Of a stretch of 64,000 bases of DNA, positions 1 to 64,000 are shown piece after piece. The notes under the pieces were generated by a model. That model was not told where the DNA came from. It saw nothing but the letters and a program-made list of their open reading frames with translations, and did no database searches. A program made the translations under genes and the position numbers. The DNA comes from Anastrepha obliqua (taxonomy: Eukaryota; Arthropoda; Insecta; Diptera; Tephritidae): positions 46,712,501-46,776,500 of the forward strand of contig NC_072896.1 in assembly GCF_027943255.1 (NCBI RefSeq), written 5' to 3'. The first letter of the stretch is position 1. Each line of letters begins with the position of its first letter.

Positions 1-230
1 TTTGCATATGAGCTCCGACACATATAAGACTTCTTTTGAAACGAACTTATTTTCAATCGGGTTGAGCACAGCATTACCTCAACTACTGGATTGTAGCTCT
101 TTCCTACCGGCAATCTCGATCGTTCATTTATGTATGTATGTGACTTAAAAGTGTTGAACATCTGAGCTGAAGCACCACTAGCCAAACACCATACAAATTG
201 ACACTGACCGTTATTAAAATAAATAAATAA

Positions 231-545
231 GTGGCGCGTACTCTTCTCTTAGGGCTTTGGCCGAGCTCCTCTTGCTATTTGTGGCGTGCGTTTTGTTATT
301 GTTCCACAAATGGGGGGAAATAAAGTTTTAAGCCGACTCCGAACGGCAAACGATTTATTTTTTGAGGAGCTTTTTCATGGCAGAAATACACTAGGAGGTT
401 TGGCATTGCCTGCCGAGGAGCGACCGCTATTAGAAAGAACTTTTTCTATCATTTTGCTGTTTCATGCACGGAGGCTCGAACCTACGCACTTCCGCATGAT
501 ACCCACGCACGAAGGTATTCGGCTATGGCGGCCACCACAAAGACC
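231..545 (-). repeat. tRNA-derived SINE, copy 1
   Basis: Read on the minus strand, this has a tRNA-like head with a B-box-like GGTTCGAgcct region, followed by a body with the family signatures CCTCGGCAGGCAATGGC and CGGAGTCGGCTT, and ends near GTACGCGCCAC. The same family recurs at 14075, 22391, 41645, 51004, 55925, 61955 and 62505. The open frame at 286-591 is an accidental reading of this repeat. The copy predates the segmental duplication because copy B has it too. Confidence 0.75.
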
Positions 546-1701
546 ATTATTGGTGGTAACAAAAGCAGAGAACGAACCTACTCTTGAGTGATTTTCTCAA
601 TTTTTGCCTTTACATTGCGCTTCGTAATGTCCGTTTACTCTACATTTAAAACATCAACATTTTGATCCGTTACTGCTTTCGCTCTAATTGTAGTTGTTTT
701 CGCTGTGTGCCTCAAAAGCTTGCACATTATCGAAGTTTTGCTCGTTATTTTCACGACGCGAGTATTTCCAAATGAGTTTTTTTTTTAAGATTTATTCTTG
801 GAAGTTGGTCACGCGATTCTAGTACAACTACAAAATTTTCGTAAGAACTGAGTAAGCGGGCCAACAACATTATTGAGCACAGTTCAGGATGCAATGGAAA
901 GTACAGTAATGTAGTTATGCGTACTTACATATGTACATATGTATGTATGTATGTTTAATGTATTACTTCCAACACATTTTTTAGACTTTTTGATACGATA
1001 TTCAATGAAATTTAATCAGTTTTTATGCAACTATGTTACATACATACATACATACATAAAAGAGCGTTTGGAAATCAGATGATCTCAGCTCTATGTGTTT
1101 TTTGGATCTGTACAACGGTACTGGTACCCAACTTCTACTAAAATAGGCGACCAATGATAGCTTTGTTTGTATACACAAAGAGTAAAGGGCGCAGAGTGTT
1201 GCAGCTCAATACACACAGTGGGCCAAAATGGGCAAATGTATAAATTTTGTTAAAAATTTGTGCCTTAGTGGGCGGAATCCTTGATATAGCTTTTATATTC
1301 TCGATGACATGAAGTCCAAAATGAGGATTTAAACGTTTTTTATGAAGCTTTTCAACAATCCGATTACGTCTATATTTCGGGCAACAAAATTCTTGATTTG
1401 CGCACGCTCAGAAAGCACTGTGCACCGCAAGTTCTGCGCCGAGAAAACAGGAAATTAGCTCGTCGTCTTCGTTCTCAGAAGAACAACTTTTTTGTAATTT
1501 TGTAAACATAGTAGATACACTGCCGAAAAAAAAAAACAGCAGTCTTGTTTCAAAGTAAATTTCTCACTTTACATCTACAAATCATTTTTCGTGCAATATT
1601 TATTAATTGGATACTCCAATACGTGAAGATATATCTGAAGTATGTAAGTATTCATCTTCTATGAGAGAACAAAAGGGAATGGATTTGAAATTTTTTATAG
1701 T
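546..1701. other. Non-coding duplicated flank with CATA/TATG microsatellites
   Basis: No gene is recognised. The stretch contains short TATG runs near 935-955 and CATA runs near 1040-1060. It matches 22641-23726 in copy B with scattered substitutions. Part of it (about 1180-1480) could be another old repeat, but I cannot name it. Confidence 0.6.
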
Positions 1702-2728
1702 ACGAAATGCAGTGGTGTAGATAGGGTATAGCAAGCAGGGCACGTCCCATGGGTGCCACTCTAGGGGGGCGCAAAGTGACACCCCAACTTTGTAAATATA
1801 TTCAATTGCGATTTTGAACTTCAGCTTTAAATAAAGTTACAAGAAGTTAGGAGAGTCGACTCTGTAATCTGTATAGTTGTTAGCAAGAAAAACTGAAAGG
1901 TATACTGTCCACGCCCCTCTACGCTGTTTAAAGTCAAGGCCGATTTCGCTGATGACTGCTGGTGACTCGAAAAACTTCGAACAGCGTGGAGGGGCGCGAG
2001 GGCGACGGAGAAAGCAGTATGTGCGATAGAGAGAAAACACCGAGGTGGGAAGCGAAGAACATTTCACGTCTTTGCATGCAACTAACTTGCAACGTCACGG
2101 CACTTCGTACTATTAAAAATTTCAAATCCATTCCAGTTTGTTCTCTCATAACCTTCGCTCAGTGTGTTCCATCCTCTTTTTCTCAATACAGTGAAATATT
2201 GTTGAATAGCTTGATTGTTTGTCACATAAAGGTAAAAATTGTGTAATATTTCGCATCGCGATCAAATGTCAGAAGTCCTGAGGTTCGTTTGAAGAAAAAG
2301 TAAACAGTAAAGGTTAACACGTTGGCTGCCACGTCGCACGGTTTCATGCGACACGTAAATGTTACCCTGAGGCCACGTCACACATTTTTGTACATTTTAA
2401 TATGGAATTTTACATAGAATTTGGATTCTCTGTCCTATGGTGAACATTTTGGTGTACTTCCCATGGCCGTTGTGTATTTTTAATGGTATTTTTTTGGATA
2501 ATAAAAAAGTTGTAAATTAAAATTTGCCTTATTAATTCTTTTAAAAATTAATTCATTTATGAACAAAACAAATATAAAAATATATATGGGGCATTCTTCG
2601 CCAACCGGACACCCCCATCTGCCCAGAACAGTTTTTATAAAAAAAATTTTCCCTATGCCGAAATAAAAGCTAATGTCATGTACTTTAATTTGTCATGTGG
2701 CACTTCTTAAATATTCAAGATGGACGAC

Positions 2729-3216
2729 GAATATTGACAAATATGTTGGAAAACACCAAAAAAAATGAAGTAGTCTGTTAAGAAAAGTAGATGGAATGAT
2801 TAACTTAGGGTATTTTTATACGTCTAAACTCAACAGCCAAGCGAAAACTTTGAATAACTATAAAAAAAATTCAAAATTCAAAATGGCGGATACAAAATGG
2901 AGGACTATTTTCTAAAAATCTGTTGAATTCGCCTCAAACTTAAAACTCGGCGGTTCTTGGGGTCGCTAAAAACGAATATTGACAAATATGTTGGAAAACA
3001 CCAAAAAAAATGAAGTAGTTTGTTAAGAAAAGTAGATGGAATGATTAACTTAGGGTATTTTTACACGTCTAAACTCAACAGCCAAGCGAAAACTTTGAAT
3101 AACTATAAAAAAAATTCAAAATTCAAAATGGCGGATACAAAATGGAGGACTATTTTCTAAAAATCTGTTGAATTCGCCTCAAACTTAAAACTCGGCGGTT
3201 CTTGGGGTCGCTAAAA
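2729..3216. repeat. 244-bp tandem duplication inside the left inverted repeat
   Basis: The unit starting CGAATATTGACAAATATG at 2729 is repeated at 2973 almost without change. The right inverted repeat (about 5735-6000) contains one unit only, so the left arm was duplicated after the element formed. Confidence 0.9.
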
Positions 3217-3380
3217 GCGAATTTGACGTAAGCTTTTGAACATTTAAAATAGTAAGTCTGAAATGGAGTCCAATTTTCTAAAAATCTGTTGAATTCTCCT
3301 CAAACATGATGCTCGGGGGTTTCTGGGTTCGCTGCTGAATATAAATATTGAAGGAAATTGCTGAAATTGGAATTTTTTTT

Positions 3381-5307
3381 TCATAATACAGGATTTTTTT
3401 CACAGTAAAACTTCTTTTCTTCTGGAGAATTGGAAAATCTTTTAATAACCACTTCCTTTTTGTTTGAGATTTGGAAGGAATGGCTTTTTAGTATTTCTGG
3501 TACTGGTGCTGCAGACTCGAATCTTTTGTTAAGCTTTCGTCGCATTTTATCATGATCAGGTTTTGTAAAAGCAATAATTTGTATGGTTTGAAAATAATTT
3601 TTGGCCCAGTGAAGCAATGAATCAAACGACAAAATTGCATCTTCTGGCTTTGCTCTAAGGCTTGCTTTGTATGCTTCCCTTTTAAAAGTTGCACCAAGTC
3701 CGTCATAACCACTTTTTCCATGTGCAGTTGGACTATAATTCCACTCTGCTTCAATATCAAAATCGTCTTGATGATTAATTAGATTGGCGACTTGAAATCT
3801 ATTTTTAAAATGCTGCTTGGCACCATCAGTTATGTAAATAATTTTATTTACGTTTTCAACATTTTTTCTAATCACAGGGATAAGCAAATGTTGAACAGTA
3901 TACACTGCTGCAGTGTCATGTTTCAAGCTGTTTGACAAAAAAATGCAACTCTTGTGTTTTACCTCAGAGTCTTGTCTGTAATAGTAAATTACTGGAAACA
4001 CCGTGCATTGATCATTATTAAAATGAAAGGCCTGTGATGCATCTTGAACCGCATAAGAATAATTCTCGGAAAAATCAAACATGACAATCACCTCTCCTTC
4101 TTTTAAGTTACTTCTCTTTTCTGAAATAAAAGTCGATTGTTGTTTGGCAATAAATGAATGTGGTTTGAGCAACTTTAACTTACTACACAATTCATTGACG
4201 AAGTCGGTTACATTTGTTCTAACTGTCTGCAGAGTAGACCTATCAGTTGATGTCCATGTACTGTATTGTACGTCTTCAATCGATGCATCGTCAAGTACCT
4301 TGAATATTTTGTCCGACAACTCATCAATATCGGGACACTCATTGCATTCGTCAAGGCGGCATTTGAAATTCGGATCTTTACAAGTGATCATTCTCAAACA
4401 GTCTTTATAGTCATAAATGGGACTCTCTTAATGTTGAGTTAAATTCTTTATGTCAATTGCATCCAACATAAGCTTACAGTTTTGATGAATTGTACACACA
4501 CAAACGCTGTGTGTTCCACTACCACCAGCCAAAACACAGTTTTTCGGACGTAGTTTGGCAAACATACTAAAGGATACTGTTAATTTTGGATTTGATTCCT
4601 GGAACAAAGCATACAATTCTTTTAAATTAAAAAGTATCAGACGCTTTTGTACATTAGTTCTCTGACTATTTATTATTACGGTTATAGCATCTTTTCTTCC
4701 GGACATTAATCGGCTGTTTTCGTCGCTTTCGTAAAACTCGACTATTTTATTGACAGTGGTTGAAGGCAATTTTCTACCAATTTTTGCTGTTAAATTCGGT
4801 AATATGCCTTTAGAATTTCTAAGATCCTTGGCTTTTTTAGCTAAACGACGTGTAGCACTAAATTCCTTTGATAATTTATTGATACTCCAAGATTCAGGAG
4901 CTATTGTCAAAATTTTTATTTTTAAAGGATCGTTCCCTTCTAACGCTGAAAATTTTTCTTTCAATCCTGTCAACATCGTTTCTAAATCAATTTCTCGAGC
5001 AGATCTTTTTTCTTGTTTATTTGAAATGGAATCAGATGTTACTTTGTCAAGAAATATGTCTTTTGTTCATGATGCTAATGGGCTTAGGATCATCTGCACT
5101 AAAAGAATTATCGACAGACAGAAAATGAGGAACAGATTGATATTTTTGTTTTCTACATTCAGAACATACTTTACAATCTCTGGGTAAGTAGGGATGTGAA
5201 TTTAACATTGGTTGTGGTATGGTCCTTAGATCTTTACCAACATGTCCCTTCTCACCTACTTTTCTAAAGGGATTAATGCATCGATCTCTTCTCGATTTTC
5301 CCGACAT
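3381..5307 (-). pseudogene. Transposase of the Sola-like element, nearly intact (about 640 residues)
   Basis: The gene starts at 5307 (MSGKSRRDRC) with a CxxC-type zinc-binding segment (KVCSECRKQKY). A central segment follows (SWSINKLSKEF; RPKNCVLAGGSGTHSVCVC), then a probable catalytic core with MFDFSENYSY, YITDGAKQHFKN and an EAEWNYSPTAHGKSG region, whose acidic residues could be the DDE/D set. I see two lesions: a one-base frameshift near 5053 and one in-frame TAA at 4428-4430. The frame is otherwise open to the TAA after NPVL. Two lesions in 1.9 kb mean recent inactivation. It acts, by inference, as a cut-and-paste transposase in the nucleus. The exact superfamily is uncertain. Confidence 0.75.
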
Positions 5308-5316
5308 TTTTTAGGC

Positions 5317-5690
5317 GATAATAGTTCTGAAAAGAACTGTTTGACAGGTATTAGATATTAATTTATTCTTTCAGAATTTTTTATAATAATCTCCAGACAG
5401 TTTAACGATTAAGACATATACAGAACTTGTGCTGTCAATAAAACTGTTAAACAATGTTTTACGAAGTTTAGCGATGTCGACAACAGATGCGATAATAGTT
5501 CTAAAAAGAACAGTTTGACAGATTTATTTTTAATAGTTTATTCGTTTAGAATTTTCTATAATTTGTTCAAATTATTTCTGTACCGTTTGACATGTGAAAT
5601 ACATCAAGAACTAGTGCTGTTAATGAAACAGTCGAACGTTGCACCAGAATCTCGTACGACGTTTTACAACAGATGCGATAATAGTTCTAT
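5317..5690. repeat. Degenerate tandem repeat upstream of the transposase start
   Basis: GCGATAATAGTTCT recurs at about 5315, 5489 and 5675, marking two diverged units of about 174 and 186 bp just upstream of the minus-strand start codon. Each unit also carries an AACAGTTTGACAG-like motif. Such reiterated subterminal blocks often bind transposase; that role is inferred. Confidence 0.6.
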
Positions 5691-6623
5691 AAATAACGGA
5701 GAGTCTCTTTCAACGAGACAGTATGTCACATTCGTTTTCAGCGACCATAAGAACCGCCGAGTTTTAAGTTTGAAGCGAATTCAACAGATTTTTAGAAAAT
5801 AGTCCTCTATTTTGTATCCGCCATTTTGAATTTTGAATTTTTTTTATAGTTATTCAAAGTTTTCGCTTGGCTGTTGAGTTTAGATGTATAAAAACACCCT
5901 CAGTTAATCATTTCATCTATTTTTCTTAACAAACTACTTCATTTTTTTTGGTGTTTTCCAACATATTTGTCAATATTCGTCGTCCATCTTGAATATTTAA
6001 GAAGTGCCACATGACAAATTAAAGTACATGACATAAGCTTTTATTTCGGCATAGGGAAAATTTTTTTTTATAAAAACTGTTCTGGGCAGATGGGGTGTCC
6101 GGTTGGCGAAGAATGCCCCATATGTATGTAAATTCAAATGGAAATCAGTAGAAAAACAATAAACTTAAAATTAAAAATTCAATTTGTTAATGGAGATTAG
6201 TGCAAAAATTAATTTTTCTGGTGGGAATATATAGTTGCGGTTTATTGGGCAGTAGGTGGTGGTCCTTTTCAAGCTATTTCTGGCTGTTACTCTATCAGCA
6301 GATTTTTTTGACATGGCATAAAATAATACACAAGCACGCCTTATTGTTTTTCCGTTGTCGTTCTTTCTTTCTATAAAATGTTTTCCTTTTGTTATGGGTT
6401 CTGGATACATGAAGTCCAACAAAGCATTTGAAGTCTCCTGCCGGAACTTGGTTATTGAAATTTGTTTGTTTGTAGCCTTTTTATATATTATACAAGCATT
6501 TACGACATAGATTCCTAGTAACAGTTCAAAAGCCACTTTGCGGTACCACTTAACACCTCTTCTGAGAGTGGTGGCGTAGGCGGTCATTTGATCGGATATA
6601 TCAACACCTAATTTGGCTTTATT

Positions 6624-7710
6624 GGCCCCTATTATGAGCAACATTCGATCTTCGACTGTAGTCGAAAGTGCTGTTCGAACGAATTTTCATTTGGTATTAT
6701 GGTGCTCATTCGTTGAAGAATAGGCTATTGTGAATTTCGATCGCTCGACGCATTTACAATAGATAATTTTTTCTCAGCTGATACAGCAAATCAAAATAAA
6801 AGAAAAACCGATTGTGTTGAAATTCTTTGCTAACATTATTTTTAAAAGTTAAAAAAAGTATTTTTTGTGAAAATGAGTACAACGGAGTTGTGGTTCGACG
6901 ATTCATCGGACGATGAAAGATTAGTGGAACTAGCTAGAAGTAGAAAACAGTTGAGGGATGCATCCAATCCCCTACAAATGGCTTCCACTGAGTAAATTTA
7001 GAATTTTCAAAATGTGCTGACGTACTTAATATTACAGAAATTTCCTTACAGATTTTTAAAGAACTTTAGATTATCTAAGGAGGCGTTTGTGAACCTACTG
7101 TCCAGTACAGAAAACCAGTTGCAGCAGTGCACCCGAGCCGAATTGATTCCAAATATTTTAAAGCTAGCCACAGTTCTGGGAGTTTGTGCTCAGGGATCGT
7201 ACCAATTGAGTATTGGTAATGAAGGTATGCTAGGACTTGCTCAAGCCACTGTGTACGATGATGCCGAAGATATTGAAGTGGAGTCAAATAACGGAGAAGT
7301 AGAAAACATAAGAAATGAAATTTTGAGAATATTATAGAAAAATCTAAAAAGTATTAAATAGAAACCTTTACGCCACAGTTTCTGTTTTATTTTTGTTATA
7401 AATTTTTTTTATTCAATTATTCGTCATTCGAAAAAAATATGAAAATGTATTTCTATACACATCACAAAACAAAATTAGTATATGTTTATTATTTGGTTAC
7501 TATAAAACAATAAATAATCGCAAACAACTTACACTTTAACAAGTTTTCCCAGAATACGCTACACAATCGAAAGCAAAATTGCATTGGACTCTAAATTCGG
7601 TAAACAACGAAAATTTCGATAGGGTTGCACCGCTCATAATAGCAAATTGACATTCGATTTTCGATCTTCGACAACCAACCGAAGATCGAATGTAACTGAT
7701 AATAGGGGCC
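6624..7710 (+). mobile_element. PIF/Harbinger-type element, deletion derivative
   Basis: Inverted ends GGCCCCTATTAT are followed by a subterminal ACATTCGATCTTCG motif on both sides. A 3-bp target duplication ATT lies at 6621-6623 and 7711-7713. It sits inside the piggyBac coding remnant. It carries a short spliced gene described separately. The 3-bp duplication and the transposase N-terminus fit PIF/Harbinger, although ATT is not the usual TWA target. Confidence 0.85.
6873..7337 (+). pseudogene. Truncated Harbinger transposase gene, two exons, 134 residues
   Basis: Exon 1 (6873-6991) encodes an acidic N-terminus (MSTTELWFDDSSDDE). A 60-bp GT-AG intron (6992-7051) follows; using the acceptor TTCCTTACAG keeps the frame. 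Exon 2 (7052-7337) continues with FLKNFRLSKEAFVNLL and KLATVLGVCAQGSYQLS, a HARBI1-type N-terminal signature. After GLAQATV the frame jumps to an acidic tail (YDDAEDIEVES), so the DDE core has been deleted and N- and C-terminal parts joined. It could still make a small DNA-binding-type protein, but not a transposase. Confidence 0.75.
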
Positions 7711-8095
7711 ATTGTAATCAATAACAGCAAGAGGTTTTTCAAAAGATCGTTGCCTTCGCTTCCTGGTGGAAAACTAAGTAAAATAAACCAAAAATATCAA
7801 ATACAACTCAAAAACTACAAAAAATTACTGTCGCACATTTTCGTGCGACGTGGCCCCACAAAATGTTTTATGATCTCCCAGGCCATGTCGTACGAAAATG
7901 TGCGACACAAAAAAACCATTATAACTTCAAAATTAGTGACCAAAATAAAGTCGCGAGTAGTCAAAACTTATTTTTAGGCACTAAGAAACAAAAAGAACAT
8001 AAATAAGTTGTTGGCCTCAGGTGACCAAAATTGTTGAATGACACTGCTACTGAACGATCAAAATTCTAAAAAGGCTTTGGCAGCCAACGTGTTAA

Positions 8096-8350
8096 GGAAA
8101 TCTTTCTTGGCTTTATTGAGTGGTGAATAGTATTTTAGAACAGTTAAAGAAAAACGAAATGAATTTTCAAGATTGTCGGTCACAGTGCTACGATAATGCT
8201 GCTGTTATGGCTGGGCACAAAAATGGCGTGAATGGAAAACTGACAGAAATAAATAGCCGTGCATTGTTTGTAAACTGTGACAATCACTCACTCAACTTAG
8301 TTGGTGTACATGCAGCAAAAACAAAGGGCGCAATTTTTTCGCTGCCATGG
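8096..8350 (+). pseudogene. hAT transposase fragment (DUF4371/ZMYM-like), copy A
   Basis: Residues QLKKNEMNFQDCRSQCYDNA, GHKNGVNGKLTEIN and LFVNCDNHSLNLVGVHAAK match the central RNase-H-like part of the hAT proteins annotated as zinc finger MYM-type 1. Only about 85 residues remain, with a stop just upstream. It is internal to the hAT element and lies directly beside its right terminus. Confidence 0.8.
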
Positions 8351-8385
8351 ACGCAACGCCCTCCAGGTACGCCTCTGACGAAATG

Positions 8386-9086
8386 TCTAAGACGTAACCT
8401 TGTTTTCAGCTAACTTTAGCTTTTTTTTACATCACTACTGTATGATTCTGCGCACACTTGGCACACAGCAGCTAAAACAATCACCATTCGCTACGACTGT
8501 CGCCATTCTGTCGCACATTTAGAAAATATATGTATGTAAATATGCACTTATGTATGTAGATGCATTTTAGAATGCTTGGCGGCAAAGCGGCTGTCGTGCT
8601 GCGCATGCAACTGCTTCTGCGCCTATGAATGTATTTTGTTGTTGTAAATACAATATTTGGAATATCGACTTGAGGATGGCAAATTTCTTTGAATAAATAA
8701 TGAATAAAAGGCACATATTTTTATTAACCATTAGAGAGAGATAAATGTACAGATGCATATGTATATATGTACATATGAGCAGACATGTAAGTAATAATAT
8801 ACGTACATCTGTATGTATGTTTACCGTACGCTTGCTGAGTGCTGAGGCAAAGTCAAATCGACAACGCACTTGTTATCCCATTCCTTTTCTTTTTCCTTCC
8901 TCTTCCTTTCACTCGACCGACAGCACAAATATGCCCGTTTGCCAAACAATTGAGTGATTATGACTCTGCTATATCTTATTACTTACTCAATGCTGCAAGC
9001 CAGATAAACAAAAAATCTGACCGGTGGTGGCAGAGCACAAGTACGCAAGATAAATTCGAATTAAAGGCACTGCGCAGTGCTCATAA
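8386..9086. other. Upstream region of PB1 gene copy A
   Basis: No coding sequence is recognised. It holds TATG/CATA microsatellites near 8530-8560 and 8755-8825, and matches copy B at 24812-26144 apart from a Tigger-type insertion there. Confidence 0.6.
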
Positions 9087-9094
9087 TATAAAAG
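9087..9094 (+). promoter_or_regulatory. TATA box of PB1 gene copy A
   Basis: TATAAAAG lies about 220 bp before the start codon. The following sequence down to the ATG is almost perfectly conserved in copy B apart from microsatellite-type indels, as expected of a retained promoter plus 5' UTR. Transcription is inferred. Confidence 0.55.
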
Positions 9095-9306
9095 TGAATT
9101 GACCAGAGAACACGTATTTTATCGGCCAAGGGAATATCGGAAGTTGGAATATCGAAGTTTAGAAAACAAGTGAAGTACATAAATACATACATATTTTATA
9201 GAAACCAAAACAAAAGGACCTCTAAACGAACGAACGAACGAAAGTGTCGCGTAGCGGAGAAAAAGTTTATTTTCACAGAAGTTCAGATTATTAGAAAAAA
9301 CAAATA

Positions 9307-10276
9307 ATGAATCGCCAATCCGAGCCCGAAAAAAACCTTTTTAAAATTACATATACTGATGGGGATCATAAGCTGAACATTTATTATGCTGTCAATCCAT
9401 TGTCAAATTATGAGAGTTTGATAGAGGTACTCCACAGGCGTCTTTTCAAGGAGATCAAGTTGCCAAGGTGTGAACTAAGAATCTACTGGCTTGGTAAGAT
9501 ATCAAAAAGTACCTTAGTGTTTTTCAGGTAAGCCCCCCAAAGTACACATACATACATACACACATATACGGGTATAAAGTTTTCTATTTTGTATGTATTC
9601 TATACGTACAAAAGCCATTACGGATATGCATGTATGTATGTATGTATGTACGTACGTGTACTCGTATACCAAATAACGTAACAATGTAGTGAGGTGGACT
9701 TTGCATACATATGTATGTATGTCATACATGTAAATTTTATTACAATAATTTTCGCCATTTTCGATAAATTAAAAACATTTGTGGCCCCTAAATCTGCAAA
9801 AATTAAAATTTTGGACGCGGTAATTTTAAGTTATGAGTAATAATTGTTATGAAATATGATTTCGCCTTATCACAGTATAAAAACAAATCCTCTACATCGA
9901 TCATTATGAGTCATAAGACGAATAGTTTTGCTGACCAGTTTTGTGTAAATGATTATTGATGTAGAAATTTTACGCCGCTGCAAATTAATATAGCCATTCA
10001 ATTGCTTAGTACTGGTCACGTTGATATATCAATGTCGTTAATTAAATCGCGATGATACTCCAATATATCCAATAAGTATATGTAAATCTACCTAATATAC
10101 GTATTTTGCGTTACGCATTCCATTTATTTCATCCTCTCTTTTGAATAGATGCAAATCGGGATCAAATGGATATTCTCAGTGATCTAGATTACTATCTGTT
10201 CCGAACCAAATATGGAGGGTCCGACCACCTTTTTGTCGAACCAAAAGCTGTAAAAAAGGAAGGAAAAGAAGGCTGA
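9307..10276 (+). CDS. PB1-only Ref(2)P/p62-like protein, copy A (104 residues, two exons)
   Basis: Exon 1 (9307-9493) and exon 2 (10149-10276) are separated by a 655-bp GT-AG intron in phase 1. The protein is a PB1 domain: FKITYTDGDHKLN with the basic strand, then LPRCELRIYWL, then the acidic OPCA-type motif DANRDQMDI, then DYYLFRTKYG. Spacing and wording match the N-terminus of insect Ref(2)P, the p62/SQSTM1 receptor that binds ubiquitinated cargo for autophagy. The ZZ finger, LIR and UBA parts are absent. After VEPKAVKKEGKEG a TGA ends the frame, but the plus-one frame continues AEHADVSSEQPKTNGQ to a TAA at 10335, suggesting a recent single-base frameshift in the linker. It may act as a PB1 oligomer modulator, or be a decaying fragment. 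Confidence 0.75.
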
Positions 10277-11034
10277 GCACGCCGACGTTTCTAGTGAGCA
10301 GCCCAAAACCAATGGCCAGCCAACAGCCAAGCAATAAATAAATTAGCAAAGGCTGCACACTTAGCACCTAGTTTTTCTAGTAGTTTCTTCCTTTGCACTG
10401 TTTAAATCACTTAAATCTAAACTGCACATCTGTATCCACTCGCTTTCGGCATTGAACCGGTAAATCTGCACCAGCAAAAACCATTGGAATCTAGGAAAAG
10501 TGTTCATTTCCGTTTTAGTAATGAACTATCACAGAAGTTATTATTTCTTTCTTTCTATCAACATAAAAATGTTTTGCGTACACTGAAATATTTTGAACAA
10601 TTTTGAATTCATGTATTTATGTATATTTTTAGGTTTTATATATGTATGTGTTCTACAAATGCATACGAGTATATACATACTTCAAGTATGTAATTTCCGT
10701 AAATTCATATTTCAACTATGTTTTACTCTTATAATATGTATGTGTATGTATGTGTACACAAATAGTCTATAATAGTAATTGGAAAATCATCTATGTATGG
10801 TAGCGATATACACTCTAATGGAATTAATATTATATCTGAAATAAAAATTAAATAAAAATGCCAAATTAAGTTGTTCGGTTTATTAGAGATAAGTTCCATG
10901 GGACCACAATACTGGTCCAGATTCATATCCCCTAAAATTTGCCACTTCTAGGAAATGTTTTGTGCCTAATAACAAAGGATGCGTAATAAAACTTCAGGTT
11001 GTATCCTATTTGGTCCGCTAATGATGCTGAAATA

Positions 11035-12226
11035 TTGGGTATGGGAATAAGTTTCCGTCCTCGTAAAAGAGGTGTCGTTGCTGATACTATTTTGGTGTTC
11101 GCTCTAGTAATATACAGGTGATTTGAAGGTGTATATGTAATGTGAGGTCTCGATCGTAGTAATTGACATTCGTTTGAAGCATTAAGAGCCTTTTATCTGA
11201 CGTCAAAAATGTCTACGTTCCGAAGAACCAGCATTCGCGGGAAGTCAAGCAGCATTATTAACTTTTAAAGAAAAGTGCAGCTGAAACGTCTCGTCCATTG
11301 ACCAATATTTGCGGTAATCACGCCCCACCCAATACAAAAAAAAGAGAGGTTTCGACGCTTCCAAAGTGGCAATTTCGACGAGAGTGATAAAGATCGCGAA
11401 GGTACACCGAAAAAATTCAAAGATACTCAACTACGACAATTATTGGATGAAGACGCATGTTGAACCCTTGATGATATGTCTATAGAGTTAGATGTTGACA
11501 GATCAACCGTCAGTAAACGTTTGAAGGCGATGGGAATGGTCCAGAAAGCAGGTAACTGGGTGCCACATCAATTGAAGGAGAGGGATGTCGAGAGACGTTT
11601 GGTGAAAAGAAAAGGTTTTCTGCATCGCATCGTCACTGGTGATGAATAATGGATCTATTATGATAACACTAAGCGTCGAAAATGTTGGATCCTACCAGGG
11701 GAACCAGGTCTATTGACAGGTGGAAAAATATTCATGCTTCCAAAGTTATGTTGTGCATCAGGTGGGATCAGAAGGGTGTCATCTATTATGAACTCCTTAA
11801 ATCATCTGAAACCATCTGGCGATCGTTACCAACTGCAGATAATCCGTTTGAATCGAGCTCTCCCAAGAAAAGCGGTCGGAATGGCACGGTAGACATGACA
11901 AACTGATTTTGCTGCATGACAACGCCAGCCAAGCTTTGCTAAATCGGTCCAGAAATATTTAGAGGAATTGAAATAGGAACTCTTGCCCCACCCTCCATAT
12001 TCCCCACACATTCCTCCTTCGGATTACCATCTGTTCCGATTTCCGATCAAAGCAGTCATTCCTTATTGGAGAGCGGTTTACTTTTTACGAGAGCATCGCA
12101 AACTGGCTCAATGAATGGAGCAAGTCAAAAGAACTCGAATTATTCGTCAGAAGAATCCATATGCTGCCTGAAAGATGGAGTAACGTTGACGAAATCGAAA
12201 CGACCGAAACTTATTCCCACACTCAA
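11035..12226 (+). pseudogene. mariner element copy A with degraded transposase
   Basis: The left terminal repeat TTGGGTATGGGAATAAG is matched by a mutated inverted copy ending at 12226, with TA on both sides. The plus strand encodes, through stops and shifts, GNFDESDKDREGTPKKF, DVDRSTVSKRLKAMGMVQK, FLHRIVTGDE (first catalytic D), and a degenerate HPPYSPHIPPSDYHLF near 11980. This is the HTH plus DD34D layout of mariner. About 100 bp near the 3' end are missing compared with copy B. Confidence 0.85.
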
Positions 12227-12778
12227 TATTATTATAGGTACTAGAGCGCCGGCTTGTATGTAAACGTGGAATTATATCATCAGTGATGCGCCCAATATTG
12301 TTGGTATTTAATTTTCCTACCCTATTTATAACTATTACTCTTACATATAAATAAATAAAAAAAAATAAAAATAAATAATTTTCCTACATACATACATACG
12401 TATATACGTTTATATCTATGTGCAGGCTTGGTTTTTCGATTTTTTTGGAACAAAAGAATTGTGAATGTGACGACTCACCTGCAAGGCGCTACACTTAATG
12501 AATGAGTGACTGGGTAAGTGAGTGAAAGTTTGAAAGAGCGACCACTTTGGAATGACAAACACCTACAGGAAAAGATACAAACACAATTTTAGACTTAAAA
12601 AGCATTTCAATAGTATGCCAGTTAGACATTTTTGTATTCATTTGTACTTTTTGTAAATAACGGGTGGCTAGACAGCAGTTTCCTTATATAGTTTGAAATA
12701 CTTGTTTCTTTGATTTTGCAACGTTTTTAACTTCGGGCAGCTTATTTATTTTAATTACTTGGGAGTGAAAAGAGGTTT
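12227..12778. other. Region without recognised genes
   Basis: An A-rich run of AAATAAATAAA type near 12345-12380 and CATA repeats near 12390-12410 are visible. Nothing else is recognised. Confidence 0.5.
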
Positions 12779-12809
12779 CTACACTTGGATCTTAGCCATA
12801 AGACCGAGA
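12779..12809 (-). pseudogene. U2 snRNA 5'-end fragment
   Basis: The minus strand reads TCTCGG, then CTTATGGCTAAGATC, then AAGTGTAG, matching the 5' end of U2 snRNA in about 29 of 31 positions. It then diverges exactly where the branch-point recognition sequence GTAGTA should be (AGAAACC instead). No further U2 sequence follows, so this is a short retro-fragment or chance relic. Confidence 0.5.
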
Positions 12810-13009
12810 TACGGTCGCCGTAGTCGAATACCAAGTTTTTCAATAAGTTTTGCGGTCCGATAAAAGAGGGCATTGCTACTAGCCTAAATGTTTTTGTTAT
12901 GTTGGTACACTCTTCATATGAACGTACAAACATATGTGAGGTTTCATTGCAATCTTTCAATTCATTCTTTACAAGCCATTTAGTACCGGCGTGTCACAGT
13001 CGTATAAAA

Positions 13010-14040
13010 TCAAGTATCATCCGGTGTTTGCATTTTTATTTTTGGAAGGTTTAAAAGCAACGGAATTTTATGAACGAATGTTAAAAGTGTATAAGGATTT
13101 CTCACTTTTCGCCATCAATTAGTACCATAGAAAGATGAGTTGCATAATTTAAACGCTTTCAAGAGAATCCACGTCAAGGACGTCCAAAAACAGTAACAAC
13201 AGCAGAAATCGTAGGAAAACGACAGGAAATCGTATTGGAAAATCGTCAAGTGACTGCAAGAGATTAAGTAGAAATTCCCGACATCCCGTTGAGCAGTGTA
13301 AGCAATATTTTGACTGAAGTATTGTGTTTCAGAAAGCTGTAGTGCACAATGGGTTCCGCATTCGCTAACAATGAAAAACAAAACACATTCGAATGCGACT
13401 TTCTCAGCAACATTTTGAGGGGTTTCGGAAGGATAAAATGGATTTTGTGCATTGATCCATCACTGTGTGTGAGACTTGGGTCTATCACCATGATCCTAAA
13501 TCAAAACCTGGTTCTTCGGGTCCGAAACGAGTTCCCGTCCAGAAATAGGCCAAGAAGGTGTTAGCATAATTTTTTTAGGATGCGAAAGGAATTTTATTTG
13601 TGGACTACTTGTAAACTGGTAAAACAATAAATTCTGAATATTATTGTAACCTTTTAGACCAACTAAAAGAAAAAATTCGTGAAAAAAGACCCAGTTTGCA
13701 AAGGAAAAAATTTATTTTTCATCAGGACAATGCACCGTGTCACAAGAACATTTCGACAATCGCTAAAAACCATGAATTAAAGTTCGAATAGTTGGATTAT
13801 CCACCGTATTCGCCAGATCTGGTCCCTAGCGTTTTGCATTTGTTTCCAGACCTGAAAAAATGCATGCGCGGAAAGCGTTTTTCATCAAAGGATTAGGTCA
13901 TAACAGTTGTGGAAGCGTATTTTGCAGCCCTTACAGATTCTCACTTCGAGGATGGGATTCATAAATAGGAATCTTGTTAGAGTTTTGATGATCAGAAAGA
14001 CTATACTAAATAATAAAGTGTATTTCAAACCATAAAATCG
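13010..14040 (+). pseudogene. mariner transposase pseudogene (second lineage)
   Basis: Recognisable blocks in shifting frames are WVYHHDPKSKPG-like, GPKRVPVQK, KGILFVDYL, LLDQLKEKIREKRPSLQRKK, then FHQDNAPCHKN and DYPPYSPDLVPS, followed by LKKCMRGKRFSSKD. This is a DD34D mariner of the lineage with the HDPESK motif, unlike the mariner at 11035. Several stops and frameshifts are present. I could not define its terminal repeats. Confidence 0.8.
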
Positions 14041-14074
14041 TGTTTTTCTAATGAAACCGCAAAACTTATTGGAG

Positions 14075-14345
14075 AACAGTATGTTGGTGCGTGAGTACCA
14101 TTTCGAAGTGCGCAGGTCCAAATCTCCGTGCGTGAAACACTAAATGATAAACTTTTTTTCTAAGAGCGGTTGCCCCTCGAGTGTATTTCTGCCATGAAAG
14201 ACCTCCTCATATAAAATATCTGTCGTTCGGAGTCGGCTTGAAACTGTAGGTCCCTCCATTTGGGGCACAACATCAAGACGCATGCCACAAATAGGAGGAG
14301 GGGTTCGGCCAAATACCCAAAAAGGGTGTAAGTATGTCAAACAAC
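14075..14345 (+). repeat. tRNA-derived SINE copy
   Basis: The head reads GTTGGTGCGTGAGTACCATT with a decayed B box (GGTCCAAATCTC). The body follows (CGGTTGCCCCTCGAG, CGGAGTCGGCTTGAAACTG), then the typical end CAAAAAGGGTGTAAG. It lies directly after the mariner pseudogene. Confidence 0.75.
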
Positions 14346-14460
14346 CTAAGCTGGAACACTTCAAAACAATCCGAAACATTTTTAGTATAGAAAATTGACT
14401 GCCAATTACTTCAGAAATTTGGGAGTTGAAGGAGTCAAAATAAGAATTTTTGAAGTTATA

Positions 14461-14823
14461 TAGGGTGTTTTTTTTAGAGGTTAGGTTTTCAAGATGAAAT
14501 AAAACGTATATAATTTAATGTTATGGCCAAGAATTTAGCTTTATTATAAAGATAAGGGTTTGCCATTATGTTTTAAAAATGATACCCATTCAACCAAAAG
14601 TGAGCTTCATCGCTGAACAAAATTTTCTTCGATGCGTCGCGCGAACCGAACCATTATTTTCGTAATAAATTTGCACGATTCGCAGACGTTATTCAGGTGT
14701 AAATCTATTCATTATGAAATGGCAAACCAAACTGAGCATAAATCAAGTGACAGCTGTCAAAAAGACCATCTACGAAAAAAGTAGTGCCAACTTGAAAACC
14801 TAACCTCTAAAAAAAACACCCTA
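14461..14823 (-). mobile_element. Tc1/mariner-type MITE, 363 bp
   Basis: Perfect 33-bp terminal inverted repeats begin TAGGGTGTTTTTTTTAGAGG and are flanked by TA. The minus strand retains an N-terminal scrap (MNRFTPE, VQIYYENNGSVRAT) joined to FSDEAHFWLNGY, the region around the first catalytic aspartate. The element is thus an internal deletion derivative of an autonomous ITm element. Confidence 0.9.
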
Positions 14824-15560
14824 TAGGAACGAGTGCTTAGACTAATATTAGACTCCAATTCAAAAGCCTCCAAGAATAAGAATAAGGGAACACGATGCAT
14901 AATCGGTTTGGAAACTGGAGAATGGCTGTTAGCAAATGAGAAATTAAATTATTATCTATTAACTTATTTGCAAATGAATTCATCTGAATTAAATTAACAC
15001 TAAAAAGTCTATCTTGGGCAGGTTTGATTATTTCGTAAATTAGGCCAAACAGTTTTATTTAGATTAAAATCTGCTAAAAGAGACTTTTTGTATTACTTGC
15101 ATGTACGTCAATGATATTATTTACGCGAGCGCAGTACAGCAAATCACTACTACCAGGAGGAATGCACAAATAAAGAGTTTACCCAATGAGCCGCAAATGC
15201 AAGCACAAAGCTGATCAAGCAGTGAATCATTATTTGAAGGCTGAAAAGCGATGATGAGTGAACACATAACGGCAATTAGGAGTGTTAGGTGTAAGGGCCT
15301 GCTTCCTATCGACAATATCACTAGTCTGAGGCGTGGGCTTAAACGACGACAAATGTAGCCCTTTCAGTCGGACTGCTGCATACATTGAGATTTGCATTTG
15401 AGTTGCTTTCAACAACAATTGTAGACGCTATGCGAGTTTTGTTTACATTATCATTGTTATTTGAGACAGAATTCAAACCAGCAGAGGCAGCAAACGTTAG
15501 CAACGTCAGCGAACGAAATAAAGGGTACTCAATTTACAGATATCGGATTTTAAATTAAAA
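14824..15560. other. Region without recognised genes
   Basis: Short open frames on the minus strand at 15121-15418 have no family signature. No repeat boundary is visible. Confidence 0.45.
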
Positions 15561-15599
15561 TAAGCCAATGAAAATTCAAAGTGATTCAAAGCAATCTTT

Positions 15600-16560
15600 A
15601 TTATTTTTGTGTAGGGCCATTCATAAGATTTATTTTTTAAAAGTTGTCCCTTTGAAATGTTGGCGGCAACTGCGCCGTAATTCGGTTATCCCTAAACATC
15701 AATTTTGAGTGACTCGCTGGGCGACCTCGGGTGGTATCCCGTCAGTAACTTTAGTATTGTTGGCTTCCAATGCAACCAAATGTTATGGAGATCACGGGCT
15801 TTAATTTGCGGCATCAAGCAATCGTCTATCCTGGCGCGATAGCGTTCGCCATTCACTGTTACATTGGCGCCAGCCTCGTCTTTGAGAGGCCGCACCAAAC
15901 GGTTGTTTTCAATGGATATAATGGCTGTTCTTGAATGGCTTCGGGTTGCTCTTCAACTCAAATACGACTATTTTTCTTATTGACGTAACCATTAATCCAA
16001 AAATGAGTCTCATCCCTGAACAAAATTCAGGTCCCAAAATGCGGATCGTCGGTGAGTTTTTCAAGAGTCCAACAACCTAAATTATGACGCTTAGGAAGAT
16101 CGGCCGGCTTTAAATCTTGGACTAGCTGTATTTTATACCCTTTCAAGCCAATATCTTTGCGTAAAGTCGGTCAGGTGGTGCCATAAAATAGGCCAAGTTG
16201 TCGATTCTTCGGGGTCTTCGGCAAAATTCTCATTCTCTTCACTTCATGCTGTACGTGGTTTAATCGGTCGAGCATCATCCATTAGTTTAAAGTTATTCTC
16301 AATTGTGCCGATGGTTTGCCGAATAGTGCGTTCGGTAGGACAGTATGTACACCATAAGTTGATCTGAGCGCGCGATGAAACTTTACACAGAGCGTCGATT
16401 ATCGTAATGCGATTGTATGATTTGTAAATGTTGTTGACGCGTAAGTCAATGATGTTGTTGATGCGAAGTCGTCCATGATGAAATGTCAATGAATACTGAA
16501 AAATATTATATACTTGAATTTAGTTAGACGGTAGTCATGCGTGATCTGTCAGAAAAACCC
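15600..16560 (-). pseudogene. Tc1/mariner (ITm) transposase pseudogene
   Basis: On the minus strand the N-terminal part reads PTERTIRQTIGTIE and DDARPIKPRTA (HTH and linker, 16489-16244). A central FSDETHFWINGYVNKKNSRI-like segment follows near 16000, then VRPLKDEAGANVTVNGERYR (15898-15835) and LHNIWLHW. Frameshifts and stops are frequent and the last catalytic region is lost. It belongs to the same broad group as the MITE at 14461. The sequence TCTGTCAGAAAAACCCTA near 16545 may be one terminus. Confidence 0.75.
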
Positions 16561-16899
16561 TATTGGAAAAAGTACCTCCAATCTGATCACCCGTTGGTAG
16601 AAGAGTCACCTTCGGCAGAAAAGCCCAGATTCTTTGCACACCCGACATTGCTGGATTAGTAGGCGCAACAGCTGTTACGTCCAACACCAACATCGACGTC
16701 GGCGTATTGGTGGGGTTACTAAGCCAAATTAATTGAAAAAAAATATCTTTGACTTTGACTTAAAAGCTTGACTTTCTTAGCTATAATAATGCGTTTTTAT
16801 CGAGAAATATCTAAATTTCTACGACATTTTGTTTAAAAATTGGTTGAATTTCGGGACATGAGCTTTGAGCTTATAATGGAAAGCACAGTGGGGCATTTA
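16561..16899. other. Region without recognised genes
   Basis: Nothing recognisable is visible here between the ITm pseudogene and the Tigger-like element. Confidence 0.4.
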
Positions 16900-17399
16900 T
16901 GAGTACACCCAACTTTTTTTTTACTCAGTAGATACGTTCCTTAGAAAAGCGTGCAAAAAAAAAAATCGTGTAAAAAACACATGCGACATATGGTAAATTT
17001 GGGGATTTGTTGCACAACTTAAAAAAATCGCTTAAGATGAAAAAACCCTAAATATTTTCCCAAAAAACCGTACGAAAGAACTAATAATGAAATCCATGCA
17101 AACAAAAATTAAAATTAGTATACAGTGAAAATTCAATCCATAAGTACCAAATATAAAACTTGAAACTGAAATTAGGAACAAAAATCAATTTTGCAACTAT
17201 TCATCGCTACTTGATAACAAGCGTACACGTACGGACTGTTCCAGAAATGCTATCATCGGCAGATATGTCAGATATGTCTACCACAGCTGTCGGGTATGTT
17301 TCAAATGAAGAATTTCGTTCGTTATTAACGACCTCTGCTGGTTATAAGGTCTGTTATTAGTGCCTGTTTTTTGGTTTCTGAAGTTGCTTATATAATTCT

Positions 17400-18470
17400 T
17401 GATATCCAGCTACACTAAACTTACGATTAGGCTGAAATTTTAATGCTCGATCCATGTCAGGAAAATGTTGTTCCATACTTGTAGCTAATTATAAGCCCTC
17501 GCGAATTAAATCAGTCGTTCATATCGGCTTCTTTATTATCATAAACTGTCATAAATTCTATCAAATCGTCCCCATCGATGCCAGCCGTTTGCGTGTTGTT
17601 GAAACCTTGGCCACCTATTGCATTCGATAGATTTATAATTTCAGAACACACGTCTGATTTTTGTACTACGAAACTTCCACTTTTGACGCATGCTGGCAAA
17701 AGTTTTTCCAACAAGCATTTAAGGTCGATTGGCGCAACTGTGCCATGCTTCCCTAACATTCCAATTTCTTTCTTCTACTGAATCTAAAATATATTTAAAC
17801 GTTTGCTTGATGTAGTACATTTCAAATGCTGCCCTGATCGAATGGCTGAGTCAGCGCGGTGGTGTTGGGCGGTAGAAACAGCAATTAAATATTTGAATGA
17901 TCCAGAGCTGGGTGGCTGGGCGCATCACCAGCTGATTTTTCAGATTTTGCTATGCACGTTCTTTTAGGCATATGGAGTATAACTGCCCTGTTGAATTATT
18001 TTTCCTAGTTTATCCGGAAAATTTTTTGCAACATTTTCATCTGTTGATGCTAACTTTTATTTTACATTGTCAAAAGCGTGTCTTTTTAGAAAACCTATCA
18101 GCTATTCCTCACTTGCATTAAATACCAGTTTCTTCGTTGCCTGAAGACTTGTTGATGGTTCAAATTTCTGAAGTTGCTTGTATATTTTAAGTGATTTCTC
18201 TTTTATAACTTTCACATCAGTAGGTATTTTTTGTTTTTTTGCAAATCTTCCATTTAAAACACCATGGGTTTTTCCGTTTCCTCCAAGATAGGATTTCGAC
18301 TATAAGAAGATGTCTTAGAACTAAGTTCCGATCCAGAAATTATTGATTGTCGAATGGAATTCTCATTTTTTCTAATTATTCTTACAGTCGCTTCGCTTAA
18401 ACCAAAAGCTTCGCCAACAGATGCGGGACCTTCGCCTCTCTGCAGACAGTCTATGGCTCGGAGCAGCAAA
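17400..18470 (-). pseudogene. Tigger/pogo transposase pseudogene
   Basis: The HTH segment reads LLRAIDCLQRGEGPASVGEAFGLSEATVRIIRKNE (18469-18360), the psq-type DNA-binding domain. Further downstream on the minus strand come a degenerate LSHSIRAAFEMYYIKQTFKYI (compare the QPLDQGxxxxFKxYY motif) and RNWNVREAWHSCA near 17830-17740, then a C-terminal tail. Much of the DDE core between them is missing or shifted. Tigger elements insert at TA, which fits the flanks of this element. Confidence 0.75.
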
Positions 18471-18489
18471 CCTCTTGAAAAAAACTCCG

Positions 18490-20192
18490 GGTTGGAACAA
18501 GGTGTAATACGACCCGTGCCGAGGTTCAGCCTGGCCAGATCGAAAATAGCCCAGTCGTGAACGGAGTGCTTCGGATACCTGGCGACCTCCGGTTCTATCT
18601 AGTCTTACCTGTGCACACGGACTCGTGGGACCAAAAGTGGAGAAGAATTTAAATAAACATATTTCTAACAAGGAGGACGGTCCTCCCAAAAAACCGACGA
18701 AGGTGAACCCGACTGCTGCCACAGCTTTGAGCAAGGTAGTGTCCAGACCGCCAATAGTAGGAGGCAGAGGAGGCTTGAGCACACTAATCCCCAAAGACTT
18801 CAGACGAATTCGTCTTACGTCTTTCCTCCTCAAAATTCTAGAGAGGATAGTGGACGAGTACATACGGGGCGCTATACCAATGAATAAGTTCTCCTCGGCG
18901 CAGCATGCCTACACTACGCTTGTCGGGTTGGTGGAAAAATGTTTATCAAATAAAGAGTTTGCCATGGTTGCCTTCGTAGATATAGAAGGCGCCTTCAACA
19001 ACATATAGGCGAGAGCTATAGTAGATGCTTTAGAAGACTTTGGAGTTGAACCACACGTTGTTGCCCTGACAGAAGCAATACTCGACAGAAAGAAGGTAAC
19101 GGCAAAATTAGGCAGCACTACTCTAAGCAGACAGGTCTGCAGAGGCACACCTCAAGGTGGTGTCCTCTCCCCTCTCCTCTGGATTTTGGCGGTAAACTTG
19201 CTATTGCTGACTCTGGAGAGAGGGGGTTGCCACGTCACTGCATACGCAGATGACCTAGCAATTGTTGTTAAAGGCAGATATCTTAACACCCTCCTGGGCA
19301 TTCTGAGCTCTAACATGGCCACACTTAGGAGCTGGACTGAGAGTGGAGGACTCGCTATAAATCCGGCAAAAACTGAAATAATTATCTTCACAAAGAAACA
19401 TAGGCTTCCTATAATCTCCCTGCAGCGTGTATCAGGCAGAGGTTCCAGCCACAAAAACGACTAAATATATTCTCGGATAGCTAAGCGGTCATTAAACCAA
19501 TGAATGCGGCTATACTAAGATCAAAGTTTGTACAGGAATACCGAGCAGCCCTAAATGATATTAGCGTCGTATTCAAGGTCAGCCTTATTTGGGTTCCGGG
19601 ACACAGAGAATTGAGGGAAACTATAGAGCTGATGAGCTACCCAGAAAAGGTACTGCTTTTCAACTGTTCCGGGATAAAAGTACCATTGGAATACCTTTGG
19701 CCACGAGTAAATTAATAATAAAAAACAACATTACCCAAGAGGCCAATAAGTCTTGGGAAGAAGAAGATACATGCGTATCAGCCAGGCTACTATGGCCGCA
19801 AATAAACAAGAAAAGGACAAAGGAATCGCTTAGCCTCTCAAGAGAAGACATCTCGAAGGTCGTGGCTTGTGTCACCGGCCACTGGCTATTCGAAAGGCAT
19901 TCCTTGAGACTAGGAGTATTCTCCCATGAATATTGTAGAAGCTGTAGAGATGAGGAGGAGGAAGAAACAGTAGAGCACTTCCTTTGCAATTGTCCAGCCT
20001 TAGCTAAAATCAGAGCAGGTTGTCTAGGTAAAAACTTTTTCAACTCTCTTACAGAACTATCTGGTGCGGGAATTAGACCAATCCTGCCCTTCATAAGAGC
20101 CTCAAAATGGTTTCACGAAAGTGAATAAACAGGTTCCCGTGTCGCAGAGTAGTATCACAACGGACCTGTAACGGACCTAACCTAACCTAACG
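18490..20192 (+). pseudogene. 5'-truncated non-LTR retrotransposon (RT plus RNase H)
   Basis: Reverse transcriptase blocks are visible: RIRLTSFLLKILERIVDEYI, VAFVDIEGAFNNI, GTPQGGVLSPLLW and TAYADDLAI. An RNase H remnant (IWVPGHRELR) and the C-terminal zinc-like segment (YCRSCRDEEEEETVEHFLCNCPAL) follow, ending KWFHESE at 20125. The 3' end is a (CCTAA)n-type tail near 20175-20192. An upstream basic segment is fused directly to RT, so there is also an internal deletion. The RNase H suggests the I/Loa/R1-like groups rather than classical jockey. It inserted into the Tigger-like element. Confidence 0.85.
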
Positions 20193-20483
20193 AAATTGCT
20201 TGTCTCTTCGGAATATTTTGTTGTTGTTTAGGCATTTTATTGATAAGAGTACTGTAAAAACGATGTAAAATAATATCGCTTATAGAACTTTTCTAAGCCG
20301 AAAATTTAACACAATATTACCTTTTTGAGTAGTAAACAGTTATTAACAGTATAAATCAAACTAAAAATTTCAACGCCAATTAAGAAAACTTTAATTTGAA
20401 CATTAACTTACCAACTTTATTGAAATTTTTAGTTCGTCCTACGAACTGAACACTTTTACACAATACTGACTAACGAAATGCTG

Positions 20484-20846
20484 TCTTCAAGCTGGGCCAT
20501 GTAAAATTTGCTTTTTGAGTCGGCTATAAAAAAAAACTAATCAATATTTTTTCAAACCTTTTGTTCATTTTGAAGATTGAACATTGTCATTTATGAATGA
20601 AATAACATCGTTCAAATGACCGCCAATGAATATATAAAATGAGCTTCATCAGAAAAGGAGAAGAAGACTCCCACTTTGGAAATAGGTTTTCAATATTTCC
20701 CAATTTTGTTCAAGCGTATAGCGTCCCATTTCGTAAATGTCAAACCTTTAAGTAAATTATGAACACATTTCACATGTCATTTGTGTTACTATTCTCAAAA
20801 AAATAGGTGGTTCAAAAAGCAAACTCTATATGGCCCACCCTGTACA
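20484..20846 (-). mobile_element. ITm-type MITE with GGGTGGGCCAT ends
   Basis: The left end TGGGCCATGTAAAATTTGC and the right end (reverse complement CAGGGTGGGCCATATAGAG) are inverted, with TA after the right end. Inside, the minus strand retains DEAHF, the first catalytic site region of a Tc1/mariner transposase. The left terminus is eroded. Confidence 0.65.
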
Positions 20847-21529
20847 ACGAGATAAAGAAACAAACGAAAATAAAAATCGGGTATTCCCCGTAAAGTAAAC
20901 AAGCCATGAAATATACCAAGTCACTAATACATCTATAGACATATGGTTTGTTTACTTATGTATTCCGGGGGTTGCGGTAATTCCCCAATTGTACTTTGTT
21001 GCTTTATACACAAGTTTTTACAAGACACTGCCAAAATTAAAATTTACAATTTTTTTAGGGATTCGTGCTAGAACAAAAAATTCGCGTAAAAATATGTATT
21101 AATTCTTATTGGTGAACCGACCGCGATATTTCAAAATCGCGTAAGAAAATACCGTGTAAGAAAAAAGTTGGGTGTACTTACATACAGATGTTTAATGTAC
21201 TTCCAACACTTCTCTTCTTTACACATAAGTTCTAAAACATCATATAATATCTTCAGGATTTCAATGTGATAGAAGGCCAAGTGAGATTGTACATGCATAC
21301 ATACATGCATATGATATGATTCACTTTGTACAAGATTTTAGTAAATGTAGCTGCTACTTTATCTTTAGTTGCACAATATTTCAACTCAAAAAGTTTATTT
21401 TCTCTTCTTTGTGCCAAAATCTCTTTTTATCGCGGATTTGCTAAGATTTCGCAAATAATCCACATCCTCCAATGAATGCGTCCAGCAGGAAATCATCAAT
21501 GAATTCATTGATCCTTTTTAACACGAATA

Positions 21530-22060
21530 GGTATTAGTTTATTCAGGCGGATCTTAAACAGACACCGGTTCCTCGTTTGCAGTCACAAACCAGTTAGATG
21601 TCAACATCTCTGTCGGTGCTTTACCATCCCACTGCTCGGTGTTTACAGCGGAAGCAGGTGCATTGCGGTACTTTATGCCTCCGACAAAGGCGACAAATTC
21701 ATCATTTGCAGCGGTAGTAAATCTGTTATGGATGCTCTATTGAACCATTCTAACAAAACACCATTAATCACCGAAATCCAAAATAGCATCTTATTAAATA
21801 AAAATGGCATGAGGATCATCCCGGAATGAAAAGCAGCGAGTACGCTGATACCAGAGCCGAAGAAGCCACTCAAGAACACTTACACTTCAGTGCACTTTTT
21901 GCTGTGAAAGATATTCGGAAAATGATACAAAAATTTCTTCAGGAAACGTGCAATAGTCAATGGATTAATTACCAGCAACACTAAAAAAAGCACAATCCTA
22001 CTGGCATCAAACAATTATATCCTAAGCACAGTTCTTCTTAGAGCCTCAAGAAAAGACGCT
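21530..22060 (+). pseudogene. LINE fragment: RNase H domain of a non-LTR element
   Basis: A decayed frame reads VYSGGS.TDTGSSFAVT, VGALPSHCSVFTAEAGALRY, then downstream segments resembling ITEIQNxxLLNKN and SWxIPAHxGIRxNExAD with many stops. This is the RNase H plus C-terminal region of a CR1/jockey-type retrotransposon, distinct from the LINE at 18490. It lies directly left of duplication copy B. Confidence 0.65.
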
Positions 22061-22390
22061 AAAGCCCTAAAACATGTTCCTCCTCGAATGGGTAGCTCGC
22101 ACGCAAACAAATTTTTAAAAGGCATCAATCTGACTTATTCCTTTCTTCCTAAAGTTGAATTGGAGCTCCGACACATATTATATAAGACTTCTTTTGAAAC
22201 GAACTCATTTCCAGTCGGGTTGAAGACAGCATTACCTCAACTACTGGATTGTAGCACTTTCCTACCGGCAATCTCGATCGTTCATTTATGTATGTATGTG
22301 ACTTAAAAGTATTGAACATCTCAGCTGAAGCAACACTAGCCAAACACCATACAAATTGACACTGACCGTTATTAAAATAAATAAATAAGT

Positions 22391-22640
22391 GGCGCGTACT
22401 CTTCTGTTAGGGCTTTGGCCGAGCTCCTCCTGCTATTTGTGGCGTGCGTTTTGTTATTGTTACACAAATGGGGGGACCTAAAGTTTTTTAAAGAGGTTTG
22501 CCATTGCCTGTCGAGGAGCGACCGCTATTAGAAAGAACTTTTTCTATCATTTTGCTGTTTCATGTACGGAGACTCGAACCTACGCACTTTCGCATGGTAC
22601 CCACGCACGAAGGCATTCGGCTACGCCGGCCACCACAAAG
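22391..22640 (-). repeat. tRNA-derived SINE, copy B counterpart
   Basis: Same insertion as 231-545, but about 80 bp of the body are deleted between GGGGGACCTAAAG and AGAGGTTTGCCATTG. Confidence 0.75.
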
Positions 22641-24289
22641 ACCATTATTGGTGGTAACAAAAGCAGAGAACGAACCCACATCACACACCGTTTTGATCCG
22701 TTACTGCTTTCGCTCTCATTGTAGTTGTTTTCGCTGCGTGCGAGAAAAGCTTGCACATTATCGAAGTTTTGCTCGTTATTTTCACGACGCGAGTATTTCC
22801 AAATGAGTTTTTTTTTTTAAGATTTATTCTTGGAAGCCGATCACACGATTCTAATACAACTGCAAAATTTTCGCAAGAACTGAGTAGGCGGGCCAACAAC
22901 ATTATTGAGCACAGTTCAGGATGCAATGGAAAGTACAGTAATGTATTTATGTATGCGTACTTATGTATGTACATATATATGTATGTTTAATGTATTACTT
23001 CCAACACATTTTTTAGATTTTTTGATACGATATTCAATGAAATTTAATCAGTTTTTATGCAACTATGTTACATACATACATACATACATACATGCATAAA
23101 AGAGCGTTTGGAAATCAGATGGACTCAGCTCTATGCGTTTTTTGGATCTGTACAACGGTACTGGGACCCAATTTCTACTAAAATAGGCGACCAGTGATGG
23201 CTTTGTTCGTATACACAAAGAGTAAAGGACGCAGAGTGCTGCGGCTCAATACACACAGTGGGCCAAAATGGGCAAATGTATAAATTTTGTTAAAAATTTG
23301 TGCCTTAGTGGGCGGAATCCTTGATATAGCTTTTATATTCTCGATGACATGAAGTCCAAAATGAGGATTTAAACGTTTTTTATGAAGCTTTTCAACAATC
23401 CGATTACGTCTATATTTGGGGCAACAAAATTCTTGATTTGCGCACGCTCAGAAAGCACTGTGCACCGCAAGTTCTGCGCCGAACACACAGAAAATTAGCT
23501 CGTCGTCTTCGTTCTCAGAAGAACAACTTATTTGTAAACATAGTAGATACACTGCCGAAAAAAAAACAGCAGACTTGTTTCAAAGTAAATTTCTCACTTT
23601 ATATCTATTTACAAATCATTTTTCGTGCATTTTTTATTAATTGGATACTCCAATACGTGAAGATATATCTGAAATATTTATCTTCTATGAGAGAACAAAA
23701 GGGAATGGATTTGAAATTTTTATAGTACGAAATGCAGTGGCGTAACTAGGGTATAGAAAGCAGGGCACGTGCCATGGGTGCCACTCTAGGGGGGCCGCAA
23801 AGTGACACCTCAACTTTGTAAATATATTCAATTGCGATTTCGAACTTCAGTTTTAAATAAAGTTACAAGAAGTCAGGATAGTCGGCTCTGTAATCTGTAT
23901 AGTTGTTAGCAAGAAAAACTGAAAGGTATACTGTCCACGCCCCTCTACGCTGTTTAAAGTCAAGGCCAATTTAGCTGATGACTGCCGGTGACTCGAAAAA
24001 CTTCGAACAGCGACGGAGAAAGCAGTATGTGCGATAGAGAGAAAACACCGAGGTGGGAAGCGAGGGACATTTTACGTCTTTGCATGCAACTAACTTGCTA
24101 CGTCACGGCACTTCGTACTACTAAAACTTTCAAATCCATTCCAGTTTGTTCTCTCATAACCTTCGCTCAGTGTGTTCCATCCTCTTTTTCTCAATAAGGT
24201 GAAATATTGTTGAATAGCTTGATTGTTTGTCACATAAAGATAAAAATTTAGTCATATTTCCCATCGCAATCCAATGTCAGAAGTCCTAA

Positions 24290-24472
24290 TGGCCTCTGGA
24301 CACGGTCAAGCATGCTTGACTGAGCTTTGTGTGTGTTAGTTTGGTCGGGTGTCGTCGTGTCACACATACTTGTTGTCGGTAAAAATCAAAAATTTTAGAT
24401 ATTAGCGTCAATCACCCGACACGCACACATATAAAGTTCTTGTCAAAAATGTTTGACCGTCTCCAGAGGCCA
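24290..24472. mobile_element. Harbinger-type MITE, 183 bp
   Basis: Inverted ends TGGCCTCTGGACACGGTCAA and (reverse complement) TGGCCTCTGGAGACGGTCAA are flanked by TAA on both sides (24287-24289, 24473-24475). Copy A has no insert here. The TAA target fits PIF/Harbinger. No coding sequence is present. Confidence 0.85.
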
Positions 24473-24519
24473 TAAGGTTCGTGGATATTGATTTTGGAAA
24501 AAAAAACACAGTACAGGTG

Positions 24520-24770
24520 AAGGAAATCTTTCTTGGCTTTATTGAGTAGTGAATAGTATTTTAGAACAGTTAAAGAAAAACGAAATGAAATTTCAAAATT
24601 GTCGGTCACAGTGCTACGATAATGCTGCTGTGATGGCTGGGCACAAAAATGGCCTGAATGGAAAACTGACAGAAATAAATAGCCGTGCATTGTTTGTAAA
24701 CTGTGACAATCATTAACTCAACTTAGTTGGGGTACATGCAGCAAAAACAAAGGGCGCAATTTTTTCGCTG
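24520..24770 (+). pseudogene. hAT transposase fragment, copy B
   Basis: It repeats the copy A fragment (CRSQCYDNAAVMAGHKNG and LFVNCDNH recognisable in the plus frame), with a stop where copy A reads HSLN. It is inactive. Confidence 0.75.
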
Positions 24771-25074
24771 CCATGGGCGCAACGCCCTCCAGGTACGCCT
24801 CTGACGAAATGTCTAAGACGTAACCTTGTTTTCAGCTAACTGTAGCTTTTTTTTACATCACTACTGTATGATTCTGCGCAAATTTGACACACAGCAGCTA
24901 AAACAATCACCATTCGCTACGACTGTCGCCATTCTGTCGCGCATTTAGAAAATATATACATACACGTGTACATATGTATGTATATGCATTTTAGAATGCT
25001 TGGCGGCAAAGCGGCTGTAGTGCTGCGCATGCAGCTGCTTCTGCGAATATGAATGTATTTTGTTTTTGTAAATA

Positions 25075-25656
25075 CAGTAGATTCTGTTTTTATGCGGTTT
25101 TGAAATAGTGGAGTTTTTTTTAATTAAAATATGCATGTCGAACTATCGGGAATTGTACATATAAACAAGATTCTAAACAAAAAACTCATCACAGATTATA
25201 TCAAAAATGCTAACCCTACAAGTATGGAACCGCCTGCATCACCATCCAGATCAGATGTGTACATTTTCTCAAGTGACGGAAGTGATTTTACCCCAAATCC
25301 TAAACGAATGCGGGTATTGTCTGATTCTATGTATTTCTGACGATGTAAATTTATTTTTCGATTCTGACGTTTCTTAAATAAAGATATAATTTTCAAAAAT
25401 ACAATTTTTTGTTTATGCGATTTTATTATTATTTAGATTCATGCGGTCTATGGAACGTATCTATCGTTATAATATGGGACTAGTATCCTTTTTTTATGCG
25501 ATTTTATTACATTATTTCAGATTTATGCGGTTATTAGCACTTTTGAAACGTATATGTATATGTATAGTTTTACTATAGAACTGGTAGCTTTTTTTATGCT
25601 GTTTCTTGCCGAACGTATGTATGTATGTATATACCGCATAAAAACAGAATCTACTG
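25075..25656 (+). mobile_element. Tigger/pogo-type element, 582 bp
   Basis: Perfect 22-bp-class inverted ends begin CAGTAGATTCTGTTTTTATG and are flanked by TA; copy A shows the empty TA site. Subterminal TTTATGCGATTTTATTA-like motifs recur four or five times in the right half. An open frame at 25131-25340 (69 residues; KLITDYIKNANPTSMEPP, SSDGSDFTPNPKRMR) looks like the C-terminal tail of a pogo transposase. Confidence 0.85.
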
Positions 25657-26144
25657 TACAATATTTGGAATATCACTTGAGGATCTCAAATTTCTTTGAA
25701 TATATAATGAATAAAGGGCATATATGTATATTTATTAACCATTAGAGATAAATATACAGATACATATGTATATATGTACATATGAGTAGACATGTAAGTA
25801 TGAATATACATACGTACATCTGTATGTATGTTTACCGTACACTTGCTGAGTGCTTAGGCAAAGACAAATCGACAACGCCCTTGCTATCACATTCCTTTTG
25901 GGAATACGAGCAAAGCCTTCGTTGCTCGCCTCTACTGCTCGTCTCGATGCTTTCCTCGTCTTCTTTTCTCTCGACCGACAGCACAAATATGCCCGTTTGC
26001 AAAACAATTGAGTGATTATGACTCTGCTATATCTTATTACTTACTCAATGCTGCAAACCAGATAAACAAAAAATCTGACCGGTGGTGGCAGAGCACAAGT
26101 GCGCAAAATAAATTCGAATTAAAGGAACTTCGCAGAGCTCATAA

Positions 26145-26152
26145 TATAAAAG
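26145..26152 (+). promoter_or_regulatory. TATA box of PB1 gene copy B
   Basis: TATAAAAG is in the same position relative to the start codon as in copy A. The sequence between it and the ATG is conserved apart from indels in simple repeats. Confidence 0.55.
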
Positions 26153-26366
26153 TGAGTTGACCAGAGAACATGTGTTTTATCGGCCAAGGGAATATCGGAA
26201 GTTGGAATATCGAAGTTTAGAAAACAAGTGAAGTACATATATATGTACATACATATTTTATAGAAACCAAAACAAAGGACCTCTAAACGAACGAAAGTGT
26301 CGCGTAGCGGAGAAAAAAGTTTATTTTCACAGAAGTTCAGATTATTAGAAAAAACATAAACAAATA

Positions 26367-29300
26367 ATGGGGCGCCTAATATTTCAGCGCCGATCCGAGC
26401 CAGAAAAAGACCTTTTGAAAATTACATATACTGATGGGGATCACAAGCTGAACTTTTATATTGAATATCCACCGCCAAATTATGAGGGTTTGATGTCTGA
26501 ACTCCACAGGCGTCTTTTCCAGGACAGCAAGTTGCCAAGGTGTGAACTAAGAATCTACTGGATTGGTAAGATATCAAAAAGTACCTAAGTGTTTTTCAGA
26601 TAGACCCCCAAAGTACACATATGTACATACGTACATACATATACGGGTATTAAGTTTTCCATTTTGTATGTATTCTATACGTACAAAAGCCATTACGGAT
26701 ATGCATGTATGTATGTATGTATGTACGTACGTGTACTCGTATACCAAATAACGTAACAATGTAGTGAGGTGGACTTTGCATACATATGTGTGTATGTATG
26801 TACATGTCAATTTTATTACAATAATTTTCGCCATTTTCGATAAATTGAAAACATTTGTGGCCCTAAATCTGCAAAAATTAAATTTTTGGACTCGGTCATT
26901 TTAAGTTATGAGTAATAATGGCTAGAATTTAGTATAATGCCGATCGCTTTGGAAAAAACGGTAAAAAGGGGGTGATAGAGGGGTGTATCCCCATCTTAAA
27001 ACTGAAAGCAGAACCTGCGGAGGCTTATAGTTTTTAAGTAATTTAATGTTAAAGTTCTATAATTTAGCGAAAAGTTGGTGTTGCCATACACCTGAAATGA
27101 AAACGAAGTTCGCACGCAGGGATGTTCAGTGGAAGGTTCATTGTAAAACTGCAGTATTTTTTGCTGTAATTTAAAGTTGAGAAATAAATTTGAAAATAAA
27201 AACATACAACTAATTTAAACTTAAAAACAATGATATTAAGCGTATCACAAAAAATAATAAAGTAATTAAAATTAAATTAAATTAATTAACACAGTATTTT
27301 TGCGTGGAACTTTTTATCGCGTAGGCGGCCTTCGGCCGCGCTTCAAAAAAATAACCCTCATCAGTCCAACTCCGGCTACGCAATCCACAGTATTTTTGCG
27401 TAGAACTCCTTTTCGCGTGGGCGGCCTTCGGCCGCACTTCAAAAAAATAACCCTCATCAGTCCAACTCCGGCTGCGCAATCCACAGTATTTTTGCGTAGA
27501 ACTCCTTTTCGCGTGGGCGGCCTTCGGCCGCACTTCAAAAAAATAACCCTCATCAGTCCAACTCCGGCTACGCAATCCACAGTATTTTTGCGTAGAACTC
27601 CTTTTCGCGTGGGCGGCCTTCGGCCGCACTTCAAAAAAATAACCCTCATCAGTCCAACTCCGGCTACGCAATCCACAGTATTTTTGCGTAGAACTCCTTT
27701 TCGCGTGGGCGGTCTTCGGCCGCACTTCAAAAAAATAACCCTCATCAGTCCAACTCCGGCTACGCAATCCACAGTATTTTTGCGTGGAACTCCTTTTCGC
27801 GTGGGCGGCCTTCGGCCGCACTTCAAAAAAATAACCCTCATCAGTCCAACTCCGGCTACGCAATCCACAGTATTTTTGCGTAGAACTCCTTTTCGCGTGG
27901 GGGGCCTTCGGCCGCACTTCAAAAAAATAACCCTCATCAGTCCAACTCCGGCTACGCAATCCACAGTATTTTTGCGTAGAACTCCTTTTCGCGTGGGCGG
28001 CCTTCGGCCGCACTTCAAAAAAATAACCCTCATCAGTCCAACTCCGGCTACGCAATCCACAGTATTTTTGCGTAGAACTCCTTTTCGCGTGGGGGGCCTT
28101 CGGCCGCACTTCAAAAAAATAACCCTCATCAGTCCAACTCCGGCTACGCAATCCACAGTATTTTTGCGTAGAACTCCTTTTCGCGTGGGCGGCCTTCGGC
28201 CGCACTTCAAAAAAATAACCCTCATCAGTCCAACTCCGGCTACGCAATCCACAGTATTTTTGCGTAGAACTCCTTTTCGCGTGGGCGGCCTTCGGCCACG
28301 CTTCAAAAAAATAACCCTCATCAGTCCAACTCCGGCTACGCAATCCACAGTATTTTTGCGTAGAACTCCTTTTCGCGTGGGGGGCCTTCGGCCGCACTTC
28401 AAAAAAATAACCCTCATCAGTCCAACTCCGGCTACGCAATCCACAGTATTTTTGCGTAGAACTCCTTTTCGCGTGGGCGGCCTTCGGCCGCACTTCAAAA
28501 AAATAACCCTCATCAGTCCAACTCCGGCTACGCAATCCACAGTATTTTTGCGTGGAACTCCTTTTCGCGTGGGCGGCCTTCGGCCGCACTTCAAAAAAAT
28601 AACCCTCATCAGTCCAACTCCGGCTACGCAATCCACAGTATTTTTGCGTAAAACTCCTTTCCGTGTTAAAACCATTGAACCCAAAATTAAAACGTCATAT
28701 GCGTGTATGTAGTAAGCAGGCACAATAACCCCCATTCCCATCATTAACACTAAACTCAAGTACTTAATTTTTGTTTTCATTTGCAGGCCTCCGGCAACAC
28801 CATACTGTTGTAATTCCAATCTTCTTATTCGCGCTTAAAATTGGAATGTGATTGCATAGGCAAATGTATTTGCATTTAATTTTAATAGATATAATTATAA
28901 TATTAGCATAAAAATCGGTAAAAACACGCGTGTGAGTGTATATTTGGTGATTTATAGTGAAATGTTAAAAAATATAGAGTGTAATGTGGCAAATTATAGT
29001 GATGTTCCCAAGGGCATTTTGAATGTAAATAATTAAAAAATTATTATTTCCCGATTAATTTAAAGTTATAAAGAGTGTTCCTTAACACCTCACTAACATC
29101 TCCACCAAGTTTCATTAAAAAAAACATTATAGTTTGCCAGAAATTCCAAGATCGGCATTGTTCTAAATTCCAGCCGTAATAATTGTTATGAAATATAATT
29201 TCGCCTTATCAAAGTATGAAATCAAATCATCTTCATCGATCATTATGACTCATAAGACGAATAGTTTTGCTGACCAGTTTTGTGTAAATGATTACACTGC

Positions 29301-32300
29301 ACAACAGCATTTCTGGTGATTGGGTTATGACACATGTTTTTAGTCCAATTTTTAATGACAATTTCAAATCTGTAACTGAAATTCCTGTATCAGCTCTACA
29401 TATATGACACATTTGACTTTTTGTAATAAAACACTATAGATTTAAAGATTATTTTATTTTATTGCCTTCTTAAGTTTAAAAAAAATTTCTTTTATATGAT
29501 TTCCTTGCTGAAGTTGAAGGCATAGAACTGTTGTTAATGCCCCAACAATAGTCGGCCATCATGTGTGTGTTCCAGTAACCTTGATAGCGTTCCTGCATCG
29601 TACGAAGGGCGTGGTGGAATCGCTCGCCCTGTTCTTCGCTGAGATCCCCAAGATTGGCTGGAAAATAGTCCAGATGGTTGTGAAGAAAGTGTAGCTTAAT
29701 GCTCATATTACATCCAACCCTTTGGAAGTGACCCATTAGTTGTTCGACGTGCTGAGAATAGTCAGGATTTTTCTTATTTCCTAAGAAATTTTGAACAAGC
29801 CAGACAAACTCATTCCATGCCATTTTCTCAATCACTGTCATAGTGTCTATGAAGTTTGAGTCTTTTATTAACGACCTTATCTGTGGCCCGGCAAAAATAC
29901 CCGCTTCTGCACTCAATTTTGGAAACTTTTTAGACAAAAAGAAAACAATTTCCATTTTTGTCAAGAGCTTTAACAAATTGTTTTACAAGCCCAGGATTTA
30001 TATGTAACGGAGGTAAAATTATACGATCCCTTGATACTTAAGGTGGGTTTATCACGTTCTGTTGTCCTGGTACTAATGCTTCCCGAGCAGGCCAATCTTT
30101 TTTAATCCAATGTTGATTTTTAGCTCTACTATCCCATAAGCAAAGAAAACAGGGAAACTTTGTGTAACCACCTTGTTGGCCTAAAAGAAAGTTAACCATT
30201 TTTTAATCGACACATATGACCCAATTGTGTTCCGCATATTTAATTTTGTCTAAAACCAGAGCAATAGTTGTATATTCTTTTTTTTACTTTAGTAGAATGT
30301 GCAATAGGCAATGAGGCCAATTTGTTCTCATTGTGTAAGAGAACACATTTTAAACTCCGTTTTGATGGATCTATAAATAAACGCCACCCACTAGAAACGT
30401 AATTTTGTAATCCCATTGCAGCCATTAAACCAGGTACATTTTTACAAAATACAAAGTCATCTTTTTCAGCAAAATATTCAAGGAAAGTTTGTTCTCTTCT
30501 GCGATAGTAAGATATTTTAGTTTCTTTTGTGACTAACTTTCTTTCTTTTAATGCCAAAATTTCTGAACCAGTCTTTCCCAGATCTCTAATGAGGTTTAAA
30601 TCATCTTGGTTAAATGGTTTTGGTGTTCCCAGTTCACAATCAAAGTCCCTATCGCTATTGTCTGTTTTTGCCTCAAAATGTAAAGGTTCTTCCTGTGAAG
30701 CACCAGGTTGAGGTTCAGATGACATCGTAGGGCTCAAAACACGTCTATATGCCGATCGTATGGAAGGATATTCCCATTTGCCTCGATTTTTTCGGTTAAT
30801 GCCAGTTATTTTTACCATAAAAAAATAACAGTCGTCGTGGTGGTTCACAGGTTCAATCCAGATCATAGCAGTTTCGTATCTAAATTTATTCCTTTTCTTA
30901 TTCGTCCACAAACGTAGAAACTCAACGCACCTTTTGCATACCTTTTGTGGAATCCAAGGCTTATTTTTCATTTCCATTGGGTGACCGAAGTAACTTTTGT
31001 ACGCCTCATTTACGAAAGATGTCACATTCAAACGGTTTTCTTGAAACATATACATATGTACTCTCCGCAAATAAAACAAAAACTATTCCGGTCATTTATA
31101 CAAACTCGTCTTGACGATGCCATAACAAATAATATTAAGAAAACTTAATATTTGTTTAAATATTCGTCAATTAACACTGAAATATAGTGATTTTTTTGTG
31201 ATAGCTATAACTCGTAAACAAGAGCTGTTACAAAAAAATGAGGGTATATTTAGAATCAGCGTTGTCAAATTAGTAAACATCAAGTATCAAAAGTCATTCA
31301 TCAGACAAAAAGTGCGATTTTTTGTTTTTGTGTTACTGATGTAAAAATTTTACGACGCTGCAAATTAATATAGCCATTCAATTGCTTAGTACTGGTCACT
31401 TTGAAATATCAATGTCGTTAAGGGGTTATACGCAGTTATGAAGCAAATAAAATACGGGTTGTCAAGGATTTATCCTGAAGAAACTTCAGAATATTTTAAT
31501 TTGAAAATTTTTGGCGGTTATAAAAGCATCCTTCAAGAACGTAACACAATTTTTTATTTATGAAAATGTTGATTATAGAGCGCGCTGCAGGCGATTTCTG
31601 GAACCTCCTTTAAAAAAAGACGATTTACGGTGTACATCGTAACTCAGGATTGGATTATCTGAAATCAAAAACTAAACAAATTTTGTTAATATATTAGATT
31701 ATCTAGTAATTAATCGTTCGGCTAATCAAAATAGTGAATTTTCAAAAAATGGCAGCTTTTAAAAGAAATGATTTCGATTTTTACGTTAAAATTTGGCCGT
31801 AAATCTTATATATAAAAATGGAGACGTTTTTTTGTGTTCGTTAGTCGCCGATTCACGCCTAAACGCATTCACCGATTTCAATCAAACTTTCACAGATCAT
31901 TGGTATTGCTCCATAGATGGTTTGTGTGAAGTTTTAAAGAAATTGGTAAAAGTATGCGTGCGTTGTTTAAGTGTGAAAAATACAATATTTGCGTGTTTCC
32001 CTTATACGGACATTACGTATACGGAATGAGAATACACGCAAATGAATAGAATATACACAGACATGAATAACATTGTTTTGATGTCGAGTGACGTATGCGA
32101 CTGAATTATTCGTAATGCAATAGTTGTCCTCTCTTTTTTTTCCTTTTTATGCATGCGTGACACGGCATCAAAGCACATTGCTTTTTTTTAACTGGAAAAA
32201 TATTTTGAGCTTCACTTGAACGTGATTTGAACGAAAATAATTTAGATAAAATAAAAATTCGTTAAATATATTTGATTCCATTAATAACCATAAGCCTGTA

Positions 32301-34856
32301 TTTTTCGAAGTTCAAAGTTTTTGGACAAATATGGACGCGTTTACTTAAATTAAATGTTAAATATATATATATAAATGCGCAAATGTAAAAGTTTAGATGG
32401 ATTTAAAATATACGAAATTATTCAGCGGTTGAATCCATACATTTTTTGAAATCCATCAAAATGGATCGACAGTCGCCATAAATGTTCTTTTAAAAAATAA
32501 AATATGTTAATTTAATGGTAGCTCGAGTATTAAGATCAGGTTTCTATTAGTATAAATTTGTTCATGGGTTTGCGTAATTTTTTTGTGGTGAAAGTCTAAA
32601 ACCAGGAAAAGAAAACGCAAAAGCTATTGAGCAAAATGTAAAAAATAAATCCTCCTGTAAGTATATATACTCGAAAAAGTTATGCTAACACTTTTTTCAT
32701 GCATTTAGGTAGACAATTTTATATGGGCAAACGTACGTTTACGAGATAAATGCCTAAAAGCAGGTATAACTAAAATAGCGCTCTCAGGGATTTCTGTTAC
32801 AATACTTCTGTAAATTTCATGCTGCGCTGAAGCCAAATGTTCAGGATATAATACAAAAATGCATATTTAATTGATTTCACATAGTAATATTATCATTGTT
32901 AAAAGAGAACAAGTTGGCATTAGGTAATAATTAAATAATGCAACCTTATGTGTTGCTTTGACGAGTGGAAAAAACCAAAATAAATAATTATGTTTGTATG
33001 TGTGTTTAAAAGAGTTGGATTATTTTGTGAGTGTGAGCAGTTTCAAAGAATAGTTGCAAGATTAAAAAATACCTGAAACACATTTTCATTTAACAACTAA
33101 AATAGCAAATATGAGCAAAATATGTACTTTCTTCAATTTTCTTCTGTTGCCAACTTTCGGAAAAACGTAAATTCACCGCGATGCGATACAGAAACAAAAA
33201 GACAGCGACAGCGCGCAGAGGGTTTTGAGCAATAATATAAATTTGTATCAAACAACGCATCAAAGAGCAACCGTGCGTACAGAAAATTGTGTTGTACTTA
33301 AAACTTCACCACTATAAACTTGGTCCTTATAAAGGACTTTGACCACAGTTTGTTTATTGGATATACTGAGGTCAACATAATCAGCGGTATCAAAACCATT
33401 TGGTGAGTGGTCAACAATTTTAAAGTGCGTTTTTCATTATTATTTTTTTTTTTTGGAAAAAATTTATAAAAATAAAATATATTGTGCGTAAAATTTTAAT
33501 AATCAGTGAAAATAAAAAAACTGTGGTTTCGTTGTTGTTGTTAGCGATTTTAATGCACATTGTGTGTTTTTCATGTTTTTTTTTATTAAATTCATTACTT
33601 TTCAATTATTTTCTTTTAACTTATTTGAAATCAGCTTATGCGGCCAAAAGAATTAGAAATTTAATTTCAACAATAGAAAAAAGAAAATTATATTACTTAT
33701 ATTTTCATCGCTTTATTTTAGAAATGCCACGCCCGCGAAGAAATGATATTGGTCGTCGGTCGCGTAGAACGCAAAATAGATCAAATGAAAGGCAAAATCA
33801 ATCACAAGAAGAGCGAGAAATTCAAAACCAAAATCAAAGGAAATGTATGACCAGGTCACTCTCAGGCCATTCACCTGAAGAACGTATACAACGTAATGAG
33901 CAAGATAGATTAAAACAAACACAATAAACAAAACACAAGGACAATCGCTGGAATTATGCGGAATTGACTTAGAATATCCATGCTTCTCCCACGGATAATT
34001 ATACGAGTATGTATCATGTTCACGTGTAGGAAAGCCATCAGTTCTGTTTATTTATACCACAACTCAGGGCAAAACAAACAATGTAGTTCACGAAAAGACT
34101 TTGCATTAGTTTAAGTTTAAAATTAACATTAATTTTATATTGTAAAAAAAGAATAAATACTCATAGAGTGAATTTAAATCGAGTGTTCATTAGTCATTTC
34201 TAATTTTGATATGCCTAGCGAAGCAGGCAGAGGGTCCACTAGTTGATTATAAAATGGAAAATAAGTATCAGATTTACAAAAGGAACGATTAATTACTAGA
34301 AAATGTATCTTTAAAGATTGCGTTAAAACGGTTGACCGATCAAACAAGCCGTTTTCGAGATATCGTGTCCACCGACTTGAAAAATGCCGTTTTGAAAAAA
34401 ACACGTTTAAAGATTCAATACCTACCTTAAAACGTGCCGAGGCATCTCTACATATTTAGGTATAACTCCGAAAGTATTGCTTAGATCTACTTCAAATTTC
34501 GTGCGTATACTTTTGAATATATGTACATTACAAAAATGCAAAAAAAAATATCGATTTTTTTGAAAGTCATAACTGCGTATAACCCCTTAATTAAATCCCG
34601 ATGATACGCCAATATATCCAATAAGTATATGTACATATATCTACCTAATATTCATATTTTGCGTTACGCCTCCCATTTATTTCATCCTCTCTTTTGAATA
34701 GATGAAGCTTCTGATGAAATCGATGTTGCCAATAATCATGATTACTCTCTGTTCCGACGCAAATATGGAGTGAAAGACCACCTTTTTGTCGCACCAAAAG
34801 CTGAAAAAAGGAAGGAAACTAATTATCCAGCTGATTGTGTCAAACACGAAATCTAA
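26367..34856 (+). CDS. PB1-only Ref(2)P/p62-like protein, copy B (117 residues, two exons)
   Basis: Exon 1 is 26367-26565 and exon 2 is 34702-34856, with the same donor, acceptor and phase as copy A. The intron is about 8.1 kb because of three transposon insertions. The protein reads LLKITYTDGDHKLNFY, LPRCELRIYWI, then the acidic DEASDEIDV motif and DYSLFRRKYGVKDHLF, again a Ref(2)P-type PB1 domain. It ends with a short new tail, NYPADCVKHEI, where copy A has a longer linker relic; no ZZ, LIR or UBA follows. Compared with copy A there are about 32 replaced residues, a one-codon indel and only two silent changes. The start differs too: MGRLIFQRR replaces MNRQ. Whether so long an intron is spliced is unknown. 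Confidence 0.7.
26920..29175. mobile_element. Non-autonomous element with 8-bp target duplication carrying a minisatellite
   Basis: Ends GGCTAGAATTTAG and (reverse complement) GGCTGGAATTTAG are inverted over about 26 bp including ATGCCGATC. GTAATAAT flanks both sides (26912-26919 and 29176-29183), and copy A shows the single empty GTAATAAT. No transposase is encoded. The 8-bp duplication fits hAT- or P-like superfamilies; the GGCT ends do not let me choose. It lies in the intron of PB1 gene copy B. Confidence 0.85.
27291..28660. repeat. Minisatellite: 14 units of exactly 96 bp
   Basis: ACAGTATTTTTGCG recurs every 96 bp from 27291 to 28635. Each unit contains GCGGCCTTCGGCCGC, a six-base-pair hairpin with a three-base loop, in otherwise AT-rich DNA. 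Variation is minimal (for example GGGCGGCC versus GGGGGGCC). Because 96 is divisible by three and the unit has no stop in several frames, 450-500-codon open frames appear on both strands; these are not genes. Confidence 0.95.
29297..31332 (-). mobile_element. Degraded DNA transposon of unclear superfamily
   Basis: Comparison with copy A brackets an insert between GTGTAAATGATTA and ATGTAAAAATT. The ends read CACTGCACAACAGC on the left and, reverse complemented, CAGTAACACAAAAAC on the right, a weak inverted match. I could not find a convincing target duplication. A minus-strand pseudogene fills most of it. Confidence 0.65.
29476..31079 (-). pseudogene. Widespread arthropod transposon-associated protein, function unassigned
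   Basis: From 31079 down the minus strand reads IPQKVCKRCVEFLRLWTN, CYFFMVKITGINRKNR, SYYRRREQTFLEYFAEKDD, GWRLFIDPSKRSLKCVLLHN and LASLPIAHS. A shifted, stop-ridden middle follows. From 29976 it reads FPKLSAEAGIFAGPQIRSLI, NFLGNKKNPDYSQHVEQLM, GCNMSIKLHFLHNH, LSEEQGERFHHALRTMQERY and MADYCWGIN. I recognise this as a multicopy protein found unannotated in many arthropod genomes, probably a transposase. At least three lesions make it a pseudogene. Confidence 0.7.
31804..34242 (+). mobile_element. Helitron, internally deleted (2439 bp)
   Basis: It starts TCTTATATATAAAAATGG and ends with a small hairpin (GCCTAGCGAAGCAGGC) followed by CCACTAG. It sits between A and T with no target duplication, as expected for a rolling-circle element. 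Both extremities of the RepHel protein survive (33724-33927 and 34005-34109), but the Rep nuclease and most of the helicase are gone. Confidence 0.85.
33724..34109 (+). pseudogene. Helitron RepHel remnants: N-terminus and helicase C-terminus
   Basis: From 33724 the frame reads MPRPRRNDIGRRSRRTQNRS followed by a Gln/Asn/Arg-rich stretch to a stop at 33927, like the start of Helitron polyproteins. At 34005-34109 another frame reads YVSCSRVGKPSVLFIYTTT and GKTNNVVHEKTLH, the last conserved block of the Pif1-like helicase. Everything between has been deleted, so no transposition protein can be made. Confidence 0.75.
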
Positions 34857-35475
34857 ACTGCGCTTCTGCATCCACTCGCTTTCGGCATTGAACCGGTAAA
34901 TCTGCACCAGCAAAAACCATTGGAATCTAGTAAAAGTGTTCATTTCCGTTTTAATAATGAACTATCCCAGAAGTTATTATTTCTTTCTTTCTTTCAACAT
35001 AAAAATGTTTTGCGTACACTGAAATATTTTGAACAATTTTGAATTCATGTATTTATGTATATTTTTAGGTTTTATATATGTATGTGTTCTACAAATGCAT
35101 ACGAGTATATACTTCATGTATGTTTCCGTAAATTCATATTACAACTATGTTTTACTCTTATAATATGTATGTGTGTGTATGTATACACAAATGGTCTATA
35201 ATAGTGATTGGAAAATCATCTATGTATGTACATATGTGTGGTAGCGATATACACTCTCATGGAATTAATATTATAACTGAAATAAAAATTAAATAAAAAT
35301 GCCAAATTAAGTTGTTCGGTTTATTAGAGATAAGTTCCACGGGACCACAACACCGATCCGGATTGGTATCCCCTAAAATTTGCCACTTCTAGGCAATGTG
35401 TTATGCCTAATAACAAAGGATGCGTAATAAAACTTAAGGTTGTATCCCGTTTGGTCCGCTAATGATGCTGAAATA

Positions 35476-36465
35476 TTGGGTATGGGAATAAGTTTCCGCC
35501 CTCGTATTTTTGTGTTTACTCTATTAATATACTGGTGATTTGAAGGTGCATATGCGAGGTCTCGATCACAGTAGTTGACATTCGTTTGAAGCGTAAAGCC
35601 TTTTTTATTTGACGTCAAAGAGTTGGATGTTGACAGATCAACCGTCAGTAAACGTTTGAAGGCGATGGGAATGGTCCAGAAAGCAGGTAACTGGGTGCCA
35701 CATCAATTGAAGGAGAAGGATATCGAGATACGTTTGGTGACGTGTGAGATGCTTCTTGAACTGCAGAAAAGAAAAGGTTTTCTGCATCGCATCGTCACTC
35801 GCGATGAAAAATGGATCTATTTCGATAACCCTAAGCGTCGAAAATGTTGGAGGCTGCCATGTGAAACAAGTCCATCAACAGGGGGAAAAAATATTCATGC
35901 TTCAAAAGTTATGTTTTGCATCTGGAGGGATCAGAAAAGTGTCATCTATTATGAACTCCTTAACCCATCTGAAACCATCACTGGCGATCGTTACCAACTG
36001 CAGCCAATCAGTTTGAATCGAGGTCTCAAATAAAAGCGGCCGGAATGGGACGGTAAACATGACAAACTGATTTTACTGCATGACAACGCCAGGCCACGCG
36101 TTGCTAAATCGGTCCAGAAATATTTAGAGGGTCTGCATTAGGAAATCTGGCCCCAACCTGCCCCAGACATTCCACCTGCGGTTTACTATCTGTTCCGATT
36201 TTCAATCAATACAGTCATTCTTTTTTGGAGAGCGATTCACTTTTTACGAGAGCATCGCAAACTGGCTCAATGAATGGAGCAAGTCAAGAGAACTCAAATT
36301 TTTCGTCAAAAGAATCCATATGCTACCTGAAAGATGGAGTAAAGTTGTAGCTTCCAATGGCACATACTTCACATAAAATCATGTATTATTTGATTGTTTA
36401 AATAATTCATAACTTTGGCTAAGAAAAGACGGAAACTTAACTCCTTAACCTAAACCCATACCCAA
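35476..36465 (+). pseudogene. mariner element copy B with degraded transposase
   Basis: The ends TTGGGTATGGGAATAAG and (reverse complement) TTGGGTATGGGTTTAGG are flanked by TA. About 270 bp of the 5' coding region are deleted relative to copy A. The remaining frame is clearer: DVDRSTVSKRLKAMGMVQK, HRIVTRDEKWIYFDNPKRRK, SVIYYELLNPSETITGDRYQ, then HDNARPRVAKSV in another frame. It encodes no intact enzyme. Confidence 0.85.
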
Positions 36466-36515
36466 TACATAGAACTATTCTTTGAATTAACCTTAAATTA
36501 TTCAATTGTGACGAT

Positions 36516-36991
36516 TAGGAGTGGGATTATTTTCGAATAATATTCGTATAAACATTATTCGAATAAAACGAATAATACTATTCGTTTCAAATAATTCGAA
36601 TAGTTCATTATTCGAATACCTCACTATTCGAATACTTTACTATTCGGATACCTCACAATAAAAAGTAGGTAGTATTTTCATTTAATATAAGCCTTTGCGT
36701 GGTTTTTGAAGTTGCATACATAGCACTTGTACAGAAACAGAAACCGATTAGTAGTCCGCTAATCTAAGTAAATATTTACCAAAAATATTCGAATAGTGAA
36801 GTATTCGAATAGTGATGTATTCGAATAGTGAGGTATTCGAATAGTGAGGTATTCGAATAGTGAGGTATTCGAATAGCATTATTCGAATAAACGAATAAAA
36901 AATTCGAATAAATATTATTCGAATTACGAATACCTCTCGAATAAAAGATTTTATTATTCCAATAATTTTTATTCGAATAGTGCCACCACTA
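36516..36991. mobile_element. Palindromic foldback MITE, hAT-like
   Basis: The element consists of reiterated ATTCGAATAGTGAGGT-type motifs in one half and their inverse in the other. Its ends are TAGGAGTGGGA and (reverse complement) TAGTGGTGGCA. An exact 8-bp duplication GTGACGAT flanks it (36508-36515 and 36992-36999). No coding sequence is present. Confidence 0.85.
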
Positions 36992-37192
36992 GTGACGATA
37001 GTGAGAGAGTTAATAATTATGGCTGTGTTCGTAAATGCAACATGACGCGCAAACTACAATTGCATAACAAACAGAACGTTCATAAATGCCAATATTGCAG
37101 CACTGCAATAATCAAGCGTTCAAAAAGACAACAATTCTATCAGTTGTCACTCATAATTTCTATCAAAAAATTGTTTACTGCATTTAACTACG

Positions 37193-37618
37193 ATGTCTGA
37201 TGAAAAGTAAGCAAAACTGTTTTATTTTAATTTTTGTATTGAAATTTAGTTAAATTATGTTAATAATAATTGTATAAATTATTATTTTTAAATTTTTAGT
37301 GAAAATCTCAGTAATGCAGAAACACAGTTATTGCTGAGAGTACGGTTGAATATGGAGGACGAGTTTAAATCGGGTAGAAGGAAAAAAAATTTATTGTGGA
37401 AGAAAGTTGTGACCGAAGTTAAAAATGTAAATCCCAATATAAGACTGGACAGCACCACAGCGCAGAGAAAATGCTTAAATCTCTTGGTAACGTACAAGCG
37501 CATTAAGAAAAGAAATAATTCTTCCGGTAGAGAAGCTACATCCTGGAGGTATTTTGAGGACTTCGACGAAGTTTATGATACAAGGCACTCAATGACTCCG
37601 CCAACAGCAAATTGTTAA
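37193..37618 (+). CDS. SANT/Myb-like DNA-binding protein of the Harbinger element (110 residues)
   Basis: Exon 1 (37193-37206) gives MSDE and the first bases of the next codon. A GT-AG intron of 93 bp follows, and exon 2 (37300-37618) continues ENLSNAETQLLLRVRL. The core has the trihelix/SANT look: a long helix, LLWKKVVTEVKNVNP and QRKCLNLLVTYKRIKKRN, then SWRYFEDFDEVY. Harbinger elements encode such a protein to help bring transposase to the DNA. It is open and could be expressed. Being a transposon accessory gene rather than a host gene is inferred from its position between the terminal repeats. Confidence 0.65.
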
Positions 37619-37766
37619 AGTGAAACTATAAATTATTAATTTTCATAAAACTTATAAAACCTTACTTTAAAAGTGGCCCAATTCATTCGGAAATGGGAAT
37701 AGAAAAGGTCCTCGGGAAACGACTTTATTGTTTTAATAAACAGTTTGTTTTTAGGTATTTTTCTTT

Positions 37767-37898
37767 TTAAAGACAAACATTTGTACTAAACATTTTTCTC
37801 TTTAACTTCAATAGCCTTCTTTTTCTTAAATTTAAAGAAAATCTATCTTTTCTTTGCTCACAAATTTCGTCTAGTGTTAGGTTCAGCAAAATATCCAT
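37767..37898 (-). pseudogene. Harbinger transposase first exon
   Basis: From 37898 the minus strand reads MDILLNLTLDEICEQRKDR then NLRKRRLLKLKRK. The same exon in a diverged form occurs at 43254-43448 on the plus strand (MEVLLSLVVDDIFEVKRD). The rest of the transposase is absent here. Confidence 0.6.
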
Positions 37899-38109
37899 TT
37901 TAGTATTATACGCGTTCAAAAATGCAAACAAACGTATTTGCAAATTGTCAAAAATTGTATAAGAAGTATCAAATGTCAAACTTGCAGTGTTGCCACTGAT
38001 GCTTATGCTGCAAGTCATGTTGCATTTACGAACACAGCCTATATTAATTTTATTCTATAGAAAACTTGGTTCAAAATATTTTTTTTAATTGTTTATTATT
38101 TAGACTCTC

Positions 38110-38910
38110 AGACTGGTGTAGCGTCTTCGAAAGTGACACCTGCGCTTTAGAAAAAGCAGCAAAATCGATAAGACTGATGTACTAATCTTCAGCAAACCTT
38201 ACCATTTTTGTTGATAGTCACTGGCCGCAGCGCACATCAGTTGTTAAAGAATGCAGGAGGTCGCTCGCGCTTATCCATTTTTGTTGGTTCCCTGGTTACT
38301 CTGGAGTGAAAGGAAATGAAAGAGCGGTTGAATGTGCAAGGAACGGGTCTGAGCGTGAGCTTTAGCGAGTGGTAGAGGACATAAGCATTCCTCTAAATGA
38401 ACTGTACATTGAGATTGACTTGAGCATAATCGCGGAAACCAATAGAAGGTGGTCGATGACTACTAACTACAGGGTCTGAAAAACGCTCTGGCCAAATCTA
38501 AATCTTAAAAGGACCAAATGTCTGCTTGCATGCAACAGATCAACTACCAGCGCACTCACAGGTGTTATAACGGATTACTTCACTATTGTCACCCTAGCCA
38601 GTAGAATGGGTTTACTTCACAATTACTTCTGCAGGAGCTGTAGAGATGAAGAAGTAATAGAGTCAGTACAACACCTGCTCTGTGAATGTCCTGCACTTCA
38701 AAGAAGCCGTGCCAAATAGCTTCGTAATTATTTCTTTGAGGGCCTGGGAAATTTGCACAATGTCTCACTGGAGGGACTAGTTATCTTCTTAAAAAGATCT
38801 AAGTGGTTGAAGCAACTTATTTAAGGGAAGGAAAGCAAAGGCAGGTAGACAGGCCTTAGGGTCACAGAGTTTCTTGTCTTAAACAAACGACCTGGCTAAC
38901 CTTACCTAAC
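38110..38910 (+). pseudogene. LINE fragment: RNase H and C-terminal region
   Basis: Readable pieces are CWFPGYSGVKGNERAVECARNGS (RNase H end), TLWPNLNLKRTKCLLACN, CRSCRDEEVIESVQHLLCECPALQRSRA, and FLKRSKWLKQL. The 3' end shows GGCTAACCTTACCTAACC, like the tail of the LINE at 18490. It is 5' truncated and carries stops. Confidence 0.8.
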
Positions 38911-39105
38911 CATCTCTTTAAACAAATTTCTTTCTTAAAATTGTTCATATACTAGTATGTATGCAGAATGGTAAAATTAAATGAAATTGTCTGCATCATA
39001 CGTGGATATAAACTTACCTTATATGATCAGAACAAAAATCGAGCAGGAGTTACAAAAATACTTGCACATTTATTACTAAATTCACAAACAATACATATGT
39101 ACTTG

Positions 39106-40080
39106 GTCCTGCCATAAGTTCTGTTACAAGTTAAGTCCGTTATAGATATGAAATTATACTACTTTTTTTTTAAAGAAGCTAGTTTTATTTAGGAAAAGTA
39201 AAAAATAATTTTCATGCGCAATGGTCACGATTTGCTGCTACACAAGCTTTCAAACGATTAGGCCATTCAGCTATTGCAGCACGCACGGTTTCCATGGATA
39301 TTGACGTCGCTGCTCGAACCATAGACTGTTTGAGACTCTCCAAATTTCTGTTAGTCTTTTGACAGGCCATATTCTCCAATTCTGACCAGAATCAGTAGTC
39401 CAATGGATCCAATTTTATGCGGCTATGAACACTGGAATATTGTTTTTTAGTCACTGCTAGCGCTGAAGCGAAATCTTGCTGGAAGATCCAACGCCCTCCA
39501 TTGAAGAGAGTACTGCTCAACTGTTTCACCACGCCTTCTAAAACTTCCTTATGGTACACTTTTGGCCTATCGCCTTCACAAGACACTCCCCACGAAACCA
39601 TTACGGAGGCTGGATGGTGGCCACGCTGAACCCTTGGGACACCATTTTTGGCGTCCTCGGAATTTTTTTCCTGGACATGATTTTCTGCTTTCTAAGGAGA
39701 TTTCTGGAAATTCTTTTATGACTGCACTGGTTCGAACCACGCGAGGACGACCACTTCTTTTTCTGTCTGTCACTTCAAACGTTTGGGAAACACAATTGAT
39801 CGTTGAACGAGCGGTAAACAAACATTCTCGAAATATTATGCTTTTTCAGCATTTCGTTTATCCCACTTGCACTTTTACCGCACTTCTGTAGTGCAATCAC
39901 TGCAATGCGATTTGCCTTTGCTCCTCACCTCATGGTTAACAAGCGAAATTAGCCACGAAACTGAGTGTAATTAATTAGTAGACAATACATATGAACAAAA
40001 GCAAAAATAACAGAATTTTTTCCACGAGTTTGTTTCCGCCGTATGCATTGTAAAATTTATCACAGAATTTATGGCAAGAC
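39106..40080 (-). pseudogene. Tc1/mariner (IS630-type, D,D,E) element with transposase pseudogene
   Basis: Ends GTCCTGCCATAAGTTCTGT and (reverse complement) GTCTTGCCATAAATTCTGT are inverted, with TA at the right side. On the minus strand the N-terminal part reads DRKRSGRPRVVRTSAVIKE (HTH linker). The C-terminal part reads MVSWGVSCEGDRPKVYHKEV, WIFQQDFASALAVTK (second catalytic D) and KLDPLDY, then ENMACQKTNRNLESLKQS. The middle is deleted. This is a lineage distinct from the DD34D mariners. Confidence 0.8.
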
Positions 40081-40419
40081 TACATCTAAAAGAGTTTTCC
40101 CAGAAAGATCGTTGGTGATGCCCAAGTAGTCAGCACCAAGGTAGCCGTCGTCGCAAGAATCTCGTATTAAAGCCAGTATATTGCGCTAACTATCATCAAA
40201 CGTCAACAATCCAACAAAATTGTGAATGAAATCAACAAATGGCGACATGTGCTGGCGGTAGTTCAAAGAATATAAACCCAATGCGCCGGAAAGAGAGCTA
40301 TGAATAAGAGCGCGCAGGCAGCTAAACCTAAAAGGACAAAAGTGCATTGCAGTTTTTGTGTGTGAATGTAATGAACGTGGGAGCCAATTTTTTATCAGTT
40401 TTGAGGCTTAAAAATGGGA

Positions 40420-41125
40420 TACGCAGGAGGCAAAAATTAACATTTTCGACACCTGCCGTTCTTTGCTTTTCGGCGAGGTCAAAAAGTTGCCGAAGCAGCC
40501 CGGGACATGGATAAGGTGTCGACATACATATATGAAGAAGGTTTCATAGGACAGTCTACAGCACGGAAATGGTTTGCAAAGTTCAAATATGCCGACTTTG
40601 ATGCCGATGATACGTCCCGTAGCGGAAGGCCTTCTGAATTCGAAGAAGAACTTCTCAAATCACTTTTGAAGGAGAACGGTCGCCAAACCAAACGCGAATT
40701 GGCGGAAAAAATGGACTGCGATCTTAGAACAATTTTTAATTACCTTCACTCAATGGTATTTACCGAAAAATTGGGAACCTGGCTGTCTCATGAGCCCAAC
40801 TAAAATAATACAGAAATTCGCCTTCAAATTGCTTCTCGGCATCTCGCTCGCCATCGAGCATCATGATATGTGTTTGTTGGGACTGGGAGGGCGTGGTGCA
40901 CTGGGAATGGGCCGAAAAGAATGCCACGGTCAACAAAGAACTCTACATTGCCCAGCTCCACCGCGTGATGAGGCTATTCGACTGAAAAGACCTGATCGAG
41001 ATAGTCAAACCATACTCCTTCACGACAACGCCAGGCCCCATGTTGCACAAGTCGTCAAAACCGCACTTCAAGAGCACTTCAGCATCCACCGTATTCTCCG
41101 GACCGTGCTCCGACCGTAGAAAGTT
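40420..41125 (+). pseudogene. mariner transposase pseudogene (third DD34D lineage)
   Basis: The plus strand reads STARKWFAKFKYADFDADDTSRSGRPSEFEEE, then KENGRQTKRELAEKMDCDLR (HTH), with the WVPHE-like GTWLSHEPN. After a deletion covering the first catalytic D it resumes ICVCWDWEGVVHWEW, ATVNKELYIAQLHRV and a shifted LHDNARPHVAQVVKTALQEH. The 3' end is lost. Confidence 0.8.
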
Positions 41126-41644
41126 CGTCTGCTAATTGAAATAAAAACTGTTAATACTTGTTCCCGCGAGTGTTTTGTACAGAATTCAAGAACTAATTTC
41201 AGCCATGTCGGGGATATTAAAAAAATACTTGTAGAGACCTTCTCCAAGATCCCGACTTAACAATGTAATTTTTAGTCATTTAGTCCATTATATCCCCACC
41301 GGTTGTAAAATGAAAGGGTTTCAGAAACCTTTTTTTGAGTTTGTTTAGAGCTAAGTAGAAGAAATTTCTTATTTGACTTAACTTTCTACACCGTTTGTGT
41401 GCAAATATTAGATTTACTACGCCAACCAGTAAATGGCTCAAACTTATCCAAAGATATTAAGTAAGCATTGCTGGTTCATTTTCATGTGCCTACGTTGTCC
41501 TGGCGCATAGCAATTTTGACAATTTCTAATGAGAGATCGCGGCGAACTCATCGCTTTTTAATTTGTGACTTTTTTTCATTTTCCATATAAGTATAAGAAA
41601 AGCCATCTGCATGGGCTGATATACCGACAGTTAAAGTAAAATTA
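41126..41644. other. Region without recognised genes
   Basis: Nothing beyond short accidental frames is visible. Confidence 0.4.
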
Positions 41645-41805
41645 GAGTGACTACCATTCGGTAGGGTATGAAAAAGTACCTCACTAAAAACCATTTACCG
41701 TTTGGAAGTGGCATAAACCGGTAGATCCCTCTCTTTGTGGAATAGCAGCAAGACGCGCACCACAAATTGGACGAGCAACTCGGCCAAGTAACCTGCGGAA
41801 GATAC
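41645..41805 (+). repeat. Degenerate tRNA-derived SINE copy
   Basis: GACTACCATTCGG at the start and CTTTGTGGAATAGCAGCAAGACGCGCACCACAAATTGG near the end, in short separated pieces, match the SINE family. Much of the centre is lost. Confidence 0.55.
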
Positions 41806-41814
41806 ACAGTTTCT

Positions 41815-42665
41815 TCTTAATTGGCGCGATAACCGCTTACGCGATTTTGGCCGAGTTTAGCAAAGCGCGGCAGTCGTTTCTTTCTCATGCTAACCGACGC
41901 CAATTGGACACACCATGTGAAGCCACCTGATCTTTCCAACGCAGAGGAGGCCTTCCTCTTCCTCTGCTACCACCAGCATCGAATACTTTCAAGCCCGGAG
42001 CGTTTGTATCCATTCGGACGACATGACCCAGCCAACGTAGCCGCTGGATCTTTATTCGCTGCGCTATGTCTATGTCGTCGTAAAGCTCATACAGCTCATC
42101 GTTCCATCGCCTGCGATATTCGCCGTCGTCAACGTGCAAAGGTCCAATAATCTTACGCAGAATCTTTCTGTCAAACACTTCAAGCGTCGCTTCATTGGAT
42201 GTTGTTATCGTCTACGCTTCTGCGCCATACGTTAGGACGGGCATGATGAGAGCCTTGTAGAGTTTTAGTTTTGTTCGTCGAGAGAGGACTTTACTAATCA
42301 TTGGTGTTGTGTTAGTTTTGTTTGTCGAGAGAGGACTTTACTGCTCAGTTGCCTACTTAGTCCAAAGTAGCACTTGTTGGCTAGAGAGATTCTACGTAGG
42401 ATTTCAAGGTTGACATTGTTATCGGTGTTAATGCTGGTTCCTAAATAGACGAAGTCTTTTACAACCTCGAAATCATAGCTGTCTACAGTGACGTGGGTGT
42501 CGATACGCGAGTGTGCCGAGTGTTTGTTTGAAGACAGGAGGTACTTCGTTTTGTCCTCGCTCACCACCAGACCCATTCGCTTTGCCTTTTCATCCAGTTT
42601 GGAGAAGGCAGAACTAACAGCGCGTTTGTTAAGGCCGATGATATCGATCAAGGATACATAGCTCC
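41815..42665 (-). pseudogene. RTE-like LINE 3' fragment
   Basis: On the minus strand: LDEKAKRMGLVVSEDKTKY, DFVYLGTSINTDNNVNLEI, NKCYFGLSRQLSSKVLS, then after a tandem duplication FDRKILRKIIGPLHVDDGEY and RLRWLGHVVRMDTNAP, GRGRPPLRWKDQV. This is the thumb and C-terminal region of endonuclease-reverse transcriptase elements of the RTE kind. The catalytic palm is missing. It abuts the 3' end of another LINE. Confidence 0.8.
42264..42343. repeat. 48-bp tandem duplication inside the RTE-like fragment
   Basis: TTAGTTTTGTTCGTCGAGAG at 42264 is repeated at 42312 with one change. The duplication disrupts the reading frame of the fragment. Confidence 0.8.
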
Positions 42666-42689
42666 GATTATAAAGTTTCAAAAAGCCGA

Positions 42690-44700
42690 GCCAAGGAGCA
42701 CCAAGAGATTTGGTGGCTCCTAAAACACTCAGGCTAAAAAGCCAAGTGTTTTTAGGGCTCTGGAAAGAGGGTAGATAGTCAATGAGGAAAGGAGAAAAGT
42801 ATCAGAAGAAAGAGATAGGCAAGAATAGAGACAGAGACGAAGGTAGTTAGTCCTGTGAGAGTTTTCCAGACTCTGGGAATATCCTCCAGCTTTAGAGAGC
42901 GAATCTTACTCATTCTCATGGCATCGGAACCCAAAATTCGTAGCCTTGCTCTCGCAAAGTGTTCAGCGCTATCCACAGAGAAAGTGTTCAGCGCTATCCG
43001 CCTTCTCCAAGCACGAGAGGCACATCGGGTCCTTAATGACTCCAATGCTGGTCATATGCTGACCCCTTGCGTTGTGTCCTGCAATAATACCGACCGTCAA
43101 CCGAATGTCTTTTCTTCCCAGTTTTAGTAGAACGGGTATATTCAGAAACGCAGTATAAATGCGCAGTAATTGCAGCACTGGCAACACTTGCAATGTGACA
43201 AGTGATGCAATTGATAGATTTGTTGACGATTTGCAAAAAGATTTGTTGCATTTATGAACGCGTTTTACACTAAAATGGAAGTATTATTGAGTTTAGTTGT
43301 TGACGATATATTTGAAGTAAAAAGAGATAGTTTTTTGCTAAATTTAAGAAAAAAAAGACGTGTAAAGCTAAAAAGAAGATCACATATAGTAAGATGTTCA
43401 TTAAAACGAAAAATTCCCAAAAATAAATCTTTTTTTCCTAGTCGCTAATGCTTTTTAATTTATTGTGATTGTAATTCATTCCTTTTCCAATTTTCAAAAA
43501 AAAAAAAAAATCTTTTTTTGAAACAATTAGAAAATTTTCTAATTTTTCAAGAAAAATTTAATAAAATATGGTTTTAATAACGTATATTTAATATATCTTT
43601 GCATTAAAAGCTAAAAAAATTAGTTTTATACTCACTTTTCATCAGACATCGTACTAGCGTAATCAGCGGCAGTGTGAAAATTTTTGCTGGAAATAATGCA
43701 CGACTTTTGATACAAAAATGGCGTTTTGGAACGCGCTGCATTTGCAGTACTGCCATATTTGCATTTCTGAACGCATTGCCAACACTGCAAAAGTACGTTG
43801 CGCATTATACTACGTTATTGAATATACCCAAAGTTTGACAGTTTTCAGTTCGGACTTGTCACAAAACACTTTGCAGTTCTGCAGCGTTCTAGACCGGACC
43901 ATCGCTCTTTATGTAGATTGCCTACATAATCGCTGATCCAATTCATGATTATTAGGCCTGGCCCTTGTGGTGGAGCCGCTGATCTACGTTTGGCCAATTC
44001 ATCGGCCATTTCATTTCCTTGAACACCGGAGTCTCCAAGAACCCATATAAGTACAAGCCTGTTCTGACTTTCGACTGAATTAAACTTCTTCTTAGATTCT
44101 TGAACAATTTTTCAGGTTTACTTCGCGTTCTCGAGGGCCTTCAGTGCAGCCTGATTGTCACTGAAAACTCCAATCTGTTTCTCGCTCCATCTCCTCTCGA
44201 TTATCCATTCGGCTACTTTCAGGATGGCAAAAATTTCCTATTGGAAAACAGTGGCCATTTGCCCCATAGCGTAGTGATACTTATTACTATGGTTTAAGTA
44301 CCATCCGGCTCCAGACTCTATTTCATTCTCGGACCTATCGGTAATGGAAATATTCGTCAAACCTTCCTGAATGCATTCTGGATTGCATCTGACATCAAAT
44401 TTCCTTCCAAATGAAACTATGGGTATCAGGTCGTCTTTAGATGTCAAAAACAGTGGATACAGCACAGATAGCAACTTAAAGATTTCTCTGTGTTCCGAAG
44501 TTCCGTCTTCGTGTCAGAAACCATATTTATGGAGTCTACACATTGCTTTTATTACTTCCTGTTGGATTTTAGAATCAAGCATAGCATTTACAGCATCGCC
44601 GGAGGTTGTACTCCTGGTGTCCGTAATGCATAAACATACACTTCTTTGCAACCTGTATAGTTCCCGGATTGTGGACTTAAAAAATCGAAATACTTACAAA
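42690..44700 (-). pseudogene. LINE fragment (RNase H and C-terminus) interrupted by a Harbinger element
   Basis: Minus-strand reading from 44700: LQRSVCLCITDTRSTTSGDA, AMCRLHKYGF, SVLYPLFLTSKDDLIPIVSF, then RNase H (ESGAGWYLNHSNKYHYAMGQ, EIFAILKVAEWIIERRWSE, LVLIWVLGDSGVQGNEMADE). After the Harbinger insert (43134-43829) it resumes VLLKLGRKDIRLTVGIIAGHN and CLSCLEKADSAEHFLCG, ending near RVWKTLTGL. It is 5' truncated with a few stops. Confidence 0.85.
43134..43829. mobile_element. Harbinger-like element, strongly deleted (696 bp)
   Basis: Ends GGGTATATTCAGAAACGCAG and (reverse complement) GGGTATATTCAATAACG are inverted. The plus strand has the transposase first exon (43254-43448, MNAFYTKMEVLLSL). 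The minus strand near 43657-43640 has the first exon of the SANT gene (MSDEK followed by GTGAG). So the same two-gene family as 37021-38039 is present, in opposite orientation and diverged. It interrupts the LINE at 42690-44700. Confidence 0.75.
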
Positions 44701-45054
44701 GGTTCCTGAAAATTTGTGTCCAAATATGTTGCTAATTTTTTAGCTACGATATGGTTACACAAATTTGCACTAAAATAATTTGTTTCAGTCGACTTCGCAT
44801 TCAAAACATCAAATTTTATCCATGTAATTATTTTTACTCTTCTTATTTTATTTATGCACCAAAATGCCAATTTGAATGCAATTTAAATTTATAAATAAGC
44901 GCGATTGGCTTAATCATTTCGATCAGACGGTGTAAAGTTAATTCGTTTACCGGAACGAGTATATCACAAATACATACATACATACATATCAAGTGTGAGC
45001 TTAACAGTGTCCCAGGTTGAAAACGAAATAAGTAAATTTTAAGGATAATTGAAT
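44701..45054. other. Region without recognised genes
   Basis: A short CATA repeat lies near 44970-44990. Nothing else is recognised. Confidence 0.4.
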
Positions 45055-45250
45055 TGAATAGCGTCTCTGATGGTCAGAATGGATGACAACAGAATTCCAA
45101 AGAAGGCTTTTAACTGTCACATTTTGGGTAACAGAAAGCGCGGATGGCCACCAAGAAGGTGGGCGGTTGACATGGAAGACGACCTGCGTAGCGTGAACGC
45201 TCGAAAAAACCATGCAACGAACCGATGCGTATGAAGCGCAATAGTAAAAG
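45055..45250 (+). pseudogene. RTE-like LINE C-terminal scrap
   Basis: The frame reads VRMDDNRIPKKAF, RKRGWPPRRWAVDMEDDLRS, the C-terminal HxxRM...GRPxxRW...D signature of RTE-type proteins. Only about 60 residues remain. Confidence 0.65.
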
Positions 45251-45664
45251 AAGCATTGGTTGACACCCGACAAATTTCTTGTTTCATGTACAATTTTAGG
45301 AGTTAATTTATCACAACAAAATTAAAGGGGTGTTTACATCTGTGACAATTTTCTAAAACTTTGCTTTGTAACTGATAACTTTATGTGACTATGTAAATCC
45401 ATAGCCATCGAATATCAAGCGGTTGTATGGTAGGTTTCGATATTTATCAGGGATCAAAATTGTAGTCCGAAAAAGTGGAGCTCCACTTATTTGCATAATA
45501 CACGACTTTTTGGGAACATACTATTGTGGGAAAAAGTAAGGTGAATTTATTTGTCAAACTTCGCGGGATTAAAATTTCGCTCTAGTTATTTTTTTCATGA
45601 GTTGGCAGCACTGTTAATAATATCTGGGCCAACTTTCATGTATCAAATTTTGTGTCAAAAGCGA

Positions 45665-46560
45665 AATTAAGTGCGCGGATGCATTCCGAATGTTGACTGT
45701 GTCATACGGAGAAGCTACTTTGGACCAAAGCAACATTTATCGGTGGTACAAAATGTTCTCAGAAGGCCGAGAAGATGTGAACGACGGAAAGTGTGCCGGA
45801 CGCCCGAGCACTTATACAATAGACGAAAAAATTGATGAAGTGAAGAAAATTGTATTGGCCAATCGTCGAATCACCGTTAGAGAAATTGCTGAGGACCTAC
45901 ACATGTCGAGTGGCGCGTGCCATTCGATTTTTTTCAACGATTTTGGCATGAGACGGGTCGCTGCAAAATTCGTACCAAAACTGCTCAATTTCGACCAAAA
46001 GCAGCATCGCCTGAGCATTGCTTATGAGATGTTGGACTATGTCCGCGACGACCCAAATTCGGATCCATAGGGTCATAACTGGTGACAAATAGTGGAAACC
46101 AAAGCTCAATCATCTCAATGGAAGCTGCCGCACGAACCAAAACCGAAAAAAGCGCGCCAAGTTCGGTCAAATGTAAAAGTTTTGCTTACCGTTTTCTTCG
46201 ATTGCAGGGGCGTTGAGCATCATGAGTTCTTGCCACAGGGTAAAACGGTTAATAAGGAAAATTACCTGCAAGTATGTGCAATTTGCCCGAAACAATCCGC
46301 TAGAAACTCCCGGATTTGTGGAAAAACAAAAATTGGCTTTGCATCACGATAACGCCATTGCTCACACATCGTTGCTTGTGCGCGACTGTTTGACCAAAAT
46401 CAACACACTAATTATGCCATAGCCACCGTATTTCCCAGATCCGGCCCCCTGTGACTTTTCCTTGTTCCCGAAACTGAAGAGGCCCATGAAAGGACGACGC
46501 TACGCTACGATTGACGAGATAAAGACGGTATCAAGGAAGGAGCTGACTAAGATAAAAAAA
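45665..46560 (+). pseudogene. mariner transposase pseudogene (GVMH/FLJ37770-like lineage)
   Basis: The first open part (45690-46070) reads RMLTVSYGEATLDQSNIYRW-like, YKMFSEGREDVNDGKCAGRPS, IVLANRRITVREIAEDLHMSS and FVPKLLNFDQKQHRLSIAYE. A premature stop and frameshift near 46068 remove the first catalytic D. It continues ETKAQSSQWKLPHEPKPKKA, VLLTVFFDCRGVEHHEFLPQ, then a shifted LHHDNAIAHTSLLVR and PPYFPDPAPCDFSLFPKLK. Only a few lesions separate it from an intact gene. Confidence 0.85.
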
Positions 46561-46750
46561 AAAAATACCAGTCTAACGGTTAGACTTGATAGAAGTGAAA
46601 CCTTCCGTAAAACAAACTGAGAGAGAATAAGACGAAAGCAGCATTAGGAGCGGGATAATTATAGGTTCATTATAATATTGCTATAAAGTTCATATTTTAT
46701 TTTCTTCATTTTATCATTATTCATCCTCAATGTTTTCAATTTCAACAAAT

Positions 46751-47403
46751 CGCACCCTAAATACAAAAGGGCCACAACTCAAAATACCAAGATTTTCAGG
46801 AGAGACGAAAAACGTTTTATGTAAAAATTATTGTAATATTTAAAGAAAATATTGTTCCATCATGAAAATATACAACATTGAAGAAGGTTCTACTATATTT
46901 TTCTCAATTTTATTTTATGTTTGCGAAAATAAAACAAAATTTTGATTTATGACTCTTTAACTGAAATTTTTTCGATTAAGTAGTGATATTTTCTTAAGTT
47001 GTGCCTTTTTAACTGATAAAATGTTTTAATTTTATAAGTTCCCTAACCTAATTGAACTCACTTTTCACAACTAAAGAGGCACAATGCAAAATAATATACC
47101 ACGAAATTTATCACTTTTTACAGTTATAGAGGCAGAACTCAAAATAAAACTCTTTATGTGTAATAAAAGTAATCAGCTGTTCTTGAGCCCATTAACGCAA
47201 CTAAAAATAATTCTCTTTAATTGATCGTGCAAAAGCAACACACTTGACATAAAAATAGACATAACTGTATTTTTCCAGTTAAAGAAGATAGTTATGTGAA
47301 CGAAATATTTGCAGCAGTTAGAAATGTGTACTCTGAATTAATTTATGCAAAAAACTCAGTTTTGGAAAATTTTGAGTTGTGACCCTTTTGTATTTAGGGT
47401 GCG
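46751..47403. mobile_element. TIR element of unknown superfamily, copy 1 (653 bp)
   Basis: Ends CGCACCCTAAATACAAAAGG are inverted for about 35 bp and flanked by AAAT (46747-46750 and 47404-47407). The motif RGGCNNAACTCAAAAT recurs internally in both orientations. No coding sequence is present. A shorter relative lies at 62242-62494. Confidence 0.85.
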
Positions 47404-47605
47404 AAATGATACGAGTGGTTTATGATAGATAAAATATGATACAAATGCTTTGGTTTCGATGTTGTCAAAAAAAAATACCCAAACGGACCGAAGAAACAGA
47501 CTTACAAATTTCTTCCATTTTCGTCCACTTGTATTCATATAAAAATTTATGCCTCTTCCCACCAAAGCTAAATGTATTAGTATATTTTTTCTTGTATTTA
47601 TTCAA

Positions 47606-47752
47606 GGCTGAAATCCCGGCGGTAATGTAATACCGGGTCAACCCGTGGCAGAGAAGGAGCAAGCCGCCCCTAAAACACTCCGCCCATTTCCAAAAATTAG
47701 TTTAACATTTGTTGTCCTCCGATGGAGGATCTATCAGATGTTAAGCTGATAA
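47606..47752 (-). pseudogene. U2 snRNA pseudogene, 5'-truncated
   Basis: The minus strand begins TTATCAGCTTAACATCTGAT and continues through GGACAACAAATGTTAAACT, the Sm site ATTTTTGG, GGCGGAGTG, GCTTGCTCC, and the terminal stem ACCCGGTATTACATTACCGC to GGGATTTCAGCC. This covers roughly nucleotide 45 to the 3' end of U2. The branch-recognition and 5' region are absent or replaced. The 3' stem-loops are well kept, so it is a fairly young copy. No PSE-like promoter is recognisable upstream. Confidence 0.85.
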
Positions 47753-47828
47753 CCACACTACCTAGTCAATACATTTTAAATAATAAACCTAATAAACCCT
47801 TTTGAGAATTACACGCTCACAAAAATTA

Positions 47829-48026
47829 TTTATATCAACATATAATATAACGCTTCGTAACTAAATAACTTTTAGGCCAACAACGACAGCATGGCGCGGT
47901 AGCCGAGCGACTAGAAATGTGAGCTTCCGATCCAAAATCCTCGGTTCGAATCACAAGAAAAAATAAAAGTTATTTTTATTTAGTTCGTCGCTACTTTTAT
48001 ATCAACATATAATATAACGCTTCGTA
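47829..48026. repeat. 31-bp direct repeats flanking a tRNA-like insert
   Basis: TTTATATCAACATATAATAT plus AACGCTTCGTA occurs identically at 47829-47859 and 47996-48026, enclosing 136 bp. The insert contains a tRNA-like sequence (47893-47955). It could be a SINE insertion with a long target duplication or a local tandem duplication. Confidence 0.7.
47893..47955 (+). pseudogene. tRNA-like sequence (SINE head or tRNA pseudogene)
   Basis: An A-box-like TAGCCGAGCGAC (47900-47911) and a B-box GGTTCGAATCA (47943-47953) have tRNA spacing. The acceptor stem does not pair, and an A-rich stretch follows, so it is not a functional tRNA. It differs in sequence from the main SINE family. Confidence 0.6.
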
Positions 48027-48464
48027 GCCAAGTAGGTCGCTTTTTTCGTTTCACTTTTCCTCAAATCACTCCCAACGATTCTAAAGAAGTTTTCACTTCA
48101 AAAAATAATTTTTTGCAGAGCTTCGAAGATAGGAAAAAACGTTGGCACAAGGGCATAACATCTCATGGGGACTACTTTGAAGGGGACAAAATAGATATTA
48201 ATGAATAAATAAATAATATTTGAAAAAACATAAAATTCGCGATACTTTTTGAACACATCTCGTTTATAAATGACAAATCTGGTTTAATTAGGGGGGTAAA
48301 CATCTAGAGCGGACATTTTGTCATTCGCATGGAATCATTAACTTAAATGTAAAGTGCAACATACCAGACATGGAGGTAGAATACGAGCTTGTATGAAAAA
48401 GTACTTCCATTCCATTTTCATTGATATACAAGTGGTAAGCCAAGATTGAAACATGAAGTGCTGA

Positions 48465-48683
48465 CTAGAGCTTCTTGAGCTGCCGGTCTAAAACCTTAAG
48501 ATACCTATTTTGTAGACGCCTAGAAATCCGGAAGAGAAGAGCAGAGATTTTATAATAGTCTGAGGGATGCAGCAATTCCACAAATTCATCCACTCTGCGC
48601 ACTCGAATAGATTCGTTTAGTATCCTAATGCGTTCAAGTAAAGAAAGAACGTGTGCTCGTATAAACCATCGGCCATCGGCCAT
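48465..48683 (-). other. Unrecognised 72-codon open frame
   Basis: The frame reads MADGRWFIRAHVLSLLERIR and ends LKVLDRQLKKL, with Arg/Leu-rich helices. I recognise no family. It could be an old coding fragment or chance. Confidence 0.2.
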
Positions 48684-49655
48684 CGTTATAGCAGAAGCTT
48701 GATAAGTTCACAATATTTCGCAGAAATTTTACTACATACCAAGAGCTAGAAACAAACCACTGTGCAGGCTGAACGCTGCTTTCTAATAGTGCCATATTTG
48801 CATATTTCTATTGTATGTGCAAATGTGCATGTGTTAGTGTGTGATACTAAATTGTATACCATTAGAATATTCATTGAGCGGCCTTTAAAGTCACACACGA
48901 GGTCAACATTTTTATTATACATTAAAATTCGTACATTTTCTAGATGATTACATTCATTGATTACATAAAGCGAATGCATGCAAATTAATACAAAAAATGT
49001 CCGCAGTTACGGTTAGAGATTTCGTTCATGCGGCCCATAATATTATGTCTGCATTGCATGGTGGCTTGTTTAATAACGTATGTTATTAAATTAGTTGCAA
49101 TTTGCATAAATTTTGCACTAATTCTCGCGCAAATATAGTTTTTTTTTTCTATTTCGATTTATGTCAACCAATGAATGTAGTTATGTATGTATCGACATGT
49201 GTACTATAGATACAAGTACAGGGGGAAATAGTAATTTTTCAAAATCCCTACCAGAACCAACAGAGGTGTTTTGCAGTTAGGATAAAACCGGCCATGCATT
49301 TTATGCATCAATAGTTATAAGCCCTTGCGCAAAATACATGCTTACATATTACAAATACATAACTCACACATACATACATATCTACTCGTAAAAAAAGTAT
49401 AAGAATGTATGCATTTATCTTAACCCAACAAACCATACGTATCAAAATAGGGACTTCACTGATTTATGCGCGTAAAATTTTCAAAAATTATCTGAAATCA
49501 CTCATCGCCTTTTTGTGTTAAACAGATTCATTAGAAATTGTCCTAAATGAGCTCCTGAAGGGAGTATTTTCCGATTCTCGTACCTGTACACAAATAAGAT
49601 CCCCCTCAATTCGCCTCAATAAAGTACTCGGATCTACAATAAAATTAATATTTAG
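48684..49655. other. Region without recognised genes
   Basis: Only short simple repeats (CATA near 49365-49380) are visible. Confidence 0.4.
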
Positions 49656-50090
49656 TCGGCCAGCCTTTATTTTCTCTCACAACATTCAGTCTGCTTGGCA
49701 TGGATTCGATCAGCTTCTTGCATATTAAAGAATCTATGATATTTCACGCCACTCTTTCTTAATGGCATTTTCTAGGTCTTTTTCAGTTGGGTTTCTAAAT
49801 GAGCCCACAGATGTTCAATTACATTGATGTCTCGAGATTGTGGAGGTTTTTCAAGTATTTTAGAGCAGTTCTATGTACATAAGCAATTGACGAACATCAA
49901 GTGCCTCATGCTTGGGATCGTTGTCTTGATAGTACTGGAAATTGTCCTTAACTCCCAAATTTTAAGCACCAAATTTTCTTTCATAATTATTAGGTATTGT
50001 TTGTGGACCAAATTGTCGTTAATGAAGCACAAATTTCCGGTGCCAGCAGCGGACATACAACCCCATTGACGCTTTGTGAATTTTATTCTC
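49656..50090 (-). pseudogene. Tc1-like transposase C-terminal pseudogene
   Basis: On the minus strand: WGCMSAAGTGNLCFINDNLV, then a decayed middle, then LEKPPQSRDINVIEHLWAHL (the PPxSPDLNPIEHLW motif with the catalytic E region), and SMPSRLN-like terminal remains. The N-terminal half is absent. It encodes no enzyme. Confidence 0.75.
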
Positions 50091-50239
50091 TCAATCTCGT
50101 TGATGAAAGATTTTTTCGTGCAACTCTTCCATTATAATAATTCTTTCGCAACACTATACGTACACTTTCGGGCTTGCTTAGGAGCGCTCAAATTTGGATT
50201 TTTCTTCATTCAAAAATTACATTTCAATGTTTTGAAAAC

Positions 50240-50950
50240 CTTGAGAAACTGCTTCGGTAATAATAATCTAAAGAAACCTCTGACAGCCGTTTATGAGTGG
50301 TATGAATGCTTCAGAAGAGACCGTTAGTCCATCGAGGATGACATAGAGAGAACGTAGTGGCAGGCCGTCAACATCGGAAACTGATGAAAATCGCCTATGG
50401 ATACGTTTAGGTCATTGTGATTAATATTTAAGTTTTCGCCGTATTGCTGCGAAATTGGATCCAAAGGACCATGCAAAAGCGAACCACATCGATATCGCGA
50501 AAGACATGATTTCCAAGGTTGTAAACGAAACGTGGGTTTATGAGTACGACACGCAACCCAGGCAGCAGGCGAGTGAGTGGAGAGCTCACAATGAACTAGG
50601 ACAAAAAGAGCCATGTCGTTTTCAGTCAAAAAGGGAGCGATACTCACGTTTTTTTGGATTACAACGGTATTGTACACCACGAATTTTCGCCAGTTTGCCA
50701 GAAGGTCAGAGAGTTATCAAGGACTATTATTTGGGAGTTATGAGACGTTTACCTGAACCGATTCGCCAAACAAGAAAAGATTTGTGGAGAAAAAACTCGT
50801 AGATTTTGCACCATGAGAACGCTCCGTCGCACACTGCCATCAGTGTTCGTGAATTTTTGACCAAGATCGCAAAGAATACTATCCAACAGCCATCGAATTC
50901 ACCCGTTAGGGCTCCCTGCGATTTTTTTGTTTTTCTATTTGATTGAGTCA
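50240..50950 (+). pseudogene. mariner transposase pseudogene (FLJ37770-like), deleted
   Basis: Blocks in order: AVYEWYECFRRDR, RSGRPSTSETDENR in a shifted frame, AKANHIDIAKDMIS, VVNETWVYEYDTQPRQQASEW (the catalytic D of the usual GDE is replaced by NE), QRVIKDYYLGVMRRLPEPIR, then HHENAPSHTAISVREFL. The second catalytic motif HHDN is HHEN here. It is thus inactive even where open. Confidence 0.8.
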
Positions 50951-51003
50951 AAAAACTATTAAAGGGAAAACAAAAATATTGCAATATAAATTTATAAACC
51001 CAC

Positions 51004-51112
51004 AGCGGCTTGAAACTGTAGGTGCCTCCATTTGTGAAACAACATTAAGACCCACCTCACATATAGGAGGAGGAGCTCAGCGAAACAATCACAAAGGGTG
51101 TACGTGCCATTT
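51004..51112 (+). repeat. tRNA-derived SINE, 3' half
   Basis: CGGCTTGAAACTGTAGG to GGGTGTACGTGCCA matches the body and end of the SINE family; the tRNA head is missing. Confidence 0.7.
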
Positions 51113-52290
51113 ATGTATGTATATATGTAAATCATTCGACAATCGTGTCTACAATATTTGTCGTTCGCACTTGTTCTTGAACCTCTATGTTGACTATCAA
51201 GCTAAGAAATTAAGTCCTCAGCCAAGTCTGGAGTTAAGGGGAATAGGTTTTAGATACTGTAATTTCACCGTTTTAATTAAAACCACTAATTCTTGTTTTC
51301 TCGTTTGAGTTAACCATCAAAATTGTTGTCGATTAGAATGCGATAATGCGAATAATAACATTGCGAATATCGTTAAAATACGTTAGTGAATTCCACAACT
51401 GGGTTTAACGCAGGACTATGATTATGCGGCACACAGTGCTGTTGACGATGAGTCTTTCTAAGGAGGCTGGGTCTCTAATTAAAGAAGGCGGTCCGTGTGT
51501 GATAGAAATGGTCTTGCAATTACACCCTGAGCATGCTTGGGATATTTTTGCGCTCTGTACGCAGCAGACACTGCGTGCTGAAAGGTTAATTTGTTTAGAA
51601 GCTGCGAGGAGTTTTCGGTTCGATTGAATGAAAAATTTGTATATGAAATGTTTCTATGCATTTATTATTTATTTTATTTATTTATTTAATGCTATGACAA
51701 AATAGTTGCCAAATATATTTATCGAAAGAAAATATGTCGTATATTGATTTAACCTTGTCAAAAACTGTATTAATGCTTTATGCAGATGCATTATTATGGG
51801 GGCAATAACTTTTGTTTATCCAGGAAAAAATGTTTCTAAAAGCTTAAAATTTTTCTCAAATTCTTCCAATCCTCAGAGAAAGCACACTTGTGCCCTAACT
51901 TATTTTACAAAAATTTTGCTAGAGTACTTCCTTTAGCCTTTCAAAACACTAGAATGCTGTACGGCTTGTACGAATGCTGAGTTTTGAAACGACACAACAA
52001 CAAAGCGAAAATGAAAAGGTACTACCAACATTTGCAAAATATGCAACGGCAGAACAAAAGCTTATTTTCGGAATGAATTGCAGTATAACAAATGCAACCC
52101 TGTGTCAGTTGCTACTTTTTCAGCTTAACTGTTTAATTTATTATATAATTCAGTATTCAGTTCATTCAATGTAGGTATAATACAGTATACGATTTTAGCG
52201 CTTCATTTCATATCTGCAGTATGCAAAATTTCCATATTTATTTATAATCAAATTTTTTTGTCTCAAAATACTCTCTCCATATCTCTGTTT
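51113..52290. other. Region without recognised genes
   Basis: An open frame at 51418-51627 (MIMRHTVLLTMSLSKEAGSL) has no recognised family. No repeat ends are visible. Confidence 0.4.
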
Positions 52291-52299
52291 AATTGAAAA

Positions 52300-52690
52300 A
52301 ATCTAGCAGAGGAAACCTCTAAAAGCAGGCTGAGAGAGGCTGCAGATAGACAAAACTGATGTTACCTGTCATGGCCGCCCGACTGTCGCAGCTCCTCTTG
52401 TCACTAAGCAGAGGTGACTGTAGGAAGCTGGTTGGACTGATGACAGGCCACTTTCTATGCGCAAAACACATGAAAAGGTAGGCATCTCAGACAGTGTACT
52501 CTGCCCAGCTTGTTAAGATGAGGATGAGACGGCGGACCACTTCCGATATGTCTCCCCGCCTTCGCTCTAATCAGGCTTGAGGTCTTTGTCACTGATGTGT
52601 TAGGAAGCGACCGCCTTGGCTCCTTGGCACCACAAGATCTACTCAGATTTCTTCGCAGGTTGAGTAGATTTAAAGAAAATTAAAAAGGGA
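52300..52690 (+). pseudogene. LINE C-terminal scrap
   Basis: The frame around 52420-52560 reads CRKLVGLMTGHFLCAKHMKR and VLCPAC.DEDETADHF, the C-terminal zinc-like region of non-LTR elements, followed by DLLRFLRRLSRF-like remains. Stops are frequent. Confidence 0.65.
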
Positions 52691-53355
52691 ATTCGAGTTT
52701 ATTGTGTCTGAGTGCTATGCTTGCTAGTCTGTTCCGACGAAAAAAAAACCGTTTATAATTTTTGTATTGTTCTCAAATGGTTTAATAAAATTCTTTAAAG
52801 CTCAAAGTTTCTAAGAGCTCCATATTTGGTTTGCTGGGAATTTATTGGTTGTTAGAGAATTTTCAACTATTTTGTTAATTTTCTATGTTTTTCACATTAT
52901 TACAAAATATTTTATTTTATAGTGTTCATATAATTCTTACACACTCATGAATTAAAGCAGATACAGTCATTATCCATTGAATTGTGACCGATTATGCGTA
53001 GTGCGTTTTTTGCATTAAGGGAGGACAACAAAATACCTCAATTCTATGCAGTTAAAAAATTAGAAAGTATTGAAAAATTCTGTACTTTGAAAATATAAAT
53101 TAAAATATAAACTTTGCCGAAGGAACCATACCTCTAAAACGAATTCTGACGTCCCCCAATTTGGGTCGAACTTTTTAGTTTCTTTTCTATAACTCACTTA
53201 AGTTAATTTTTTCATTTACATATGTTCTGACTAAATAAATTTCTTAAAAGAAAAAATAGATATTATTATAAATAAATAAAAATGAAGAAGTTGCAAAAAA
53301 AAATGTATTAGACACGTACAGAAACGAATGTGCATTACTAGAAGATGTTGCTGAG
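52691..53355. other. Region without recognised genes
   Basis: AT-rich sequence without recognised features. Confidence 0.4.
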
Positions 53356-53650
53356 GCTATACCTCCGATTTATGTATACAGATCTCAGCAGTGAGAATTT
53401 ATTAGAAAAATGTCTAGGTGGTTTAACCCAAAAAACAATGAGAGCTACAATCAACTGATTTGGAAAATCTCTCCCAAAATTGTGCCGACCGGTTCGAAAA
53501 CTGTGGAAATCGGAGTATATGCACATAGCTTCCGGCATATTCAATGAAGGAATGGCATCACTATTGTATTATATGAAGGCCATAGGAATTACACTTGGGC
53601 CCAATGCACATTCGTATGCCGAAATAGAAGATGATTACTTTAACGAAATC
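53356..53650 (+). pseudogene. Mutator-like transposase C-terminal fragment
   Basis: In two frames it reads LLEKCLGGLTQ.NNESYNQLI, WKISPKIVPTGSKTVEIGVY and SGIFNEGMASLLYYMKAIGI followed by LGPNAHSYAEIEDD. This matches the end of the Mutator-like transposase family common in arthropods and cnidarians (the ...GGxTQNxNESxN... region). One frameshift lies near 53520. It joins directly to a LINE fragment. Confidence 0.65.
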
Positions 53651-53654
53651 TGTT

Positions 53655-55090
53655 TGCTTTTTTAATTTCAGTGCAAAGTACTTAGGGCTAATTCTGGACT
53701 CCAAACTTAACTGGGAGTTAAACGTCGCAGAACGGGTAAGGAAAGCAGACATTGCTTTATATGCCTGCAAAAGGATGATTGGCAGAAGATGGGGCCTTCA
53801 ACCTAAGCATACATTATGGTTGTATAAGGCGGTTATACGACCTATTTTATAGTATTGTTCAGAAGTTTGGTGGAAAGCTCTAGGGAGAGAGTACAATACC
53901 AAATTACTCGGCAGTATACAAAGATCAGCCTGTGCAATAACGGTCGGTGCAATCAGATCATGTCCTAAAGAGGCTCTCAATACACTGACACACGTTATTC
54001 CGGTAGATCTACATTTCAAGAATATGGCAACAATGAGTGCATTTATATTAGGTTAAATAAAGCGGGTCGCTGGAAGGAAAAAGCTCATGACCATGTCATT
54101 CTATTACTGCGACAAACCCAGTATACCTCGAAGAGAACTGACTACATCGTCCCGACGGTAACATTGAGTAGAAATTTTTTTACTCTCTTTCCATCTCGGA
54201 GAGAATGGAATAAGGGATTCTCTCTAAACAACTTCGACACTACAATCTATACAGATGGCACTAAAATAGATTGTGGTGTTGGAGCTGGTATATATTCTCG
54301 TAGACTTAAAATTTAAAAATCTGTGCGTCTCCTTAATGCCTGCAGTGTCTTCTAGGTGCAGGTACTTGTAAATGGGGAAGCTTATCGGCTACTAATCGCA
54401 GATTTCTCGTTTAAGGGCAATATCGCTATTCTTTCGGATAGACAAACCAGGCCCTGGATTCAACTCCATCAACCTCTGTGGTGGTGGAAGAAAGTAGGAA
54501 TAGCCTAACCACCTTGAGTGAAAACCTTAAAGTAACCCTAATTTGGGTCCCGGGACACCGTAACATAGAAGGTAACGAAAAAGCCGACGAACTGGCAAAA
54601 AGGGAATCTGCCATGAATAGCGTTCTTGCAGTACCAGTATTCACACCATTAGGTGCAGTCAGTTGCAATTTCCCTAAAACACTTTCGAAACGCAGATTGT
54701 AGATTGAGAGATCAGACGAAATGCAAAATCAGCAGGACGTTATGGCCCACCTACAACCTCAAGCAATCGTTGACATTAATAAACATGAAACGACGGAACA
54801 CCTGTAGACTTACGGCAGTCATAACTGGCTTCTGGTCTATCGGAGAACAAGCCGCCAAAATGGGCATCCCTCACAACACATACCGTCATAGTTGTAAACA
54901 ACCGGAGAAAAAGGAAACAATCTTCCATATCCGTTGTGAATACTCTGCCCTATGGAAGGACATAATGTTAACCCTGGGCAAACCGCTGATCGAGAGTCTC
55001 GATCAATTGTCTGGCTTAGATATCAACAACTTAATAGTAGTTAATAGGGTTCTTAAACCGCACAGACAGGATATTGTATTGCTGTAAATA
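53655..55090 (+). pseudogene. LINE fragment: RT thumb, RNase H and C-terminus
   Basis: It begins AKYLGLILDSKLNWELNVAE and KADIALYACKRMIGRRWGL, then WLYKAVIRPIL and YCSEVWWKALGREYN, passes through a decayed RNase H (LIWVPGHRNIEGNEKADELA at 54540-54600) and ends with RHSCKQPEKKETIFHIRCEY, LSGLDINNLIVVNRVLKPH. Several stops and shifts are present and the palm domain is missing. Confidence 0.85.
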
Positions 55091-55099
55091 ACTGTTAAA

Positions 55100-55222
55100 C
55101 AATTTGGTAACGAGGATGTGGCAACAAAATGGTGCGGAAGCGCTAGCAATAATTTTAAAAGTTGTCTCGAAAAAATTCTGGAAAATTCGCTTCTTTTCGG
55201 CCTTCTAACTGTATATAACCCC
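55100..55222. mobile_element. Remnant of a TTAA-flanked element (right end only)
   Basis: TATATAACCCC followed by TTAA (55223-55226) resembles the right end of the TTAA element at 31422-34586. No matching left end is visible nearby. Confidence 0.4.
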
Positions 55223-55226
55223 TTAA

Positions 55227-55920
55227 AGCAATTGTAAAACACAAATTAAACGGTGCAACTTGCTTTTTATTTGTAGATCGTATATCATTTTTTCTTCTCG
55301 GTCATAATTCTGTGGAAAGGTACTGTGTATTACCGTGCACACATGCGTGCACATAATTTCGGCTTACATTATTCAGCTAAACAGCCGATAGCTTTCATTT
55401 ATGAACAACAAACCAATGCAACACAATGTACTGAATACATGAATGGAAATCTCGTATATTTACATGTATTTATTTTTATTTCCAATCTATTGAATGCAAT
55501 AAAATTCATGAAAATTTAACGCAAAATACTGCAATCTCTCTTAAACCAATTTCGAGATTTTGGCAATTTTGCGGTGACATTGTAAAGCAGATTTCCGATG
55601 AGGTGTAAGTATTAATTTTATAAGTGCATATGTGCGTACATACATATAAATATATATTAAATTTTCTACCTTTATTCCACTATTTCATAAGAGTAAATAT
55701 TTAACTCAGATATTTCAATAAATTCCAATAAATTAAAACTGGAATGTGGGCGGCATTTTTTATTAAAAAAAAATACCATTTGTGCCAAAGTTATTCATTG
55801 TTGAAAATTCTCAATAGAAATAAAGGTCTAGTCCAGTTGAATGTCGGGCTAGCCGCATTGTATTGTTTAAAAATGCTCAAGATTTGTCCCCTAAATACTG
55901 AGGTTAAGAAATATTAAGTC
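55227..55920. other. Region without recognised genes
   Basis: Nothing beyond AT-rich simple sequence is recognised. Confidence 0.4.
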
Positions 55921-55924
55921 AAGT

Positions 55925-56225
55925 AGCCGAATGGGTTGGTGCGTGATTACTATTCGGAATTCATAAAGAGAACGTAGGTTCGAATCTCGGTGAAACACCA
56001 AAATTAAGAAAAACACTTTTTAATAGCGGTCGCCCCTCGGCAGGCAATGGCAAACCTCCGAGTGTATTTCTGCCATGAAAAAGCTCCTCATAAAAATATC
56101 TGCCGTTCGGAGTCGGCTTGAAACTGTAGGTTCCTCCATTTGTGGAACATCATCACGACGCACACCACAAATAGGAGGAGGAGCTCGGCCAAACACCAAA
56201 AAGGGAGGGCCAATTATTTATATAT
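55925..56225 (+). repeat. tRNA-derived SINE, best-preserved copy
   Basis: The A-box region reads AGCCGAATGGGTTGGTGCG and the B box is GGTTCGAATCTC. The body contains GGTCGCCCCTCGGCAGGCAA, CGGAGTCGGCTTGAAACTG and GGAGGAGGAGCTCGGCCAAA. It ends in a short AT repeat. This copy defines the family used for the others. Confidence 0.85.
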
Positions 56226-56229
56226 ATGT

Positions 56230-57565
56230 ATAATTTTCCATCAGTAATTTCGTTTCAGCAATTTTGCATATTAAGAGTTCTTACTTCAATTTACCATCTG
56301 CTTGGTTGTGCGTGCTTTAGCGTACAAGTTCGGGTCATTATACTCATTATTGAATACGATTAACACATTTTTTTTTTTGGCGGTCAGGTTGAGTTAAAAA
56401 TGCCTTCGCACCATACAGTAACCGTCGCTACTACGTGTGTGGTGATTCCACTAAAAATATCCCTCCTCTTCTCTTGGATTTTTCCCTCCACCGCGGGACT
56501 GCTTCCGCATTGCTTCGAGGTAGAGGGCCAAGACGGCGTCCTAAGAAGGACACTTACTTACTCACCCTGCGTCCAGAGTCGCCTGTTTTGAGAAAGCTAT
56601 GCTCAATGCTCTTCAGCATAACTTTCCATTTCACGCTTCTTTTTCGGATAATTTCCTCCACAAAATTTGCAACGGCATTCCATTTTTCTTCGTGTATCAT
56701 CATTTTCCTTCTACCCACGTTTTTAGATCGGGTATTAGTCTCACTGTTCATCTACCATACCGTTCCATCTTGCCTGCCAAAGTCTGAGCGTTTGAATACG
56801 ATTAACACATCGGCTGAAAAGTCTCGGGCCTATCAAAGAAAACAGTTTTTTTTGTAGTCAAACTTCTTTACGCGCGTCAGAGTATAAATTCAAGGCCGCG
56901 ACACACGAGCTGGCGTTACGAAAAACCGTCACGAAATGTATAAGCGTACAGCATACAAGCTGTTCTCTTTCTCCGCTTTGTGCGGTGCTTCATAGTCTCC
57001 CCACTCTGTTGTCTACCGCTTGCCACTCGGCGGTGCTGCGTAGTCTTCCCACTCTCTACGTACTTATTACAGAGTATACACACAAAATTTACACTAATAC
57101 TATGCCATATACTGCAGCCTACGGCCTATGTCAAAAGAGGGACATCCGTATACACTCGCATGCGCGTGATATTGCGGGGACATGGAGACGCAGACGCCTA
57201 GACACGTAGAAAACGACGCGGATTTGTGTAGTCCACGTGTTCATCAAAATTATTATTGAATAATATTTAAATATATATTCAGTGAAAGTGAAGTTAAAAT
57301 TTGCAAATTAATTTCCAGTTAGAACAGGTATGTATTGATAAATTTCTATAAATATACTATGTATGTCAAATTTAGTATCTATACGAAGAAATTTAATATC
57401 AGTATATTGTTACTATGAAAGATCTATCTTACACAGTTCACAGCTAATGTTGAGGAAAAACTCTGTGCCTTAGTAAATCCGATTCGACATCACTAATTTG
57501 AGTATTTGTAAGTATAAAAAATATTGTTGCTTTCCAATTTGGTATTACTATTTGTTATAGACTTC
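56230..57565. other. Region without recognised genes
   Basis: Open frames at 56400-56857 have no recognised family. Near 56970-57060 a unit of about 50 bp (TGCGGTGCTTCATAGTCT) is repeated imperfectly. Confidence 0.4.
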
Positions 57566-57568
57566 AAT

Positions 57569-57925
57569 ATGCCAAAAACGCCTGCTGAACGTGCACGAGA
57601 ATAAAGAGCTCGGAAAAAATTGTCGAAACAAGAAAAACCGCCAGCGCAAACAGCAGCACAACGCAATCGAAAATTTAGGGCTCGATAGAAGACTTTAAGA
57701 AATGCAGTCGCCACTATAGGAGACGAATCCTCATCGCCGAATTTCTTTGAGCCAAGTGAATTACCCATAGTCAACCCAGGCAATCCACAACCCAGTACCA
57801 GCAGAGACGATGGTAACATATTGCATCAACATTTATCACAAACGAGTGGCCAAGCTGAGTTGGCTCAAGTTCCTGTTGAAAATACTGAGGGAAGAATAAT
57901 TGTCGTTCAAGCCGACGTGCATTAG
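57569..57925 (+). pseudogene. Basic/Gln-Ser-rich frame with AERARE-type repeat
   Basis: The frame reads MPKTPAERARE, a stop, RARKKLSKQEKPPAQTAAQR, a stop after KFRAR, then NFFEPSELPIVNPGNPQPST and VPVENTEGRIIVVQADVH. The xAERARxxRARKK arrangement resembles the N-termini of some transposon proteins and bHLH-like basic regions. Two internal stops make it a pseudogene. I cannot name the family. Confidence 0.4.
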
Positions 57926-58029
57926 GCCAATTCATCGCAAACTCCAATGAATCCGACCTCAACTACATCCACAAAGACGAGGAAATTAATTCATGTAGTT
58001 TTGCTAGTGTTTTGATTAACTTGTGACAC

Positions 58030-58440
58030 GCTGAGTTTTAGTCAACAGCGAGCAAATGCGGCACCTACTTTGAACAGAGCTTTCTTATTGTCAAATGTTC
58101 AGGCAATATATGTAGAGCCAAACATGTTTTTTTGATATCTTTACGATGCCAACTAACTCACGCATTTTCACTTTTCGATCATTAAAAACGATTTCGTTGA
58201 TTTTTTTTATGTTTTCTAGTGTTACCGTACTTCCACATTTGGACGTCCACTGCGTTGTGCATCATCATTTGTCGGTGTCTCTACGACCACGTTTGAATTC
58301 AGCAAGCCATCGTTTTATTGTTCAAAGGCATTTCTTCCCACCAAGAAACAGTGTAAAATTAGAACACGAAATTCTCTTTGATCAATGCTTTTGCAAATAA
58401 CAAAAGTAGCGCCCATCTTAGCACAATAACTCACGAACTA
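58030..58440 (-). pseudogene. mariner N-terminal fragment (FLJ37770-like)
   Basis: On the minus strand: REFRVLILHCFLVGRNAFEQ, then after a deletion RSGRPNVEVRLVTLENIKKI, NEIVFNDRKVKMRELVGIVK and ISKKHVWLYIY. These are the two HTH motifs of a GVMH-type mariner. The catalytic domain is absent. Confidence 0.7.
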
Positions 58441-59945
58441 TTGAATAGAATATCATGAAATTTTAGCAGCTGTCTTTTCGAGGTTAGTACTAACTGAAAA
58501 AGAGATGAATGCAATAAAACTAGTACCATCTATGTGTTAACCCCGAAACTTTTCAAGCAGTGTGTTATTCTTGCGACAGTGAATCAATGAACGAATTTAG
58601 TTGGCTCCACGCTGTTCACAAATAATTAGAATTAAGGATCTTTCAGTCCAGAATGTAGCTTAGACCACTAAAAAATCAAATTAACTCAAGAAGTGAAGCC
58701 ACTTCCATCTACAACAAGTGACTGTGCGGATTCCATGCCGGACATACCACTAGACTGTACTTTTTCCTCGATGAAAGTGATTGCCATGTTACGCTCCTTA
58801 GAATTTCTCTATACTGCAGTGGCAAATATTTCAAAACAATTTTAAGTCAGATTATGACATCAGTACAGCTGACTTTCTAAATGTACATATGTATGATGTA
58901 ATTATCCGATGCTGATGCACACATGAAATCGTGCAACTTTGAAAGTTATCCCTATATTATAGCTTCTACAGCCCATTAACTAGAGAGCGATCCGCGAGCT
59001 CCTGTGCTTCAAACTTTACACTCATTTATCTCGGAACGACTTTTTTCGGCCTGGCGTTGTTAAAAAAAAACACTATTCAACTGAATCGTCTGATATGTTC
59101 ACAACATCAATGGCTATCGCCCGTACCAGAATCATATTATTATTTCAATTATTTCGTATTTTTTTGATTAAAAAACTGAAAAAAAACCGATTTTTAGAGT
59201 GTCAAATTCAAAACACCGCCGTTTTGTGAATCTTTTTTTATTCTAGTAGGGAACATAGTTACAGTTATACTGATTAATAATTTCTTTCGGTTTTTGTGTT
59301 TCAAATAAATAGAAGAGCCAAAATGGACAACACCGCCCAGGTGCAATTTTTCGTGAGGGTAAACTTCAGCGCCATTTTTAAAATTATTAAAGTTAAAAAA
59401 AGAATTTTTTAAAAAGAAGAATTTTTTTAATTTTTGTATGTAAAAGAAGTTAAATAAAAAGCCTAAATAATTTAAATATCGTTTTTTTCGTTTATCGTTT
59501 TTCTTTTTTTTTTATTGTAAAAAAAATTTCTGAAATTACCCTAAATTTTCGAGCTCTAGACCACCGGGACCCCTTAAGTGCCAAAAAACTGTGCTTCACT
59601 ATTGCAATGGGGTAGGTACATCTCTATAAATTTTAGAAAAATGTGAGTAGCAACATTATATTGGAAACATTTTTTTATTTAATAAATGTAAAATCTATGT
59701 ACAAATGTTGCGTTATTGCTAAAATGATTTTAAGCAAAAATGTTTTGTATTGGTGGCGGCAAATTAACTTCGCCCCAGTGGCAGCAACAATAACGGCCAC
59801 TCAAGTGAACGAACTACAAATGCAGGATTTAAATAAAAAATTTCATTGGGGAAAGATTTCAGCAGTAGCTAATACCCGACTGTCAACCAATTCTCATCGA
59901 ATTTAAAAGAATCAGCTGATTGGCTGACGTAGCAGAGATCATTAC
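58441..59945. other. Region without recognised genes
   Basis: AT-rich. GGACCCCTTAAG near 59568-59579 might be the end of a TTAA element, but no partner is seen. The open frame 59643-59906 has no recognised family. Confidence 0.35.
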
Positions 59946-59949
59946 GTAA

Positions 59950-60440
59950 AAACTGAGATTGTGTTGGTGTCATACAAAAAAAAATAATAGTCCACGCTCA
60001 TATTACTTCGCTGCCGTCCGAACAACGAATGATTGGACAAGTGTGTTTATGCGTGTGAAATGAGCGGCCAGATTTCCGCTGCCGAGTCTCATCATGCGGA
60101 AAAGATTTGTATAGGTGCGCTCTCTATCAGACCGTTACTCGGCTCTGAGCGAATGTGACGGAATCAGCTCATGGACTACCGTCACTTGGGAGATGTATAC
60201 AAAAAAACCTGAGATTGTGTTGGCGATATATGGAAAAAATCTACCAATGGCACTTCGTTACCGTCTGAACAACGATGGATTGGTCGAGTGTGTGAATATG
60301 AAAAAAAAAATCAACACAGTCTCGCTTATGTTGATTCGTTGCTAATGAACAACGACTGATTGGATGAGTGGGTGAATGCATGTGAAATGAGCGTGCAGAA
60401 TTCGGCTGGCGAAACCCCAAGTAACGTGGTAGCCAAAATT
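59950..60440. repeat. Imperfect internal repeats of about 200 bp
   Basis: CTGAGATTGTGTTGG occurs at about 59958 and 60210. The segment GAACAACGANTGATTGG with a following GTGTG...TGAAATGAGCG recurs near 60020, 60265 and 60345. The units are diverged and partly incomplete. Confidence 0.6.
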
Positions 60441-61950
60441 CGCTCACAGCTTTCTTTTTCCCCATAGTTTAAGAGCAAACCTGGTAAATCTTTCATTCTT
60501 GGAGTCTCATGGGACGTGGCAGCAGAATTTAGTTTCACAATTTTGTTTTTCACCACAGTTGATGGCGAAACCTGATCATCCATCATCTTTGAAAATTTTC
60601 CCTTGACGATTGTACCCCGAATTTTCAACCGATTTTGAAACAACAAACCTCTTACCATCTGCAGAAACGTAGATTTCCAATGGTATTTTTGGTTTCGAAT
60701 AGAACCACCAAACGAACGCGGACAAAATTAATGGTAGCCTAGTAATTTTTGTTTTTAGTTGTATTGTGAATTGGAAATATTTTTAACTTTTGCTGTGTGT
60801 AATCGCTCATTTGCTGTAAGAGTGTTATAATCCTAAAAAAAGTGAGTTTAGAATCAGGATACCTCAGCTATGTCCAGATTTTCGATTATTTACAATAATT
60901 ATTTCCTTACTTATAGGCCTGCACCAAATATGGACTAACATCGAACAACTTCCTTAGTGAAGTTTCCTCAGCCATACAAAAGTTATCGAGTTTACCCAAT
61001 ACGCTCTTCGATTGAGCGTTTGTTGAGTATTACGCGCGTCCCATAATACTTTTTAATGTATTTATTTATGAGGCAAAAATTTAAAATTTTTAATCTTTAT
61101 AATTACTTTGCTCATTACGATTTTAATTATTATATATAGACATACTTATGCACATACTGCATTTACGCATACGGCTGACACGAAAAACTGGATACGATGT
61201 TGGGTGCAGTTTATTTTATAATACAAAAATGTGAATATGGAATTATTTCCATTGGTAGTTTTTTTTACGTGGCAGGTCACGATATCATTCTGAGGAACCA
61301 TTAAGGTTACAATGACATTACTCTTTATGCTAATATCCCCAACTCACCTCTAAACGAGTGTTACCCAGAGAACGGCAGTCTGAAGTTGTGAGATGCTTGA
61401 ATCGGATGCAAAATAATGGATCGGATCCGCAAACAAATGAATGACAGTCGGAAATGTTCTCCACTTTTATGGATATCGCTACAGAGCATACAGTAATTAT
61501 GGAGGGAGAATCTCTGTTTAATCGTAACAACAGTAAAATCAAGAGAAAAGATGAGGCACCCCAAAACTAGTCGCGGACCACGGATTTGATGCCCAATGCT
61601 TTGACTATAGCGAAAAGCAAATAGCACAAGGGCATCTACCTACGCAAAGAACAATAAAACTGCAGAGGCTGTTGAACTTCCTGCCGAGGGATTCAGGTAC
61701 TAGGGAGAGGCGCTGGGAAAGTGCATGAATATCGACGGATAAACGCTTTTAACGCTAAGATATCATCAAGCTCATCGTCAGCAAACTGATTGGACTATAT
61801 CAGTTTGGCCTTAAACCAAGCCTCGATCTTGAGTAAATTACGAGGCAAGGCAATAAAATAAATCGGCAGGCAACAACTTTTTGACGGGATTAAAACAGCA
61901 CGAAAGGGAACTACTTACTTATATGATTACTTTATGAGGGCCTTTCTCAT
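60441..61950. other. Region without recognised genes
   Basis: A minus-strand open frame at 60326-60658 (110 codons) and one at 61361-61627 show no family signature. No repeat boundary is visible. Confidence 0.35.
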
Positions 61951-61954
61951 GGCC

Positions 61955-62230
61955 GCCGTTGCCGAATGGGTTGGTGCGTGACTACCATTTGGAACTCATA
62001 GAGAGAACGTAGGTTCGAATCTCGGTGAAACAGCAAAATTAAGAAAAAACAAGCAATGGCAAACCTTCGGGTGTATTTCCGCCATGAAAATGCTCCTCAT
62101 AAAAATATTTGCCGTTCGGAGTCGGCTTGAAACTGTAGGCCCCTCCATTTGTGGAATAACATCAAGACGTACGCCACAAATAGGAGGCGGAGTTCGGCCA
62201 AACACCCCAAAAGGGTGTACGCGCCAATTA
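61955..62230 (+). repeat. tRNA-derived SINE copy
   Basis: The head GCCGAATGGGTTGGTGCGTG, the B box GGTTCGAATCTC, and the end GGGTGTACGCGCCAATTA are present; about 20 bp of the body after AAGAAAAAAC are missing. Confidence 0.8.
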
Positions 62231-62241
62231 TATTTACATAT

Positions 62242-62494
62242 CGCACCCTAAATACAAAAGGGTCAAAACTCAAAATTTTCCACACTCGAGCTTGACTTGT
62301 TTACAGTAGCACAGAAAACAAACTATGTGACATATCACGCTGAAATTTGCCATGTAAGCTTATAACAGTCCTACCAAAAAACAAAAAAATTATTTTTGCC
62401 ATATGTCATCCGCGGACCGTTTTATTGATAACGTCTCGTTCATATTTGAGCAGAAGTACATTTTGAGTTGTGACGCTTTTGTATTTAGGGTGCG
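62242..62494. mobile_element. TIR element of unknown superfamily, copy 2 (253 bp)
   Basis: Ends CGCACCCTAAATACAAAAGG match copy 1 at 46751-47403 and are flanked by ATAT (62238-62241 and 62495-62498). It is a shorter deletion form with no coding sequence. Confidence 0.85.
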
Positions 62495-62504
62495 ATATAT
62501 ATAT

Positions 62505-62635
62505 TTCTCATGGCAGAAATACGCTAGAATGTTGCGATTGTCTGCCGAGTAGCGACCGCCATTAGAAAAACCGTTTTCTATGAAACCGTTTTCTATGAGA
62601 TTGGAACTTGTGCACTTCCGAATGGTAGTCACTTA
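62505..62635 (-). repeat. tRNA-derived SINE, partial copy
   Basis: On the minus strand the head region (GTGACTACCATTCGG) and the segment with CTGCCATGAGA are visible, with a small internal duplication of AACCGTTTTCTATGA. Confidence 0.55.
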
Positions 62636-62999
62636 TCAACAATTCCGCTGTGTAAATTACGTTGCGCAATATTGCCAGTAATTTAAAGAATTCATCCGAG
62701 ATTTCAAACAGATCGACTTTTTATGCTACGAGCCGACAACTTCGACGTTAATGGTGCTTGGGGACAAATCGAAGGTATAAAGAATTTCACAGTGCATTCT
62801 CACAGAAATAATAGTCAAGGGACTTCAGGTTAATCAAACGGAGGCAAGAATTGTACAGAGAAATTTAGAGAGCAGGAATATATTTAAGGAAAGCTTTTTG
62901 AGTACGCCCAGTTCTATTAACAGGAAATTACAGATCTCTAGATGAATGCAGCATAGTCAAGCTGTGGTCGACCTCGTTGGTCGGCGCGATGTCACCAAT

Positions 63000-64000
63000 C
63001 TGCTCTCTCAGAGCATCTCTTTCTACGAGCCATTTGTCACAACTATAAAATTTGTGTTCGGCGTTCTGCCGTTCTCGGCATGTTCTGAGGCATGAAATAG
63101 CCCACTTCTCCGAAATTCTTTCGAACCCATTTACCTATTGTAGGAATGATCTTCGCCGTCCATCTGCCACTCGATTCAGTATCGCATCGGTTTTGCTACC
63201 GCAGCATGGTTCGGCATCTCCGTCCCAAAGCATTAGTGGTGGCGTGTTTTTTCCTAGAATCCCGCGAATCCATTCGTTCCCAGGCCATGAGGTCGATAGG
63301 TTTCTTCCCACTGATCACAAAAACTGCTGCTCCTGAGACAGTGCAGTATCCTGAAGCAAATCAGAGTGCCGCTGCTCATTCTACATACAGGCGCGCCAGT
63401 GGCTTGCGCTTTGTCTTACAGTTTAGCGCATCTCCCCATATTTCGCTGCCGTACTGGATCATTGCGTTTGTGCTGGCCATGATCAGTCTTCTTTTACTTT
63501 GAGTTAGCCCACTGATGTTCGCCACTAGTCTGGTCAGTATTCCCGTGATTTTCGGTGCTTTAGTAGCCACGTCTCGTATCTGGGCCCAGAACGTAAGCCT
63601 GCATTCAACTATGCCCGGTTTTTGAGTTACTAGGGATGTGCCGCCTAGTTGCATGTTGACTTCGAGTGGCATGTGGCCTTGTTTCATAGGCATTACTTCG
63701 ATCTTATGTTTGACGAGCTTCAGGCCATGGTCCTCAAGCCAAAATTAGGTCCTTAACATGACTTGGTTCAGCTTCCTCCTGGTGTACTCAGTATCTCGCG
63801 ATCATCCGCTATCCTACCACGCCGCGTAACCCACGAGATGTGTGTCTTCTAGCAATTCTATAATCAGGATCTCAGATTCCAGAGATCGGGACCGAGAATA
63901 GATTCATGGGCTACGCCAGACGTTACCGCTTTAGTTTTCTGACCACCTGGTATGTCGTACAGAAGTCCTTCTTACTTCCTATTAAAATCAACATTTCACC
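63000..64000 (-). pseudogene. R1-like LINE fragment, running off the window
   Basis: From the right edge the minus strand reads AVTSGVAHESILGPDLWN (RT motif, near 63930), a decayed YxDD area, then 63693-63376 open: VECRLTFWAQIRDVATKAPK, ANISGLTQSKRRLIMASTNA and YGSEIWGDALNCK. It goes on TVSGAAVFVISGKKPIDLMA and a shifted GKWVRKNFGEVGYFM-like end. Stops are scattered. Confidence 0.75.

Follow-up and report, generated by a model that had tools for sequence, protein, structure and literature searches.

A pair of duplicated PB1-only Ref(2)P-like genes in Anastrepha obliqua with signs of positive, diversifying selection

The window, which is the whole 64,000-nucleotide stretch of Anastrepha obliqua DNA analyzed here (NC_072896.1, positions 46,712,501 to 46,776,500), carries two intact two-exon genes, both on the plus strand, one in each copy of a segmental duplication. 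The spliced ORFs encode 104 amino acids (gene 1) and 117 amino acids (gene 2), and the intron of both genes is of the GT-AG type, lies in phase 1, and splits the Asp codon of YW(L/I)D. No third copy of the gene was detected by tblastn in the 64-kb window. The features, numbered from the first nucleotide of the window, are as follows.

2..12188, plus strand: duplication copy 1, defined by collinear BLASTN blocks to copy 2; its start may precede the window
9087..9094, plus strand: putative TATA box of gene 1, TATAAAAG, read by eye
9307..9493, plus strand: gene 1 exon 1, PB1-only Ref(2)P-like, from the spliced ORF
9494..10148, plus strand: gene 1 intron, 655 bp, GT-AG, from the sequence
10149..10276, plus strand: gene 1 exon 2, TGA stop included, from the spliced ORF
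10263..10334, plus strand: relic of a C-terminal tail in a frame other than that of gene 1, located by tblastn; from 10277 on, it lies beyond the gene 1 stop
22155..36347, plus strand: duplication copy 2, defined by collinear BLASTN blocks with 85-95% identity including gaps
26145..26152, plus strand: putative TATA box of gene 2, TATAAAAG, read by eye
26367..26565, plus strand: gene 2 exon 1, PB1-only Ref(2)P-like, from the spliced ORF
26566..34701, plus strand: gene 2 intron, 8.1 kb, with pieces homologous to the gene 1 intron and large insertions
27290-28660: 96-bp minisatellite, an insertion in the gene 2 intron
34702..34856, plus strand: gene 2 exon 2, TAA stop included, from the spliced ORF
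35619..36347, plus strand: mariner-like element inside which the duplication homology ends; its partner in copy 1 is 11484-12188

About 6 kb can be aligned in all between the two copies, and the remainder consists of insertions, such as 2280-8090. The mariner-like element of copy 2 contains an ORF (35623-36033) with a Transposase_1 match (E=3.2e-15), and the elements of the two copies differ with a K of 0.106.

The two genes were called Ref(2)P-like in an initial annotation, a name that is supported by PB1 matches and by an intron position that these genes apparently have in common with Ref(2)P. It does not extend to the rest of the protein, as the ORFs end at 104 and 117 amino acids and neither a ZZ nor a UBA domain was found in either gene by the Pfam scan. 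The Pfam PB1 scores are below the curated cutoff of 23.6 bits for both gene 2 (E=7.9e-5, 23.0 bits) and gene 1 (E=0.11, 12.9 bits), and pairwise matches of gene 1 to full-length Ref(2)P homologs, in a set of 45 proteins, reach an E value of 2.4e-17. The Ref(2)P search scored 7997 candidates and yielded at least 44 proteins; by count of the 44 listed, 25 are named ref(2)P or sigma-P, 8 are hypothetical, and 11 are nameless, with no tephritid label among them. From these 44, 24 Ref(2)P homologs were chosen as the conservation set, with P0044 left out. P0002 has two Gln-Asn pairs within its PB1. A PDB sequence search with gene 2 gave no match, and the 40 PDB matches of alignment A2 were rejected, being located in the ZZ and UBA parts outside PB1.

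The nearest protein is a “protein ref(2)P-like” of Anastrepha ludens (P0001; 128 amino acids), which is PB1-only, has a precomputed PB1 label, and is the sole relative of similar length that was found, being the only protein returned by homolog searches (1 of 2 candidates in one and 1 of 425 in another). The evidence for the fold comes from this relative, which is about 60% identical to genes 1 and 2 and stands in for them. Its structure model is a beta-grasp with the elements E-E-H-E-E-H-E (residues 11-100, block mean pLDDT 78-95), and 11 of its 13 PDB matches with an E value of ≤0.001 are titled PB1 (TM-score by query, 0.43-0.52). The other two, 2o2v and 2dyb, we take to be proteins containing PB1.

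The type-B lysine is retained in gene 1, gene 2, and the A. ludens protein. The acidic (OPCA) positions D69/D71/D73/E82 of p62, a numbering, D71 included, that we assume from an alignment to the p62 sequence, read D-N-D-D in gene 1, D-A-D-D in gene 2, and D-D-D-D in A. ludens. At the D71 equivalent, all 24 chosen Ref(2)P homologs have Asp, whereas gene 1 has Asn and gene 2 has Ala; P0044, outside the chosen 24, appears to carry Glu there, so that this OPCA Asp is not invariant beyond the sample. Among the three PB1s, conservation is higher in strands than in helices and loops (22 columns alike and 9 variable, versus 28 and 33 in the rest; p=0.019). In addition, 16 of the 21 columns invariant in the 24 homologs are alike in the three PB1s, versus 32 of the 67 others (p=0.020), although this test becomes weaker at looser conservation thresholds (p=0.087 at 0.95 and p=0.046 at 0.9).

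The PB1 core (R.SEPEK...PKA) could be aligned over 93 codons between gene 1 and gene 2; the first residues and the tails after PKA were excluded, where indels prevent a codon alignment. The core contains 32 replacement codons, only 2 silent differences (CCC/CCA and CAT/CAC), and one 1-codon indel, which are the numbers counted by eye in the initial annotation, and they were unchanged under all three gap placements tried. A naive full-length alignment including the tails, with 41 replacement and 3 silent codons in 103, was dropped on account of several tail indels. The raw replacement divergence is 0.189 and dN is 0.217, with an NG86 dS of 0.098, whereas pooled noncoding DNA diverges by 0.057 (241/4212) and the intron by 0.063. 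Coding DNA thus changes faster than its own flanks, as first proposed from the letters alone, the raw replacement divergence being 3.3 times the pooled noncoding value. Replacement differences are in significant excess over noncoding differences (Fisher test, p=4.5e-11), and silent differences are not (p=0.38). Noncoding divergence is 4.9-7.2% in eight segments. The 3′ flank B, which is mariner-like and diverges by 9.9% (69/698), was left out of the pool, as it may represent two different element copies, and its omission lowers the neutral value. Over the 150 nucleotides upstream of the ATG, only 1 of 141 sites differs, and there are 6 indel events. The first 100 nucleotides of the intron, which are microsatellite-like, differ at 15 of 96 sites when aligned alone; part of this alignment is probably wrong, as the 5′ intron piece taken as a whole differs at 23 of 346. 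A depletion of indels in the exons, as a sign of coding constraint, was not significant (P=0.43).

Codon models give the same picture. The GY94 model for gene 1 versus gene 2 yields an omega of 4.0 at a neutral t of 0.059. From the exons alone, omega=1 is rejected modestly (p=0.012-0.018; omega interval of about 1.2 to 40), and with the neutral rate tied to noncoding DNA, it is rejected at p=3e-12. In neutral simulations, 32 replacement codons were reached in 0 of 5000 runs at K=0.062, with a frequency of 0.0008 at K=0.10, and with a frequency of 0.11 at K=0.15. Three codons differ at all three bases, versus 0.39 expected under a single omega (P=0.006), and multi-base mutation or strong site heterogeneity is a contributor to this excess. 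A two-class fit, based on this single gene pair, places 13% of the codons in a class with an omega of about 51, with an omega of 2.2 for all others.

The PB1s of gene 1, gene 2, and A. ludens are roughly equidistant, with 59-61 of 93 residues identical, which indicates that the replacement excess is not limited to one copy. All three differ at 15 of the 93 columns, and unique changes number 9 in gene 1, 8 in gene 2, and 10 in A. ludens. The tail evolves differently from the PB1: the relic at gene 1 matches the last 24 residues of the A. ludens protein at 24 of 24 positions by tblastn, so that 0 of 24 tail residues are changed between gene 1 and A. ludens versus 34 of 93 in the PB1 (p=8e-5). 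A net loss of 8 nucleotides just upstream of the relic seems to have put the gene 1 tail out of frame, and the matching tail is absent from gene 2. The frameshifted tail of gene 1 and the missing tail of gene 2 could mean decay and were counted against selection.

With replacement divergence more than three times noncoding, exon silent sites no different from noncoding, and an excess spread over three lineages, these genes are probably PB1-only Ref(2)P paralogs under positive, diversifying selection in which both copies were driven to change their protein, in line with the initial annotation. The ancestral gene, probably derived from the autophagy receptor gene ref(2)P/p62 and reduced to the PB1 domain, would have been duplicated within a segment spanning 12 kb in copy 1, with a neutral divergence of about 6%; positive selection would afterwards have changed the protein sequence of both copies. 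The proteins may act via their PB1 surface, by binding either Ref(2)P or a parasite protein that targets the Ref(2)P PB1. Their choice of partner may be altered by the substitutions that lie in helices, in loops, and on part of the acidic (OPCA) face.

The most plausible driver, offered tentatively and by analogy with ref(2)P, would be an arms race with rhabdoviruses, which have been reported from tephritids, including parasitized Anastrepha suspensa (PMC13219430). Selection of the same kind could also have acted in the absence of viruses, through a new function after duplication or through a genomic conflict such as one in the male germ line. The rate evidence fits this equally, and a review (PMC3332208) mentions spermatid degeneration in ref(2)P mutants and cites a paper titled as showing ref(2)P to be necessary for male fertility. 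However, a mapped natural variant reported for PB1, Gln-Asn to Gly, affects sigma virus (PMC4723093), and we consider a nonviral cause less likely than not. A more specific and more speculative idea is that tephritids made from Ref(2)P a family of fast-evolving decoys, each a free-standing PB1 domain with the basic face kept and the acidic face eroded. Such decoys might attach to Ref(2)P, or to viral proteins binding Ref(2)P, without extending the polymer, successive duplicates being tuned to changing rhabdoviruses. According to PMC6978347, three of the four PB1 domains tested left p62 filaments unchanged, and the PB1 of MEKK3, which is of the basic type, was not observed at p62 filament ends. 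Both results speak against docking on Ref(2)P polymers, and the one on MEKK3 makes the decoy idea, which we consider improbable, less probable still.

It is improbable that the two copies are alleles set side by side by the assembler, in which case the selection signal would lie between alleles. Two haplotypes could well show a divergence of about 6% together with large differences in insertions, but true haplotypes are expected to have both flanks in common, and here the homology stops at 12188/36347 in the mariner-like element, with nothing collinear downstream within the window.

Ectopic gene conversion, in which the exons of one copy were overwritten by a more distant paralog, is very improbable. 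Codons with multi-base changes would fit it, and the exons alone only weakly exclude a neutral divergence of 0.15-0.2 with an omega near 1 (2dlnL of 2.4-4.6). However, unchanged codons differ at only 2 of 37.7 silent sites, and if the donor were diverged at silent sites by 0.19 or 0.30, two or fewer silent differences would be expected with a P of 0.016 or 2e-4, respectively. Conversion also needs two tracts, one per exon, with the intron pieces between them staying near 6%, and the changes are spread evenly across three lineages; within a sample short of the full paralog set, no evidence of conversion by a distant paralog was found. Least probable of all is relaxed constraint, with both copies decaying as pseudogenes, for which the state of the tails, a gene 2 intron rich in insertions, and exon indels no rarer than those outside can be cited, but decay cannot by itself pass the neutral rate, neither the ORFs nor the splice sites are disrupted, and conservation is higher in strands and at Ref(2)P-invariant residues than elsewhere.

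No earlier report of these genes appeared among the literature entries listed (15 of 4364 in one search), the name ref(2)P not being searchable. If diversifying selection is indeed the cause, PB1-only paralogs changed at dozens of sites with their strands kept would show which residues are important, and they would do so in tephritids, where sigmaviruses and other rhabdoviruses occur. The contrast between exons and their own introns also clearly illustrates how positive selection can be seen from one genome.

The closest known counterpart, the A. ludens protein, is likewise PB1-only, of the same length class, and has a tail identical to the out-of-frame relic of gene 1; it differs in its PB1 (59-60 of 93 residues identical) and in retaining the tail and the OPCA Asp. 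Fly Ref(2)P and p62/SQSTM1 resemble the two genes in PB1 sequence, the type-B lysine, most OPCA acidic residues, and apparently the intron position. Unlike these proteins of about 600 amino acids, the 104- to 117-amino-acid products have no ZZ or UBA, have lost one OPCA Asp in both copies, and show a between-copy replacement rate above neutral. Among Drosophila virus resistance loci, the resistance effect of ref(2)P has been mapped to PB1, CHKov1/2 resistance includes duplications, and Ge-1 is reported to be under long-term positive selection, whereas here whole PB1-only paralogs appear to have diverged at dozens of sites.

The window contains a segmental duplication with collinear blocks totalling about 6 kb, and each copy carries one small, PB1-only Ref(2)P-like gene of two exons separated by a GT-AG intron:

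2-12188: duplication copy 1, which may start before the window
22155-36347: duplication copy 2
9307-9493 and 10149-10276: exons of gene 1 (104 aa), in copy 1
26367-26565 and 34702-34856: exons of gene 2 (117 aa), in copy 2

The intron of gene 1 is 655 bp long, and that of gene 2 has been lengthened to 8.1 kb by insertions, among them a 96-bp minisatellite (27290-28660; 14.3 copies, 98% matches, several frames open). The gene 2 intron also holds an ORF of 279 aa (30240-31079, minus strand) with a weak zf-AD match below the cut-off (E=0.0025). Homology between the copies stops at 12188/36347, within a mariner-like element recognized by a transposase match, and no collinear homology was found 3' of these positions within the window, which argues for a true duplication over two haplotypes set side by side. 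The element (11484-12188 and 35619-36347) forms the right edge of both copies, diverges more between them (K 0.106) than all other aligned segments, and is a possible recombination breakpoint. An inverted repeat (2632-3230/5722-6127; 346-nt arms, 96% complementary) flanks two ORFs, neither with a Pfam match, has no counterpart in copy 2, and is perhaps a DNA transposon. In addition, a dispersed repeat family occurs at 14161-14325, 50933-51097, 56041-56205, and 62050-62214 (60-89% identity to the reference copy), with more matches near 211-513, and 36532-36923 is self-complementary and rich in ATTCGAATA units.

In the 93-codon stretch that runs from R.SEPEK to PKA, the two genes differ by 32 replacement codons, 2 silent differences, and one 1-codon indel, which reproduces the count made in the initial annotation and is unchanged across three gap placements. 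The tails and first residues were excluded because indels there make codon alignment impossible; a naive full-length count of 41 replacement and 3 silent differences over 103 codons was set aside for the same indels. Single-base differences account for 22 of the replacement codons, two-base differences for 7, and three-base differences for 3. By the NG86 method, pN is 0.189 (dN 0.217) and pS is 0.092 (dS 0.098), and the pooled non-coding divergence, computed without the mariner-like flank, is 0.057 (241/4212), with 0.063 (42/665) for the intron. The claim that replacement divergence exceeds that of the flanks is thereby upheld (Fisher p=4.5e-11 against all non-coding sequence, 1.5e-7 against the intron only), and silent differences are not distinguishable from non-coding ones (p=0.38 and 0.41, respectively). 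Where both genes encode the same amino acid, silent differences number 2 among 37.7 sites. The initial 100 intron nucleotides, which are microsatellite-like and were aligned separately, show 15/96 differences, and the entire 5' intron piece shows 23/346.

A codon model fitted to the exons only put omega at 4.0 and neutral divergence at 0.059, near the intron value, and rejected omega=1 (p=0.012, or 0.018 for one gap placement); this test draws on few silent sites, and its profile is compatible with any omega between about 1.2 and about 40 and with a neutral divergence as high as about 0.18. With neutral divergence fixed at 0.062, omega=1 was rejected at p=3e-12. Neutral simulation at K=0.062 yielded a mean of 12.4 replacement codons and reached 32 in 0 of 5000 runs; at K=0.15, 32 were reached with a frequency of 0.11. 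The three triple-base codons exceed the expectation of the single-omega fit (P=0.006), which probably reflects multi-base mutation or very strong selection at a few sites. Indels were not significantly depleted in the exons relative to outside (P=0.43). The replacement-rich divergence is real and strong for a single gene pair, and diversifying selection is its best reading.

An arms race with viruses is a plausible but unproven cause. According to the cited reports, a change of Gln-Asn to Gly in the Ref(2)P PB1 confers sigma virus resistance in Drosophila (PMC4723093), Ceratitis capitata carries a vertically transmitted sigmavirus at a mean prevalence of 12% (PMC5310039), and sigmaviruses or rhabdoviruses are reported in five tephritids, among them Anastrepha suspensa, where parasitised flies carry a rhabdovirus of a parasitoid wasp (PMC13219430). 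A function in the germ line is another candidate, because spermatids degenerate in ref(2)P mutants (PMC3332208).

Protein searches turned up a single relative comparable in length, the Anastrepha ludens 'ref(2)P-like' protein P0001 (128 aa). In the three-way alignment of 93 columns, the residues agree in 51 and all differ in 15, and pairwise PB1 identity is 59-61/93. Conversion of one copy's exons by a distant paralogue would burden a single lineage, whereas unique changes number 9 in gene 1, 8 in gene 2, and 10 in A. ludens. The C-terminal 24 residues of P0001 all recur (24/24) in gene 1 DNA at 10263-10334, in a frame that differs from gene 1's and mostly past its stop at 10276; changes relative to A. 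ludens thus number 0/24 in this tail relic versus 34/93 in the PB1 that gene 1 reads (p=8e-5). The frameshift before the relic may be an assembly error, and the contrast would stand regardless.

The AlphaFold model of P0001 with 23 Ref(2)P homologues has a beta-grasp fold (block mean pLDDT 78-95 over residues 11-100). Thirteen PDB entries match it at E<=0.001, 11 of them titled PB1 and the other two (2o2v and 2dyb) PB1-containing proteins; the p62 PB1 structure 6jm4 ranks 20th among the matches. The strands are kept more than the remainder (22 alike and 9 variable columns versus 28 and 33; p=0.019). Columns alike in gene 1, gene 2, and A. ludens comprise 16 of the 21 that show no variation among 24 Ref(2)P homologues versus 32 of 67 others (p=0.020; with thresholds of 0.95 and 0.9, p=0.087 and 0.046, respectively). 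In p62 filaments, acidic D69, D71, D73, and E82 lie opposite a double arginine and the lysine K7 (PMC6978347). The lysine is present in all three proteins; at the second acidic position, our alignment places Asp in A. ludens and the 24 homologues, but gene 1 has Asn there and gene 2 has Ala; P0044, a homologue excluded from the 24, apparently has Glu. We infer a PB1 module with altered partner choice, which might cap, copolymerise, or bind another partner. All three modes are possible given the mixed results of PMC6978347, in which other PB1 domains attach to the ends of p62 filaments and that of NBR1 makes the filaments shorter, but the basic-type PB1 of MEKK3 was not observed at the ends and, of four PB1 domains, three left the filaments unaffected.

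Among the matches listed for a D. melanogaster Ref(2)P query are 44 proteins, of which 25 are named as ref(2)P or sigma-P and none is labelled as tephritid, and gene 1 and gene 2 align to the N-terminal part of most of them. Our reading of four homologues (P0016, P0022, P0035, and P0045), which apparently have an intron-derived start and enter Ref(2)P where exon 2 of the window genes begins, suggests a shared intron position. No earlier report was found in a weak literature search, for which 'ref(2)P' was unusable as a query word. Gene 1 and gene 2 are PB1-only relatives and not Ref(2)P proper, because they are without the ZZ and UBA domains that Ref(2)P possesses.
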